Origin: Pseudomonas sp. B21_DOA
Lineage (GTDB): Bacteria; Pseudomonadota; Gammaproteobacteria; Pseudomonadales; Pseudomonadaceae
Direction of reading: 5' to 3'
Length of the DNA stretch: 64,000 nt
NCBI GenBank assembly: GCA_030544685.1
Contig: CP086683.1
Coordinates: forward strand, 1,302,001-1,366,000
A program made the translations under genes and the position numbers. The notes below the pieces were generated by a model that saw nothing but the letters and a program-made list of their open reading frames with translations, had not been told where the DNA came from and did no database searches. This document shows positions 1-64,000 of this stretch, in pieces (within the stretch, counting starts at the first letter, position 1; each line of letters opens with the position of its first letter).

Positions 1-894
1 TGGGCAAGTATTCGTCAACGCCACGCAACTGCCGTTGCAGCAAGTCGAAGGCCAGTCGTCGCGCCATGGACGTGTCGCGCTGGCGTCGGACTCGTGCACC
101 GGCGGTGACGGTTTCGCTCATCGGCAGTGCCAGATCTTCCCGCGATACCCGTAGGCAAGATCGCAGGCCGTTGGAGGACAGTGCCTGATTTTCGCTGTGG
201 ACGGTGCGGTTGTAGCAACACGGCGCAATCGCCATCTGCTGGCACCCGGTCGCGCTGGCCAGTTGCATCAAGCGGACATGCAGATCGCCGCAAGCGTGGA
301 GCGCGACGGGGGTGTGCGCAGCGTTCAACACGGCGGATGCGTCGGCCGCCAGCGCGTCCTGTTCGATGTGCAGAGCATGCAAATGGTGGCGCCGACTCAG
401 TGCCTGACCGCTGGCAACCAACGCAGGATCGTACTCGACACACGTCAGTTGCTGTCCTGCGTTGAGCAACCGCCGGCCCAGATGACCTTTGCCCGAACAC
501 CAGTCCAGCCAATGCGTCGGCTGCGATGAAAAAGCCAAACGGCTGGCAAACGCCTCGATCTGTTGCCATTTGCGCCCCGGCACATCGACATTCAAGCGGT
601 GGCCGGCGGTTTCAAGCGCATGCCCCGGCAGCGAACCGACCGCACTCAATTTTGCCGATAACTTTGCCAATGACGCGAACGGCTCAGGCGCATCGGCAAG
701 ATCAGCAGGCTGGTTATGAGCGTTCTCTGCGTCGCCCAGTGACCGCCCGCGTAGCCACGAAGACAACTCGGGGTAGGACGTTTCCCAAGGAAGCGAAAGA
801 TGCGTAAACGGACGAGGTTTCCAAAGCGCCTGATGCTTGATCAAAAAGCATCCAGCGCGCGGAAGCGGGCGAGTAGGGCCTCGCCCGTCAGCAC
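1..894 (-). CDS. Class I SAM-dependent methyltransferase, 3' end outside window, one frameshift
   Basis: The product runs off the left edge of the window. The downstream frame reads an SAM-binding motif LDWCSGKGHLGRRL, then VEYDP, ALHACGDLH and the Cys-containing IAPCCYN, so it is a class I methyltransferase of unknown substrate. The 5' end lies in another frame. From a GTG at 894 one reads LTGEALLARFRALDAF, then a stop at a T5 run (A5 on the + strand, 843-847). A sixth T joins it in frame to LIKHQALWKPRPF. I therefore see one gene with a one-base deletion, probably a sequence error. It starts 10 bp after the preceding permease gene and is likely the last gene of that operon. The GTG start is weak, with no good ribosome site. 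Confidence 0.7.
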
Positions 895-904
895 GTGGGA
901 AGTA

Positions 905-1594
905 TCAGCGGCCTTGGCAGGCATCGACGCGCAGCCAGCGCTCCAGCAGCTTGAAGCCGCGAACCAGCACGTAAGCCATGACCAGATAGAACACACCCGC
1001 GGCGAAGAAGATCTCAACCGGCAGATAAGTGCGGGCGATGATCGTGCGCGCCATGCCGGTCAGTTCCAGCAGGGTCACCGTGCTGGCCAGGGCACTGGCC
1101 TTGAGCATCAGGATCACTTCGTTGCTGTAGGCCGGCAGGCCGATCCGTGCTGCACGAGGCAGGATGATGTAGAACATCGCTTTGGGCCGGGACATGCCCA
1201 AGGCACGGGCGGCTTCGATTTCACCGGGTGGAATTGCCTGAATCGCGCCGCGCAGGATTTCAGCGATGTACGCCGCCGTATGCAGCGTCATGGTCACGGT
1301 TGCACACCAGAACGGATCGCGCAGGTACGGCCACAATGCGCTTTCACGCACCGCGTCGAACTGCGCCAGGCCGTAATAGACCAGAAACAGCTGCACCAGT
1401 AACGGTGTACCGCGGAAAAAGAAGATGTAGGCGTAAGGCAGCGAGCGCACGTACCAGCGCTTCGAAGAACGGGCGATGCCCAGCGGAATGGCGAGCAGCA
1501 GGCCGGCGATGACCGCAATGGCGACCAGTTCCAGCGTCAGGGTCGCGCCCTGCGCCAGTTTCGGCAGCCACTTGATAATGACTTCCCAGTTCAT
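905..1594 (-). CDS. Polar amino-acid ABC transporter permease, HisM type
   Basis: A 229-residue inner-membrane permease with about five hydrophobic segments. It carries the EAA loop that contacts the ATPase (EIEAARALGMSRPKAMFY, middle of the protein). Members of this family import basic or polar amino acids together with a second permease. I start it at the ATG at 1594 (MNWEVIIKW). This ATG overlaps the stop of the upstream permease gene in an ATGA of four bases, typical of translational coupling. The frame stays open upstream, but only inside the neighbouring gene. Together with the three genes above it forms an HMPQ-type importer equivalent in order to PAO1 PA5152-PA5155. The ligand cannot be read from sequence; histidine, arginine, lysine or ornithine are usual for this family. 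Confidence 0.92.
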   Translation of the reverse strand: MNWEVIIKWLPKLAQGATLTLELVAIAVIAGLLLAIPLGIARSSKRWYVRSLPYAYIFFFRGTPLLVQLFLVYYGLAQFDAVRESALWPYLRDPFWCATVTMTLHTAAYIAEILRGAIQAIPPGEIEAARALGMSRPKAMFYIILPRAARIGLPAYSNEVILMLKASALASTVTLLELTGMARTIIARTYLPVEIFFAAGVFYLVMAYVLVRGFKLLERWLRVDACQGR

Positions 1595-2286
1595 TGCGCG
1601 CTCCTCGCAAAGCCGCGAGCGGCGCGTTTTTCCAGAAAGTGCATGCCGGTCATCGCCAGTACCGTCAGGCCCAGATACATGACGGCCGCGACCATATAGA
1701 AGGTGAACGGCTGTTTCGACACGGTCACGCCGATTTGCGCGTGACGCATGATTTCTTCCAGGCCGATCACGGAAACAAGCGCGGTATCTTTCATCAAAAT
1801 CATGAACAGATTGCCCAGCCCGGGCAGGGCGATGCGCCACATCTGCGGCATGATCAGGCGGGTGAAGATCCGCCATTTCGACAGGCCCAGGGCCTGGCCG
1901 GCCTCACGATGACCTTTGGGAATGGCCAGCAGGGCGCCACGAAACACTTCCGTGGCGTAGGCGCCGAAGCACAGGCCCAGTGCGATCACACCGGCGGCAA
2001 AGGCGTTGAGTTGCAGGTCGGGGTTGCCGAAGTACTCACCGAGGGTGCGCATCAGGTTGACCGTACCGAAGTAGATCAACAGCACCCAGAGCAATTCGGG
2101 GACGCCGCGTACCAGCGTCGAATAAGTGCCGCCAAGCCATTGCAGCGGCTTGTACGGGGAAGTCTTGGCCAAGGCGCCGAGCAGGCCGAGCACCAGGCCC
2201 AGGCACAGGGCGGTGAGGGCCAGTTGGACGGTCATCAGCGCACCGGCAGCAAGCGCCGGGCCGAATCCGTAGAGGTCGATAATCAT
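1591..2286 (-). CDS. Polar amino-acid ABC transporter permease, HisQ type
   Basis: A 231-residue permease with about five membrane segments, starting MIIDLYGFGPALAAGA. The EAA-type loop is HREAGQALGLSKWRIFTRLIMP. It pairs with the HisM-type protein encoded just downstream, with a four-base ATGA overlap, to make the membrane channel of the importer. The gene follows the binding-protein gene after a 76-bp gap that contains a perfect GC hairpin (2324-2349), which may set its expression below that of the binding protein. Confidence 0.92.
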   Translation of the reverse strand: MIIDLYGFGPALAAGALMTVQLALTALCLGLVLGLLGALAKTSPYKPLQWLGGTYSTLVRGVPELLWVLLIYFGTVNLMRTLGEYFGNPDLQLNAFAAGVIALGLCFGAYATEVFRGALLAIPKGHREAGQALGLSKWRIFTRLIMPQMWRIALPGLGNLFMILMKDTALVSVIGLEEIMRHAQIGVTVSKQPFTFYMVAAVMYLGLTVLAMTGMHFLEKRAARGFARSAQ

Positions 2287-2323
2287 GGATTTCTGTTCAA
2301 ATCGCGGCAGGCAAGGTCGGAAG

Positions 2324-2349
2324 CCGGCGCCGCTGTAGCACGGCGCCGG
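2324..2349 (-). other. Intercistronic GC hairpin between binding-protein and permease genes
   Basis: CCGGCGCCG (2324-2332) and CGGCGCCGG (2341-2349) form a perfect nine-base stem with an eight-base loop. No T-run follows on the minus strand, so it is not a normal intrinsic terminator. In ABC operons such hairpins commonly protect the 3' end of the binding-protein mRNA (the malE-malF precedent). Here that role is inferred from position only. Confidence 0.6.
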
Positions 2350-2362
2350 TCCGTAGATCAGA

Positions 2363-3115
2363 TCAATAGATGCTGAACGGGAAGTACTTGTCGTTGATTT
2401 TCTTGTAGGTACCGTCAGCGACGATTTCCTTCAGCGCGGCGTTCAGCTTGTTGCGCAGTTCGTTGTCACCCTTGCGCACTGCGATGCCGATCTTGTCGCT
2501 TTCCACCACCGGGTCGCCCTTGAACTCGTAGTTCTTGCCAGCGTCGGTTTTCAGCCAGTCGTAGTTGGCGTACTTGTCGGCGAGGATCGCGTCGACACGA
2601 CCGGAGGTCAGGTCGAGGTAGGCGTTTTCCTGGGTGTCGTAGAGGCTGACCTTGATGTCGTCACCGTAGGTGTCTTCCAGCCAGGTCCCGGCCAGCGTTG
2701 CGCGCTGGGTGCCGATGGTCTTGCCCTTGAGCGAGTCCTTGTCGGTCTTGAAGTCGACGTTCTTCGGCGCGATGAACTGCAGCTTGTTCGAGTAGTACGG
2801 GTCGGTGAAGTCCACCGCGCCCTTGCGCTCGTCGGTGATCGACAGCGAGGAGATCAGGAAGTCGAACTTCTTCGCATTCAGGGCCGGGATGATGCCGTCC
2901 CAGTCGGACGTCACGACGGTGCACTCGACTTTCATCTTCGCGCACAGGGCGTCGCCGATTTCCTTGTCGAAGCCGACTACCTGGCCGCTGGCGTCTTTGT
3001 TGTTGAACGGCGGATAGGCCGCTTCGATGCCCATTTTCAGGGTCTCAGCCATGGCACCGGCGCTGAACGCCAAGGTGACGGCGGCAGCCAGGAAGACCTT
3101 TTTGAAATTCTGCAT
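2363..3115 (-). CDS. Periplasmic polar amino-acid binding protein, HisJ/LAO family
   Basis: A 250-residue SBP_bac_3 protein. The start at 3115 gives a clean Sec signal peptide (MQNFKKVFLAAAVTLAFSAG, cleavage near AMA-E) and a ribosome site GGAG seven bases upstream; the frame stays open further upstream but without these signals. The mature protein begins ETLKMGIEAAYPPFNNKD and contains VGFDKEIGDALCAKM and FTDPYYSNKLQF, the family signatures. It lies between the ATPase and the permeases and captures the ligand in the periplasm. It resembles lysine/arginine/ornithine- and histidine-binding proteins, but the ligand cannot be chosen from these motifs. Confidence 0.93.
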   Translation of the reverse strand: MQNFKKVFLAAAVTLAFSAGAMAETLKMGIEAAYPPFNNKDASGQVVGFDKEIGDALCAKMKVECTVVTSDWDGIIPALNAKKFDFLISSLSITDERKGAVDFTDPYYSNKLQFIAPKNVDFKTDKDSLKGKTIGTQRATLAGTWLEDTYGDDIKVSLYDTQENAYLDLTSGRVDAILADKYANYDWLKTDAGKNYEFKGDPVVESDKIGIAVRKGDNELRNKLNAALKEIVADGTYKKINDKYFPFSIY

Positions 3116-3128
3116 GCATGTTGCTCCG

Positions 3129-3902
3129 TTAGCGGTTGCTGGACATGAATTGTTTGCAGCGCGCCGAAAGCGGGTTATCAAACACCTGCTGTGGCGATCC
3201 TTGCTCTTCTATAAGGCCCTGATGAAGGAACACCACTTCGCTGGAGACCTGGCGGGCGAAGCCCATTTCGTGGGTCACGAGCAGCATGGTGCGGCCTTCT
3301 TCGGCCAATGCGCGGATGACACTAAGTACTTCCTGAACCATTTCCGGGTCAAGGGCGGAGGTGGGTTCGTCGAACAGGATCACCTTCGGCTGCATCGCCA
3401 ATGTGCGGGCGATGGCCGCGCGTTGTTGCTGACCGCCGGACAATTGCGCCGGATAGGCGTGGCGCTTGTCGGCGATGCCGACCTTGGCCAGCAGCGCTTC
3501 GGCGACTTCGATGGCCTCGGCCTTGCTCTGGCCGAGCACGCGGCGCGGGGCCTCGATGACGTTGTCGAGCACGCTCATGTGCGGCCACAGATTAAAGTTT
3601 TGAAATACAAAACCAATCTCCGAGCGCAGGCGATTGATCTGTTTGCCGTCGGCGGCGACCAGTTCGCCGTTCTTCGCGGCCTTGAGCTTGAGTTCTTCAC
3701 CGGCCACCAGGATCTGGCCCTGATGCGGGTTTTCCAACAGGTTGATGCAACGCAGGAACGTGGACTTGCCGGAACCGGAAGAGCCGAGGATCGAGATCAC
3801 GTCGCCGTCGCGGGCGGTCAGCGAGATGCCTTTGAGCACCTCCAGCTGTCCGTAGCGTTTGTGCAAGTTGCGGATTTCAAGCGCGGGCGTGGCCTCAGCC
3901 AT
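3129..3902 (-). CDS. Amino-acid ABC transporter ATP-binding protein, HisP type
   Basis: A 257-residue ATPase with all nucleotide-binding motifs: Walker A GSSGSGKST (near residue 38), signature LSGGQQQRAAIARTL, Walker B VILFDEPTSALDPE and switch His in LLVTHEMGF. The ATG at 3902 has GAGGA six bases upstream. It is the first gene of the minus-strand operon, followed after 13 bp by the binding protein. A possible promoter lies upstream on the minus strand (TTGGCT, 18 bp, TAGCTT, about 3965-3995), but it is weak. The long gap to the divergent permease gene also carries that gene's sigma-54 promoter. Confidence 0.94.
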   Translation of the reverse strand: MAEATPALEIRNLHKRYGQLEVLKGISLTARDGDVISILGSSGSGKSTFLRCINLLENPHQGQILVAGEELKLKAAKNGELVAADGKQINRLRSEIGFVFQNFNLWPHMSVLDNVIEAPRRVLGQSKAEAIEVAEALLAKVGIADKRHAYPAQLSGGQQQRAAIARTLAMQPKVILFDEPTSALDPEMVQEVLSVIRALAEEGRTMLLVTHEMGFARQVSSEVVFLHQGLIEEQGSPQQVFDNPLSARCKQFMSSNR

Positions 3903-4335
3903 GTGCGTTCCTCATATATGTTGCGCTCCTGCTGTTGGCGGACCTTCCTGGCGAGGCGGCCAAGCTAGCATAGCGTTTCAATGGCAGCCAACAGCGCTAC
4001 GAGCGGTAAACGGGTGGCATGTGGCGGGTTGTCGCATCGGCGCAGCAGACTGTCGCCCCATCAACAACCGAACGGGTGTTTGATCGTGCAAACCCGTGGG
4101 TGCCGCGTAAAAAAGGCGCGATGTTGCCAGCTTTGACGGGGTGTTGGAAGCGCTATCCGGCCGAACGTTCCTTATTCGCCCTTTTTCTGTGCGTCGCACA
4201 CTTTTTCTGTGTGTTTCTGGTGCGCGGATTCGTCTTGAAAGTGAGTCGCTGGGTAACGTTCTGGCGAATAGCCATTAAACTCAAGGACTTGCATCGGATG
4301 CCGAAGACCCCGGGCCTCAAGGACCTGAAACATTT

Positions 4336-4350
4336 TGGCGCAAATATTGC
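4336..4350 (+). promoter_or_regulatory. Sigma-54 (-24/-12) promoter upstream of the gabP-type gene
   Basis: TGGCGCAAATATTGC matches the -24/-12 consensus with the invariant GG and GC at the exact 12-base offset. It predicts a start point near 4362 and an 83-nt leader to the ATG at 4445. It implies activation by an enhancer-binding protein such as NtrC or CbrB; I did not identify an enhancer site. The rest of the 542-bp gap 3903-4444 shows no gene and no other clear element. Confidence 0.72.
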
Positions 4351-4444
4351 GTGCAGAATAAGGAACAGGCCGTTGGATTCTTTTTACGAGAAAGAATTTT
4401 CAGACGCGCCGGATGCACTCGCTTTCCTTGCAAAGGTAGTCTCT

Positions 4445-5836
4445 ATGAGCAGTACCCCAAGCTCCACAGGCCTCGAACAGGGGCTCAAACCGCGTCATGT
4501 GACCATGTTGTCGATCGCCGGTGTGATCGGCGCCGGTCTGTTCGTCGGCTCCGGCCACGCCATTGCTGCCGCCGGCCCGGCCGTGCTGCTGGCTTACGCC
4601 GCCGCCGGTACTCTGGTTGTGTTGGTGATGCGCATGCTCGGCGAAATGGCCGTGGCTTCGCCGGACACCGGTTCGTTTTCGACTTACGCTGACCGCGCGA
4701 TCGGTCACTGGGCCGGTTTCACCATCGGCTGGTTGTACTGGTGGTTCTGGGTACTGGTGATTCCACTGGAAGCCAACGCCGCTGCGACCATCCTGCACGC
4801 GTGGTTCCCGGGCGTGGATATTTGGGCATTCGCGCTGGTCATCACCCTGCTGCTGACCGTGACCAACCTGTTCAGCGTGAAGAACTACGGCGAGTTCGAG
4901 TTCTGGTTCGCCCTGATCAAGGTGCTGGCGATCATCGGCTTCATCGGCCTCGGCCTTGCGGCGATTTTTGGCTTCCTGCCGACCAGTCAGGTCAGCGGTG
5001 TGTCGCATCTGTTCGACAGTGGCGGTTTCTTGCCCAATGGCATGGGCGCTGTGCTGGGGGCGATCCTGACCACCATGTTCTCGTTCATGGGCACCGAGAT
5101 CGTCACCATCGCGGCGGCGGAATCGAAGGACCCAGGCAAGCAGATCTCCAAGGCGACCAACTCGGTGATCTGGCGGATCGGTCTGTTCTATCTGGTTTCG
5201 ATTTTCATCGTGGTGGCGCTGGTGCCGTGGAACGATCCTACGCTGGCCAACCTCGGCTCCTACCAGACTGTGCTTGAGCGCATGGGCATCCCGAACGCCA
5301 AGATGATTGTCGATATCGTCGTGTTGGTGGCGGTAACCAGCTGCCTGAACTCGGCGCTGTACACGTCTTCGCGCATGCTGTTCTCGCTCGGTAAGCGCGG
5401 CGATGCTCCGGCCATGTCGACCCGCACCAACAAGAGCGGCACGCCTTACTGGGCGGTGATGTTGTCGACCGGCGCAGCATTCCTCTGCACCTTCGCCAAC
5501 TATGTGGCTCCGGCCGCAGTGTTCGAGTTCCTGCTGGCCAGCTCCGGCGCCATCGCCCTGCTGGTGTACCTGGTGATCGCCTTCTCGCAACTGCGCATGC
5601 GTAAACAGCGCATGGCCCGCGGCGAAAAGATTGTCTTCAGCATGTGGCTGTTCCCGGGGCTGACCTGGGCGGTGATCATCTTCATCGTCGCCGCGCTGAC
5701 CATCATGCTGTTCCAGGAAGCCCACCGCGTGGAAATCCTCGCCACCGGTCTGCTGAGCCTGATGGTGGTGGCTGCCGGTCTGCTGGTGTCGCGTCGTCGC
5801 AAGATGGAAAAGCGTGGTGCGGTGGTGTTGAACTGA
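4445..5836 (+). CDS. gabP: APC-family amino acid permease, GABA permease type
   Basis: A 463-residue, 12-segment inner-membrane amino-acid/proton symporter. The N-terminus reads GLKPRHVTMLSIAGVIGAGLFVGSG, the AAT-subfamily (GabP/AnsP/ProY) signature, and FSFMGTEIVTIAAAESKDP marks the central substrate region. I start it at the ATG at 4445 (MSSTPSSTGLEQG); the open frame extends back to about 4019 but that part is not protein-like. It is divergent from the ABC operon and lies behind a sigma-54 promoter, which fits a nitrogen-source transporter. GABA is the closest family match, but other amino acids such as proline are possible. A strong terminator follows. Confidence 0.8.
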   Translation: MSSTPSSTGLEQGLKPRHVTMLSIAGVIGAGLFVGSGHAIAAAGPAVLLAYAAAGTLVVLVMRMLGEMAVASPDTGSFSTYADRAIGHWAGFTIGWLYWWFWVLVIPLEANAAATILHAWFPGVDIWAFALVITLLLTVTNLFSVKNYGEFEFWFALIKVLAIIGFIGLGLAAIFGFLPTSQVSGVSHLFDSGGFLPNGMGAVLGAILTTMFSFMGTEIVTIAAAESKDPGKQISKATNSVIWRIGLFYLVSIFIVVALVPWNDPTLANLGSYQTVLERMGIPNAKMIVDIVVLVAVTSCLNSALYTSSRMLFSLGKRGDAPAMSTRTNKSGTPYWAVMLSTGAAFLCTFANYVAPAAVFEFLLASSGAIALLVYLVIAFSQLRMRKQRMARGEKIVFSMWLFPGLTWAVIIFIVAALTIMLFQEAHRVEILATGLLSLMVVAAGLLVSRRRKMEKRGAVVLN

Positions 5837-5854
5837 GTCGCAACGCGTGATGTG

Positions 5855-5895
5855 AAAACGGCCGCTGTCAGGGATGACTAGCGGCCGTTTTGGTT
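5855..5895. terminator. Bidirectional intrinsic terminator between convergent genes
   Basis: AAAACGGCCGCT (5855-5866) pairs with AGCGGCCGTTTT (5880-5891). A T-run follows on + and the A-run gives U-tracts on the minus strand. It serves the gabP-type gene and the minus-strand genes ending at 5908. Confidence 0.85.
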
Positions 5896-5907
5896 TCTGA
5901 GAAGGGC

Positions 5908-6360
5908 TTATTCGCTCTTGTCTTCCTGGGTGTCTACCGACTTCCCATAAGCATCCAGCGCCACCCCGAAATCCGTAATGAACTGCGGCTCGCTCAGCCA
6001 GGCCTGGGCTTGTTCGATGGTCATGCCGTCGGCCCACATGCGGTAGTCGATGAGCATATCGGCAGCCAGGTGGGTGGCGGCCATGCCTTCGTTGTCGGCG
6101 TTTTCCATGTCGAGCAGTTCAGGATGGTCGACGATGATGAAGGCCAGTTCGCGCAGCAGGGTCAGCAGCATTTCGTCGCGGCTGACGGCTTCGGCGTCGC
6201 GCATTTTGCGGAACATCGCCAGGGTGTATTCCGGAATCGGCTCGGCGAGGTGGCCGAGGTCTTCGTCCTGATCCAGCGGTTTGCGCCCGACCATGCGGAT
6301 CTGCTTGGCTTTGGCCTTGGCGCGTTTGGCGCGTTTCTGTTGCTTGTTCAGGGATGCCAT
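5908..6360 (-). CDS. Small protein of unknown function with basic N-terminus (paralogue A)
   Basis: A 150-residue soluble protein that I do not recognise. Residues 5-26 are strongly basic (NKQQKRAKRAKAKAKQIRM); the rest is acidic and probably helical, ending DTQEDKSE. It is a tandem paralogue of the next gene upstream: both begin MAS-NKQQKRA-RAKAKAKQ and share a middle of the form FxKMxDAExxSxxxM and a C-terminal IxYRxW. The two genes are six bases apart, so one transcript is likely. The N-terminus could bind nucleic acid or ribosomes, but that is guesswork from charge. Confidence 0.75.
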   Translation of the reverse strand: MASLNKQQKRAKRAKAKAKQIRMVGRKPLDQDEDLGHLAEPIPEYTLAMFRKMRDAEAVSRDEMLLTLLRELAFIIVDHPELLDMENADNEGMAATHLAADMLIDYRMWADGMTIEQAQAWLSEPQFITDFGVALDAYGKSVDTQEDKSE

Positions 6361-6366
6361 GGGAGC

Positions 6367-6780
6367 TCAGTTCTTCTCTTGGGTTTGTGCCGCGATCGCG
6401 TCGGATGCCGCTACATAGTCAGCTTGGAATGCCGGGGATTCGATCCACGCCAGTGCGCCAGCCTCGTCGGTTTCCTGCGACCACTGGCGATACTCGATCA
6501 GCGCGGCGAGGATGAAATCCATCGCGCCTTCTTCGCCTTCCTGCTCGTACACCAGTTCCAGCAGCGGGTCTTCGAGGAACGCGCTGCACATGGCTTGCTG
6601 GCTTATCTTCTCGGCGTCGATCATTTTCTTGAACAGTTCGGTCAGGTCCACCGATTCGAAATCGATGCGGTCATCGTTCGGGTCCAGCTCGACCGGCGCT
6701 TCGGCGCGTTTGGTGCGGTTCTGCTTGGCCTTGGCTTTGGCTCGGGTGGCGCGTTTTTGCTGCTTGTTGGCGGAGGCCAT
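6367..6780 (-). CDS. Small protein of unknown function with basic N-terminus (paralogue B)
   Basis: A 137-residue protein starting MASANKQQKRATRAKAKAKQ at the ATG at 6780. After the basic leader comes an acidic helical region (LFKKMIDAEKISQQAMCSAF, then ALIEYRQWSQETDEAGAL) that matches paralogue A position for position at lower identity. It arose by local duplication. The frame continues upstream through the hydrolase gene, but that extension is the neighbour's reading frame. Function unknown. Confidence 0.75.
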   Translation of the reverse strand: MASANKQQKRATRAKAKAKQNRTKRAEAPVELDPNDDRIDFESVDLTELFKKMIDAEKISQQAMCSAFLEDPLLELVYEQEGEEGAMDFILAALIEYRQWSQETDEAGALAWIESPAFQADYVAASDAIAAQTQEKN

Positions 6781-6809
6781 GGAGTGTTCCGTCGTGCGTG
6801 GAGAAGGGC

Positions 6810-7782
6810 TCAACTGCGCGGGACTTGCCGGCCGGGTGTGTCGGGGGCCAGCGCGCCGTTCTGCAGCCAGGTCAGAGCGATGGGCCATAGTGTGGCTTGG
6901 TATGCGCTGCGAAAAAGCCGAAATGTCCGACTTGTTGTTCGCCGATGTCCTGCGGCGCGATGCGCAGGTGAGTTTTTGTCGCGTTGCTGAAGTAGCCGAG
7001 CAGGCGTTCGATCGCAGGGATTGTGCCGTAAGGATCATCGGCGAGGCTGATTGCGAGGGTCTGCGCGCGGACGTCGGCGAAGGGCAGGGCGCCTGTTTTT
7101 TCATCAGCGCGCGACCGCTTGGGCGTTGCTCGTAACGTGCGGTGGGCATGCTCCAGTCGCGGACCACGCCGGTTGGCGTGTCCTCCAGCCAACCTAGCCG
7201 TTTGCCTGGAAAATAGCCGCAGAGCAGCGCCATCAAAGGCATGACCACATGCCACTTGCCGAACATCCGCCAGCGCTGCTCGGGGGCGTAATCGCGCCAG
7301 TAAGCGAACTGCGCACCGACGGTAACCAGCCGTCGTATGACCGTGCCCGACGCTGCCAGGCCTGCCGCGCAGCCGCCGAAACTATGGGCGACTACATCGA
7401 TTGGCTGACCGGGAAACTCCCGCTGCGCCCGTTTGAGCATCGCTTCGAAATCCAGCGCGCCCCAGTCGGTCCACGAGGCACGTAGCCCTTTGATCGATTC
7501 GCGGCGTGATTCGCCAATGCCCCGGTAGTCGTAGGTCATCACGTCGAAGCCGTGACTGAACAGATAGGCTGCGAACCTTGAGTAATGGCGACAGCGCACG
7601 GAGGTGGCGGCGTTGATGATGACCACCGAGCGCTGTGGATCGTGCGAACTATGGCGCCAGGTGAAGCCGCCGAGTGCGTAGCCGTCGTCGGCAGTTTCCT
7701 TGAAGGACGTGTCTTCAGCTGCAGTCGAAACTGGTTGGCTCAACTCTGCGTCTTCCAACTCAAATGGGGGCTGACTGCCCAT
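6810..7782 (-). CDS. Alpha/beta hydrolase (COG4757-like), two frameshifts
   Basis: The ATG at 7782 begins a typical predicted hydrolase: YRGIGESRRESIKG, nucleophile elbow VVAHSFGGCAAGL, and VGAQFAYWRDYAPEQRWRMFGKW. The frame is lost near 7105-7125 and resumes in a second frame as RADEKTGALPFADVRAQTLAISLADDPYGT and on to HFGFF, which holds the catalytic His. A second break at about 6911 leads to a third frame, SAYQATLWPIALTWLQNG, the normal C-terminus, with a stop at 6810-6812. Two single-base losses restore one gene of about 320 codons. Either it is a young pseudogene or, more likely given the same pattern elsewhere in the window, the sequence has errors. The substrate is unknown. Confidence 0.65.
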
Positions 7783-7849
7783 GGCGCTTGACCTCGGTGG
7801 TTAGTTGCCAACGATAGTCTCAGCGTGGTTCGAGAACAATCCAGCCGGT

Positions 7850-9022
7850 TTATTCAGGGGATTGGGTGAGCAGGCGTTCTTCAATCAGCGCCTGTTCGCG
7901 GTTCAGTTCGGCGCGTAACTCTTCTTCGCTCGGCAATATCGTTTTGTAACTGCTGGCGAACAGTTGCTCATTGCCCTTGAGCATCGAATAACGCGCAACC
8001 GAGTCGTTGCTCTCGGCGCTCAGAATGATGCCGACAGTCGGCTTGTCGCCCTCGCTGCGCTTGAGCTCGTCGTACATGCGCACGTACATGTCCATCTGCC
8101 CGACATCGCGGGCGCTGAGTTTGCCGCGTTTGAGGTCGATGATCACGAAGCACTTGAGCAAATAGTTGTAGAACACCAGATCGATGTAGAGATCAACGCC
8201 GTCAGTGCTGATGCGTTGTTGCCGAGCGACAAAGGAGAAGCCTTTGCCCAGTTCAAGCAGAAAGCTTTGCAAGTGGTCGATCAGGGCTTGTTCGAGGCCG
8301 CTTTCCCTGACTTTGCCCGCCGAGGGCAGGCCGAGGAATTCGAGCATGACCGGATCGCGAATGAATTCCCGTGGATTGCATTTCATCGCATTGATGTTGG
8401 TGGTCGCTTCCTCGACCACCTCGGTTTTGTCCTGGCTCATGAGCGGGCGCTCGTAGTAGAGCGTCAGGATCTGACGATCAAGGGCACGGCTTGACCAGTT
8501 GAGGTCGGCGCATTCGTTCATGTACCACAGGCGCGCTTTCTCGCTTTCGACGCGTAGCAGGCGGCGGTAGTGGGTCCAGCTCAATTCGGGACGCAGTGCG
8601 TCTCGAATTGAAAATTTTTGATAAAACAGGCGCATCTTCCACAAGTTGGTTTCGTCGAACCCTTTCCCGAACTGCCCGGTCAGATCCTTTGCCAACAGGG
8701 CAATCAGTTGTTTTCCGTAACCCGCACGCTGAGCGCCTTTTTGTTCGAATTCGACGATATGCCGGCCGATTTGCCAACAGGTCTGCACTTGGATCGTGTC
8801 GACCGCGCGTAGCACTTTTTGCCGCGCCTGGCGAATCAGGTCGCCCAGTTCGCCCAGCAGTGAATCGATTTTCGGGTCTTGGGTTTCAGCAGGTTTTAGC
8901 TGGCTCAGCGGGTCTTCCGCATTCTGGAAACAGAGGCGCAAGCATGCCGGGAATGGCGACGCAGGTATGTCGGGCGAACCTGCGAGTTCGGAAGGAAAGG
9001 CGGGATTGGCGTTGCAGGACAC
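7850..9022 (-). CDS. DUF1016 (YhcG-type) PDDEXK nuclease
   Basis: A protein of up to 390 residues. The DUF1016 N-terminal helical domain covers roughly 55-200 (VDTIQVQTCWQIGRHIVEFE, ELSWTHYRRLLRVES), followed by the PDDEXK nuclease fold with the active-site block DLYIDLVFYNYLLKCFVIID then LKRGKL, and later GQMDMYVRMYDE. The family is often carried near restriction systems and mobile DNA; here it stands alone, with no methylase or specificity subunit nearby. The start is uncertain. The longest frame begins with a GTG at 9022 without a ribosome site, and the first 38 residues are not conserved-looking. A CTG at 8908 with GGAAG upstream gives a start that looks more natural. Confidence 0.8.
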   Translation of the reverse strand: MSCNANPAFPSELAGSPDIPASPFPACLRLCFQNAEDPLSQLKPAETQDPKIDSLLGELGDLIRQARQKVLRAVDTIQVQTCWQIGRHIVEFEQKGAQRAGYGKQLIALLAKDLTGQFGKGFDETNLWKMRLFYQKFSIRDALRPELSWTHYRRLLRVESEKARLWYMNECADLNWSSRALDRQILTLYYERPLMSQDKTEVVEEATTNINAMKCNPREFIRDPVMLEFLGLPSAGKVRESGLEQALIDHLQSFLLELGKGFSFVARQQRISTDGVDLYIDLVFYNYLLKCFVIIDLKRGKLSARDVGQMDMYVRMYDELKRSEGDKPTVGIILSAESNDSVARYSMLKGNEQLFASSYKTILPSEEELRAELNREQALIEERLLTQSPE

Positions 9023-9091
9023 TGCCGCCGGAAGGCGCGTAACGGGGTAAATGTCCGTAGTCTATGTCGTACTTTTGCCCAGTCAATCGCA

Positions 9092-9436
9092 TCATCGCGA
9101 GCGCTTGCCCTTCGGCCTCTGCTCACGACCTCGCCCTTTGCGATAAACCCACAGCCCAAACACACCGATGGCCAACATGAACGAGGTCCAGAAGCTCTGC
9201 CAAACGAACTCGAACCAGTATCGCCGAGGTTGCAGTGCCAAGGTGTAGGTGCTGCGCGGCCCACGATTGTTGGTGGTAATGGAGCCGCTGATCCAGCTTT
9301 CGATCAGCATGTAGATTGAAAGGCAGACGGCAATGGCAGTCAGCACGCCGGCGAGCACGGTCAGCCAATAACTCAAGCGGCTTTGCCGATACGGCGGGGG
9401 ATGGGGCAGGGGGACGCGGGTTCGTTTCTGATTCAT
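9092..9436 (-). CDS. Small inner-membrane protein, unknown function
   Basis: A 114-residue protein with a basic cytoplasmic start (MNQKRTRVPLP), a first membrane segment LSYWLTVLAGVLTAIAVCLS, a periplasmic loop with GSITTNNRGPRSTYTLAL, a second segment WTSFMLAIGVFGLWVY and a very basic tail (RKGRGREQRPKGKRSR). No family recognised. Both ends should face the cytoplasm by the positive-inside rule. It sits between the DUF1016 gene and tRNA-Phe and may belong to the same accessory insert. Confidence 0.6.
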   Translation of the reverse strand: MNQKRTRVPLPHPPPYRQSRLSYWLTVLAGVLTAIAVCLSIYMLIESWISGSITTNNRGPRSTYTLALQPRRYWFEFVWQSFWTSFMLAIGVFGLWVYRKGRGREQRPKGKRSR

Positions 9437-9491
9437 CGAGTGATGGCCCTTTTCCGTAAGGGGTAAGCAGTGTTCATCAAATCCCGGACAT

Positions 9492-9524
9492 AAAAAAACC
9501 CTGAATCTTGCGATTCAGGGTTTT
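9492..9524 (-). terminator. Intrinsic terminator of tRNA-Phe
   Basis: CCCTGAATC (9499-9507) and GATTCAGGG (9512-9520) form a nine-base stem with a four-base loop. On the minus strand it is followed by seven T (A7 at 9492-9498), a classic terminator directly after the tRNA. Confidence 0.88.
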
Positions 9525-9531
9525 CGGTATT

Positions 9532-9607
9532 TGGTGCCCAGAGACGGAATCGAACCGCCGACACGGGGATTTTCAATCCCCTGCTCTACCGACTGAGCTA
9601 TCTGGGC
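9532..9607 (-). tRNA. tRNA-Phe (anticodon GAA)
   Basis: Read on the minus strand, it begins GCCCAGATAGCTC and ends with the acceptor GGGC, discriminator A and encoded CCA (9532-9534). The anticodon arm is GGGGA-TTGAAAA-TCCCC, giving anticodon GAA. The T arm contains GGTTCGATTCC. At 76 nt all arms pair. It has its own promoter and terminator. Confidence 0.97.
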
Positions 9608-9617
9608 AACGGGGCGC

Positions 9618-9646
9618 ATTAAAAGGGTTTTTCGGATTTACGTCAA
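9618..9646 (-). promoter_or_regulatory. Sigma-70 promoter of tRNA-Phe
   Basis: On the minus strand TTGACG (9641-9646), a 17-base spacer, then TTTAAT (9618-9623), followed by a GC-rich discriminator and the tRNA ten bases on. Spacing and hexamers are near consensus, and a GC-rich discriminator is typical of stringently controlled stable-RNA promoters. Confidence 0.8.
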
Positions 9647-9698
9647 CGACTTTTTGAAAATTTCTTAAATTAATTCCGTCGCTTACGAAATATACGGG

Positions 9699-9971
9699 TT
9701 ATTCGGCTGGCGGCACGTAGCCTTCGGCCTTGGCGTATTCCTCGCCGGAGAAGTACTTGTCCATTTCGCCCTGCAGATATTTGCGATCTTCGGCGTTCAT
9801 CATGTTCAGGCGCTTTTCGTTGATCAGCAGGGTCTGGTGTTTCTGCCAGTCGGCCCAGGCCTTCGCCGAGACGTGATCGAAAATATCCTGGCCCTTGGCA
9901 CCCGGGAACGGGGCGCGTTCCAGCGCGGGCAGTTCTTCTTTGTACTTGCGGCACATTACGGTGCGGGTCAT
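9699..9971 (-). CDS. yggX: YggX-family Fe(II)-trafficking / oxidative damage protection protein
   Basis: A 90-residue cytosolic protein, [18 protein letters not shown]..., with the family blocks [17 protein letters not shown] and [18 protein letters not shown]. The conserved Cys7 is present. The family helps protect or repair Fe-S clusters. Its ATG overlaps the mutY stop by four bases; MutY itself carries a 4Fe-4S cluster, so the pairing makes sense. The mutY-yggX order is widely conserved in gamma-proteobacteria. Confidence 0.94.
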
Positions 9972-11035
9972 GGCGATTCTCCTGCATTCAAGACGGCGGC
10001 CGCGCGTTCGAGCAAGGTCTTGACCGGGGCAGCAAGGCCCAGGCGCGGCGGGGTGGCGAGGTTATACCAGAGCCAGTCGGCCTCGGCCACGTGATGGCTG
10101 GCTTCTTGCACCTGAACCAGCCACGGTTCGATGGACAACTGGAAATGGCTGAACGTATGGACGAGGCTCGGCAGCGCCTGCTGCTGGCCCATGGTCAGCG
10201 AGTGCTGATCGGCCAGATGCTGCAGGTCTTCCAGATCATCCAGTTCCGGCAGGCTCCACAAACCGCCCCACAGTCCCGTCGACGGGCGGCGGTAAAGCAG
10301 AATCGCACCTTCGCCGTTGGCGAGCATTGGCATCAGCGTGCGTTTCTGCGGGATGGCTTTGCGTGGCTTGGGAATCGGGTAGCGGGTTTCCAGGCCAAGC
10401 ATGTGCGCTTCACAGCCACGCTTGAGCGGACACAGCAGGCAGCTCGGCTTGCTGCGCGTGCAGAGTGTGGCGCCGAGATCCATCATCGCCTGGGTGTAGG
10501 CGTTGACCCGATCGTGCGGGGTGAAGCGCTCGGCGTTGGCCCATAGCTGCTTGGCGACCTTCGGTTCGCCGGGATAGCCCTCTTGCGCGGTGAAGCGCGC
10601 GAGCACGCGTTTGACGTTGCCGTCGAGGATCGGCGCGCGCAGGCCCATGCTGATGCTGGCAATCGCGCCGGCGGTGGACAGGCCGATGCCTGGCAGCTCG
10701 GTGAGTTTTTCCACGTCACGCGGGAATTCGCCAGCGTACTGGCTGACGACGATCTTCGCGGTCTTCTGCAGATTGCGAGCGCGAGTGTAATAACCCAGCC
10801 CGGTCCACAGGTGCAGCACCTCGTCTTCCGGCGCTGCGGCCAGCGCTTCGACCGTCGGCAGGGCTGCCATGAAGCGCTCGAAGTAATTGAGCACGGTGCT
10901 GACCTGAGTCTGCTGCAACATGATCTCGGATACCCAGACCCGGTACGGATTGATGTCCTGCTGCCACGGCAAATCGTGGCGGCCATGTCGGTCGAACCAC
11001 TCCAGCACCGCCGTGGAAAACTGCTCCGCTGTCAT
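9968..11035 (-). CDS. mutY: A/G-specific adenine DNA glycosylase MutY
   Basis: A 355-residue base-excision repair enzyme that removes adenine opposite 8-oxoguanine. Visible features are the catalytic Glu in [13 protein letters not shown], the helix-hairpin-helix [13 protein letters not shown], the catalytic Asp in [14 protein letters not shown] and the 4Fe-4S motif [17 protein letters not shown] (C-X6-C-X2-C-X5-C). The C-terminal NUDT1-like domain for 8-oxoG recognition follows. The length is normal. The ATG overlaps the stop of asmA by four bases, so asmA-mutY-yggX are one operon. Confidence 0.97.
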
Positions 11036-13248
11036 CGCTTGAACAGCCCCTTCAATGCGTTTTTCAGTTCCGGGCTGACTTTGTCGCCCAGTTTTTCGTC
11101 GATTTTCTCGCTGAGCTTGTTGCCGGCCATCTTGCTGGCGACCTGACCGAGACGGTCATTGTCGATGCGGCAGGCCTTGGCGCCCAGTTCCAGCGGGCCA
11201 CGGCAGCGCAGCGGCCACTCGATGCCGACGAACTTCTCGCCGACCTGACAGGCCGGGTCGGGCATGGCGCTGGTGTCGCCCTCGACGATGATGCCGACGC
11301 GGTAATCCATACCCAAAACGCGCAGGTCGATGTCGCCGTCACCGTTGACGGTCATGCCGGGAATGCGCACTTTCAGGTCCGGGTTGCTGGCGACGCCGTT
11401 GTGTACGGTCAGGTTGCCCTTGAGCTCCTCGAACGGCGTGTCCTTGCCCCGTGGCTCGCCGCTCAGGGACTTGCGATTGAGGGTGGCGATGCCTTTGCAC
11501 AATTGCTGTTCAAGGTTGGCGTTGAGCAGCACGCCATTGTTGATGACGAAACTGGCGTTGCCGTTCAGCGTATCGATCAGCGCCTGCTGGCTGTTGCCGC
11601 TACCGGTGAGGCTGCTGGTCAGCGTGACCAGACCTTTGACCGGCGGATTCTTGCCTTGGCTTTCGATGATTTTTTCCGCCGGGACGCGATTGAGCCGGGT
11701 CTGCAGGTTCAACACCGGCGCGCTCGGGCGCACGTCGAGAGTGCCGTTGGCGACGAAGCCGCCGTTGTACAGATCGCCGCTCAGGTTAGTCAGCGTCAGC
11801 AGGCCACCCTGGCCGGTGGCTTTGAGCGCGGCGTTCTGGATCGGCAGTCTGTCGAGGGTCAGTTGGCCAAAGGTCAGGTCGGCGTCCACGTCGAGTTTGG
11901 CCAGGCGTTCGACCGGCAGCAGACGCTCGGTGCTCCAGGCGGTCTTGCTCGGTTTGTCCGGCAGCGGCGTGGTGCCTGCGACGGCACCGGCCTCAGTGCT
12001 GGCGACTTCGGCCTGACGCGTCTGCGTCGCGCTATTGGCCTGAGCCGATTTCGGTGGCAGGTAGCGGTCGACGTTGAACGTGTCGGCCTTGAGAATCGCG
12101 CGCAGCGACTGTTTGGCGAAGTCCTCGACGGCGATGCGGCCGCTGAAGCTGCTGTCATCGAGTTTCAGGTTGATGTTGTCGAACGACAGGCTGGTTGGGG
12201 TGGCCGCAACGCGGCTGACCAGTTCGACCTTGCTCAGGCTGCCTTCGCCCATCGCCGGCAGTGTCTGACCGATGCTGTCGACGAATTTCGCCAGATCGAA
12301 CTGGGCAATGGAAATGCCGCCGCTGATCTGTGGCGTCTTGTCGAGGTCGTTGGCTTTCAGCTCGCCCAGGGCGCGCAACTGGTTGGCGGAAATCTTGATG
12401 CCGGTCCATTCGGCGACGTTCGCTGCCTTGTCCAGCAATAACTGGCCCTGAGCGGAGAAGGTCATGGTCTTGCCTTGCAGCGGATCACCAGCGAGTTCAC
12501 CGGTCAGCTTCAGATCCTCGAACTTGTAGCGTTGCAGGGCGCGCTCGAAGCGCAGCTCGCCGTTGAGCTCGGTGCGCACGCGCAGCACCGGTTGATTGGT
12601 GCCGAGGAACGCGGTGGCTTTCACCGGGATATTGGTCGAATCGTGTACCGGGCCGGTGCTCAGTTGAATGCTTTCGGCGCTGAACTGCTTGCCGGTCAGC
12701 TCATCGGTGTATTCAACGCGGGCGTTGTTGACGGTCAGGCTGTCGATGTCGAGGCGGATCGGCTGTGCCGGTTTTTCCACGGCGACGGTCGGCTCGCTGG
12801 CGGTCGCGCCCGCTGTGGCCGGTGGAGTCGAGCCCGGCGCCACAGGCACCTTGCCGATGTCTTCCCAGTTGCCGTGGCCGTTCTTGTCACGGTTCAGGCG
12901 CAGGTTGAGGCCTTCGACGCGCACGTCGCTCATCTGCACTTCGCGGCGCAACAACGGCAGCACGCGCACGGACAGGCCGAGCATCTGCAAGTCGGCAAAC
13001 GGTTCGGCAGGTTTGGCCAGGGTGGCGACGCTGGCTTCGTGCAATTCCAGGCCGAGCCACGGGAACAGGCTCCAGCCGATATCGCCATTGAGCGTCAGCT
13101 CGATGTGGGCCTTGTCGCGGGCTATCTGGCGGATCTCGTCTTTGTAGTCGTTGGGATCGAAGAGGTGCGTCAGGGCAAAGCCTGCCGCCACAATGATCAG
13201 CAACAGCCCGAGAAGTACCAGACCCAGGATTTTGCCGAACGCTTTCAT
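11032..13248 (-). CDS. asmA: AsmA family outer-membrane biogenesis protein
   Basis: A 738-residue protein with one N-terminal membrane anchor (MKAFGKILGLVLLGLLLIIV) and a long periplasmic AsmA-type region: FDPNDYKDEIRQIARDKAHIELTLN near the N-terminus, DLRVEGLNL-type beta repeats, and a C-terminal AsmA domain ending [13 protein letters not shown]. AsmA-like proteins are thought to act in lipid transfer or envelope homeostasis. I start it at the ATG at 13248, which has AAGGA at proper distance, rather than at the in-frame ATG at 13281, which lacks a ribosome site. It is first in the asmA-mutY-yggX operon. Confidence 0.9.
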   Translation of the reverse strand: MKAFGKILGLVLLGLLLIIVAAGFALTHLFDPNDYKDEIRQIARDKAHIELTLNGDIGWSLFPWLGLELHEASVATLAKPAEPFADLQMLGLSVRVLPLLRREVQMSDVRVEGLNLRLNRDKNGHGNWEDIGKVPVAPGSTPPATAGATASEPTVAVEKPAQPIRLDIDSLTVNNARVEYTDELTGKQFSAESIQLSTGPVHDSTNIPVKATAFLGTNQPVLRVRTELNGELRFERALQRYKFEDLKLTGELAGDPLQGKTMTFSAQGQLLLDKAANVAEWTGIKISANQLRALGELKANDLDKTPQISGGISIAQFDLAKFVDSIGQTLPAMGEGSLSKVELVSRVAATPTSLSFDNINLKLDDSSFSGRIAVEDFAKQSLRAILKADTFNVDRYLPPKSAQANSATQTRQAEVASTEAGAVAGTTPLPDKPSKTAWSTERLLPVERLAKLDVDADLTFGQLTLDRLPIQNAALKATGQGGLLTLTNLSGDLYNGGFVANGTLDVRPSAPVLNLQTRLNRVPAEKIIESQGKNPPVKGLVTLTSSLTGSGNSQQALIDTLNGNASFVINNGVLLNANLEQQLCKGIATLNRKSLSGEPRGKDTPFEELKGNLTVHNGVASNPDLKVRIPGMTVNGDGDIDLRVLGMDYRVGIIVEGDTSAMPDPACQVGEKFVGIEWPLRCRGPLELGAKACRIDNDRLGQVASKMAGNKLSEKIDEKLGDKVSPELKNALKGLFKR

Positions 13249-13773
13249 GGGCGAGTCCTTGTAGTTAGTCGAATTGGTCATATGGCCGGGGAGTATAGCG
13301 CTGCGAGCACCCGGTTCGGTGTGGCGTCATCCGCCGAGGGTCGGTAACGGTACCTGCAACTTTGCTATTGGTCCCTGCGCTTGAGGATGCCCGGCGGGCA
13401 CCAGAAAGCGCAATTCGGCCCCCGTTTGCGATGCCATTTTCTGCGCTTGGTTCACCGGCGGTTCAGCCATTCCAACGCGACAGGTAATTTTTCGCACGCA
13501 CAAATGGGACAAGTAGCAAACGTCGTGGTGCCTTTGCAGACGCGGGGTTCGCGGCTTCCCGAGTCGTACGAGAACAGATGACTTGAAAAAAGGTGATATC
13601 AGTTTGGTTTTTCTGTCACCTGAGAATGGTAACCTTCGCCAGTTCGTCCGCCCGTCTGCGACTTAACGTCGCGCCTTCAAGGAGCTTCACCTGAAAAAAC
13701 GGTCATGCCTGCGTGCATAAGGCCGAGGGTGAGCAGTGGCTGGCGAACCATACTAACAATTGGGGGATACACA
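13249..13773. other. 525-bp intergenic gap with an AGGTGA/TCACCT inverted repeat
   Basis: This gap separates divergent asmA and the MFS gene. It contains AGGTGA (13591-13596) and TCACCT (13616-13621) with a 19-base T-rich centre, a possible operator for the MFS gene. No convincing -24/-12 or -35/-10 pair and no protein-like reading frame was found. It is long enough for an unannotated small RNA, but nothing in it supports one directly. Confidence 0.4.
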
Positions 13774-15438
13774 ATGAGCACGAGCATCACGGCGGACGGC
13801 CTCAAAGCCGACCAGCCTGCGTTCCTGTCCAAGGAACGCATCATCGCCAAGCCCGGTTTCAACCGCTGGCTGGTTCCACCGGCCGCTTTGGCCATTCACC
13901 TGTGCATCGGCATGGCCTACGGCTTCTCGGTGTTCTGGTTGCCGCTGTCCAAGGCACTCGGCGTTACCGCGCCGGTGGCTTGCGCGCCGGACATGAGCTT
14001 CATCGCACAGGTATTTTCGTCGAACTGCGACTGGCCGATCTCCATGCTCGGCTGGATCTACACGCTGTTCTTCATCTTCCTCGGCTGCTCGGCAGCGATC
14101 TGGGGCGGCTGGCTGGAACACGCCGGTCCACGCAAGGCTGGCGTTGTATCGGCCTTGTGCTGGTGTGGCGGTCTGCTGATTTCCGCGCTGGGTATCTATA
14201 CCCACCAGATCTGGCTGATGTGGATCGGCTCCGGCGTGATCGGCGGTATCGGTCTGGGCCTGGGCTATATCTCGCCGGTGTCGACCCTGATCAAGTGGTT
14301 CCCGGACAAGCGCGGTATGGCGACCGGCATGGCGATCATGGGCTTCGGTGGCGGCGCGATGGTCGGCGCACCATTGGCGACGGCACTGATGAGCCACTTC
14401 GCTTCGCCAGAAGGCGTGGGCGTATGGCAGAGCTTCGTGGCCATGGCAGCCATCTACTTCGTGTTCATGATCGGTGGCGCACTGTCCTACCGCGTGCCGC
14501 CAACCGGCTGGAAACCTGAAGGCTGGACCGCTCCGGCGAAGAAAGCTTCCAACGCGATGATCACTAACCGTCACGTTCACGTGAATGTAGCGTGGAAAAC
14601 TCCGCAATTCCGTCTGGTATGGCTGGTGCTGTGCCTGAACGTGTCGGCGGGTATCGGTATCCTCGGCATGGCTTCGCCACTGTTGCAGGAAGTGTTCGGC
14701 GGCAAACTGCTGGGCGTCGATGTGCCGTTCGGTCAACTCGACGCTGGCCAACTGGCCTCGATCGCGGCGATCGCAGCTGGCTTCACTGGTCTGCTGAGCC
14801 TGTTCAACATCGGTGGCCGCTTCTTCTGGGCCTCGTTCTCGGACTATCTGGGCCGCAAGAACACCTACTTCGTGTTCTTCGCGCTGGGTTTTGCCCTGTA
14901 CGCGCTGATTCCGAACATGGGCCATCTGGGCAACGTTGCGCTGTTCGTGGCGGCGTTCTGCATCATCCTGTCGATGTACGGCGGTGGTTTCGCCACCGTT
15001 CCGGCGTATCTGGCCGACCTGTTCGGTACGCAGATGGTTGGCGCGATCCACGGTCGTCTGCTGACTGCCTGGGCTGCTGCCGGCGTGCTCGGTCCGGTGC
15101 TGGTCAACTACCTGCGTGAATATCAGTTGAGCATCGGCGTTGAACGCGCTGCTGCTTACGACATCACTCTGTACATCCTCGCCGGCCTGCTGGTGCTGGG
15201 CTTCCTGTGCAACCTGATGGTGCGCCCGGTGGCCGACAAGTACTTCATGACCGACGCCGAACTGGCTGCCGAACAGGCGCTGGGCCACGACAAGGGTGCC
15301 GATGCCAGCACCGTTCTGGAGTGGAAAGCGGCGCCGGGCACCAAGCCTCTGGCGATCGCTGCCTGGCTGGTGGTGGGTATTCCGTTGGCGTGGGGTGTGT
15401 GGGTGACCCTGCAGAAGACGGCGGTACTGTTTCACTAA
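13774..15438 (+). CDS. OFA-family MFS transporter (oxalate/formate antiporter-like)
   Basis: A 554-residue MFS protein with 12 or more membrane segments. It is recognisable as OFA by the N-terminus RWLVPPAALAIHLCIGMAYG, the FPDKRGMATGMAIMGFGGGA stretch after segment 4 and RFFWASFSDYLGRKNTYFVF. OFA members move small carboxylates such as oxalate, formate or pyruvate; the substrate here is not determinable. A loop between segments 3 and 4 and an extra C-terminal pair of hydrophobic segments make it longer than the usual 400-430 residues. The ATG at 13774 has GGGGGA at good spacing. It stands alone, with a repeat downstream. Confidence 0.85.
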   Translation: MSTSITADGLKADQPAFLSKERIIAKPGFNRWLVPPAALAIHLCIGMAYGFSVFWLPLSKALGVTAPVACAPDMSFIAQVFSSNCDWPISMLGWIYTLFFIFLGCSAAIWGGWLEHAGPRKAGVVSALCWCGGLLISALGIYTHQIWLMWIGSGVIGGIGLGLGYISPVSTLIKWFPDKRGMATGMAIMGFGGGAMVGAPLATALMSHFASPEGVGVWQSFVAMAAIYFVFMIGGALSYRVPPTGWKPEGWTAPAKKASNAMITNRHVHVNVAWKTPQFRLVWLVLCLNVSAGIGILGMASPLLQEVFGGKLLGVDVPFGQLDAGQLASIAAIAAGFTGLLSLFNIGGRFFWASFSDYLGRKNTYFVFFALGFALYALIPNMGHLGNVALFVAAFCIILSMYGGGFATVPAYLADLFGTQMVGAIHGRLLTAWAAAGVLGPVLVNYLREYQLSIGVERAAAYDITLYILAGLLVLGFLCNLMVRPVADKYFMTDAELAAEQALGHDKGADASTVLEWKAAPGTKPLAIAAWLVVGIPLAWGVWVTLQKTAVLFH

Positions 15439-15452
15439 GGTCATTTACATTT

Positions 15453-15484
15453 GATCGTTCCCACGCTCTGCGTGGGAGCGATCA
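15453..15484. repeat. Short palindromic intergenic repeat (GTTCCCACGC type)
   Basis: GATCGTTCCCACGC and GCGTGGGAGCGATC face each other around a short loop, making an almost perfect hairpin. This is a repeat class distinct from the paired REP elements elsewhere in the window. It follows the MFS gene and could act as its transcript end. Confidence 0.65.
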
Positions 15485-15585
15485 TCATCCCTTCTCGCTT
15501 GTATGGACATGTCTACCCGCGACAGCCGGGCGTTCTATCCGTCAGGCATCTCACCTCTCGTGTTTCTGTTTGCCTCCTGCGTGCC

Positions 15586-15591
15586 TATAAT
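15586..15591 (+). promoter_or_regulatory. Probable -10 box of the his operon
   Basis: A consensus TATAAT lies 39 bases before the hisB ATG. The -35 region (TTTCTG or TTGCCT upstream) is weak. No his leader peptide or attenuator is visible, in line with Pseudomonas his genes generally. Confidence 0.45.
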
Positions 15592-15629
15592 GGCTGCCTT
15601 TTTCGCCCAATGATTTTGCGGAGCTGGTG

Positions 15630-16223
15630 ATGGCCGAACGTAAGGCGTCTGTCGAGCGCGACACTCTGGAAACCCAGATCAAAGCCTCGATCAACCTTGA
15701 TGGCACCGGAAAGGCCCGATTCGATATCGGTGTACCTTTTCTTGAGCACATGCTGGATCAGATCGCCCGTCACGGGTTGATCGATCTGGATATCGAATGC
15801 AAGGGCGATCTGCATATCGACGACCACCATACGGTGGAAGACGTCGGTATCACCCTCGGCCAGGCCTTTGCCAAAGCCATCGGCGACAAGAAAGGCATCC
15901 GTCGCTACGGCCATGCCTACGTGCCGCTCGATGAAGCACTGTCGCGTGTGGTCATCGATTTCTCCGGTCGCCCGGGCCTGCAGATGCACGTGCCGTACAC
16001 CCGTGCCACCGTCGGCGGTTTCGACGTTGACCTGTTCCAGGAGTTTTTCCAGGGCTTCGTCAACCACGCGCTGGTCAGCGTGCACATCGACAACCTGCGC
16101 GGCACCAACACTCACCACCAGATCGAAACCGTGTTCAAGGCTTTCGGCCGCGCGCTGCGCATGGCCGTCGAGCTGGACGAACGCATGGCCGGGCAAATGC
16201 CGTCGACCAAAGGCGTTCTGTAA
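15630..16223 (+). CDS. hisB: Imidazoleglycerol-phosphate dehydratase
   Basis: A 197-residue monofunctional HisB, the sixth enzyme of histidine synthesis. It has both Mn-binding HHxxE-type motifs ([17 protein letters not shown] and [18 protein letters not shown]). There is no histidinol-phosphatase domain, unlike the bifunctional E. coli protein; this is usual in Pseudomonas. The ATG at 15630 has GGAG at correct spacing; an in-frame GTG sits one codon before. Its stop overlaps the hisH start by one base. Confidence 0.97.
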
Positions 16224-16861
16224 TGCAGACGGTTGCAGTTATCGACTACGGCATGGGCAACCTGCACTCGGTGGCCAAAGCGCTTGAGCACGTCGGCGCC
16301 GGCAAGGTGCTGATTACCAGCGACGCGAACGTGATTCGCGAAGCCGACCGCGTGGTCTTCCCGGGCGTTGGCGCAATTCGCGATTGCATGGCGGAGATCC
16401 GTCGCCTCGGCTTCGATTCGCTGGTCCGTGAGGTCAGCCAGGATCGGCCGTTCCTCGGCATCTGCGTCGGTATGCAAGCCTTGCTCGACAGCAGCGAAGA
16501 GAACGAAGGCGTTGACTGCATCGGCCTGTTTCCGGGCGCGGTGAAGTTCTTCGGCAAGGATCTGCACGAAGACGGCGAGCACCTGAAAGTCCCGCACATG
16601 GGCTGGAACGAGGTGAAGCAGACCATCAGTCACCCGCTGTGGCATGACATCCCGGATCTGGCGCGTTTCTACTTCGTGCACAGCTACTACATCGCCGCCG
16701 CCAATGCGCGGCAGGTGGTGGGCAGCGGTCATTACGGTGTCGACTTCGCCGCAGCGCTGGCCGATGGCTCGCGTTTCGCCGTGCAGTTCCACCCGGAGAA
16801 AAGCCATACCCACGGCCTGCAATTGCTGCAGAACTTCGCTGCGTGGGACGGTCGCTGGTAA
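16223..16861 (+). CDS. hisH: Imidazole glycerol phosphate synthase, glutaminase subunit
   Basis: A 212-residue class I glutamine amidotransferase. The triad is visible: Cys in [11 protein letters not shown], and His and Glu in VQFHPEKSH. It hydrolyses glutamine and channels ammonia to HisF. It overlaps hisB by one base (TAATG) and abuts the DUF2164 gene, so it is in the middle of the operon; its partner hisF is the last his gene here. Confidence 0.97.
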
Positions 16862-17161
16862 ATGGCCGTCAAGAAGTCCAAACCGCCGATTCTGACCCTC
16901 ACTCCCGAGCAGGAGAGCGAGGCCAATCGCAAGATTCAGCGGTTCATGGAAGACCGTTTCGAACTGGATCTGGGTTCGTTCGAGGCGGCGGAAATTCTTG
17001 AGCTGTTTACCCGTGAGATTGCTCCGCACTATTACAACAGGGCGATTTTCGATGTGCAGACCCACCTCAAGGAACGGTTTGAAAGCATCGAAAGCGACCT
17101 GTGGGCGCTCGAAAAAATTAAGAGCAGCGGCAAGCGTCAAGCTGCAAGCTGCAAGAGATAG
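16862..17161 (+). CDS. DUF2164 protein inside the his operon
   Basis: A 99-residue cytosolic protein, [20 protein letters not shown], with the DUF2164 core ([27 protein letters not shown] then [14 protein letters not shown]). Function unknown. It starts on the base after the hisH stop, so it is co-transcribed. The last dozen codons ([12 protein letters not shown]) are read from an intergenic-type repeat (CAAGCTGCAAGCTGCAAG), so the natural C-terminus has probably been changed by repeat insertion. Its conserved place between hisH and hisA in Pseudomonas suggests a link to the pathway, but there is no evidence for it. Confidence 0.85.
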
Positions 17162-17208
17162 ACGCGCGTGCGCGCTTGCAGCTATGGCTTGCAGCTTGCC
17201 GCTCTTTT
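17120..17208. repeat. Inverted repeat, AGCTGCAAGCTGCAAG family, between DUF2164 and hisA
   Basis: AAGAGCAGCGGCAAGCG at the left pairs with GCTTGCCGCTCTT at the right, and GCTGCAAGCTGCAAG pairs with CTTGCAGC...GCTTGCAGC inside. The whole forms a long imperfect hairpin. It covers the end of the DUF2164 gene and ends just before the hisA ribosome site. A second member of the same family lies after hisA. Confidence 0.75.
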
Positions 17209-17223
17209 GACGAAGGAAAAAGC

Positions 17224-17964
17224 ATGCTGATTATCCCCGCTATCGATCTCAAGGACGGTGCCTGCGTACGTCTGCGCCAGGGCCGCATGGAAGATTCCAC
17301 GGTGTTCTCCGATGACCCGGTGAGCATGGCTGCCAAGTGGGTGGAGGGCGGTTGCCGTCGTCTGCATCTGGTCGACCTGAACGGCGCTTTCGAAGGCCAG
17401 CCGGTCAACGGCGAAGTGGTCACCGCGATCGCCAAGCGCTACCCGACCCTGCCGATCCAGATCGGTGGCGGCATCCGTTCGCTGGAAACCATCGAGCATT
17501 ACGTCAAAGCCGGCGTGAGCTACGTGATCATCGGCACCAAAGCCGTAAAAGATCCGGCGTTCGTTGCTGAAGCCTGCCGTGCGTTTCCGGGCAAGATCAT
17601 TGTCGGTCTGGATGCGAAAGACGGTTTCGTCGCCACCGACGGCTGGGCTGAGATCAGCACCGTGCAGGTCATTGACTTGGCCAAGCAGTTCGAAGCCGAC
17701 GGCGTGTCCTCGATCGTTTATACCGACATCGCCAAAGACGGCATGATGCAGGGCTGCAACGTACCGTTCACCGCTGCGCTGGCCGCTGCCACCAGGATTC
17801 CGGTGATCGCTTCCGGCGGCATCCATAACCTGGGTGACATCAAGTCGCTGCTCGACGCCAAGGCACCGGGCATCATCGGCGCGATCACGGGCCGCGCGAT
17901 CTATGAGGGCACTTTGGATGTTGCAGAGGCTCAAGCTTTATGTGATGGCTACGCGGCCAGATAA
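17224..17964 (+). CDS. hisA: ProFAR isomerase
   Basis: A 246-residue (beta/alpha)8 barrel enzyme that isomerises ProFAR to PRFAR in histidine synthesis. The catalytic Asp is in [13 protein letters not shown], the second Asp in [15 protein letters not shown], and the phosphate-binding loops are IQIGGGIRS and PVIASGGI. The ATG at 17224 has GAAGGAA just upstream. Repeats flank the gene on both sides. The length is normal. Confidence 0.97.
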
Positions 17965-17968
17965 AAGC

Positions 17969-18053
17969 AGCTTCAAGTTGCAAGCTGCGAGCTGCAAGTT
18001 AGAAGCGCGACCGCAATCCGCCCTTTCTTGCAGCTTGAAGCTTGAAGCTTCTT
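17969..18053. repeat. Inverted repeat, AGCTGCAAG family, between hisA and hisF
   Basis: AGCTTCAAGTTGCAAGCTGC is mirrored by GCAGCTTGAAGCTTGAAGC at the far side, with a GC-rich centre. It is the same family as the repeat before hisA. It ends about 18 bases before hisF and may lower or buffer hisF expression; that is inference. Confidence 0.75.
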
Positions 18054-18071
18054 AATCGGAGATTAAGTCTT

Positions 18072-18842
18072 ATGGCGTTAGCCAAGCGCATCATCCCTTG
18101 CCTGGACGTGGACAACGGCCGGGTCGTCAAAGGTGTGAAGTTCGAGAACATCCGCGACGCCGGTGACCCGGTGGAAATCGCCCGTCGCTACGACGAGCAG
18201 GGCGCCGACGAGATTACCTTTCTCGACATCACCGCCAGCGTCGATGGCCGTGACACCACGCTGCATACCGTCGAGCGCATGGCCAGTCAGGTGTTCATCC
18301 CGCTGACCGTCGGCGGTGGCGTGCGTACCGTGCAGGACATCCGCAACCTGCTCAATGCCGGCGCGGACAAGGTGTCGATCAACACTGCTGCCGTGTTCAA
18401 CCCGGAATTCGTGGGCGAAGCCGCGCAGCATTTCGGCTCGCAGTGCATCGTCGTCGCCATCGACGCCAAGAAAGTCTCCGGCCCCGGCGAAACCCCGCGC
18501 TGGGAAATCTTCACCCACGGCGGGCGCAAGCCAACCGGCCTCGACGCGGTCGAGTGGGCGAAGAAAATGGAAGGCCTCGGTGCCGGCGAGATCCTGCTGA
18601 CCAGCATGGATCAGGACGGCATGAAAAACGGCTTTGACCTCGGCGTGACCCGCGCCATCAGCGACGCGCTGGGCATTCCGGTGATCGCTTCCGGTGGCGT
18701 CGGCAACCTGCAGCATCTGGCTGACGGCATTCTCGAAGGCCATGCCAGTGCGGTGCTGGCGGCAAGTATTTTCCACTTCGGCGAATACACCGTGCAGGAA
18801 GCCAAGGCCTACATGTCGCATCGCGGCATCGTCATGCGCTAA
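18072..18842 (+). CDS. hisF: Imidazole glycerol phosphate synthase, cyclase subunit
   Basis: A 256-residue barrel enzyme that uses ammonia from HisH to make imidazole glycerol phosphate and AICAR. Catalytic Asp residues are in [15 protein letters not shown] and [14 protein letters not shown]; phosphate loops are [10 protein letters not shown] and [10 protein letters not shown]. The ATG at 18072 has GGAG about eleven bases upstream. The length is normal. It is followed by a hairpin and an unrelated binding-protein gene. Confidence 0.97.
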
Positions 18843-18863
18843 AGCGTACAGGCCAGTGGACAG

Positions 18864-18898
18864 CATGGCGCGCCCAAGGCACTCTTGGGCACGCCATG
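18864..18898 (+). other. Hairpin after hisF
   Basis: CATGGCG and GCCCAAG pair with CTTGGGC and CGCCATG, a 14-pair stem with one internal mismatch and a GCACT loop. No T-run follows, so it is a transcript-end or processing structure rather than a canonical terminator. Confidence 0.55.
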
Positions 18899-18915
18899 GA
18901 TTCCGGTAGCCCGAC

Positions 18916-19671
18916 ATGATCAAACGCCTGCTTGTTGTTCTCGCCAGCGCCTCATTGTTGTTGATCAGCAATGCTCGCGCCGAAAACGGTCCCGACACCG
19001 ACCTGGTGCTGCTTACCGAAAACTTCCCGCCGTACAACATGGCGAAGAACGGCAAGAATTTCGCCCAGGGCGACAACATCAACGGCATTGCCACTGACAT
19101 CGTTCGCGAGATGTTCCAGCGCGCCGGCCTCACTTACAGCCTGACCCTGCGTTTCCCCTGGGAGCGTGTCTACAAACTCGCCTTGGAAAATCCCGGTTAC
19201 GGCGCCTTCGTCATGGCGCGCCTGCCCGATCGCGAAAGACTGTTCAAATGGGTCGGCCCGATCGGCCCGGATGACTGGATCCTGCTGGCCAAGGCTGACA
19301 GCAAGATCACACTTGACACCCTCAACGACGCGCGCAAATACAAGATCGGCGCCTACAAAGGGGATGCGATTGCCGAGACACTCACCAAGCAAGGCCTCAA
19401 ACCGGTAGTAGTGCTGCGCGATCAGGACAACGCTAAAAAGCTGCTCAATGGCCAGATCGATCTGTGGGCCACGGGTGATCCTGCCGGCCGTTATCTGGCG
19501 CGGCAGGATGGCGTGACCGGCCTGAAGACCGTGCTGCGCTTCAACAGCGCCGAGTTGTACCTGGCGCTGAACAAGGATGTTTCCGATGACGTCGTCGCCA
19601 GGCTGCAGACCGCGCTGGATCAGATGCGCAAGGAAGGCGTGGTCGATGAAATCATGGCGAGCTATCTGTAA
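18916..19671 (+). CDS. Orphan periplasmic substrate-binding protein (SBP_bac_3-like)
   Basis: A 251-residue protein with a Sec signal peptide (MIKRLLVVLASASLLLISNA, cleavage near ARA-E). The mature start VLLTENFPPYNMAKNGK and the motif GIATDIVREMFQRAGL are those of polar amino-acid-type binding proteins; FPWERVYKLALENP marks the subgroup usually found without transporter genes. No permease or ATPase lies nearby, so it may be a sensor-like or scavenging protein. It follows hisF by 73 bp on the same strand. Its last 20 bases overlap the convergent Vps62-repeat gene. Confidence 0.82.
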   Translation: MIKRLLVVLASASLLLISNARAENGPDTDLVLLTENFPPYNMAKNGKNFAQGDNINGIATDIVREMFQRAGLTYSLTLRFPWERVYKLALENPGYGAFVMARLPDRERLFKWVGPIGPDDWILLAKADSKITLDTLNDARKYKIGAYKGDAIAETLTKQGLKPVVVLRDQDNAKKLLNGQIDLWATGDPAGRYLARQDGVTGLKTVLRFNSAELYLALNKDVSDDVVARLQTALDQMRKEGVVDEIMASYL

Positions 19672-21028
19672 CCACATCCAGACCAGGCGCTTGCAGCGCT
19701 TCTACGCTGGTGCTGTCGATGCCTGGCTCAGCGGGGATGGCCGTCTTCAGCGATGGACACGAGTCGACTGACTCGATGGTATGTGGCGGGTATTGCGTCA
19801 GCAGAACGCTGGAGTCGTCGGTATAGCCGAAATCGACCGCCACTTGAGTACCGTCTTCCCTCACCAGTTCGTAATGGCTTTGCATCTGATAGACCGCTAC
19901 GGCTGATTGCTTTGGCACCATGGCAATCACGACCTGCGGTCGCAGCTCGTGCCAGCCGTTGGAAGACGCTTCAGTGTGGGTCAGGGCCTTCGGCAGGCAA
20001 GCCGAGAATCTGGTCATGCGGATGTCGCTCAGAGGCGCGGATGGCCAGGCTTTTACAATTTCCATCGCGGTGAAGCTATGGAACATCCGCATCGTCACGG
20101 CGCTCTGCGCGCGCGGCGCAGTCCATTTTGTCGCGCGGTATGCGTCCGACTCATTGCGCTCATAACCGATGAGCACGTATTCGTCGGTCCTTTTGAGTGC
20201 GTAGTAAGGTGAGTTGCGAAACTGTTCACCGGGATGCGCATGATCTCTCACCGCGAACCAGGGCAGGCGGGCAACATGTGTGACCGTGGCGGGTTCGCTT
20301 TCGGCTGGCTTGGCATAGCCACCGAGAACCGGAGCCTGCGGTGGTTCGCTCAGTTGCACAGGGATCTGCATGCGCAACGCGTACGCCGATGAAGGTGCCG
20401 CAGGCTTGCTGTAGCCCTGAATGCCGGCGAATGTGCCCGCTGCAAACAGGATATCGCCTGCTGCCGCAGTCGGCGGTTCGATGGCGTAGGCACTGAAACT
20501 CATTTTGGCGCCGCTACCTTTGTCATTCCAGATCAACTCGCCGAGGTTCGCCGCAACGACGAGGTCGACCCTGACGCAACGCACTGAGTTGAGCGAAGGT
20601 TTGCAATGATCGGTGGTGCAGACTTGCCCCAAGGCGACGTAACCGACAGGTGCCAAAGGGCGCCAGATCGACAGGCGCGCAACATTGGGCGCCCCGGTTT
20701 CTTTCCAGACCAGTTCAAAATCGACAGGGCGGGCCAGTGCCTTGCCTCTGGCGTTTTCGACTCCTTTCAAATCCCTCTCGCAGACCACGGCCGCGACTAC
20801 TTCGCCGTTGATATTGGCATCGCCGGGGATCAGCACATCGCCCAGCGAGAAATAGCCCGGCAGTGCATCCGGAGCGGGGGCAGGGCGCCAGAAGGTGGCG
20901 GGTTTCGCTTTCGAGCCGTTGCTGCTCCAGACCCGATTGAACTCCGTGGTGAAGTTGATCAGCAGGTTGTCCTGGATGATCGGTTCCATTTGCCGTGGCA
21001 GCGCTGCGATATTGTCTTCGATAGTCAT
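19652..21028 (-). CDS. Vps62 (DUF946-like) repeat protein
   Basis: A 458-residue protein without a signal peptide or membrane segment. Three copies of a Vps62-type beta-hairpin motif can be read: NRVWSSNGSKAKPATFWRPA with PGYFSLGDVLI (about residues 30-65), LVWKETGAPNVARLSIWRPL with VGYVALGQV (about 105-140), and LIWNDKGSGAKMSFSAYAIE with AAGDILFAAG (about 165-205). This W-x-D/N-x-GS...(F/I)WRP...GY..LGD pattern is known from fungal Vps62 and plant DUF946 proteins. The C-terminal half is not recognised. The ATG at 21028 has AGGA at eight bases. Function in bacteria is unknown. Confidence 0.75.
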   Translation of the reverse strand: MTIEDNIAALPRQMEPIIQDNLLINFTTEFNRVWSSNGSKAKPATFWRPAPAPDALPGYFSLGDVLIPGDANINGEVVAAVVCERDLKGVENARGKALARPVDFELVWKETGAPNVARLSIWRPLAPVGYVALGQVCTTDHCKPSLNSVRCVRVDLVVAANLGELIWNDKGSGAKMSFSAYAIEPPTAAAGDILFAAGTFAGIQGYSKPAAPSSAYALRMQIPVQLSEPPQAPVLGGYAKPAESEPATVTHVARLPWFAVRDHAHPGEQFRNSPYYALKRTDEYVLIGYERNESDAYRATKWTAPRAQSAVTMRMFHSFTAMEIVKAWPSAPLSDIRMTRFSACLPKALTHTEASSNGWHELRPQVVIAMVPKQSAVAVYQMQSHYELVREDGTQVAVDFGYTDDSSVLLTQYPPHTIESVDSCPSLKTAIPAEPGIDSTSVEALQAPGLDVVTDSSP

Positions 21029-21050
21029 GATGATTCCTGATAGTTGAAAG

Positions 21051-21087
21051 GCGACGCGCGAGGGCGTCGCGACCTGTTGCAGGTCGC
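21051..21087 (-). other. Two overlapping hairpins upstream of the Vps62-repeat gene
   Basis: GCGACGC (21051-21057) pairs with GCGTCGC (21064-21070). GCGACCTG (21069-21076) pairs perfectly with CAGGTCGC (21080-21087) around a three-base loop. The two stems share two bases and so exclude each other. They lie 23-59 bases upstream of the minus-strand ATG. Confidence 0.4.
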
Positions 21088-21148
21088 ACTATCGGAAACG
21101 GGGACGGTTATCGGGTGGTAACTATGTATGTGCCAGCGTCACAGGGTT

Positions 21149-21924
21149 TTACCGGTAAACGCCGTCCTTGCCATGCCCGGCCATGGCGCGATTGCTGCGC
21201 ACGCTGATCATCTGCCGGATATCGATCCAGTCGATGCCCTGCGCTTTGAGCTTGGGTAATTCGCGCTCCAGCACCGCGAGGGTCTGCGGGTACGGATGGC
21301 CGATCATCACCGCTGAACCCTGTTTGTGCGCCAGGGCGATCGCGGTCTGCAACTGAGTGGCAATGGCCGCTTCGGTGCGCTCATCATCAAGAAACACGTC
21401 CCGGGAAACGCTGGCCAGGTCGATTTTCTGCGCCTGCTGCGCTGCGACGGTCTGCGCGCTGGTGCGGCTGTCGACAAAGAACTTGTGCCGACGCTGCAAT
21501 TCGCCCATCAACCACGCCATCGCCGCCGGCTGGGCGGTCATGCGGCTGCCCATGTGATTGTTGATACCGGCAGTGAACGGTACTTTTTCGAACGCGGCAT
21601 TCAGGCGTTTCTGCAGCTCTTCGATGGGCAGCTCGGGGTGCCAGGCGTAAGGCCCGGTGGCCGGGTCCATGGGCATGTGCAGGATGACGATCTTGCCGGC
21701 GCGATGGGCTTCGCGGGCAAACTCGGTGGCGTGGGGGTATCAGGCATGATCGCTGCCGTGACCGGGCCGGGCAGGGCGAGCACGCGACGATCCCGGGGCA
21801 GGTTCTGCCCCAGGTCATCGATGATCAATGTCAGGTAGGCCTTGTGCGGCGTGGAGCTGGCGGGCTCTGCTTGGGCAAAACCCGCCAGACAGCACAACAG
21901 AACGCAGAGGGAACGCAGCAACAT
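21149..21924 (-). CDS. Divergent polysaccharide deacetylase (DUF610 type), one frameshift
   Basis: The ATG at 21924 begins a signal peptide (MLLRSLCVLLCCLAGFAQAE) and then KAYLTLIIDDLGQNLPRDRR and LPGPVTAAIMPDTP, the NodB-like divergent deacetylase fold. The frame is lost at a G5 run on the + strand (21733-21737). One extra C on the coding strand continues as HATEFAREAHRAGKIVILHM, PMDP and GINNHMGSRMTAQ to VYR at 21149. The single indel restores a normal protein of about 258 residues. It is two bases downstream of ctpA, as in other Pseudomonas, and acts with the envelope-protease group. Its substrate is unknown. Confidence 0.8.
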
Positions 21925-21926
21925 CC

Positions 21927-23246
21927 TCAGCGGCCGGAAGTGATGCTCAGGCCTTTGAGCAGGCTCAGGGCCTGGGCCAACTGGTAATCATCATCCTGCG
22001 GCATCGCTTTGGCCTTGCCGCCGGAACCGCTCGGTTTGTCGGCGCCGCCGTTGCCGTTGCCCAAGTGGCCTTGCAGATCGGCTTCCTTGAAGTATTCGCT
22101 GTCGGCTTCGTTGGTGATCTTCGCGCGGCGCACTTCGATGTCCGGCACGATGCCCTGGGCCTGGATCGAGCGGCCGTTCGGCGTGAAATACAGCGCGGTG
22201 GTGATCTTCAGCGCGCGGTCGTTGTTCAGCGGCAGCACGGTCTGCACCGAGCCCTTGCCGAAACTGGTGGTGCCCATGACCACGGCGCGTTTCTGGTCCT
22301 GCAGGGCGCCGGCGACGATTTCCGAAGCCGAGGCACTGCCGCCGTTGATCAGCACGACCATCGGCACCGCTTCGCTCTCGTCCTTGCCGGTGGCGGAGAA
22401 GCGCAATTCGGAGTTGGCAATGCGGCCCTTGGTGTAAACGATCAGACCTTTGGTGATGAAATGGTCGACCACTTCCACCGCCGATTGCAGCACGCCACCC
22501 GGGTTGTTGCGCAGGTCGAGAATGATGCCGTTGAGCTTCTTGCCGTTGTCCTTGCGCAGCTTGGCCAGCGCCTTGGAGACTTCTTCGCCGGTCTTGACCT
22601 GGAACTGGGTGATACGGATATAGCCGTAGCCCGATTCGAGCAGCTGCGCTTTGACGCTCTTGACCTGAATCACTGCACGGGCCAGGGTCACGTCGAATGG
22701 CGTGCCACCATCGCGAACCAGGGTCAGGGTGATTTTCTGGCCGATCTTGCCGCGCATCTTGTCGACGGCTTCGGTCATGGTCTGGCCGCGGGTTGGCTGG
22801 CCGTTGATCTTGACGATGAAGTCGCCGGCCTGGATGCCAGCCTTCGAGGCCGGGGTGTCGTCGATCGGTGAGACAACCTTGATGAAGCCGTCTTCGGCGC
22901 CGACTTCGATGCCCAGGCCGCCGAACTCACCGCTGGTGCTTTCCTGCAGTTCGGTAAAGTCTTCCGGGCCGAGGTAGGCCGAATGCGGATCGAGGTTGCT
23001 GAGCATGCCCTTGATCGCGTTTTCCAGCAGGGTCTTATCGTCCACAGGCTCGACGTACGCGGCTTTGATCCGGTCCATGACCTCGGCGAAGGTGCGCAGC
23101 TCTTCCAGCGGCAGCGGCGCCTTGGCGGTCGCGGCAGTGCCTGCCGGAGCGACAGTCGGGGCCGGTTGCGCGGCGAACGCCAGAGGCGCGCCGATCACCA
23201 GAGCGATCGTCAGGGCCAGCGAGGTAAGGCGGGACAAATGCAGCAT
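21927..23246 (-). CDS. ctpA: C-terminal processing peptidase CtpA (S41)
   Basis: A 439-residue periplasmic serine protease. It has a signal peptide (MLHLSRLTSLALTIALVIGA), a PDZ domain (about 95-170, with GGLGIEVGAEDGFIKVVSPI), and a catalytic Ser in GGSASASEIVAGAL with Lys in TSFGKGSVQTVLPL. The C-terminus carries a GNGNGGADKPSGSGGKAK linker. In Pseudomonas CtpA cuts cell-wall endopeptidases and needs a lipoprotein partner (LbcA, not in this window). The gene lies between the M23 factor and the deacetylase. Confidence 0.95.
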   Translation of the reverse strand: MLHLSRLTSLALTIALVIGAPLAFAAQPAPTVAPAGTAATAKAPLPLEELRTFAEVMDRIKAAYVEPVDDKTLLENAIKGMLSNLDPHSAYLGPEDFTELQESTSGEFGGLGIEVGAEDGFIKVVSPIDDTPASKAGIQAGDFIVKINGQPTRGQTMTEAVDKMRGKIGQKITLTLVRDGGTPFDVTLARAVIQVKSVKAQLLESGYGYIRITQFQVKTGEEVSKALAKLRKDNGKKLNGIILDLRNNPGGVLQSAVEVVDHFITKGLIVYTKGRIANSELRFSATGKDESEAVPMVVLINGGSASASEIVAGALQDQKRAVVMGTTSFGKGSVQTVLPLNNDRALKITTALYFTPNGRSIQAQGIVPDIEVRRAKITNEADSEYFKEADLQGHLGNGNGGADKPSGSGGKAKAMPQDDDYQLAQALSLLKGLSITSGR

Positions 23247-23277
23247 GTCGAACGAACTCCTGAATTAGATGGTGCGC

Positions 23278-24559
23278 TTATCCTTGCGCACGACACCATT
23301 GCGCCGGATCACTCGGGTGACCCTGCTGACGAATTGCGAAATACAGCGCTGGCGTGTCCTGACCGCCACTGTTACCTACAGTGGAAATCGACTCGCCAGC
23401 CTTGACCACATCACCCGCCGACTTGAGCAGCGTCTGGTTGTGACCGTAAAGACTCAGAAAACCGTTGCCGTGATCGAGGATCACCAGCAGCCCGGCACCG
23501 CGCAGCCAATCGGCAAATACCACGCGCCCACCGTGTACGGCGTGCACCTGGCTGCCGGCGGAGGCGCTGATCATCACACCATCCCACTTGGTGCGGGCGT
23601 CGTCGCCACGGCTTTCACCGAAGCGTGCGAGTAATCGACCATCAACCGGCCACGGAAGTTTTCCCCGGGTTGCAGCAAAAGGCCCGCCAAAGGTTTCGCC
23701 GCTGCTCGATACCAGCGCGCCGGGGCTTGATCTGGCGGGTTTTCGTGGGGCGTCGCTGTTGTCAGCCTGCGCCTCACGCAAACGCTTTTTCCGCTTCCTG
23801 CTGGGCGATCAGCGCTTTCTGCCGCGCTTCTTCTGCCTCACGAGCCTGGCGCGCCAGGGTTTCTTCGATGGTTTTAAGGACTTTAGACAGGTCTGCCTGA
23901 TCCTGCTCGCGGGCGGCCAGCTTTTGATCGCGGGCTTTCACGTCGTCATTTAGCTTGGCGAGAACCTGCTGGCGTTCTTTGCGGACCTTCTCGAGTGCTT
24001 CGCGCTGAGTGTCGAGGTCGCTTTTCTGCACCAGCAACTGCGCCTGCTGCAGGCCAATGTCTTTTTCGACATTGGCCAGTTGGCGCAGGGTTTCGTTGAA
24101 GTTCTTCAACTGCTCCAGGCGGGCCTGGCTCAGGTAGTCGTAATAGGTGAGAGTGCGGGCAAATTTCTCGGGGTTCTGTTGATTGAGCAGCAGCTTGAGG
24201 TATTCCTGGCGACCGTTCTGGTAAGCCGCACGGGCCTGAATGGCGATCAGTCGCTGCTGTTCAGTGCGCGCGCTCTGGAGTTTTTTCTCTGCATCGAGCC
24301 GCTGCAGCTCGGATTCGCTTTTCTGCAATTCTTTCTGCAGCGCGTCGACCTGCTTCTGCAGCTTGCCCATCTCGGTTTCGGTGCCCTTGAGCTCTTTCTG
24401 CACGCCGGACTTTTCTTCCTGCAGCTTGCCCAAGAGTTTTTTCAGCTCGGCGATATCCTGGCGCGTGGCCTCCAACTGCTGTTGGGTTTGCGCGCGCTCG
24501 TCGGCGAAGGCCGGCTGGAGCAGACAGGTCAGAGCAAGGGCAATCAGGACGCGAAGCAT
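23278..24559 (-). CDS. EnvC-like M23 murein hydrolase activator, one frameshift
   Basis: The ATG at 24559 gives a signal peptide (MLRVLIALALTCLLQPAFAD) and a long coiled coil (about residues 20-260, e.g. QLEATRQDIAELKKLLGKLQ). The frame stops at 23774 after EAEKAFA. A one-base change at the + strand T5 run 23786-23790 joins it to KRLREAQADNSD and then the LytM/M23 domain: KLPWPVDGRLLARFGES, GVMISASAGSQVHAVHGGRV, LLVILDHGNGFLSLYGHNQ. The architecture (coiled coil plus C-terminal LytM) is that of EnvC, which activates amidases in cell division. The first LytM metal ligands appear lost, as in degenerate EnvC. The break is probably an error. Confidence 0.82.
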
Positions 24560-24671
24560 AGGGGCGGGCGGCACCAGGGTAAGGGACGGCCTAGTATGCC
24601 CGCCCGAGGCTGCAAAAAAACGCCCAATTGGGGCTGTGTGATAACTGGACAGAAAAACACCGCAAAACCAA

Positions 24672-24761
24672 TGTGGGAGCGGGCTTGCTCGCGAAAGCGG
24701 TGTGTCAGGCGACATCGCTGTCGACTGATCCACCGTATTCGCGAGCAGGCTCGCTCCCACA
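24672..24761. repeat. Paired REP element (REPIN)
   Basis: TGTGGGAGCGGGCTTGCTCG on the left and CGAGCAGGCTCGCTCCCACA on the right are inverted around a 40-base spacer. It lies between the convergent-side gap of gpmI and the EnvC-like gene. Confidence 0.9.
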
Positions 24762-24775
24762 GGGATTATCAGTGT

Positions 24776-26303
24776 TTATACGAGGATCGAAGTGCCAGTC
24801 ATCTCCGCCGGTTTTTCCAGGCCCAGCAGCATCAGCATGGTCGGTGCCACGTCCGCCAGCACGCCGCCTTCGCGCACTTTCAGGTCGCGTTTGCCGACGT
24901 AGATGAACGGCACCGGCTCGGTGGTGTGCGCGGTATGCGCCTGACCGGTGGATTCGTCGGCCATTTGCTCGACGTTGCCGTGGTCGGCCGTTATCAGCGC
25001 TTCGCCACCGACCTTGTCCAGCGCCTCGACGATGCGACCGACGCAGGTGTCCAGGCACTCGACCGCCTTCACCGCCGCGTCGAATACGCCGCTATGGCCG
25101 ACCATGTCGCCGTTGGCGTAGTTGACCACGATCACGTCGTAGCGCTGGTTTTCGATGGCGTCGACGATGCGGTCAGTGACTTCCGGGGCGCTCATTTCCG
25201 GCTGCAAGTCATAGGTAGCGACTTTCGGCGACGGGATGAGGATGCGCTCTTCGCCCGGGAACGGTTCTTCGCGACCGCCGGAGAAGAAGAAGGTCACGTG
25301 GGCATATTTCTCGGTTTCAGCGATGCGCAGCTGGGTCTTGCCGTTTTTCGCCAGGTAATCACCGAGGACGTTTTCCAGGCTGCCGGCGGCGAGGCCGACG
25401 GTGCCGGAATGCTTGCGGCGTACTGGGTCAGCATGACGAAACCGGCCAGTTTTGGCTGGCGGGCGCGCGCGAATTCCTTGAAATCGTCTTCGACGAACAC
25501 CCGGGTCAGCTCGCGAGCGCGGTCGGCACGGAAGTTCATGAACACCACAGCATCGCCGTCCTCGACTTTCACCGGCTCGCCGATAGAAGTGGCTTTGACG
25601 AATTCGTCGCTTTCGCCCCGGGCGTAGGCAGCTTCAAGACCTTCCTGAGCGGTGGCGGCGTTGAATTCGCCATTGCCGTCGACGATCAGGTTGTAGGCCT
25701 GGGCGACGCGATCCCAGCGGTTGTCACGGTCCATGGCGAAGTAGCGGCCGATGATGCTGGCGATGCGGCCCTTGCCGAGTGCCTGGAAAGTCGCGTCGAG
25801 CAGTTCGATCGACGAAGCAGCGCTTTTCGGCGGCGTGTCGCGGCCATCGAGGAAGGCGTGCAGGTAGATTTTTCGGCGCCGCGCTTGAAGGCCAGTTCGG
25901 CCATGGCGATCAGGTGATCCTGGTGGCTGTGCACGCCGCCATCGGACAGCAGCCCCATAAAGTGCACGGCTTTGCCGGCGGCCACGGCTTTATCGACAGC
26001 GGCGCAGATGGTCGGGTTTTCGAAAAACTCGCCGTCGCGGATCGCTTTGGTCACGCGGGTGAAGTCCTGATACACCACGCGCCCGGCGCCAAGGTTCATA
26101 TGGCCGACTTCGGAGTTGCCCATCTGCCCGTCCGGCAGGCCGACGTCCATGCCGCTGCCCGAAATCAAGCCGTTCGGCACCGTGGCCCACAGACGATCCA
26201 GCACAGGTTTCTTCGCCGCGAACACGGCATTGGATTCGGGGCTGTCGCTGTGACCGAAGCCGTCGAGAATCATCAGGACCAAAGGTTTGGGCGTAGTCGT
26301 CAT
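24776..26303 (-). CDS. gpmI: 2,3-bisphosphoglycerate-independent phosphoglycerate mutase, two frameshifts
   Basis: A glycolytic enzyme of about 509 residues that interconverts 3- and 2-phosphoglycerate with Mn. The N-terminal block is [20 protein letters not shown] with nucleophile Ser in [13 protein letters not shown]. The frame breaks at a T5 run on + (25869-25873): adding one base gives [19 protein letters not shown]. It breaks again at about 25392: adding one base gives [20 protein letters not shown]. The last part carries [11 protein letters not shown] and [11 protein letters not shown] with the metal-binding His and Asp residues. Because this step is essential and I see no second mutase here, both breaks are probably sequencing errors. 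Confidence 0.88.
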
Positions 26304-26395
26304 GGAATCCACTCGTGGCTGATAAAGAAGAGGGCGATGGAAAACGGAGTTGGAGTTTAAAGCGAAGTTCCGACCGCGTCACCGCCGGACGGGGT

Positions 26396-26423
26396 TTGGC
26401 CGACCATAGTGGCTGTGTATACT
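26396..26423 (+). promoter_or_regulatory. Probable sigma-70 promoter for the rhodanese-grxC-secB genes
   Basis: TTGGCC (26396-26401), a 16-base spacer, TATACT (26418-26423) preceded by TGTG. The start codon follows 33 bases on. Divergent from gpmI. Confidence 0.5.
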
Positions 26424-26456
26424 GGCCGACATTTTAACGCCCTGGAACCTCCTTCG

Positions 26457-26870
26457 ATGGTTGCTCATCTGATTGAATTTGCCACTAACCACTACATTCT
26501 TGTCGGTATCTTCGTCGTACTTCTGGCTCTGTTGCTGGCGCACACGATGCAGGGCGGCGGTAAAAGCCTGAGCACCGGCGAGCTGACCGCACTGGTCAAT
26601 AAAGACGCAGGCGTGGTGGTGGACATCCGTCCGGCCAAGGATTATGCCGCTGGCCACATCGTTGGCGCGGTGAACATCCCGCAGGACAAACTGGCTGCCC
26701 GCGTCGGCGAGCTGGAAAAGCACAAGGCCAAAACCATCATTCTGGTCGATGCGCTCGGCCAGACCGCCGGCACCCACGCCCGCGAGCTGATGAAATCCGG
26801 CTTCACCGCGGCCAAGCTGTCCGGCGGGATTTCCAGCTGGAAAGGCGACAACCTGCCGTTGGTGAAGTGA
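26457..26870 (+). CDS. Membrane-anchored rhodanese-like protein (YibN type)
   Basis: A 137-residue protein with one N-terminal membrane segment (ILVGIFVVLLALLLAHTM) and a rhodanese domain (about 40-137: VVVDIRPAKDYAAGHIVGAV, GGISSWKGDNLPLVK). The catalytic-loop position reads ILVDALGQTAG with no Cys, so it is probably not an active sulfurtransferase. YibN-type proteins stand beside grxC and secB in many gamma-proteobacteria, as here, and have been linked to membrane-protein insertion. It is followed after one base by grxC. Confidence 0.85.
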   Translation: MVAHLIEFATNHYILVGIFVVLLALLLAHTMQGGGKSLSTGELTALVNKDAGVVVDIRPAKDYAAGHIVGAVNIPQDKLAARVGELEKHKAKTIILVDALGQTAGTHARELMKSGFTAAKLSGGISSWKGDNLPLVK

Positions 26871-26871
26871 T

Positions 26872-27126
26872 ATGAGCGACGTCATCGTCTATTCCAGCGA
26901 TTACTGCCCTTACTGCTCGCGCGCCAAGCATCTGCTCGCCAGCAAAGGCGTGGCCTTCGAAGAGATCAAGGTCGATGGCAAGCCGCAGCTGCGTGCCGAA
27001 ATGACCAAAAAGGCCGGACGCACCTCCGTGCCGCAGATCTGGATCGGCGCAAAGCACATCGGCGGTTGTGATGATTTATACGCTCTGGAGCGCGCCGGCA
27101 AACTCGACGCGCTGCTCAAGGGCTGA
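26872..27126 (+). CDS. grxC: Glutaredoxin 3
   Basis: An 84-residue thiol-disulfide oxidoreductase with the CPYC active site (SSDYCPYCSRAKHLL) and the glutathione-binding TSVPQIWIG and GGCDDLYALE elements. Cytosolic; uses glutathione to reduce disulfides. It starts one base after the rhodanese stop and leads to secB 57 bp further on, a conserved trio. Confidence 0.96.
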   Translation: MSDVIVYSSDYCPYCSRAKHLLASKGVAFEEIKVDGKPQLRAEMTKKAGRTSVPQIWIGAKHIGGCDDLYALERAGKLDALLKG

Positions 27127-27183
27127 ACGGCTGCACCCACGTACAGCACTCCCTAAAAGACCCAAGATCGATAAGGATCTGAG

Positions 27184-27669
27184 ATGACTGACCAACAGAA
27201 CACTGCAGCCAGCGAAGAAGAAACCGCACCGCAATTCTCCTTGCAGCGCATCTACGTACGCGACCTGTCCTTCGAAGCCCCGAAAAGCCCGGCGATCTTC
27301 CGCCAGCAGTGGGATCCGGCGGTCGGTCTGGATCTGAATACTCGCCAGAAAGCGCTGGAAGGCGATTTCTACGAAGTGGTGCTGACCCTTTCCGTTACCG
27401 TGAAAAACGGTGAAGAAGTGGCCTTCATCGCTGAAGTGCAACAGGCCGGTATCTTCCTGATCAAGAACCTGGACGCGGCTTCGATGAGCCACACCCTGGG
27501 TGCGTTCTGCCCGAACATCCTGTTCCCGTATGCCCGTGAAACCCTGGACAGCCTGGTCACCCGTGGCTCGTTCCCGGCGCTGATGCTGGCCCCGGTGAAC
27601 TTCGACGCCCTGTACGCGCAAGAGCTGCAGCGCATGCAGGAAAGCGGCGAGACCCCGACCGTTCAATAA
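27184..27669 (+). CDS. secB: Protein-export chaperone SecB
   Basis: A 161-residue chaperone that keeps preproteins unfolded and passes them to SecA. Typical blocks are [20 protein letters not shown], the Zn/SecA-contact region and [20 protein letters not shown] with the C-terminal [17 protein letters not shown]. The length is normal and the C-terminus acidic. Third gene after rhodanese and grxC. Confidence 0.97.
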
Positions 27670-27683
27670 AGGCTCGGATACGC

Positions 27684-27746
27684 ATCGCGGGCAAGCCCGC
27701 TCCCACAGGTTTTGCACATTCCTGTGGGAGCGGGCTTGCCCGCGAT
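27684..27746. repeat. Paired REP element (REPIN)
   Basis: ATCGCGGGCAAGCCCGCTCC and its inverted copy ending GCCCGCGAT, separated by only about 15 bases. It lies between convergent secB and trmL and probably serves as the transcript end of both. Confidence 0.9.
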
Positions 27747-27765
27747 TGTTTTGGTCAGGCGAAAA

Positions 27766-28221
27766 CTATTTGAAGTCGTTCTGCCGCCACGCTTCGTACA
27801 CGGCGACCGCCACGGTGTTGGACAGATTCAGGCTGCGGCAGCCTTCGCGCATCGGCAGGCGCAGGCGCTGTTCGGCGGGCAGGGCGTCGAGCACGTCCGC
27901 TGGCAGGCCACGGCTTTCCGGGCCGAACAGAAACGCATCGCCGGGCACGAATGCGGCATCATGAAACGGCCGTGAACCTTTGGTAGTGAAGGCGAATACC
28001 CGCGGGTTGCCCAGACTCTCAAGACAACTGGCCAGATCAGCGTGACGCTGCAGCGTGGCATATTCGTGGTAGTCGAGACCGGCGCGACGCAAGCGCTTGT
28101 CGTCCATCTCGAAACCCAGCGGCTCGATCAAATGCAGGTGGCAGCCACTATTGGCGCACAGCCTGATAACGTTGCCGGTGTTCGGCGGAATTTCTGGTTG
28201 AAAAAGGATGACGTGAAACAT
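27766..28221 (-). CDS. trmL: tRNA (cytidine/uridine-2'-O-)-methyltransferase TrmL
   Basis: A 151-residue SPOUT methyltransferase that modifies the wobble base (position 34) of tRNA-Leu species. Motifs: [20 protein letters not shown] at the start, [11 protein letters not shown] and [20 protein letters not shown] forming the SAM-binding trefoil knot. The ATG at 28221 overlaps by two bases the ATG of the divergent gene at 28220. Confidence 0.95.
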
Positions 28222-28660
28222 GCACGGCTCCGAAGGTAAAGACGAGCGGCATTCTACGCCGCCTGTGGACAACCGTTCGAAACTATTCCCGCGAGTGATC
28301 GGTTCGCTGGCCATCGTCGGAATGATGATCGGCCTGATGATCGGTCGACTGACCACGCCGGATCCGAGCGTGCTGGAGCGCGTCGAGGTCACCGACGGCG
28401 GTTTGGTGGTGTGGTTCAACAACGAGCCGAAGCTGCATGGCGAGATTATCGACGGCACCATCGCATTGCTGTTTCAGGCGCAAGGTCGGCCGCAAAAGGG
28501 CCAGCTCAAGCTCGACGGCAGGGATGTGAACTGGCGCACGCGCAAGAGTGACGGCGGGTTGTTGCTGACGGTGCTGGCGGCGCGGCCGTTGCAGGGTGAC
28601 TGGATCGGCAGCGAGGTCGATGACCGCTGGCGGCTGGAAGTTCGATTGCGAGAGCAATGA
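28220..28660 (+). CDS. Membrane-anchored protein of unknown function
   Basis: Up to 146 residues, with one membrane segment ([19 protein letters not shown]) and a periplasmic domain ([40 protein letters not shown]) of predicted beta strands. Not recognised beyond being a Pseudomonas protein next to trmL/ntrC. The start is open to question. ATG 28220 overlaps the trmL start codon on the other strand; GTG 28265 ([10 protein letters not shown]) would free the promoter region. Neither has a strong ribosome site. Confidence 0.65.
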
Positions 28661-28841
28661 TCTGAACTTCATCGTTACCTCCGACGTTTTTTAACGGCAT
28701 TTCCCACCGCTGCCGTTGACCTTTCCCACCCCCAGCCACCGCGAGCGCGCGCTATCGTCCGCTCTCACGCTCAAACGGCAGGATGCCGACCACAAGCTGC
28801 CCTTGCGCACCTGCAGGGGAAGCTCTTCAAGGATGAAAAAC

Positions 28842-30835
28842 ATGCCGGTCAAACCACCCCGCGGCGGCAGTAGCCGCGTTGATATCGATACACCAGCCAG
28901 CCCTGCTCGACCGACGGACCTGGACACCGCATTGGTGGATTTACCAGGCCGTCGTGGCTTCGAGACGGGCGCTTCGCTCGATCCTTTGCTGCGCCCAGCT
29001 CCGTCATCCATTGGTGCCGATATCGAAGCCGTCTCGCCGTCGCATACCGTAGTGGTTCACGCTGCTCCCCTTGATGCACGGCCGATTGCTCCGGACGTGT
29101 CGCTTGCTGCCTATGTCACTGACGGTCGCGCAATACGTGCGCCAGTCAACAATGAAGGTCTTCGGGTTATTAACAAACGCACTTACGCTGACCTGCAAAT
29201 CGGCGGCATGGCTATGGTTGCTGCTGATCCGCATACCGGACTGTACCGGGCCCGTCGACCAAGCGAGTTGCTGCCTTCAGGTCCGGTGCTGCTGCGCGAC
29301 GCCGCGAGCGGTCTCTGGCACCCTCGCCTGGTTGTTGAACAGGCGACCCGAGCTCAGGTGAAAAAATATCTGCCGGAAGCGACCGATCAGCAGGCTGACG
29401 ACTTCATTGCTCTGATCGGCGACAAAGATATTGCAGACGTGGAGCTCAGGCGCGTTCAGATCGGGTTTTCCGAGTTGGACAGCAAGATCAGGCTTCGGGA
29501 GCTTTCGGTCAATCAGTATTCTGACTCCTACACAGCAGTTAGTGCCGTGGGAGCCAAGCTGCGGCGACTGTACAAGTGGTTGGGGAGCCTGACGAACGGG
29601 TCTACAAAAATGAGCGGCTGACGGGTTTCAAACTGGAACTCGATCTCGATTCGTGGCCTGTTCGAGACCTTCCATCACGTCAGTTCAGGTCCATTTCCGA
29701 CCTCACGCTACGAGCGGGATGGGAGCCGGATGTACACATATTTCTGGCTCAATTTCCCAATGTTGAATCGCTGAAGATCGCGGCGCCACTCGGACCGCCT
29801 TCAATAAACCGGCCGTCGGGGCAGATTTATTTCCACGCGCGTGTTAACCCGCCTCTGGTTGCACAATTCAAAAAGCTTGCCGGGTTGCGAGAGCTCAATT
29901 TGGAAGAATGTGCGCTGAGGCCGGATTTTTCTGTGGCAGGGATGAACGAATTGCGTGTACTAAAGCTCGGCAGCTCATATGCAGGTCGAGATCTTTCGGC
30001 GTTGGTCGGTCAGCTGTCCGACTTGCGACGCTTACAGGTGCTTGAGTTGCAGCGCAATGTATTGAGAGCCGCCCCCGATGTTTCCGACATGGCCGAGCTG
30101 CGATATCTCGATCTGACAGATACCGGCATATTCAAGCCGCCAGCCGGGCTTGATTCCGAGAGAGGCCGAAGCATCTGGAAGTATTGAAGCTGGCTGACAA
30201 CCCTCTGCACTTTGCGCCGTCAGTCAAGACACTGACCGCGTTGCGAGAACTGGATCTGTCCAATACCGGCCTGGAAAAATTCCCGGAAGGCATTACCCCG
30301 CAACTTCCAACGACAGTATTGGATCTTTCAAACAATCGGATCAAATCGATTCCCGAGTCCGTTGAGCTCAGAGCGGGATTTAATCTCAACGGCAACCCGA
30401 TAAACGATCCGTCTTCTCTTCGACGTCTGATCCATGCCCGTATCAAGACTGGCAGCGATATTTGGCTCGCAGAGCAACATACTGATCGGTCGGCAGCGCT
30501 CTGGTTGCGAAATGTTCCGCAAGCGCAGGCGGCTGAAAAGGCCAGACTCTGGGATAGTTTCGAAGGTCCTTGGAGTACGCTGCTGAACGGTATACGCACG
30601 CTGAGTCGCACGCCCGAATTTCATGTTGAGCGCCCGCTTTTACAGCGTCGAGTCTGGCGGGTTCTGGAAAATTTCAGTCAGGCGGATGCGGTGGAGCGAG
30701 CGTGGCTGAGCACAATCGTCGAATTTGAATCAAGTCCTGGGAAAATGCTCGATTGGCTGGAAGCGGAAATACGAAAATATGACGGGGGCGGCAGAACCCG
30801 CCGTTACATCACCGGCCCAAGCGCCCACGGCTTGA
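28842..30835 (+). pseudogene. Leucine-rich-repeat protein with partial NEL-like C-terminus, broken by frameshifts
   Basis: Starts at the ATG at 28842 (MPVKPPRGGSSRVD) with AAGG nine bases upstream. The N-terminal region (GLYRARRPSELLPSGPVLLR, YLPEATDQQADDFIALIGD) resembles that of large Pseudomonas LRR/NEL effector-like proteins. One G missing at 29582-29585 breaks YKWLG/EPDERVYKNERLTG. LRRs follow (LRELNLEECAL, LRVLKLG, LQVLELQRN, LRYLDLTDTGIF). Another break near 30150-30165 is followed by KHLEVLKLADNPL and LRELDLSNTGLEKFPEG. The end (ALWLRNVPQAQAAEKARLWD, RRVWRVLE) matches the start of an NEL ubiquitin-ligase domain, but no catalytic Cys is present. The stop at 30835 assumes a third indel; without it the frame runs through repeats to 31323. 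Confidence 0.55.
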
Positions 30836-30861
30836 ATAATTCGTTGGGGCGCAGTGGCGGT

Positions 30862-31062
30862 GTAAAAGCGGGAATCCCTGACCTGCCTGTATCAGGGTTC
30901 CCAAAAGTGTGGGCTTCGCGTATCGCGTCGGCCCGGTATAAAGAGGGAACCCCGGCCTGCCTGTACCAAGGATCCCAAAAGGTTGGGCTCGCCGCGTTGC
31001 GCTGTGAGCCCGATGTAAAGAGGGGAATCCCCGGCCTGCCTGTACCAAGGTCCCCGAAACGG
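30862..31062. repeat. Three diverged tandem repeats of about 74-78 bp
   Basis: Units start at 30862, 30936 and 31014. Each begins GTAAARMGGGAAYCCC-like sequence followed by CCTGCCTGTA-CCAAGG, then a GGGCT...AGCCC stem in the first two units. The third unit is cut after its first half. Each half can form its own hairpin. The repeats follow the broken LRR gene and are unlike the REP families in this window. Confidence 0.7.
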
Positions 31063-31148
31063 GTGGTGAAACGAATCACCTGTAGAAGGTATTGCAGGCG
31101 CCGTGCCAGATTTTCATCTGTTGAAACAAAAAAGCGCCTGAGAGACGC

Positions 31149-31175
31149 GAAAGCCCCCGAATTCGGGGCTTTCAG
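31149..31175 (+). terminator. Terminator-like hairpin after the repeats
   Basis: GAAAGCCCC (31149-31157) pairs with GGGGCTTTC (31165-31173). The downstream sequence AGTTATT is only weakly T-rich. Confidence 0.5.
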
Positions 31176-31279
31176 TTATTCAAAGATCGGACTTCCAACG
31201 CTTTCAGCTGTGGCGGCGACGATGCCGCTATGCGCGATCACAGGTCATCGTGCATTGATGCGGTGCACTGAGAAGCCAA

Positions 31280-31368
31280 TGTGGGAGCGAGCTTGCTCGC
31301 GATGGCGTCGTTTCAGTCACTGATCCGCTCAATGACCTGACGCTTTCGCGAGCAAGCTCGCTCCCACA
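31280..31368. repeat. Paired REP element (REPIN)
   Basis: TGTGGGAGCGAGCTTGCTCG and its inverted copy CGAGCAAGCTCGCTCCCACA flank a 42-base spacer, just beyond the 3' end of ntrC. Confidence 0.9.
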
Positions 31369-31413
31369 CTGGATTACCTATGACCACAAATAAACTGTTC
31401 TACCGAAGGCCGA

Positions 31414-32850
31414 TTACCCTTCCTCGCCCTCATCATCATCCCCACCATCGACCTTCATTCCCAATTCCTTGATCTTGCGCGTCAGGGTGTTCCGCCCCCA
31501 ACCCAACAGAACGGCAGCATCTCGACGGCGCCCGGCGGTGTGCTTCAACGCCGTCTCGATCATGATCCGCTCGAACGCCGGCACCGCGCTGTCGAGCAGG
31601 CTCGACTGGCCGCGGGCCAGAGCCTGATCGGCCCATTGGCGCAGGGCCTGTTCCCAGTTGGTCACGGGCGCCGAATCCTGCGGCAGGTTGAGCAGCTCCG
31701 GCGGCAGGTCACTGATGTGCACTTCACGGCCGGAGGCCATCACGGTGATCCAGCGGCAGGTGTTTTCCAGCTGGCGCACGTTGCCCGGCCACGGCAGGTT
31801 TTTCAGGTATTCCTCGGTCTCGCTTTTCAGCAGCTTCGGCTCCACCGCCAGTTCCTGCGCGGCGCGGCTGAGGAAATGCCGGGCCAGAGTCGGGATGTCT
31901 TCGCGACGATCCGACAGGCGTGGAATGTGGATGCGAATCACGTTGAGACGGTGGAACAAGTCCTCGCGGAATTTACCGGCGTGGACGAGTGTTTCGAGAT
32001 TCTGGTGGGTCGCGGCGATGATGCGCACGTCCACTTTGACCGGCACATGGCCGCCGACGCGGTAGAACTCACCGTCAGCCAGCACGCGCAACAGGCGGGT
32101 CTGGGTGTCCGCCGGCATGTCGCCGATTTCATCGAGGAACAGCGTGCCGCCGTCGGCCTGTTCGAAGCGCCCGCGGCGCAGGTTTGCTGCACCGGTGAAC
32201 GCGCCTTTCTCGTGGCCGAACAGTTCCGATTCCATCAGATCCTTGGGAATCGCCGCCATGTTCAACGCAATGAACGGCGAAGCCGCGCGTGGGCTATGGC
32301 GGTGCAGGGCGTGGGCCACCAGCTCTTTACCGGTACCGGATTCGCCATTGATCAGCACGGTGATGTTGGAGTGGCTCAGGCGCCCGATGGCGCGAAACAC
32401 TTCCTGCATCGCCGGCGCTTCGCCGATGATTTCCGGCGTGCGGGTCAGGGCTGGCACAACTTCCAGGCCTTGCTGTTCCTGAGCGTGCTGATTGGCACGC
32501 TTGACCAGCGAAACGGCCTCGTCGACGTCGAAAGGTTTGGGCAGGTACTCGAAAGCACCGCCCTGATAGGAGGCGACAGCGCTGTCCAGATCGGAGTGAG
32601 CGGTCATGATGATGACCGGCAGCCGTGGGTGCTGTTCGCGAATCCGCGCCAGCAGATCCAGACCACTGGCACCGGGCATGCGGATATCGGAAATGATCAC
32701 GTCCGGCTGCTGCCGGGCCAGACGACTCATCACGCCGTCGGCGCTGTCGAAGCTCTGGGTGGTCATGCCTTCCTGTTGCAAGGCCTTTTCCAGGACCCAA
32801 CGGATAGAACGGTCGTCATCGACGATCCACACGGTTTCACTACGGCTCAT
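31414..32850 (-). CDS. ntrC: Nitrogen regulation response regulator NtrC
   Basis: A 478-residue sigma-54 activator. The receiver domain (1-120) has phospho-Asp in VIISDIRMPG. The AAA+ domain has Walker A GESGTGKELVAHAL, the GAFTGA loop (HEKGAFTGAANLRR) that touches sigma-54, and GTLFLDEIGDMP. The C-terminal Fis-type helix-turn-helix is RRRDAAVLLGWGRNTLTRK. It probably drives the glnA promoter in this window and others under nitrogen limitation. Its ATG overlaps the ntrB stop by four bases. Confidence 0.97.
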   Translation of the reverse strand: MSRSETVWIVDDDRSIRWVLEKALQQEGMTTQSFDSADGVMSRLARQQPDVIISDIRMPGASGLDLLARIREQHPRLPVIIMTAHSDLDSAVASYQGGAFEYLPKPFDVDEAVSLVKRANQHAQEQQGLEVVPALTRTPEIIGEAPAMQEVFRAIGRLSHSNITVLINGESGTGKELVAHALHRHSPRAASPFIALNMAAIPKDLMESELFGHEKGAFTGAANLRRGRFEQADGGTLFLDEIGDMPADTQTRLLRVLADGEFYRVGGHVPVKVDVRIIAATHQNLETLVHAGKFREDLFHRLNVIRIHIPRLSDRREDIPTLARHFLSRAAQELAVEPKLLKSETEEYLKNLPWPGNVRQLENTCRWITVMASGREVHISDLPPELLNLPQDSAPVTNWEQALRQWADQALARGQSSLLDSAVPAFERIMIETALKHTAGRRRDAAVLLGWGRNTLTRKIKELGMKVDGGDDDEGEEG

Positions 32851-33932
32851 GTCGATGTGGCTCCTTGTTCCAGTGGCAGGAAGATCGAGAAGGTGGTGTG
32901 GCCTGGATGGCTCTCACACTCGATCAGGCCCTGGTGCTGACTGATGATGTTCTGGGTAATGGCCAGGCCCAGCCCGGTACCGTCCGGGCGACCGCTGACC
33001 ATCGGAAAGAAAATGGTTTCCTGCAGTTCCGCCGGGATGCCCGGGCCGTTGTCGATGATCTCGATCTTGGTCACCAGACGATGGCGGATGTGGCCGATGG
33101 TGAACTGGCGCATCGCGCGGGTGCGCAGGCTGATGCGGCCCAGACGCAGCTCGTTCTGGCTGCTGATCGCCTGCATCGCGTTACGCACGATGTTCAGCAC
33201 CGCCTGAATCATTTGTTCGCGGTCGATCAATACGTCGGGAATGCTCGGATCGTAATCGCGCACCAGAGTGATGCAGCCCTGGCTTTCGGCTTCCACCAGT
33301 TGGCAGACGCGTTCGAGGACTTCGTGAACGTTGCACATGGCCAGCGAGGGCAATTTATTCGAGCCGAGCATGCGATCGACCAGATTGCGCAGGCGATCGG
33401 CCTCTTCAATGATCACATTGGTGTAATCGCGCAAGCTTTCCTCCGGCAGCTCGCGCGCCAGCAGCTGCGCAGCACCACGGATGCCGCCGAGAGGATTCTT
33501 GATTTCGTGGGCGAGGCCGCGCACCAGCATTTTGCTGGTTTCCTGCTTGGACAGCTGCGCCTCTTCCTTGGTGATCCGCAGCAGGCGGTCACGCGGGTGC
33601 ACTTCGAGCAAGAGCAAGGTCGCGCCGTTGCTCAGGATCGGCGTGACCGCGTAATCCACAGTCAGGGTCTGGCCGGTGAGGGCGGTGAGCATTGCTTCGC
33701 GCTTGGTGAACGGGTGCGCCTGCTCAACCGCCTGGCGCAGGGAATTGAGCGCCTCGGGAGACTCGGTGAACAGCTCACTGATGAACTGGCCATGGCTGCG
33801 CTGACCGCTGACGGCCAGCAACATTTCCGCCGCCGGGTTCATGTACTCCAGACGCAGTTCGGCGTCGAGCAGGATGGTCGCCGTGGTCAGGTTGTCGAGC
33901 AGCAAACGGTGAATAGCGTCGCTTATGGTCAT
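32847..33932 (-). CDS. ntrB: Nitrogen regulation sensor kinase NtrB
   Basis: A 361-residue cytosolic histidine kinase/phosphatase. The PAS domain spans about 10-110 (LDAELRLEYMNPAAEMLLAV). The phospho-accepting His lies in LVRGLAHEIKNPLGGIRG; ATP lid motifs are NIVRNAMQAI, DNGPGIPAE and GTGLGLAI. The start at 33932 (MTISDAIHRLLLDNL) fits family length; the frame is open further upstream without protein-like sequence. It is regulated by PII (GlnK, not here) in known systems. Confidence 0.96.
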   Translation of the reverse strand: MTISDAIHRLLLDNLTTATILLDAELRLEYMNPAAEMLLAVSGQRSHGQFISELFTESPEALNSLRQAVEQAHPFTKREAMLTALTGQTLTVDYAVTPILSNGATLLLLEVHPRDRLLRITKEEAQLSKQETSKMLVRGLAHEIKNPLGGIRGAAQLLARELPEESLRDYTNVIIEEADRLRNLVDRMLGSNKLPSLAMCNVHEVLERVCQLVEAESQGCITLVRDYDPSIPDVLIDREQMIQAVLNIVRNAMQAISSQNELRLGRISLRTRAMRQFTIGHIRHRLVTKIEIIDNGPGIPAELQETIFFPMVSGRPDGTGLGLAITQNIISQHQGLIECESHPGHTTFSIFLPLEQGATST

Positions 33933-34162
33933 CTGGACCCCTTTTGGAGCAAGGCGTGCGCGAGAACAAAGCGCTGATGTCGGGAAAATGCAAAAACCAA
34001 ACCAAGGCTCCGAAAAGAAGCGCTTGAGCCCTGAAACAGGCGTTTGACGCGCGTTTGTATGGCACGAAGCCAGCTCAAACGGGAAATTTCGAACCAAAAT
34101 GGGTTGGGTTGTGGGCGTGATGCAGTTTAGTGCACCAATAGAGTGCGAATGCCTGGAAGACG

Positions 34163-34784
34163 TTAAAAGAAGCGCAGAAATGGATTTTTCGGTTCTTCAG
34201 GTTTGTCCTTGAGCGGGCATTCCGGGCGTACGCCGTAGTCGTCGGCGACACAGGGTTTGACCTGGCGTTTCTGCGCCAGGAAATGCGTAGCATGTGGAAC
34301 GGCTGGTTGGCGGTGCGTTCCACGGTGCGCCCGGCGGCATCGAGGATTTCGATCGAAAGGCTGTGGCTGCCGCGATCAATGTTGCTCAGTGCAAATACCG
34401 GGCTGACGCCGGGCTCGCCCGTGGCCTTGCCATCCAGCAACAGGCGATAACGATGGCCGCTTTGCAGGCCGGGTTCGCTGGTGACACTGACGATCAGCTC
34501 GCCGGCGCTGCTGCGCAAAGTAGCATCGGGCTCCGGGATCAGAATGCGCAGCATGTCGTAATGAAAGGGCGCTGGTTCAGCGGATTTTTCGCCGTAGTGA
34601 TCGGCGCTGCGGTGTTGGCAGGGACCGCCATGCGATTGCTCGTCGCGATCGGCACTCGCTTGGCGTTGGCGCGTGGCTGGTCGGTATAGACGCGGTTGCC
34701 CTGTGCGTCGATGTAGGTAAAGACCTCCGCCGAGGCGGACGTCGACATCAACACCAGGATGAGTATCAGTCCGGCACGGATCAT
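34163..34784 (-). CDS. DUF4124 periplasmic protein, two frameshifts
   Basis: The ATG at 34784 gives a signal peptide (MIRAGLILILVLMSTSASAE) and the DUF4124 core VFTYIDAQGNRVYTDQPR. The frame breaks at 34564-34566 (A3 on +). One more base gives RPFHYDMLRILIPEPDATLR and a beta domain (SGHRYRLLLDGKATGEPGVS, NIDRGSHSLSIEILDAAGRT). A second break at 34279-34280 continues, with one base added, as RISLAQKRQVKPCVADDYGV to the stop at 34163. The corrected protein of about 207 residues parallels its upstream neighbour, with which it overlaps by four bases. Function unknown; these paired genes sit between glnA and ntrB in pseudomonads. Confidence 0.75.
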
Positions 34785-35293
34785 GGCGTGTGCACGCGCT
34801 GCACGGTGAAAACCGCAGGCTGGCTCTGCTGGATGACGGTCTGGCCGTCGATCACTTGCACGGCCAGGCGATGCTCACCGCGATCAACGTTGATCAATTG
34901 CAGAACCGGCACGTTGCTCGGCTGGCCGTAGGGCTCATCGTCCAGTACCAGTCTCAGTTGATGCGGCGGTTGCAGACGAGGCTTGATCAGAACATTGACC
35001 GTGAAGGTGCCGTTATTGGCGCGCAGCGCCTCGTCAGTGGGCAGACCGGCGAGCTCGAGAATTTCATAGGCGTTGCGCGCTGGTTGCGGTGCTTCGGGGC
35101 TGGGTGATTGCGGCGCGCTCGGCGCTTGTGGCTCGACCCGATTGAGCGGTGGCAACTCGACCGGTTGCGCCTGCACGCCGTCCGGCGGCTGATTGCTGTA
35201 CGCCGTGTTGCCGTTGGCGTCGGTGTACTTGTAGATCTGCGCGGCGGCGGGCAGGGCGATCAGCAGCAGGATGTAGAGAAGCGTGCGACCCAT
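34781..35293 (-). CDS. DUF4124 domain periplasmic protein
   Basis: A 170-residue protein. The signal peptide is MGRTLLYILLLIALPAAAQ, then DUF4124 (IYKYTDANGNTAYSNQPPDG), a Pro-rich linker (PQAPSAPQSPSPEAPQP) and a C-terminal beta domain (NVLIKPRLQPPHQLRLVLDD, LQLINVDRGEHRLAVQVIDG). The start at 35293 is chosen for the signal peptide. Its architecture is the same as the downstream gene; the two look like a tandem duplication. Function unknown. Confidence 0.85.
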   Translation of the reverse strand: MGRTLLYILLLIALPAAAQIYKYTDANGNTAYSNQPPDGVQAQPVELPPLNRVEPQAPSAPQSPSPEAPQPARNAYEILELAGLPTDEALRANNGTFTVNVLIKPRLQPPHQLRLVLDDEPYGQPSNVPVLQLINVDRGEHRLAVQVIDGQTVIQQSQPAVFTVQRVHTP

Positions 35294-35397
35294 GAAATCG
35301 ACCGGGGTTGGAAACGATGGGTAGCAGCATAGGACAGGTGGGGCGGTTGGCCCAGCTCGCGACATATCCAGAGTTCATTCAAACACCACAAACCCCC

Positions 35398-35484
35398 TGT
35401 AGGAGTTAGCCTGCTCGGATGGCGTCGTGTCAGTCGCCAATTTTTAAATGACCCACCGCGATCGCGAGCAGGCTCACTCCTACA
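35398..35484. repeat. Degenerate paired REP element
   Basis: TGTAGGAGTTAGCCTGCTCG and CGAGCAGGCTCACTCCTACA are inverted. Several positions differ from the GTGGGAGC family, so this is a diverged or separate REP subclass. Confidence 0.8.
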
Positions 35485-35513
35485 GGGTTCATCGTCGGGC
35501 TAAAAAATCCAGG

Positions 35514-35546
35514 CAATAAAAAAGGCCTCTCAAAGGAGGCCTCTTT
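35514..35546 (-). terminator. glnA terminator
   Basis: AGGCCTC and GAGGCCT arms around a short loop, with an A-run on + (35518-35523) that gives a U-tract on the minus strand. It ends 31 bases after the glnA stop. Confidence 0.88.
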
Positions 35547-35576
35547 TGTCACGCCACTTTACGCAGCGCTACCGGA

Positions 35577-36983
35577 TCAGCAGCTGTAGTACAGCTCATA
35601 TTCCAGTGGGTGTACGAAGGTGCGAACCTTGATTTCTTCTTCCGATTTCAGCGCGATGTAAGCGTCGATGAAGTCGTCGGAGAACACGCCGCCCTTGGTC
35701 AGGAACGCGCGACCCTTGTCCAGCTCTTCCAGGGCTTCTTTCAGGCTGCCGCAAACCTGTGGAATCTCTTTCGCCTCTTCAGGCGGCAGGTCGTACAGGT
35801 TCTTGTCGGCGGCGTCGCCTGGGTGGATCTTGTTCTGGATACCGTCCAGACCAGCCATCAGCAGAGCTGCGAAAGCCAGGTACGGGTTGGCAGCCGGATC
35901 CGGGAAGCGCGCTTCGATACGGCGTGCTTTCGGGCTCGACACGTAAGGAATGCGGATCGAAGCGGAACGGTTGCGCGCCGAGTAGGCCAGCATTACCGGC
36001 GCTTCGAAGCCTGGCACCAGACGCTTGTAGGAGTTGGTCGCCGGGTTGGTGAAGCCGTTCAGGGCCTTACCGTGTTTGATGATGCCGCCGATGAAATACA
36101 GAGCGGTATCGGACAGGCCGGCATAGCCTTCACCAGCGAAAGTGTTCTTGCCGTCTTTCCAGATCGACATGTGTACGTGCATGCCCGAACCGTTGTCGCC
36201 GTACAGTGGCTTCGGCATGAAGGTCGCGGTGCGGCCGTAAGCGTCGGCAACGTTGTGCACAACGTATTTCAGGGTCTGAACTTCGTCGGCCTTCTTCACC
36301 AGGGTGTTGAACTTGACGCCGATTTCGTTCTGGCCGGCAGTTGCCACTTCGTGGTGGTGAACTTCAACCGACTGACCCATTTCTTCCAGTGCGTTGCACA
36401 TGGCGGTACGGATTTCGTGGTCGTGGTCGAACGGTGGAACCGGGAAGTAGCCGCCTTTCACGCCTGGACGGTGCCCCTTGTTGCCGCCTTCGATGTCCTG
36501 GTCGGACATCCACGAGCCTTGCTCGGAGTAGATCTTGAACATCGAGCCGGAGATGTCCGACTTGAATTTCACCGAGTCAAAGATGAAGAACTCAGGCTCT
36601 GGACCGGCGAATACGGTGTCACCGATACCGGTGGCTTTCAGGTGCTCTTCGGCGCGCTTGGCGATCGCACGTGGGTCGCGATCGTAGCCCTGCATGCTCG
36701 AAGGTTCGATGATGTCGCAGACCAGAATCAGAGTTGGGTCTTCGGTGAACGGATCGAGTACGGCCGTTTCGTCGACCGGCATCAGGATCATGTCGGAGGC
36801 TTCGATGCCTTTCCAGCCGGAGATGGAGGAACCGTCGAACATCTTGCCGACTTCGAAGAAGTCGTCATCCAGCGCATCGCGAGCCGGCATGGTCACGTGG
36901 TGCTGAGTGCCTTTGGTGTCCGTGAAGCGCAGATCAATCCACTTGACGTCATGATCTTTGATGAGTTGAACCGACTTCGACAT
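35577..36983 (-). CDS. glnA: Glutamine synthetase type I
   Basis: A 468-residue enzyme that makes glutamine from glutamate, ammonia and ATP as a dodecamer. Signatures are [17 protein letters not shown] near the N-terminus, [26 protein letters not shown], and the adenylylation Tyr in NLYDLPPEE, so it is the GSI-beta type controlled by GlnE. Expression is likely from the sigma-54 promoter at 37080-37094 under NtrC. The length is normal. Confidence 0.98.
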
Positions 36984-37079
36984 AGTGTCCTCCGGGTGAA
37001 TTAGGGCGGGTAGTGGATGCCCTTAATAATGGTGATGCCGGCGCGAATACTCTGCCAAGGCAACCTGCCTCACAAGGGA

Positions 37080-37094
37080 GCAAATTGCATGCCA
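37080..37094 (-). promoter_or_regulatory. Sigma-54 (-24/-12) promoter of glnA
   Basis: On the minus strand TGGCATGCAATTTGC has the invariant GG and GC at correct offset. Start point near 37068, giving an 84-nt leader. Upstream, near 37203-37221, GTTTTGGTGCGCGCAAAAC contains a TTGGTGC half-site of the NtrC type and is a candidate enhancer. The 326-bp gap otherwise holds the thiI promoter. Confidence 0.82.
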
Positions 37095-37262
37095 GTGCCC
37101 CAGCATGGGTTTTTTGCCCCAAATTCACGCTTATTAAGGCGTGCGAGGTTCTGAATCGACAAATCCCGCCCCGTAATGTTGCGTTTAATTCCATAAATGA
37201 CCTGTTTTGGTGCGCGCAAAACCTTCTGCACATTAACTGGTTAAACCTTGAGCAATTTCCGC

Positions 37263-37268
37263 TATAAT
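37263..37268 (+). promoter_or_regulatory. Probable -10 box of thiI
   Basis: Consensus TATAAT, 41 bases before the thiI ATG. The -35 hexamer is weak (GTTAAA at 17 bases). Confidence 0.45.
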
Positions 37269-37309
37269 CCGCGCCCCCTTTTTCGGCTGGCCGTTCGCGC
37301 GCTGTTTTC

Positions 37310-38764
37310 ATGAAACTTATCGTAAAAGTCTTCCCCGAGATCACCATCAAAAGCCGACCTGTCCGGACGAAATTCATCCGCCAGTTGGCCAAGAACATCC
37401 GCACCGTGCTCCGTGACCTGGACCCGGCCGTGGTGGTGAACGGCGTGTGGGACAATCTCGAGCTGGAAACCCGCGTTACCGACCCCAAAGCCTTGAAAGA
37501 GATGGGCGAGCGCCTGACCTGCATGCCGGGTATCGCGCACTTTCTGCAGATCGACGAGTACCCGCTGGGCGACTTCGACGACATCACCGAGAAGTGCAAA
37601 CAGCACTACGGCGATGCGCTGGCCGGGAAGATTTTCTCGGTACGCTGCAAGCGCGCAGGCAAGCATGCCTTCAGCTCGATGGACGTCGAAAAATACGTCG
37701 GCAGCAAGCTGCGTCGCGAGTGCGGTGCGGCCGGAATCGACCTTAAAGCGCCGCAAATCGAAGTCCGTATCGAAGTTCGCGACAAACGGTTGTTCGTGAT
37801 TCACAGCCAGCACAACGGCATCGGCGGCTACCCGCTGGGTGCGCTGGAGCAGACGCTGGTATTGATGTCCGGCGGCTTCGATTCAACCGTGGCGGCTTAC
37901 CAGATCATGCGTCGCGGCCTGATGGCGCACTTCTGCTTCTTCAATCTCGGCGGGCGTGCCCACGAATTGGGCGTGATGGAAGTCGCGCACTTCATCTGGA
38001 AGAAGTACGGCAGCTCGCAACGCGTGCTATTTGTCAGTGTGCCGTTCGAGGAAGTGCTGGGCGAAATTCTCGGCAAAGTCGATAACAGTCATATGGGCGT
38101 GGTTTTGAAGCGTATGATGTTGCGCGCCTCGTCCGAGATCGCCGAACGCCTGCACATCGATGCACTGGTGACCGGTGAAGCGATCTCCCAGGTGTCGAGC
38201 CAGACGCTGCCGAACCTGTCGGTGATCGACTGCGTGACCGATAAACTGGTGCTGCGGCCGCTGGTCGTCGCGCACAAGCAGGACATCATCGACACCGCCA
38301 ACGAGATCGGCACCGCCGATTTCGCCCGGCACATGCCGGAATATTGCGGCGTGATTTCGGTCAACCCCAAGACTGCCGCCAAGCGTGGCCGGGTTGAGCA
38401 CGAAGAGAAAGAATTCGACATGGCGGTACTCGAGCGTGCGCTCGCCAACGCCAAACTGGTGCCGATCGATCGGGTAATCGACGAATTGGGCCAGGATTTG
38501 CAGATTGAAGAAGTCAGCGAAGCGCTGGCCGGTCAGATCGTGATCGACATCCGCCACCCGGATGCCGCCGAGGATGACCCGCTGGAGCTCGCCGGCATAG
38601 AGGTACAGACGATGCCGTTCTATGCAGTGAACGCACGTTTCAAGGAACTGGACCCTACTCGCCAGTACCTGCTGTATTGCGACAAAGGCGTGATGAGTCG
38701 CCTGCATGCCCACCATTTGCTCAGTGAGGGGCATGCCAATGTGCGCGTTTATCGACCGAGCTAA
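37310..38764 (+). CDS. thiI: tRNA 4-thiouridine synthase / thiamine thiazole sulfur carrier ThiI
   Basis: A 484-residue enzyme that thiolates U8 of tRNA and supplies sulfur for thiazole. The ferredoxin-like and THUMP region spans about 1-165, the PP-loop is [15 protein letters not shown] (about residue 185), and the C-terminal rhodanese domain has its active Cys in [14 protein letters not shown]. The length matches the two-domain form with rhodanese found in E. coli. Divergent from glnA. Confidence 0.96.
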
Positions 38765-38902
38765 GTGCCCGGGGCTGTTTGCCTGTGGCCTGCGTCACCG
38801 GCCCCCGACACCGCCGTCAAGCTGTAACGGCCATGCCGGACACTACTGCTAATCGCTGCCAAGACTTGTCAGCAAACCGAATCCTCTGATCGAGATACAC
38901 AA

Positions 38903-40723
38903 GTGATCGAAAATCTACGCAACATCGCCATCATTGCTCACGTTGACCACGGTAAAACCACCTTGGTAGACAAACTCCTGCGTCAATCCGGCACTCTGGA
39001 GCGCAACGAGCTCAACGACGAGCGCGTGATGGACTCCAACGACCAGGAAAAAGAGCGCGGTATTACCATTCTGGCGAAGAACACCGCCATCAATTGGAAC
39101 GGCTACCACATCAACATCGTGGACACCCCGGGCCACGCCGACTTCGGCGGCGAAGTTGAACGCGTGATGTCGATGGTTGACTCCGTTCTGCTGCTGGTTG
39201 ACGCTCAAGACGGCCCTATGCCGCAAACCCGCTTCGTGACCAAGAAGGCTTTCGAAGCCGGCCTGCGTCCAATCGTGGTGATCAACAAGGTTGACCGTCC
39301 AGGCGCGCGTCCGGACTGGGTTCTGGACCAGATCTTCGACCTGTTCGACAACCTCGGTGCGACCGAAGAACAACTGGACTTCCAGGTTGTTTACGCTTCG
39401 GCCCTGAACGGCATTGCCGGTCTGGACCACACCGCCATGGCGGAAGACATGACTCCGCTGTACCAGGCGGTAGTCGACCACGTTCCGCCTCCGGCCGTTG
39501 ACCGTGACGGTCCGTTCCAGATGCAGATCTCCGCTCTGGACTACAACAGCTTCCTGGGTGTTATCGGTGTTGGCCGTATCGCTCGCGGTCGCGTCAAGCC
39601 GAACACCCCGGTTGTCGCTATCAGCGCCGACGGCAAGCGTCGCAACGGTCGTATCCTGAAGCTGATGGGTCACCACGGTCTGCACCGCATCGACGTTGAC
39701 GAAGCAGCAGCCGGCGACATCGTCTGCATCAGCGGCTTCGACGAGCTGTTCATCTCCGACACTCTGTGCGACATCAACACCGTCGAGGCGATGAAGCCGC
39801 TGACCGTTGACGAGCCAACCGTTTCCATGACCTTCCAGGTAAACGACTCGCCATTCTGCGGTAAAGAAGGCAAGTTTGTGACCTCCCGTAACATCAAGGA
39901 TCGTCTGGACAAAGAGCTGCTGTACAACGTTGCACTGCGCGTTGAAGAAGGCGACTCGGCTGACAAGTTCAAGGTTTCCGGCCGTGGTGAGCTGCACCTC
40001 TCGGTACTGATCGAAACCATGCGTCGCGAAGGCTTCGAGCTGGCCCTGGGCCGTCCTGAAGTGATCATCCGTGAAGTTGACGGCGTGAAGCAGGAACCGT
40101 TCGAAAACGTCACCATCGACATCCCTGAAGAATCGCAGGGCAAGGTCATGGAAGAGATGGGTCTGCGTAAGGGCGACCTGAGCAACATGGTGCCGGATGG
40201 CAAGGGCCGTGTTCGTCTGGAATACAACATCCCTGCTCGCGGTCTGATCGGTTTCCGTAACCAGTTCCTGACCCTGACCAACGGTGCTGGCATCCTGACC
40301 TCCATCTTCGACCGTTACGCTCCAGTGAAGTCGGGCCACATGTCCGGCCGTCAGAACGGCGTTCTGGTTTCGGTTGAAACCGGCAAGGCACTGACCTACT
40401 CGCTGGAAACCCTGCAGGCTCGTGGCAAGCTGTTCGTAGAACACGGCCAGGAGATCTACAACGGTCAGATCGTTGGTCAGAACAGCCGCGACAACGACCT
40501 GGGTGTAAACCCAACCAAAGGCAAGAAGCTCGACAACATGCGTGCTTCGGGTAAAGACGAGACCATCGCTCTGGTCCCACCTGTTCGCTTCACTCTGGAA
40601 CAGGCTCTGGAATACATCCAGGAAGACGAGCTGTGCGAAGTCACGCCTAAGTCGATCCGTCTTCGCAAGAAGATCCTCGACGAAAGCGAGCGTACCCGCG
40701 CTGCCAAGAAAGCCAAGGCGTAA
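38903..40723 (+). CDS. typA: Translational GTPase TypA/BipA
   Basis: A 606-residue ribosome-associated GTPase. G motifs: [39 protein letters not shown]. Domain II, two EF-G-like alpha/beta domains and the C-terminal BipA domain ([18 protein letters not shown]) follow. The start is GTG at 38903 ([15 protein letters not shown]), with only weak ribosome-site complementarity upstream. It has a role in stress and cold adaptation and 50S assembly. Followed by a strong terminator. Confidence 0.97.
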
Positions 40724-40738
40724 TCTAGCCCTGGAATG

Positions 40739-40778
40739 AAAAACGCCCCCGGTCGCGAGACCGGGGGCGTTTTTGTTT
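40739..40778 (+). terminator. typA intrinsic terminator
   Basis: AACGCCCCCGGTC and GACCGGGGGCGTT form a 13-base stem with GCGA loop, followed by TTTTGTTTG. Confidence 0.93.
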
Positions 40779-40810
40779 GTCTGGGGTTTAAACGATATTT
40801 TTGCTGGCCC

Positions 40811-40904
40811 CATCGCTGGCAAGCCAGCTCCCACGGGGTTTTGGGTCGTATATAAAATATGTGTTCGACCACAATCATTGTGGGAGCTGGCTTGCCAGCG
40901 ATGG
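40811..40904. repeat. Paired REP element, GCTGGCTTGCCAGC subclass
   Basis: CATCGCTGGCAAGCCAGCTC and GAGCTGGCTTGCCAGCGATG inverted around about 45 bases. The core differs from the GCTCGCGA subclass used elsewhere and recurs at 49303-49394, including a GGCGGCCGGTCA tail at both sites. Confidence 0.9.
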
Positions 40905-40937
40905 CGGCCGGTCAGCCGCTGAAAATCTCAAGACCGA

Positions 40938-41375
40938 TCAGAACTTCTCGATCGCGCGGAAATTCTGCACGCGCTCGACTTCCTTTGGCTTGTATGCGCA
41001 ATACCCAGGCCGCGGGCCGATTTTCGGGTGGTTGCGGCAGGTGTCCGGGCGCTTGTCATAAATGGTGCACAGGCGGCTCTTACGATCCAGGTAATAGCAG
41101 TCGTTGTTGCTCATGCGCTGCAGGGTGAAGATCCCCGACTTCTGATTGAAACGCTCGACCAGACCTTCCTTCTGCAGACGCTTGGCGATGTTCTTCGGCG
41201 GATCGCCCAGTTCGAACTCGTCGACCACACCGATGCGCACCAGGTCCTTGATCTTCACTTCGACCGGCAGCGTGCAACAACTGGACATGCACGAGCCGCA
41301 CATCGGTGCCGAGTATTTCGCCCACGTATCGAGACGATCAATCTCGGCGGCGGCGATCAGGTTGGGCTTCATCAT
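40938..41375 (-). CDS. YkgJ-family cysteine-cluster protein
   Basis: A 145-residue protein with the Cys cluster CGSCMSSCC near the N-terminus and later Cys in NDCYYLDRKSRLC, DTCRNH and PGYCAY, which could bind Zn or an Fe-S cluster. The family (CxxCxxCC, UPF0153-like) has no settled function. Two adjacent ATG codons (41375 and 41372) are possible starts. Convergent with typA and separated from it by a terminator and REP pair. Confidence 0.85.
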   Translation of the reverse strand: MMKPNLIAAAEIDRLDTWAKYSAPMCGSCMSSCCTLPVEVKIKDLVRIGVVDEFELGDPPKNIAKRLQKEGLVERFNQKSGIFTLQRMSNNDCYYLDRKSRLCTIYDKRPDTCRNHPKIGPRPGYCAYKPKEVERVQNFRAIEKF

Positions 41376-41634
41376 TGGGAGTTACCAGGCGTGTATGCAT
41401 CAGGGCGCGCGATCATACCGGGAGCGGTGGAATTTTGAACAACCTTTCGCCGGATTTTTTCGCAGCCGCCGCATTTTGCCCGACAGGACGGCACGGCCCC
41501 TGCATTCATTGGCTCATCCGCCAAGGTTATGTCGCACTGGCGCACAGTCCGCGCAAATACTGCCGAACCAGAGCCGTTACCGCCGGTCAGACCGTCTAGG
41601 CTCAGAAAATTCCCGCTCGCTCGAGGTCCTGTTG

Positions 41635-44085
<2,451 letters not shown>

Positions 44086-44178
44086 CTTTCCGCGACAAAT
44101 CTGCGCAAGGCCCAACGTTTGTTGGGCCGGATCGATATACTGAGCGCCGGTTAAAAGGCATCAGTCACCGCGGTACCC

Positions 44179-44268
44179 TGTGGGAGCGAGCCTGCTCGCG
44201 AAGCGATCGTCGACTTAAACAGAAATGTTGGCTGACAATCCGCCTTCGCGAGCAGGCTCGCTCCCACA
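44179..44268. repeat. Paired REP element (REPIN)
   Basis: TGTGGGAGCGAGCCTGCTCG and CGAGCAGGCTCGCTCCCACA inverted around a 43-base spacer, between glgP and the DUF2339 gene. Confidence 0.9.
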
Positions 44269-44337
44269 CGGTTTGTGCCTGAGACTGAAGCCATCGCCGG
44301 ACTCGCCCCGCCCCGGGGCTGCTTAGGGATATCGACC

Positions 44338-47300
44338 ATGCAATGGATGTTCATGTTGATCGGGCTGATGCTCGGTGGACTGCTCGACGAGTCGTTCAGT
44401 GGTGCGCTGTTGGGTGCGCTGCTGGGGCTGGTCATCGGCCAGATGCTGCGCATCGCGCGTCTGGGCGCGCAGGCGGCGGAGCAACAGCGTCAACTCGAGC
44501 AAGTGCGCGAAGCCTTGCAAGGCGTGGCTCAGCGGCTGTTTGTGCTGGAGGGTTCGCCCTCGCATGCGCCCGCGCCGCCACCTGAAGCCGAGCCAGTCGC
44601 CGCACCCGTCGACGTGGCTGAGCAGGCTGCCCCGAGCCCTGAGCTGATCTGGGAACTGCCGCCCGAACTGGAACCCATCTCCGCCGTCGCCCGCGAAACC
44701 AGCCAGCCGCTGCCCGCCGATGCCTGGCGCGCCGAACCGGCTCCCGTTGCCCCAACACAAAAACCTGCCGAACCGCGTGGCCCGAACCTGATCGAACGCG
44801 GCATCAGCGCTGCGCGCAATTGGCTGTTTGGCGGCAACACTGTTCTGCGCGTCGGTGTAGTGCTGTTGTTTTTCGGCCTGGCGTTTTTGCTGCGTTACGC
44901 CACCGAAGGCATGGTGGTGCCGATCGAGTTGCGTTACGCCGGGGTTGCGGCAGCGGCGTTGGCCCTGCTGGCGCTGGGCTGGTGGCTGCGCCGACGCAAC
45001 AGCAACTATGCATTGATGCTGCAAGGCACCGGCATCGCGGTGTTGTACCTGACGGTGTTTGCGGCGATGCGTCTGCATCCGTTGCTTGATCCGTCCGCTG
45101 CACTCGGTTTGCTGGTCGCGGTGACGGTGTTCTCGGCCATTTTGGCGATTACTCAGGACGCGCTGGGATTGGCCGCAGCGGCAGCGTTGGGCGGTTTCGC
45201 CGCGCCGATTCTCACTTCTACCGGCGAAGGCAATCACGTCGCACTGTTCAGCTATTTCGCTCTGCTCAACGCCGGCATTCTTGCTATCGCCTGGTTCAAG
45301 GCCTGGCGCCTGCTCAACCTGATCGGCTTCGTCGGCACCTTCGGTATCGGGTTCGCCTGGGGTCTGCGTTCGTATACGCCGGAACTGCTGTGGAGTACCG
45401 AGCCGTTCCTGATTGTGTTTTTCCTCATGTACCTCGGCATTGGCCTGCTGTTCGCCCGGCGCAAATTGCGCGACCTGCCCGATGCCCCGGCTGAGGCTGA
45501 TCGCGAGGCGCTGCTGCAATGGTCGGCCCGCAAGGGCGATTACGTCGACGGCAGCATGTTGTTCGGCCCGCCGATCATTGGCTTCGGTTTGCAGTTCGCC
45601 TTGGTTCAGCATCTGGAATTTGCGGCGGCCTTCAGCGCGCTGGCGCTGGGCATGATCTACATGACGCTGGCCAAAGCGCTGATGGGTGGACGCGCGATGT
45701 TGCTGGGCGAAACCTGCCTGGCGCTAGGGGTGATTTTTGCCAGCCTGGCGATTCCGCTGGGCCTCGATGCGCGCTGGACTTCTGCAGCGTGGGCGGTGGA
45801 AGGCGCGGGGATTTTCTGGCTTGGTTTACGTCAGCATCGGCCGTTCGCCCGCGCTTTTGCCTTGTTGTTGCAACTGGGTTCGGCGCTGGCGTTTCTCAGC
45901 CAGGTGCAGCTCGGCGAGAGCAGCCTGCTCGACGGCGCACCGCTGGGCGCGCTGATGCTCGGCGCCGCGCTGCTGTTCAGTTTCCTTCAACTGCGCAAGG
46001 CTACGCCTGAGCAGACATCGCCGTGGGAACGCCAAGGTCTGCCAGTGCTGGCATGTCTTGGCCTGACGTTCCTGTATCTGCTGGCACCGTTGTTCCTGTT
46101 CATCCAGGGCACGGCGATCAGTTGGGCGTTGGCCGGGTTGGCGACATTGTTTGTTGGCTTGCGAATTCAATCGCGCACATTCCTGTTTACCGCGTTCGCC
46201 GTGCAGTTGCTGGGCGGCGCGTTGTTCCTGCTGCGCCTGCAAAGTGCCGGCGAAGAATCGGCGGCGGTGTTCAGCGCCGGTTGGAGCGGTTTGCTCAGTG
46301 CGTCGCTGATCGGGCTGGCCTTGATCGGCGGCATGCTGCTCGCGGCTCGCGATGAGATGGTGCGCGCTGATGTGCGCTTGCTTCGCGGCTTATCGGTGAT
46401 CTTGCTGGCCGGGCTGGTGCTGATCAATCTGGCGGTGCTGTTCGTGCTGCCGTGGCAAACCGCGAGTGCGGTCTGGGCGGCCAGCGGCTTGCTGATCATC
46501 TGGCTGAGCCTGTACCTGCAACAGCGTCTGAGTTTCGTTTTCGGCCTGCTGTTGCAGGTGATCGGCGGCGCAGCGTTTGTGCTCGCCGGCCCCGAATGGC
46601 TCGGGCCGCTATCCAGCGAAGGGCTGAAACCGTTTGCCCACGGTGGTTTCTGGACGCCGCTGGTGCTGGGGCTGGCCGCGCTGATCGGTGCGTGGCGCTT
46701 GCAATTGGGCAACCATGCCACTGCTTTTGATGCCTGGAGTTTGCAGCGCTTATCGCAGGTGCTGCTGGTCTGGGGTGCTGCCTGGTGGATGCTGGCGTGG
46801 GTCAGCGAAGTGCTGCGGTTTGCTCCGCCGGATCTGCAGGGCGCGTTGTTGCTGTTCGTCGCTGCAATCAGTATGGCGCTGTGGACGATTTTGTCGCTGC
46901 GTCTGAAGTGGCCGGCGCTGGGGTTGCTCTGCACCTTGCTGATTCCGGCGGCGGCGCTGGTTTTGCTCGGCGCTTGGCATTCGCGCTACCACCCGGCCGC
47001 CGACTTCGGCTGGCTGGCGTGGCCGGCGCTGTTCGCGGTGCATTTCTTCAGCTTGCGCCGCTTGGCGTCGATGTTGCCGGCGCGCGCGTTGAGCGCCGCC
47101 CATGTGCTCGGTTGCTGGCTGCTGATTGGCGTGCTGGCGCTGGAGTTGCGTTACGGCCTGCTGTTGTTGTCCGAGCAATACAACGCCTGGCGCTGGCTGG
47201 GCTGGGCGATTCTGCCGAGCCTGTATCTGCTGCTGATGGCGGCACCTCGCAACTGGCCGTGGCCGGTCGCCGCTTTTGCTCGCGAGTACCGCTTGTACGC

Positions 47301-47919
47301 AGCGGCACCGCTGGCGGTGCTGATGCTGGCGTGGTTCTGGCTGGCCAATGGCGTCAGCAATGGCAATGCCGAACCCTTGCCTTACGTGCCGCTGCTTAAT
47401 CCGCTGGAGTTGGGTCTGCTGTTTGCGCTGTTCGGCGTTTACATCTGGTCGCGCAGCGCCGTTGCGCAGTTGTCGATCCGCCAGGACTACGCCGACCACG
47501 CCACGCAACTGATCGCCGGGGTTTCACTGTTCGCGTTCTGCACCGCGCTGGTCACCCGCGCTGCGCATCACTGGGCCGGCATCCCGTTCGAGCTCGATCA
47601 ACTGCTCGCGTCGATGCTGGTGCAGGCCGGCCTGTCGATCGTCTGGACGTTGATGGCGCTGGGACTGATGATCGGCGGTCATCTGCGCCACCGCCGCGAA
47701 GTGTGGCTGATCGGCGCGGCGCTGATTGCGCTGGTGGTGGCCAAACTGATTTTTGTCGAACTGAGCAACCGTGGCGGCCTCGCCCGGATCGTCTCGTTTA
47801 TCGGCGTTGGCGTGTTGCTGCTGGTGGTCGGCTACTTCGCGCCGCTGCCACCCAAACGCGTCGAGGCTGAACCGGCGGCGGACAAACCCGCGCCGGAAAC
47901 CGAAGGAGTTGCATCTTGA
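44338..47919 (+). CDS. Giant DUF2339 integral membrane protein
   Basis: A 1193-residue protein starting MQWMFMLIGLMLGGLLDESF. After an N-terminal hairpin anchor and a coiled-coil/Pro-Ala-rich cytosolic stretch (about 40-160), the conserved entry NLIERGISAARNWLFGGNTV leads into roughly 30 predicted membrane segments up to the C-terminus. DUF2339 (COG5373) has no known function. The ATG has GGGA at suitable spacing. Its TGA overlaps the start of the DUF3999 gene, so the two are translationally coupled and probably form one complex. Glycogen phosphorylase is upstream, but a REP pair and 250 bp separate them. Confidence 0.9.
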   Translation: MQWMFMLIGLMLGGLLDESFSGALLGALLGLVIGQMLRIARLGAQAAEQQRQLEQVREALQGVAQRLFVLEGSPSHAPAPPPEAEPVAAPVDVAEQAAPSPELIWELPPELEPISAVARETSQPLPADAWRAEPAPVAPTQKPAEPRGPNLIERGISAARNWLFGGNTVLRVGVVLLFFGLAFLLRYATEGMVVPIELRYAGVAAAALALLALGWWLRRRNSNYALMLQGTGIAVLYLTVFAAMRLHPLLDPSAALGLLVAVTVFSAILAITQDALGLAAAAALGGFAAPILTSTGEGNHVALFSYFALLNAGILAIAWFKAWRLLNLIGFVGTFGIGFAWGLRSYTPELLWSTEPFLIVFFLMYLGIGLLFARRKLRDLPDAPAEADREALLQWSARKGDYVDGSMLFGPPIIGFGLQFALVQHLEFAAAFSALALGMIYMTLAKALMGGRAMLLGETCLALGVIFASLAIPLGLDARWTSAAWAVEGAGIFWLGLRQHRPFARAFALLLQLGSALAFLSQVQLGESSLLDGAPLGALMLGAALLFSFLQLRKATPEQTSPWERQGLPVLACLGLTFLYLLAPLFLFIQGTAISWALAGLATLFVGLRIQSRTFLFTAFAVQLLGGALFLLRLQSAGEESAAVFSAGWSGLLSASLIGLALIGGMLLAARDEMVRADVRLLRGLSVILLAGLVLINLAVLFVLPWQTASAVWAASGLLIIWLSLYLQQRLSFVFGLLLQVIGGAAFVLAGPEWLGPLSSEGLKPFAHGGFWTPLVLGLAALIGAWRLQLGNHATAFDAWSLQRLSQVLLVWGAAWWMLAWVSEVLRFAPPDLQGALLLFVAAISMALWTILSLRLKWPALGLLCTLLIPAAALVLLGAWHSRYHPAADFGWLAWPALFAVHFFSLRRLASMLPARALSAAHVLGCWLLIGVLALELRYGLLLLSEQYNAWRWLGWAILPSLYLLLMAAPRNWPWPVAAFAREYRLYAAAPLAVLMLAWFWLANGVSNGNAEPLPYVPLLNPLELGLLFALFGVYIWSRSAVAQLSIRQDYADHATQLIAGVSLFAFCTALVTRAAHHWAGIPFELDQLLASMLVQAGLSIVWTLMALGLMIGGHLRHRREVWLIGAALIALVVAKLIFVELSNRGGLARIVSFIGVGVLLLVVGYFAPLPPKRVEAEPAADKPAPETEGVAS

Positions 47920-49280
47920 GTCGCATGCTGAATCTGGGGTGGTTGGCGCTGGGCGTGGTGATGGTGGCCGGTGCTCAGGAAAAACCGGCGGACTTCGCCA
48001 CGCAGGTGCCGTTGTCGGTGAGTGGCAATGGCCCGTGGTATCGCCTCGACCTGCCGCTGAGCGCGCAATTGCAGGCGCGCCAGACCGATCTCAGCGATCT
48101 GCGTGTGTTCAACGCCGCCGGCGAAGCGCAGGCCTACGCCTTGGCTCGCGAATCGGCGCAGACCCGTGACGACGGCAAGCTGCACGAGGTCAAGTGGTTC
48201 CCGCTGTACAACGCCGCTGACGCCAGCGAACGTGCGCCGAACGTGCGCGTGCAGTCGACCATCAACGGCACGCTGGTCGAAGTGCAACCGTCCTCGCAAC
48301 TGGAGGCGGGCGAAGAAGTGCTGCGCGGCTGGCTGCTGGATGCCAGTGCAATCAAGGCACCGTTGCAGCAGTTGATCCTCGACTGGACCAGCGAGCGCGA
48401 CGGTTTCCAGCGTTTCAGCATCGAGGCCAGCGACGATCTGCAGCACTGGCAGTCATGGGGCGAGGGCCAAGTGGCACGGCTGACCTTTTCCGATGAGCGC
48501 ATCGAACAGCACCAAGTGAGCCTGCCGGGGCAGACCGCGCGTTACGTGCGCCTGCTGTGGGAGTCGCCGGGTTCGGCGCCGATCCTGACCTCGGCGCAAC
48601 TGAAAAGCAGCGACCCGCGCAACCTGCCGCTGCCTTTGGTCTGGTCGTCAAGCGTAGCCGGCAGCAGCACCAAGTCCGGGGAGTACACCTGGCAATTGCC
48701 GATGGGGCTGAATGTCGAGCGGGTGCAGGTTGAGCTGAAACAGCCGAACAGTCTGGCGCCGGTGACGTTGGCCGGTCGGCGTGAGAGCAACTTGCCGTGG
48801 CAGACACTGAGCAGCGGTTTGCTCTATCGCCTGAGCCAGAGCAATCAGGACGTGGTGCAGAACGAAATCCCGCTGTCCGGGCAGACCGTGCAGCAACTCA
48901 AGCTGACCGTGGATGAGCGCGGCGGCGGGTTGGGTGAGCAGGCGCCGGACCTGAAATACGCGGTGCGCGCCACGCAGGTGATTTTCCTCGCCCGGGGCGA
49001 AGGGCCTTACAGCCTGGCCTTGGGCAATGCCACGGTGAAAACCGCGAACCTGCCGCTGGCAACGTTGATTCCGGATTTCAAGCCAGAGAAGCTGGCGAGC
49101 CTGGGCAAGGCGACGGTGCAGGACGAAGCAGTGGCCACGCAAACCTCAACGGCGACGACGGCTGCGGTGGCCGGAACCAATTGGAAGAAGTTCGGGCTGT
49201 GGGCGGTGTTGCTGCTCAGTGTGGTGTTTCTCGGGGCGATGGCGTTCAGCCTGTTGCGCAAGCCGCCAGCCAATACCTGA
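47916..49280 (+). CDS. DUF3999 periplasmic, C-terminally anchored protein
   Basis: A 454-residue protein. It starts with TTG at 47916, overlapping the DUF2339 stop (TTGA); AAGGAG lies seven bases before the TTG but 16 bases before the next ATG, which decides the start. Signal peptide MSRMLNLGWLALGVVMVAGA. The periplasmic part is beta-rich; FSIEASDDLQHWQSWGEG and TARYVRLLWESPGSAPIL look like a discoidin/carbohydrate-binding-type jelly roll. A C-terminal membrane segment (LWAVLLLSVVFLGAMAFSLL) ends in a basic tail. Function unknown; the partner of the DUF2339 protein. Confidence 0.88.
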   Translation: MSRMLNLGWLALGVVMVAGAQEKPADFATQVPLSVSGNGPWYRLDLPLSAQLQARQTDLSDLRVFNAAGEAQAYALARESAQTRDDGKLHEVKWFPLYNAADASERAPNVRVQSTINGTLVEVQPSSQLEAGEEVLRGWLLDASAIKAPLQQLILDWTSERDGFQRFSIEASDDLQHWQSWGEGQVARLTFSDERIEQHQVSLPGQTARYVRLLWESPGSAPILTSAQLKSSDPRNLPLPLVWSSSVAGSSTKSGEYTWQLPMGLNVERVQVELKQPNSLAPVTLAGRRESNLPWQTLSSGLLYRLSQSNQDVVQNEIPLSGQTVQQLKLTVDERGGGLGEQAPDLKYAVRATQVIFLARGEGPYSLALGNATVKTANLPLATLIPDFKPEKLASLGKATVQDEAVATQTSTATTAAVAGTNWKKFGLWAVLLLSVVFLGAMAFSLLRKPPANT

Positions 49281-49302
49281 GCATGGCCGGCGCTGCGCGC
49301 CA

Positions 49303-49394
49303 ATCGCTGGCAAGCCAGCTCCCACAGTGACTCGGTCGTTCACATATTTTGTGTACACCACACATCCTGTGGGAGCTGGCTTGCCAGCGATGGC
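49303..49394. repeat. Paired REP element, GCTGGCTTGCCAGC subclass, in the gap before fbp
   Basis: ATCGCTGGCAAGCCAGCTCC and GGAGCTGGCTTGCCAGCGAT inverted. The remaining part of the 336-bp gap 49281-49616 must hold the fbp promoter, but no clear -35/-10 pair stands out. Confidence 0.88.
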
Positions 49395-49616
49395 GGCCGG
49401 TCAAACAACAAAATCATCAAACTGCCGCTATCACTCAATCACCACCCGCCCCATTTCCAACTACGCTCAAGCCGACACCTGAACTCTCCACCGACAATCA
49501 CGTCTCATACAGGCAAATACACCCAGGCGCACGTTAGCCGGCGTCTTCGCTCGCTAGGTTTTCAGACTCCCTGTAAACTGCGCGGGTTTTCCGCCCCCAT
49601 TCCACCGGAGCCGTCC

Positions 49617-50627
49617 ATGTCCCGCGTTACCTTGAGTCGCTATTTGATTGAGCAGACCCGCAGCAACAACACTCCTGCCGATCTGCGCTTTTTGATCGAA
49701 GTGGTGGCGCGTGCCTGCAAGGAGATCAGCCACGCCGTATCCAAAGGCGCCCTGGGTGGTGTTCTGGGCAGCATGGGCACCGAGAACGTGCAAGGCGAAG
49801 TGCAGAAGAAGCTCGACGTACTGTCGAACGAAATCCTCCTCGAAGCCAACGAATGGGGCGGTCACCTGGCCGGCATGGCGTCCGAAGAAATGGACAATGC
49901 CTACCAGATCCCCGGTAAATACCCGAAAGGCGCGTACCTGCTGGTCTTCGACCCACTGGACGGCTCGTCGAACATCGACATCAACGCCCCGGTCGGCACG
50001 ATCTTCTCGGTACTGCGTTGCCCGAACGAATACCTGAGCCAGAACGAGCCGCTGAACGAAAAAGCCTTCCTGCAGCCAGGCACCCAACAGGTTGCCGCCG
50101 GTTACGCGATTTACGGCCCGCAAACCATGCTGGTGCTGACCCTGGGCGACGGCGTCAAAGGCTTCACCCTCGACCGTGAAATGGGCAGCTTCGTCCTGAC
50201 CCACGAAGACATCACCATTCCTGAAACCACTCAGGAATTCGCCATCAACATGTCCAACCAGCGTCACTGGGAAGCCCCGGTGCAGCGCTATGTCGGCGAG
50301 CTGCTGGCCGGTGAAGAAGGTCCACTGAAAAAGAACTACAACATGCGTTGGGTCGCGGCGATGGTTGCCGACGTACACCGCATCCTGACCCGTGGCGGTC
50401 TGTTCATGTACCCGCGCGACAGCCGTGAGCCGTCGAAACCGGGCAAGCTGCGCCTGATGTATGAAGCCAACCCGATGTCATTCCTCGTCGAACAGGCCGG
50501 CGGCGCGTCCACCGATGGTCACCAGCGCATTCTCGACATTCAGCCGGAAGGCCTGCACCAGCGCGTTGCAGTGTTCCTCGGCTCGAAAGAAGAAGTCGCA
50601 CGCGCCACGGCTTACCACAAGGAATAA
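49617..50627 (+). CDS. fbp: Fructose-1,6-bisphosphatase class I
   Basis: A 336-residue gluconeogenic enzyme. Metal and substrate motifs: [38 protein letters not shown], and the C-terminal [20 protein letters not shown]. The start ATG at 49617 follows a GGAG. Pseudomonas needs it to grow on organic acids. The DUF924 gene starts two bases after its stop. Confidence 0.97.
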
Positions 50628-50629
50628 AC

Positions 50630-51232
50630 ATGACTGCACCCTGGCAGCCGTTGCTTGACTGGTGGTTCGGACACGCTGAATCACCGAATGCAGTAGCGGC
50701 TGAAAAGGGCAAGTTGTGGTTCGGCAAGCGAGACAGCCAAGACCTCGAAGCGCAGACGCGTTTCGGGGTCTTTGTCGATCAGGCCCTGGCTGGCGAATTG
50801 ACCGAGTGGACGCAATGTCCCGAAGGTTGGCTGGCGGTGGTGCTGTTGCTTGATCAACTGCCACGCATGATCTATCGCAATACCCCCAAAGCGTTTTCCG
50901 GTGATCTGCGCGCGCAGAAACTCGTCGCGCAAGGCGTTGCGGCGGATTTTGATCGGCAATTGAAGCCGATTCAGCGCGTATTCATTTACCTGGTGTTCGA
51001 ACACTGCGAAAACCTCGCGGTGCAGAACGAGGCGGTTTCCAGATTTATCGAATTGGTGTCTGAACAGCCGGAATCGGAGCGGGCGGTGTTTGCCGATAAC
51101 CTGGACTATGCCGAGCGGCATCGGAAGGTGATTGCCCGGTTTGGAAGATTTCCGCACCGCAATTCGGTGTTGGGGCGGGAGTCTACGGCTGAGGAATTGG
51201 AGTTTCTGTCCAGGCCCGGTTCAAGATTCTGA
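50630..51232 (+). CDS. DUF924 protein
   Basis: A 200-residue cytosolic helical protein: LLDWWFGHAESPNAVAAEKG, LLDQLPRMIYRNTPKAFSGD, HCENLAVQNEAVSRF and RHRKVIARFGRFPHRNSVLG, the DUF924/COG3803 blocks. Function unknown; TPR-like fold by family. Two bases after fbp and thus co-transcribed with it. Confidence 0.92.
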   Translation: MTAPWQPLLDWWFGHAESPNAVAAEKGKLWFGKRDSQDLEAQTRFGVFVDQALAGELTEWTQCPEGWLAVVLLLDQLPRMIYRNTPKAFSGDLRAQKLVAQGVAADFDRQLKPIQRVFIYLVFEHCENLAVQNEAVSRFIELVSEQPESERAVFADNLDYAERHRKVIARFGRFPHRNSVLGRESTAEELEFLSRPGSRF

Positions 51233-51256
51233 ATCTTCAGTGCGGCTTATGCCGCT

Positions 51257-51321
51257 TTCGCGAGCAGGCTCGCTCCCACAATTGAAATGCATTCCACTGT
51301 GGGAGCGAGCCTGCTCGCGAA
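51257..51321. repeat. Paired REP element (REPIN)
   Basis: TTCGCGAGCAGGCTCGCTCC and its inverse ending GCTCGCGAA, with a short 17-base spacer, between the convergent DUF924 and chemoreceptor genes. Confidence 0.9.
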
Positions 51322-51339
51322 GAGGCCTGAGGCCGCAGC

Positions 51340-53232
51340 TTAAATCCTGAAGCTGCCGACCAGATGCTTCAACCGCGCCGCCTGCTGCTCAAGATCCGAA
51401 CACGCGCGCAACGTCGCCTGCAAGTTCTCCACCCCTTCCTGATTAAGGGTGTTGATCTCGTTGATATCAACGTTGATCGACTCGACCACGGCGGTCTGTT
51501 CTTCGGTCGCGGTGGCTACCGACTGGTTCATGCCGTCGATTTCGCCGATGCGCTGGGTCACGCTGCCCAGACGCTCGCCGGCTTGGTTGGCGATGCCGAC
51601 GCTGCTTTCGCTCTCGCGCTGGCTCTCGGTCATGATGGTCACCGCCTGGCGCGCGCCGACCTGCAACTCTTCGATCATCTTCTGCACTTGCTGCGCCGAA
51701 TCCTGGGTGCGGTGCGCGAGGTTGCGTACCTCGTCGGCGACCACGGCGAAGCCACGACCGGCCTCACCGGCGCGCGCAGCTTCGATAGCCGCGTTGAGTG
51801 CGAGCAGGTTGGTCTGCTGCGAGATGCTGGTGATCACCTCTAGAATCTGGCCGATGTTCACCGTGTTGCTGTTCAGGGTTTCGATGTTGCCGCAGGAGTC
51901 GCTGATCTTTGCCGACAGTTGCTGCATGGCCTGAATGGTTTTATCCACCACCTGCTGGCCATCGACCGCGAGGCTGCGCGCATCGCTGGAGTGTTGCGAG
52001 GCGAGGGCGGCGTTTTGTGCGATTTCCTGGGCGGCGGCGCCGAGCTGATTGATCGCGGCGGCGACGCTGTTGGTGCGGCTGGCCTGTTGGTCGGAGTTGT
52101 ACATCGACGAGTTCGATGCCGCGACCACGCGCAAAGCGACTTCGTTGACCTGGCCGGTGGCCGAGGACACTTCGCGGATCGACGTATGAATGCGTTCGAC
52201 GAAGCGGTTGAACGAAGTGCCCAGCGCGCCGAATTCATCGTTGCCGTGAATCACCAGACGCTTGGTCAGGTCGCCTTCGCCTTCAGCGATGTCATGCATC
52301 GCACGGCCCATGGTCAGCAGTGGCTGCATCAGCACGCGAATCAGCATGCCAAGCATACCGATGATGATCAGCACGGCGATGACCATGGCGATCAGTGCCG
52401 AGGTGCGGAATTCGCTGAGCATCGAGAACGCGGTGTCTTTGTCGAGCACCAGCGCCACGTACCAGTCAGCCGACGGCACGCCGTTGACGCGCGTGAAGGA
52501 AATCAGCTGGGTCTTGCCGTCGAACTCGACTTCTTTCAGGCCCGGACTGACTTGAGGCGCGCCGTTCGGATAGGCCTCGGCGAGGGACTTGAGCACCAGT
52601 TTGCTGTCCGGGTGGATCAGGATCTTGCCTTCGGCGCTGACGATGAATGCATGACCGTGGCCGCCAAAGTTCAGCGAGTTGATGATCGCGCTGACACTGG
52701 TCAGATCAATGTCGGCACCAGCGACGCCGAGCATCTGGCCCTGACGCTGCACCGGGGTGGCGACGGTGATCACCAGTTTGCCCGACGAAGCGGCGATGTA
52801 CGGTTCGGTGACGATGGTCTGCTGTGCGCTATTGGCGGCTTTGTACCAGCCGCGCGCCCGTGGATCGTAGTCCGGCGCACGGTTGCCGGCCGGCACCGAG
52901 AACATCACACCGTCAGCGCCACCGAAATAGCTGAGCTGGAAATTGCCGGTGTAGGCGGGCAGGTCAATGATGCGCTTGAGGCTGGCGGGCGCATTGCCAT
53001 CGACGGCGACTTGCTGCGACAGCGATTGCAGCAATTGAATGCGGCTTTCCAGCCAGGTCTGGATGTTGCTGGTGGTCAGGCTGCCCAGCTCCTGCATGGT
53101 CGCTTCGGTGCTGCTGCTCAAGGCCTGACGCTGGCGATAGTCGTTGAAGAAGATGAAACAGGCGAACGCAACGGCCACCACAAGGGCAGCAGCCAGCAGA
53201 ATCTTGTGGCTGAATTTCATGTTTCTGGTCAT
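51340..53232 (-). CDS. Methyl-accepting chemotaxis protein with dCache domain, PctA-like
   Basis: A 630-residue chemoreceptor. Start [20 protein letters not shown] lines up with PctA-type receptors; MKFSHK at 53220 is an alternative. One membrane segment, a periplasmic double-Cache sensor (about 35-285), a second segment ([20 protein letters not shown]), a HAMP domain and the signalling hairpin with tip [20 protein letters not shown]. The sensor has the amino-acid-type signature [12 protein letters not shown] and later GVAGADIDL, but the site after TEPY reads IAA where PctA-type receptors have an Asp (PYxD). The ligand may therefore differ. No ribosome site is obvious. Confidence 0.9.
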
Positions 53233-53388
53233 CGAATGAACTACCGCGAAGGGGCTGGTCAGGAAAGGGCGGCAATTTGCCATATTCGGCAGCGTTGCGC
53301 TGCTCTTATTTCGACCGCGCCGCGCCAAAGATTAGGCGCTTGCGGGGAAAGTCGACGAAATGCTCGACAGCTTCACAAAGTTTTTGAT

Positions 53389-53396
53389 TTATCGGC
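53389..53396 (-). promoter_or_regulatory. Possible FliA (sigma-28) -10 element of the chemoreceptor gene
   Basis: The minus strand reads GCCGATAA exactly, 157 bases before the start codon. No good -35 (TAAAG) is seen at the usual distance, so this is tentative. Confidence 0.35.
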
Positions 53397-53512
53397 AAAA
53401 GCCAGACGGGCGGGCTGATAAATAGGCGTTCGGGCACGGAACCAGATGACACTTTTCTCTTCTAAGCTTCTGGTTGGCACCATGCCATCCCCCTCGTTCC
53501 AGGAGTTTCACC

Positions 53513-53767
53513 ATGTCGCTGCGATCTATCGCCCTGCTGTCGTTTTGCGTGCTGTTGGCCGCATGCAGCAAGGTCAATCAGGAAAACTACTCCAAGCTCT
53601 CGGCCGGCATGGCCAAGTCCGAAGTGGAAACCCTCCTCGGCAAGCCCACCGATTGCTCGGGCGCGCTCGGTATGTCCAGCTGCACCTGGGGCGACAAGAA
53701 CAGCTTTATCAGCGTGCAGTACGCCGGTGACAAAGTGCTGATGTTTTCCGGCCAAGGCCTGAAGTAA
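53513..53767 (+). CDS. Small SmpA/BamE-like lipoprotein
   Basis: An 84-residue lipoprotein. Signal and lipobox MSLRSIALLSFCVLLAAC, then a small alpha/beta domain (YSKLSAGMAKSEVETLLGKP, SSCTWGDKNSFISVQYAGDK) like SmpA/OmlA (BamE) folds. The two internal Cys may form a disulfide. AGGAG lies seven bases before the ATG at 53513. Followed after 27 bp by the lipocalin gene. Confidence 0.85.
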   Translation: MSLRSIALLSFCVLLAACSKVNQENYSKLSAGMAKSEVETLLGKPTDCSGALGMSSCTWGDKNSFISVQYAGDKVLMFSGQGLK

Positions 53768-53794
53768 ACCGGGCTTCGCGCCCACGGAGAAAAA

Positions 53795-54364
53795 ATGAAG
53801 CGGTTATTGCTGATCCTTTTCGCTGGCCTGGTACTGGCTGGCTGCGCCACTTCCGGCGTCGACCCGTTGGCGCCCAAGACCGTCGACAGTGTCAATCTCA
53901 AGCGTTATCAGGGCACCTGGTATGAATTGGCACGCTTGCCGATGTTCTTTCAGCGCCACTGCGCGCAATCCGAAGCCCACTACACCCTCAAGCCTGACGG
54001 TAACGTCGGCGTGCTCAACCGTTGCCTGACCCCGGAGTGGCAGTGGGAAGAGGCCAAAGGCACGGCTTATCCACAGGTGCCGGGCAAGACCGACAAGCTC
54101 TGGGTCGAATTCGATAACTGGTTCTCGCGCCTGGTGCCGGGCGTGGCGAAGGGCGAGTACTGGGTGCTGTACGTCAGCGACGATTACAAGACCGCCATCG
54201 TCGGCGACCCGAGTCGCAAGTACATGTGGCTGTTGTCACGCACGCCAACCGTTAACGGTGTGGTACGCGAAGAATTGCTGAGCAAGGCGCGTCAGCAGGG
54301 TTACGACACCACACGCCTGATCTGGCGCGCGTCGGACCGGCAGATGGCCAAGACGTCCAATTAA
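53795..54364 (+). CDS. blc: Outer-membrane lipoprotein Blc (bacterial lipocalin)
   Basis: A 189-residue lipoprotein with lipobox LVLAGC (MKRLLLILFAGLVLAGCATS). The lipocalin barrel shows GTWYELARLPMFFQRHCAQS (G-x-W motif), YWVLYVSDDYKTAIVGDPSR and YMWLLSRTP. Binds lysophospholipids or fatty acids in E. coli; expressed in stationary phase there. Co-oriented with the small lipoprotein. Confidence 0.93.
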   Translation: MKRLLLILFAGLVLAGCATSGVDPLAPKTVDSVNLKRYQGTWYELARLPMFFQRHCAQSEAHYTLKPDGNVGVLNRCLTPEWQWEEAKGTAYPQVPGKTDKLWVEFDNWFSRLVPGVAKGEYWVLYVSDDYKTAIVGDPSRKYMWLLSRTPTVNGVVREELLSKARQQGYDTTRLIWRASDRQMAKTSN

Positions 54365-54382
54365 GCCTCGTTACAAATCAAA

Positions 54383-54472
54383 TGTGGGAGCGAGCCTGCT
54401 CGCGAACGCGGTGTATCAGTCGACATGAATATTGACTGATACACCGCGTTCGCGAGCAGGCTCGCTCCCACA
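54383..54472. repeat. Long perfect REPIN palindrome
   Basis: Arms of 39 bases are exact inverted copies (left begins TGTGGGAGCGAGCCTGCTCG, right ends CGAGCAGGCTCGCTCCCACA), separated by only 12 bases. It lies between convergent blc and hutF and would form a very stable RNA hairpin or cruciform. Confidence 0.93.
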
Positions 54473-54485
54473 GTTTGGTTTTGGG

Positions 54486-55850
54486 TCAGCCCAAGAGATC
54501 GCGCAGGACCTGGGTGAATGCGCGAGCGCTGTCCTCTTCGCCAGCATGCCGGCCATCGCGCACCACCCACTGACCATTGACCAGCACATCGCGCACTTGG
54601 CGATCGCCGCCAGCAAACAACCAGCGATTGAGAATCCCGTCCCCCGAAGCCGTCGCCAGATACGGATCGCTGCCATCCAGCACAATCCAGTCCGCGCGCT
54701 TGCCCACTTCCAGCGCACCAATCGGCTGCCCCAGCGCCTGTGCGCCGCCGTCCAGCGCCGCGTCATACAGCGTGCGCCCGACCATCGGCTGGTCCGCGCC
54801 ATACAAGCGATTGCGCCGCTGATCGCGCAGGCGCTGGCCATATTCCAGCCAGCGCAACTCTTCCACCACGCTCAGCGAGACATGGCTGTCGGAGCCAATG
54901 CCCATGCGCCCGCCCTGGGCGAGAAAGTCTACTGCCGGGAAAATCCCGTCGCCCAGATTTGCTTCAGTGGTCAGGCACAGCCCGGCGATCGCGCGACTGT
55001 TGGCCATCAGCGTGACTTCTTGCGGGTTGGCGTGGGTGGCGTGGACCAGACACCAGCGCTGATCGACTTCAGCGTTCTCGTAGAGCCATTGCAACGGACG
55101 GCGACCGCTCCAGCTCAGGCAATCGTCGACTTCTTTCTGCTGCTCGGCGATGTGGATGTGCACAGGGATCTGCTTGTCACTGGCGGCGAGCACTTCGCTG
55201 ATCTGCTGCGGCGTCACTGCGCGCAACGAGTGGAAACACAGGCCCAACGATTGCGCTTTCTGCTGCGCCAGTAATGGCTGCAAACGCGCTTGCAGATTCA
55301 AATAGTTTTCAGTGCTGTTGATAAAACGACGCTGGCCGTCATTGGGTGTTTGCCCGCCGAAACCGGAATGGCTGTAGAGCACCGGCAGCAGGGTCAACCC
55401 GATACCGCTTTCACTCGCGGCCTGGCTGATTCGTAGCGCCAGTTCGGCCGGATCGGCGTACGGCTGGCCGTTGTTGTCGTGGTGCACGTAGTGAAATTCG
55501 GCGACCGAGGTGTAACCGGCCTTGAGCATTTCGATGTACAGCTGGCGAGCGATGATGCCGAGCTGATCGGGGCTGATTTTTCCGACGAGGCGATACATCA
55601 GATCGCGCCAGGTCCAGAAACTGTCGTTGGGGTTGCCGGCCACTTCGGCCAGTCCAGCCATGGCGCGCTGGAAGGCGTGAGAGTGCAGATTGGGCATTCC
55701 CGGCAGCAACGGCCCGCGCAGCCGCTCGGCGCCGTCTGCGCTGGAATCGGCCTGGATTCGGGTCAACAGCCCATTGGCGCTGACCTCGAGACGTACATTG
55801 TTGGCCCATCCGTTAGGCAGCAGTGCGCGTTCGGCAAAGAAGGCGGACAT
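54486..55850 (-). CDS. hutF: Formimidoylglutamate deiminase
   Basis: A 454-residue amidohydrolase that turns N-formimino-L-glutamate into N-formylglutamate, the five-step histidine route of pseudomonads. Metal ligands are in PNLHSHAFQRAMAG, HIHIAEQQKEVDDC, LVHATHANPQE and GIGSDSHVSLS. The start at 55850 (MSAFFAERALLPNGWANN) is preceded by the intergenic region with a HutC-type palindrome. Divergent from hutC. Confidence 0.95.
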   Translation of the reverse strand: MSAFFAERALLPNGWANNVRLEVSANGLLTRIQADSSADGAERLRGPLLPGMPNLHSHAFQRAMAGLAEVAGNPNDSFWTWRDLMYRLVGKISPDQLGIIARQLYIEMLKAGYTSVAEFHYVHHDNNGQPYADPAELALRISQAASESGIGLTLLPVLYSHSGFGGQTPNDGQRRFINSTENYLNLQARLQPLLAQQKAQSLGLCFHSLRAVTPQQISEVLAASDKQIPVHIHIAEQQKEVDDCLSWSGRRPLQWLYENAEVDQRWCLVHATHANPQEVTLMANSRAIAGLCLTTEANLGDGIFPAVDFLAQGGRMGIGSDSHVSLSVVEELRWLEYGQRLRDQRRNRLYGADQPMVGRTLYDAALDGGAQALGQPIGALEVGKRADWIVLDGSDPYLATASGDGILNRWLFAGGDRQVRDVLVNGQWVVRDGRHAGEEDSARAFTQVLRDLLG

Positions 55851-55876
55851 CGTTCGGCACCCCATCGTGTGTTATT

Positions 55877-55886
55877 TGTATATACA
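55877..55886. promoter_or_regulatory. HutC-type operator in the hutF-hutC gap
   Basis: TGTATATACA is a perfect ten-base palindrome 27 bases from the hutF start, and shares TGTATRTACA with the site at hutU. Its place suggests control of hutF and autoregulation of hutC. Confidence 0.7.
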
Positions 55887-55957
55887 TATACAGACGTTTG
55901 CCTGCCCGGTAAACTCCGGCAAGCTAGTCACTTTCATCCAATCAACAGGGATCAACC

Positions 55958-56707
55958 GTGCCGACTCCGCCTCCAGTTTCTCCGTTGGCCGCGAACATGG
56001 GCGACAGTCCGGCGCCTTTGTACGCCCGCGTCAAACAGATGATCACCCAGCAGATCGACAGCGGTAACTGGCCGCCGCACTACCGCGTGCCCTCCGAAAG
56101 CGAACTGGTCAGCCAGCTCGGCTTCAGCCGCATGACCATCAACCGCGCCCTGCGCGAGATGACCGCCGACGGCCTGTTGGTGCGCATGCAAGGCGTGGGC
56201 ACGTTTGTCGCCGAACCGAAGAGCCAGTCTGCGCTGTTCGAAGTGCACAACATCGCCGATGAAATCGCCTCGCGCGGCCATCGCCACACCTGCCAGGTCA
56301 TCACCCTCGAAGAAGAGGCCGCCGGTTCCGAACGCGCGCTGGCGCTGGACATGCGCGAAGGCCAGAAGGTCTTCCACTCGCTGATCGTGCATTACGAAAA
56401 CGACATTCCAGTGCAAATCGAAGACCGTTTCGTCAACGCCCTGGTCGCGCCGGAATACCTCAAGCAGGATTTCACCCTGCAAACACCCTATGCCTATCTC
56501 AACCAGGTCGCGCCGCTGACCGAGGGCGAGCACGTGGTCGAAGCGATTCTTGCCGAGCCGTCGGAGTGCAAGCTGCTGCAGATCGAAAAGGGCGAGCCGT
56601 GCCTGCTGATTCGCCGGCGAACCTGGTCGGGGCGTCAACCGGTGACGGCGGCGCGTTTGATCCACCCCGGTTCCCGCCATCGTCTGGAAGGGCGCTTTCA
56701 TAAATGA
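55958..56707 (+). CDS. hutC: Histidine-utilization repressor HutC (GntR family)
   Basis: A 249-residue repressor. The N-terminal winged helix-turn-helix spans about 15-85 (PLYARVKQMITQQIDSGNWP, PSESELVSQLGFSRMTINRA, VGTFVAEPK) and the UTRA ligand domain about 95-245 (VHYENDIPVQIEDRFVNALV). In characterised systems urocanate is the inducer. The start is GTG at 55958. It overlaps hutD by four bases. Confidence 0.95.
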   Translation: MPTPPPVSPLAANMGDSPAPLYARVKQMITQQIDSGNWPPHYRVPSESELVSQLGFSRMTINRALREMTADGLLVRMQGVGTFVAEPKSQSALFEVHNIADEIASRGHRHTCQVITLEEEAAGSERALALDMREGQKVFHSLIVHYENDIPVQIEDRFVNALVAPEYLKQDFTLQTPYAYLNQVAPLTEGEHVVEAILAEPSECKLLQIEKGEPCLLIRRRTWSGRQPVTAARLIHPGSRHRLEGRFHK

Positions 56708-57276
56708 ATCATCAAGTGAAGGTTTTACGCGCTGAAGGTTACCCGCGCATGCCGTGGAAAAACGGCGGCGGCAGCACCGAGGAAATCACTCGTGATGCCG
56801 GCACTGGCCTGGACGGTTTCGGCTGGCGCCTGTCGATTGCCGACATCGCTGAATCGGGCGGTTTCTCGACATTCGCCGGTTACCAGCGAGTCATCACCGT
56901 GTTGCAGGGCGACGGCATGACTCTGTGTGTCGACGGTGACGATACCCGGCCACTGTTACCGCTCGACCCGTTTGCCTTCAGCGGCGAAAGTCAGGTGTCC
57001 TGCACGTTGCTCGGCGGTGCGATTCGCGATTTCAATCTGATCTATGCGCCGCAACGTTACAGCGCGCGGTTGCAATGGCTGGAGGGTGAGCAGCGGTTTT
57101 TCAGCTCGGCATCGACGGTGCTGGTGTTCAGTGTCAGTGAGCGGATGGACGTGCGTGTTGGCGACGGCGTTTCGCAGCTCGGTCGGCATGATTGTCTGCA
57201 ACTGGACGGTAACAGTGGGCTGGTCGAAGTCTCCACCCATGGCGCTTGCTGCATAGTCGAACTTCTCCAAAGCTGA
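56704..57276 (+). CDS. hutD: HutD cupin-type protein
   Basis: A 190-residue HutD/Ves family bicupin: YPRMPWKNGGGSTEEITRDA, FGWRLSIADIAESGGFSTFA and FNLIYAPQRYSARL are family marks. In P. fluorescens SBW25 hutD is reported to limit hut expression, but the ligand is not firmly settled. It overlaps hutC by four bases (ATGA). Confidence 0.93.
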   Translation: MNHQVKVLRAEGYPRMPWKNGGGSTEEITRDAGTGLDGFGWRLSIADIAESGGFSTFAGYQRVITVLQGDGMTLCVDGDDTRPLLPLDPFAFSGESQVSCTLLGGAIRDFNLIYAPQRYSARLQWLEGEQRFFSSASTVLVFSVSERMDVRVGDGVSQLGRHDCLQLDGNSGLVEVSTHGACCIVELLQS

Positions 57277-57290
57277 CCCCTGTGGCGAGG

Positions 57291-57382
57291 GGATTTATCC
57301 CCGCTGGGTCGCGAAGCGGCCCCATTCCTGGTTAAAAAGCGGTCTGCTGCGCAGCCCATCGGGGATAAATCCCCTCGCCACA
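57291..57382. repeat. Paired repeat, GGGGATTTATCCCC subclass
   Basis: TGTGGCGAGGGGATTTATCC and GGATAAATCCCCTCGCCACA inverted. It is a third REP subclass, seen again at the right window edge. It occupies the first part of the 467-bp gap 57277-57743 before hutU. Confidence 0.9.
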
Positions 57383-57578
57383 AGCCATCCCCACTCTTGT
57401 TTCCCTCCACGCACCAACTTGTTACCGAACGCCCCAGCGTGGCGCAAAACCACGCTCACTTGGCCCAGCCGCATCTCCTCAGAATCTCCTCCCGGAAAAT
57501 TTCATCCACGCCAGAACCCTCGATTCAGGCGCTCTCCAGCCATGCCCGTGATTTTTCCTGAACGCTCCTCCCATAAGT

Positions 57579-57593
57579 TGGCCGCTTGATTGC
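57579..57593 (+). promoter_or_regulatory. Sigma-54 (-24/-12) promoter of hutU
   Basis: TGGCCGCTTGATTGC has GG and GC exactly placed. The predicted start point is about 57605, within the palindrome at 57599-57612. It fits the known CbrB- and NtrC-dependent, sigma-54 expression of hutU in P. fluorescens. Confidence 0.82.
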
Positions 57594-57598
57594 ATATG

Positions 57599-57612
57599 CT
57601 TGTATGTACAAG
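57599..57612. promoter_or_regulatory. HutC-type operator at the hutU start point
   Basis: CTTGTATGTACAAG is a 14-base palindrome, one base off perfect at its centre, with the TGTATRTACA core shared with the hutF-hutC site. It covers the predicted +1 of the sigma-54 promoter, a position that would block promoter opening or escape. Confidence 0.8.
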
Positions 57613-57743
57613 TAAAGACGTATGCGTATGAGTCGTCCGAGACTCTCCGCAGCGTCCACTGATTCGCTTGTCGCGCAGCACAGCGCGCAGGCTGCTGCCC
57701 ACTGCCAGGATTGGTTTGAATTGATCGCTGAGGAGTCTTTTTC

Positions 57744-59435
57744 GTGACTGACAATACCCAGAACAGCAACAAGTTTCGTGACGTGCAGATTCGCGCCGCC
57801 CGCGGTAACACGCTGACCGCCAAGAGCTGGCTGACCGAAGCACCGCTGCGCATGTTGATGAACAACCTCGACCCGGAAGTCGCCGAGAACCCGAAAGAGC
57901 TGGTGGTCTACGGTGGCATCGGTCGCGCCGCGCGCAACTGGGAATGCTACGACAAGATTGTCGAGAGCCTGACCAACCTGAACGACGACGAAACCCTGCT
58001 GGTGCAATCGGGTAAACCGGTCGGCGTGTTCAAGACCCACGCCAACGCACCGCGCGTTCTGATCGCCAATTCCAACCTGGTGCCGCACTGGGCGAGCTGG
58101 GAACACTTCAACGAACTCGACGCCAAAGGCCTGGCCATGTACGGCCAGATGACCGCTGGCAGCTGGATCTACATTGGCAGCCAGGGCATCGTTCAGGGCA
58201 CCTACGAAACCTTCGTTGAAGCCGGGCGCCAGCATTACAACGCTGACCTCAAGGGCCGCTGGGTGCTCACCGCAGGCCTCGGTGGCATGGGCGGCGCGCA
58301 ACCGCTGGCCGCCACTCTGGCCGGCGCCTGCTCGCTGAACATCGAGTGCCAACAGGTCAGCATCGATTTCCGCCTGAAAAGCCGTTACGTCGATGAGCAA
58401 GCCAAAGACCTCGACGACGCTCTGGCGCGCATCGACAAATACACCAAAGAAGGCAAGGCAATCTCCATCGCGCTGCTCGGCAACGCGGCAGAAATTCTCC
58501 CGGAGCTGGTCAAACGCGGCGTGCGTCCGGACATGGTCACCGATCAGACCAGCGCCCACGACCCGCTCAACGGTTACCTGCCGGCCGGCTGGAGCTGGGA
58601 CGAATACCGCGCCCGCGCCAAGACCGAACCGGCCGCTGTGATCAAAGCCGCCAAGCAGTCGATGGCGGTGCACGTCAAAGCCATGCTGGAATTCCAGAAA
58701 CAAGGCATTCCGACCTTCGACTACGGCAACAACATCCGTCAGATGGCCCAGGAAGAAGGTGTCGAGAACGCCTTTGATTTCCCAGGCTTCGTACCGGCCT
58801 ACATCCGTCCGCTGTTCTGTCGTGGCATCGGCCCCTTCCGTTGGGCGGCGCTGTCGGGTGATCCGCAGGACATCTACAAAACCGACGCCAAGGTCAAAGA
58901 GCTGATCCCCGACGACGCGCACCTGCACAACTGGCTGGACATGGCCCGCGAGCGCATCAGCTTCCAGGGCCTGCCGGCGCGAATCTGCTGGGTCGGTCTG
59001 GGCCAGCGCGCCAAGCTCGGTCTGGCCTTCAACGAAATGGTCCGTAGCGGTGAGTTGTCGGCCCCGGTAGTAATCGGTCGCGACCACCTCGACTCCGGCT
59101 CGGTTGCCAGTCCCAACCGCGAAACCGAGTCCATGCAGGACGGTTCCGACGCCGTCTCCGACTGGCCATTGCTCAATGCTTTGCTGAATACCGCGAGCGG
59201 CGCGACCTGGGTGTCCTTGCACCACGGCGGCGGCGTCGGCATGGGCTTCTCGCAGCATTCGGGGATGGTGATCGTCTGCGATGGTACCGATGAGGCCGCC
59301 GAGCGCATTGCTCGTGTGCTGCACAACGACCCGGCCACCGGCGTCATGCGCCATGCCGATGCCGGTTACCCGATCGCCATCGACTGCGCGAAAGAGCAAG
59401 GGCTGAACCTGCCGATGATCACCGGCGGCAAGTAA
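57744..59435 (+). CDS. hutU: Urocanate hydratase
   Basis: A 563-residue NAD-dependent urocanase, the second step of histidine breakdown. Motifs: [38 protein letters not shown] (NAD site), the active Cys region [18 protein letters not shown] and [19 protein letters not shown]. The start is GTG at 57744 ([14 protein letters not shown]) with GAGGAG eight bases upstream. The length is normal. It heads the operon toward the transporter genes. Confidence 0.97.
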
Positions 59436-59450
59436 TACGCTTTTGCTTCA

Positions 59451-59540
59451 TGTGGGAGCGAGCTTGCTCGCGAAGAGGCCGGCACAGTCAACATTCGTGT
59501 CGGCAGACAGATTGCTTTCGCGAGCAAGCTCGCTCCCACA
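59451..59540. repeat. Paired REP element (REPIN)
   Basis: TGTGGGAGCGAGCTTGCTCG and CGAGCAAGCTCGCTCCCACA inverted around 44 bases, inside the hut operon between hutU and the permease gene. Intra-operon placement may cause differential mRNA stability. Confidence 0.9.
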
Positions 59541-59598
59541 GAAAAGCAGCTCCACCGATGCTCAGTGAACCCGAATAACAATCCACAGAGGTTGAATC

Positions 59599-61071
59599 AT
59601 GGCGGTTAACAACGAACGTGCAGGCACTAACCCGTTGATCGAAAGGCGTTCGATCGACTACATCCCGGAAGCGGAAAGACACGGTCGTCTGTTCAGCCAG
59701 TTCACCCTGTGGATGGGCGCCAACCTGCAGATCACTGCGATCGTCACCGGGGCCCTGGCCGTGGTGCTTGGCGGTGATGTGTTCTGGTCGTTGATCGGTC
59801 TGCTGATCGGCCAACTGCTCGGCGGTGGCGTGATGGCGCTGCATGCCGCGCAAGGGCCGAAACTGGGCTTGCCGCAGATGATCTCCAGCCGTGTGCAATT
59901 CGGCGTTTATGGCGCGGCGATTCCGATCGTGCTGGTGTGCCTGATGTACCTGGGTTTCACTGCCACCGGGACGGTGCTGTCCGGGCAGGCGCTGGGTCAG
60001 TTGTTCGGTGTCAGCGACAGTGTTGGCATCCTGATTTTCGCCAGTGTCATCGTGCTGGTCACAGTGCTCGGCTATCGGGTGATCCACTGGATCGGCCGCG
60101 TCGCCAGCGTGATTGGCGTGATCGCTTTCGTGTTCCTGTTCTGGCGGCTGATGAGCCAGACCGACGTTGGTGCACTTCTGCAGATTCGTCATTTCAGCTG
60201 GAGCAGCTTTCTGCTGGCGGTGTCGTTGGCGGCGTCGTGGCAGATCGCTTTCGGCCCGTATGTGGCGGACTATTCACGCTACCTGCCGAGCGCCACTTCG
60301 TCGGTGAAAACCTTCTTCGCCGCTGGTGCAGGTTCGGTGATTGGCGCGCAGGTGGCGATGATCCTCGGCGTGTTTGCCGCCGCTTCGGCCAACGGTCAAT
60401 TTGCCGGTCATGAAGTCGCCTACATCGTCGGCCTCGGCGGTACCGGCGCCACCGCCGCGCTGCTGTATTTCAGCATCGCGTTCGGCAAAGTGACCATTTC
60501 GACGCTGAACTCCTACGGCAGCTTCATGTGCATCGCCACCATCATCAGTGGCTTCAAAGGGCACCTGACGGTTTCCCGTATGCAGCGGCTGGTGTTCGTG
60601 CTGTTCATCGTCGGCGCGGCAACCTTGATCGCCTTGCTCGGGCAGCACTCGTTCCTCGGTGCGTTCAAGTCGTTCATCCTGTTTCTGCTCGCCTTCTTCA
60701 CACCGTGGAGCGCGATCAATCTGGTCGACTACTACTGCATCACCCGCGAGCGCTACGACGTGCCGGCGCTGGCTGATCCGAACGGCCGCTACGGCCGGTG
60801 GAACCTGCTCGGTATCAGCGTCTACGTGTTCGGCGTGCTGGTGCAGTTGCCGTTCATCTCGACCAAGTTCTATACCGGCCCGCTGGTGGCGGCCCTCGGT
60901 GATGTGGATATTTCCTGGATCATCGGCCTGGTGCTGCCGGCCGCCGTCTATTACTTCTGCGCAAAGAAATGGCACAGCGCAGTGCCCGATCGCCTGATTC
61001 TGCCGGTCGAGCAGAACAGCACCCCACAAGCAAAAAACAGCGGGACCGGTCGCGCTGCGGCGCAGGCCTGA
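59599..61071 (+). CDS. NCS1-family permease, probable urocanate transporter HutTu
   Basis: A 490-residue, 12-segment purine/cytosine permease family protein: SIDYIPEAERHGRLFSQFTL, the conserved WMGANLQITAIVTGAL, HAAQGPKLGLPQMISSRVQF and FGPYVADYSRYLPS. Its position between hutU and hutXWV matches the urocanate transporter gene hutTu of P. fluorescens (also PA5099 in PAO1); the urocanate substrate is taken from that synteny. The ATG at 59599 has AGAGG at good spacing. Confidence 0.85.
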   Translation: MAVNNERAGTNPLIERRSIDYIPEAERHGRLFSQFTLWMGANLQITAIVTGALAVVLGGDVFWSLIGLLIGQLLGGGVMALHAAQGPKLGLPQMISSRVQFGVYGAAIPIVLVCLMYLGFTATGTVLSGQALGQLFGVSDSVGILIFASVIVLVTVLGYRVIHWIGRVASVIGVIAFVFLFWRLMSQTDVGALLQIRHFSWSSFLLAVSLAASWQIAFGPYVADYSRYLPSATSSVKTFFAAGAGSVIGAQVAMILGVFAAASANGQFAGHEVAYIVGLGGTGATAALLYFSIAFGKVTISTLNSYGSFMCIATIISGFKGHLTVSRMQRLVFVLFIVGAATLIALLGQHSFLGAFKSFILFLLAFFTPWSAINLVDYYCITRERYDVPALADPNGRYGRWNLLGISVYVFGVLVQLPFISTKFYTGPLVAALGDVDISWIIGLVLPAAVYYFCAKKWHSAVPDRLILPVEQNSTPQAKNSGTGRAAAQA

Positions 61072-61142
61072 TCTGGACGTGGACCAGGCTGGATGCCTCT
61101 TGAACTGCCGTAAGCCCATTCATGATTAGGAGCGTCACGACA

Positions 61143-62111
61143 ATGAAATCGAGCAAGACCCTGCTGACCACATTGCTGTCCATGGGCCTGTTGGCCAGTG
61201 CCGGTGCGACCCAAGCCGCCGGCTGGTGCGAATCGGGCAAACCAGTGAAATTCGCCGGCCTGAACTGGGAAAGCGGCATGCTCCTGACCGACGTGCTGCA
61301 AGTGGTGCTGGAGAAAGGTTACGGCTGCAAGACCGACAGCCTGCCGGGCAATTCCATCACCATGGAAAACGCCCTGAGCAGCAACGATATTCAAGTGTTC
61401 GCCGAAGAGTGGGTCGGCCGCAGCGAGGTCTGGAACAAGGCCGAGAAGGCCGGCAAGGTCGTCGGTGTCGGCGCGCCGGTGGTGGGCGCGGTCGAAGGCT
61501 GGTACGTGCCGCGTTACGTGATCGAAGGCGACGCCAAGCGCAAGCTTGAGGCGAAAGCACCGGACCTGAAGAACATCGCTGACCTGGGCAAATACTCCGC
61601 TGTGTTCAAGGACGCCGAAGAGCCGTCCAAGGGCCGCTTCTACAACTGCCCGGCCGGCTGGACCTGCGAGCTCGACAACAGCGAAATGCTCAAGCGCTAC
61701 GGCCTCGAAAACAGCTACACCAACTTCCGCCCGGGCACCGGCCCTGCGCTGGATGCGGCGGTGTTGTCGAGTTACAAGCGTGGCGAACCGATCCTCTTCT
61801 ACTACTGGTCGCCGACCCCGCTGATGGGGCAGATCGATGCGGTCAGGCTTGAAGACCAGGCGCAGAGCAACAAGACCATCAGCATCAAGGTCGGCCTGTC
61901 AAAAACCTTCCACGACGAAGCCCCGGAACTGGTCGCCGTGCTGGAAAAGGTCAACCTGCCGATCGACCTGCTCAATCAGAACCTCGGGCGCATGGCCAAG
62001 GAGCGGATCGAGTCGGCAAAACTGGCGAAAATCTTCCTCAAGGAACATCCTGAAGTCTGGCACGCATGGGTGAGCGACGACGCAGCCAAGAAAATCGACG
62101 CGGCCTTGTAG
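61143..62111 (+). CDS. hutX: Histidine ABC transporter binding protein HutX
   Basis: A 322-residue OpuAC/ProX-type binding protein. Signal peptide MKSSKTLLTTLLSMGLLASA (cleavage near TQA-AGWCESGK). Ligand-site segments: FAGLNWESGMLLTDVLQVVL, AEEWVGRSEVWNKA, PAGWTCELDNSEML, and YYWSPTPLMG. Quaternary-amine-transporter fold adapted to histidine in this family. I choose the ATG at 61143, with AGGAG ten bases upstream, over the ATG at 61122, which would disrupt the signal peptide. Confidence 0.9.
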   Translation: MKSSKTLLTTLLSMGLLASAGATQAAGWCESGKPVKFAGLNWESGMLLTDVLQVVLEKGYGCKTDSLPGNSITMENALSSNDIQVFAEEWVGRSEVWNKAEKAGKVVGVGAPVVGAVEGWYVPRYVIEGDAKRKLEAKAPDLKNIADLGKYSAVFKDAEEPSKGRFYNCPAGWTCELDNSEMLKRYGLENSYTNFRPGTGPALDAAVLSSYKRGEPILFYYWSPTPLMGQIDAVRLEDQAQSNKTISIKVGLSKTFHDEAPELVAVLEKVNLPIDLLNQNLGRMAKERIESAKLAKIFLKEHPEVWHAWVSDDAAKKIDAAL

Positions 62112-62122
62112 GTCAGGTTTGC

Positions 62123-62145
62123 CCGGCTGCCAGCACGGCAGCCGG
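62123..62145 (+). other. Intercistronic GC hairpin between hutX and hutW
   Basis: CCGGCTGCC (62123-62131) and GGCAGCCGG (62137-62145) form a perfect nine-base stem with a five-base loop and no T-run. The layout is the same as in the amino-acid ABC operon at 2324-2349. Confidence 0.6.
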
Positions 62146-62180
62146 ACGCTTGATCGCAACCCCTTGATTGAGAGTCCCTT

Positions 62181-63032
62181 ATGTTTCCCGAAAGCTTTAC
62201 CTTTTCCATCGCCGACTGGGTCAACGGTTGGGTCGATTCGCTGGTGACCAACTACGGCGACGTGTTCCGGCATATCTCCGACACGCTGCTGTGGGCCATC
62301 GTCAGTCTCGAAGGTTTGCTGCGTGCGGCGCCGTGGTGGTTGATGCTGGCAATCGTCGGTGTCATCGCCTGGCACGCCACGCGCAAAGTCGTCACCACCG
62401 CCGTGATTGTCGGCTTGCTGTTTCTGGTGGGTGCGGTTGGCCTCTGGGACAAGCTCATGCAGACCCTGGCGCTGATGATGGTCGCGACGATCATTTCGGT
62501 GCTGATCGGCATCCCGCTGGGGATCCTCTCGGCGCGCAGCAACCGCCTGCGTTCGGTGCTGATGCCGCTGCTCGATATCATGCAGACGATGCCGAGTTTC
62601 GTTTATCTGATTCCGGTGCTGATGCTCTTTGGCCTGGGCAAGGTGCCGGCGATTTTCGCCACGGTGATCTACGCCGCGCCGCCGCTGATTCGCCTGACCG
62701 ACCTCGGTATTCGTCAGGTTGACGGCGAAGTGATGGAGGCGATCAACGCCTTCGGCGCCAACCGCTGGCAGCAACTGTTCGGCGTGCAACTGCCGCTGGC
62801 GCTGCCGAGCATCATGGCCGGGATCAACCAGACCACGATGATGGCCCTTTCGATGGTGGTGATCGCTTCGATGATCGGCGCCCGTGGCCTCGGTGAAGAC
62901 GTGCTGGTGGGCATTCAGACCCTCAACGTCGGCCGTGGTCTCGAAGCCGGGCTGGCGATCGTGATTCTCGCGGTGGTCATCGACCGCATCACTCAAGCGT
63001 ACGGCCGGCCACGTCACGAGGTGAGCAAATGA
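62181..63032 (+). CDS. hutW: Histidine ABC transporter permease HutW
   Basis: A 283-residue permease with a long N-terminal part ([20 protein letters not shown]) and about seven membrane segments. EAA loop: [20 protein letters not shown]. ProW-like. Overlaps hutV by four bases (ATGA). Confidence 0.93.
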
Positions 63033-63858
63033 GCAACGCAAGCGTGAGCAAGATCGAAGTGCGCAACGTCTTCAAGATTTTCGGCAACCGCGCCAAGGAT
63101 GCGCTGGCCATGGTCGGCCAGGGCAAGAGCAAGGATCAAGTGCTCAACGAAACCGGTTGCGTGGTCGGCGTGAATGACTTGTCGCTGAGCATCGGCACTG
63201 GCGAAATCTTCGTGATCATGGGCCTGTCCGGTTCCGGCAAATCCACCCTGGTGCGCCACTTCAATCGCCTGATCGACCCCACCAGCGGGGCGATTCTGGT
63301 CGATGGCGAGGACATCCTGCAGTACGACATGGACGCCCTGCGCGAATTTCGCCGGCACAAGATCAGCATGGTGTTCCAGAGCTTCGGCCTGCTGCCGCAC
63401 AAGAGCGTGCTCGATAACGTCGCCTACGGTCTGAAAGTGCGCGGCGAGAGCAAGCAGATCTGCGCCGAACGCGCGCTGCACTGGATCAACACCGTCGGTC
63501 TCAAAGGCTATGAAAACAAATACCCGCACCAGCTCTCCGGCGGCATGCGTCAGCGCGTCGGCCTCGCCCGCGCCTTGGCGGCGGACACCGACATCATTCT
63601 GATGGACGAAGCGTTCAGTGCGCTGGACCCGCTGATCCGCGCCGAGATGCAGGACCAGTTGCTCGAACTGCAGAAGACCCTGCACAAGACCATCGTCTTC
63701 ATCACCCACGACCTCGACGAAGCCGTGCGCATCGGCAATCGCATCGCGATTCTCAAGGATGGCCGGTTGATCCAGGTGGGCACGCCAGAGAGATCCTGCA
63801 TTCACCGGCCGATGAGTATGTCGACCGGTTCGTGCAGCGGCGGGCGGCGGTGGTCTGA
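63029..63858 (+). CDS. hutV: Histidine ABC transporter ATP-binding protein HutV, one frameshift near the end
   Basis: An ATPase of about 276 residues when corrected. Walker [15 protein letters not shown], signature [15 protein letters not shown], Walker [14 protein letters not shown], switch [13 protein letters not shown]. ProV-like but without CBS domains. After LIQVGTP the frame shifts at 63786-63788. Adding one base gives [20 protein letters not shown] and a stop at 63856-63858, the usual C-terminus; without it the tail is unlike the family and ends at 63880. Probably a sequence error, since the rest is intact. Confidence 0.9.
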
Positions 63859-63872
63859 CACTGAGTGGCCGT

Positions 63873-64000
63873 TGTGGTGAGGGATTTATCCCCGTTCGGC
63901 TGCGAAGCAGTCGTAAAACCGGCCACTGCGGTCTGTCTGACGGATTTGCGGGCATGGTTTGGGGCGGCTTCGCCACCCAACGGGGATAAATCCCCTCACC
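63873..64000. repeat. Paired repeat, GGGGATTTATCCCC subclass, cut by the window edge
   Basis: TGTGGTGAGGGATTTATCCC and GGGGATAAATCCCCTCACC are inverted; the right arm reaches the last base of the window. The spacer is about 80 bases and includes GCGAAGC-type internal pairing as in the copy at 57291. Confidence 0.85.

Follow-up and report, generated by a model that had tools for sequence, protein, structure and literature searches.

The window, which is the whole 64,000-nucleotide stretch of DNA that was analysed, spans positions 1302001-1366000 of contig 1 in the 5,940,484-base single-contig genome of Pseudomonas sp. B21_DOA, and eight of its genes are broken by changes of reading frame. Completeness of this assembly is 95.3%, compared to 99-100% in the 24 relatives of the same genus that were searched. 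The nearest named relatives of a piece of one broken gene, gpmI, belong to Pseudomonas, with P. thivervalensis at the top (97%). We aligned the window with the corresponding stretch in five relatives (G019, G011, G016, G010 and G005).

Six of the broken genes lie on the reverse strand. A gene with a methyltransferase domain (2..957; PF13679 in the intact relative) crosses the window edge and is in pieces in two frames. Three of three relatives place a break at about 845; this is near the start of the gene (about residue 26-38 of 411-421), and its support comes mainly from the N-terminal piece of one relative. An alpha/beta hydrolase gene (6804..7824; Hydrolase_4/Abhydrolase in the intact relative) is broken at about 7098 and again at about 6910. 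In each of the next three genes the breaks are borne out by all five relatives. A divergent polysaccharide deacetylase gene (21152..21930; PF04748 in the intact relative) is broken at 21738, and the gene of an EnvC-type M23 factor (23281..24574), one piece of which matches EnvC and whose intact relative carries PF01551, is broken at about 23791. The gene for cofactor-independent phosphoglycerate mutase, gpmI (24779..26312), is in three frame pieces, with breaks at about 25868 and 25392. These pieces, 90-99% identical to the relatives, give three TIGR01307 matches, and since no other match occurs in the genome, this is the only copy found. A REP-like short repeat at about 24700-24785 matches many dispersed places in B21_DOA and related genomes. 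The last reverse-strand gene encodes a DUF4124 protein (34166..34784; PF13511 in the intact relative) and is broken at about 34586 and 34281, as seen against five of five relatives. On the forward strand, a choline/betaine-type ABC transporter ATPase gene (63029..63855), named hutV in the preliminary description, is broken at 63788, near its 3' end, again with support from five of five relatives. It is 92-95% identical to the relatives, and its open part matches TIGR01186 and TIGR03415.

The eighth gene, at 28716..30784 on the forward strand, encodes a leucine-rich repeat (LRR) protein with a partial NEL-type stretch and consists of three frame pieces with boundaries at about 29582 and 30155. 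It has too few orthologues for the ortholog test, and its pieces were searched apart. They match a single open gene of G019 in order, at 39-58% identity, and these collinear matches bear out both breaks; searches with the pieces in G016, G010 and G005 gave no match. Truncation of the gene at its 3' end was considered and rejected, as the homologues in G019 stop at about the same place. The site itself is variable, with three tandem open homologues of 1116, 663 and 832 amino acids in G019 (L095-L097 region). Past the LRR homology, the tail of the third piece's open reading frame (about 30860-31200) contains imperfect repeats and matches DNA of G011, G016 and G005 at 51-63%; it is probably a different element from the LRR gene.

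The 12 breaks in eight genes that had been claimed from the sequence are thus all present, within about 35 nt of where they had been placed. Ten of them, in seven genes, are confirmed by intact orthologues from three to five relatives, and the other two are those of the LRR gene. A protein-based comparison found breaks in eight of the window's 51 gene groups, one of which, a histidine kinase, was later dropped, compared to 0, 0, 2, 2 and 0 in the corresponding stretch of G019, G011, G016, G010 and G005, respectively, so the breaks exceed what chance would give. A frame-aware alignment sized nine of the ten ortholog-tested breaks and left the one at 845 unsized; both hydrolase breaks were supported by four of four relatives, and the other seven sites by five of five. 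The claim that nearly all breaks need one added base holds for eight of the nine sized sites, which are one base short (modulo 3), and fails at 23791, which is two bases short. Similarly, the statement that the breaks fall in short single-letter runs applies to seven of the ten ortholog-tested breaks, which have a run of at least five within 6 nt, but not to those at 25392, 34281 and 63788, where the longest run is two or three and none of four occurs within 6 nt.

The raw output of the frame-aware alignment was larger, 18 events in 13 of 54 gene groups of the window, and the relatives' own rows show similar events in 4 to 10 groups each. We left out nine events (1400, 4359, 7803, 24621, 28476, 33952, 37018, 37242 and 61100) because they stem from over-extended starts, upstream DNA, relatives that disagree, or a shadow open reading frame. 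Candidates rejected as further breaks include the events near 24621 and 37272, both upstream of genes, and a histidine kinase gene (32850-34220), in which a break is seen by three of five relatives while one aligns straight through and the relatives disagree on the N-terminal side.

Breaks of this kind are found throughout the chromosome. We sampled six 60-kb blocks around rpoB, dnaA, ftsZ, nuoG, leuS and dnaE, a sample therefore centred on housekeeping genes, in B21_DOA, G019, G010 and G005, and counted internal breaks only, with all reference genomes agreeing and the same script applied to the relatives. In these blocks, B21_DOA has 42 broken genes out of 262, compared to 3 of 259 in G019, 2 of 241 in G010 and 2 of 250 in G005. 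The 48 break events in 266,892 nt of tested coding DNA comprise 46 that are one base short, one that is two short and one with an extra base, a density of about one per 5.6 kb (0.18 per kb). The window, with 10 breaks in about 55 kb tested, compares with these 48 in 267 kb of coding DNA elsewhere. The preliminary attribution to residual errors of the assembly is supported by this equal density, with the refinement that the errors are a property of the whole genome and not of the window. A looser count over 15 blocks including the window, with G019 as the sole reference, gave 153 events in 126 of 623 genes, 128 of them one base short, with heterogeneity among blocks at p = 0.088. With a coding share of about 88% assumed for the genome, extrapolation would give about 900 broken frames genome-wide.

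The raw total of unanimous frame-changing indels was rejected as a discriminator, as divergent relatives carry as many: there are 137 in B21_DOA, 127 in G010, 105 in G005 and 28 in G019, G010 and G005 being the more divergent, and in the stretch of the window 25 in G010 compared to 18 in B21_DOA. The block containing dnaA (947001-1007000) is sparse, with one of the 48 breaks and 6 of the 137 indels, whereas neighbouring blocks are not. The idea that errors thin out towards dnaA, an effect that read depth could produce, was not borne out across the 15 blocks (Spearman 0.39, p = 0.15).

A run of at least four is found no more than 6 nt away from 49 of the 58 coding breaks (the 48 and the 10 of the window), compared to 6.3 expected by chance. 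When coding and other DNA are taken together, unanimous deletions of one base total 104, and 71 of them are at most 2 nt from such a run, compared to 6.7 by chance; the same class accounts for 0 of 13 in G019, 11 of 59 in G010 and 7 of 40 in G005. The runs beside breaks are mostly 3-6 long, and the deleted base is C or G in 71 of the 104. The lost base could not be mapped for 10 of the 58 coding breaks. For 45 coding deletions it was mapped, and in 22 of these it corresponds to a base that the relatives carry singly or as a pair. When k-mers were searched for a special motif at these short-run deletions, the hits were mostly runs of four or five letters. Lone-base losses number 26 over all DNA. 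In 21 of them the neighbours on either side are the identical letter, and in 18 the loss leaves behind a run of at least four, an outcome seen in 1 of 27, 1 of 12 and 0 of 4 such losses in relatives. One interpretation is that substitution had produced a longer run in this lineage that was then read one short; alternatively, the interrupting base may have been skipped.

Genes that a living cell could hardly lose are among those affected. They include rpoB, dnaE, secY, murF and pyrG, which are generally counted as essential. Among the four genomes searched, rpoB and dnaE are each split in B21_DOA alone and whole in the three relatives; dnaA, ftsZ, nuoG and leuS are intact in B21_DOA. A family search via the intact relative, performed for 30 of the 42 broken genes, matched 27, and the families include SecY, MurF, PBP2, RodA, LipA, MnmA, NuoF, NuoN, PyrG, RpoS, GlnD and ClpA, as well as LpxD, with its break near the 3' end, and an FtsI-like protein under the curated cut-off. 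The relatives are not free of breaks, since nuoG is split in G019 (L142 near 11011) and G010 has a dnaE paralogue in two pieces; the public G019 genome may carry an error of its own at nuoG. The case for residual error had been made from the doubly broken gpmI, and it is strengthened by the absence of any match to a gpmA-type mutase (TIGR01258), a possible backup, in the B21_DOA genome and seven relatives, and by the breaks in rpoB and dnaE. Phosphoglycerate mutase has been described as essential in P. syringae (PMC2964296).

On the sequence comparisons above, the breaks are almost certainly consensus errors of the assembly, genome-wide in extent, and not decay, a reading to which we assign a probability of about 97%. 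Sequencing mistakes are indicated by breaks that occur all over the genome, even in essential genes, and are rare in relatives. The assembly was most likely made from long reads only or insufficiently polished. Its consensus tends to lack one base within or next to single-letter runs, which splits reading frames, and such errors are scattered over the whole chromosome. Genuine pseudogene decay, in which the strain truly lost these genes through indel mutation, can point to the real indels that occur in relatives and to the LRR and DUF4124 genes, which are less conserved and have two breaks each. Nevertheless, it is very improbable, as it requires single-copy genes held to be essential to have broken simultaneously; in a living lineage, rpoB and gpmI would have been purged of such deletions. 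Nor is coding DNA depleted of deletions near runs. The ratio of coding to other DNA is 40:21 for one-base deletions near runs and 1653:932 for the runs themselves (p = 0.89), so the deletions are distributed as the runs are and were not filtered by selection; their disregard of gene boundaries bears out the preliminary preference for errors over decay. By comparison, deletions near runs in G005 divide 0:6 against runs at 1698:1293 (p = 0.007); G010 (3:2) and G019 (none) have too few to tell. Decay is also opposed by the absence of internal premature in-frame stops (0 in 262 genes). In broken genes the constraint ratio, which decay should raise, stands a little above that of other genes without reaching significance: 0.163 in broken genes and 0.144 in other genes when pooled, with medians of 0.127 and 0.092 (p = 0.13).

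A mixture, in which nearly all breaks are errors and one or a few in the window (in the LRR gene, the DUF4124 gene or at a run-less site) are real, is unlikely but deserves more weight than wholesale decay. Clear coding breaks number 2-3 in each set of 240-260 genes from the relatives, so in B21_DOA, too, roughly one break per 100 genes should be real or have a separate cause. The three sites at 25392, 34281 and 63788 lack the usual run. However, two of those three are in gpmI and the 92-95% identical ABC transporter ATPase gene, and lone-base losses of a similar kind occur across the genome. It is correspondingly doubtful that one or more genes of the window were genuinely lost in the recent past, as a mark of the strain's adaptation; if so, the LRR gene with the partial NEL-type stretch or the DUF4124 gene would be the likeliest. 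Programmed frameshifting or phase variation could be proposed because the breaks adjoin homopolymers, like slip sites, but this is scarcely credible: the relatives read the same genes in one frame and do not conserve the break, the adjoining runs are short, and scores of unrelated genes, including housekeeping genes, would have to undergo recoding in a single species.

Claims of pseudogenes, truncated proteins or missing functions drawn from the B21_DOA genome are all unsafe, given that roughly a sixth of the genes in the sampled blocks are broken. The comparison of coding with other DNA for deletions near runs can be made without reads from a handful of relatives, and can be used to flag such genomes in bulk.

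Similar patterns have been described for other genomes. In the survey made with GeneTack, the authors expect breaks that are confirmed against intact homologues and unshared by relatives to be sequencing errors and not true indels (PMC3711429); that work is a survey covering older genomes, while ours concerns one assembly. The Homopolish study describes most systematic nanopore errors as indels within homopolymers, with 151-5298 pseudogenes remaining in R9.4 genomes after Racon-Medaka polishing (PMC8011154). It worked with genomes for which the truth was known, whereas B21_DOA was compared with relatives only. A further parallel is in the account of Kastor, where a nanopore-only draft of Pseudomonas syringae 508 is given as having 1101 frameshifted genes compared to 3967 complete ones, and where indels in the first reference set are mostly deletions (1708 vs 900) that follow runs, in most cases of four to five bases (PMC12007338). 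As in that draft, the errors in B21_DOA fragment genes, are dominated by deletions and are associated with runs; broken genes make up a somewhat smaller share here (42 of 262). The runs reported with Kastor are mostly of A and T (PMC12007338), unlike the C- and G-rich deletions of B21_DOA.
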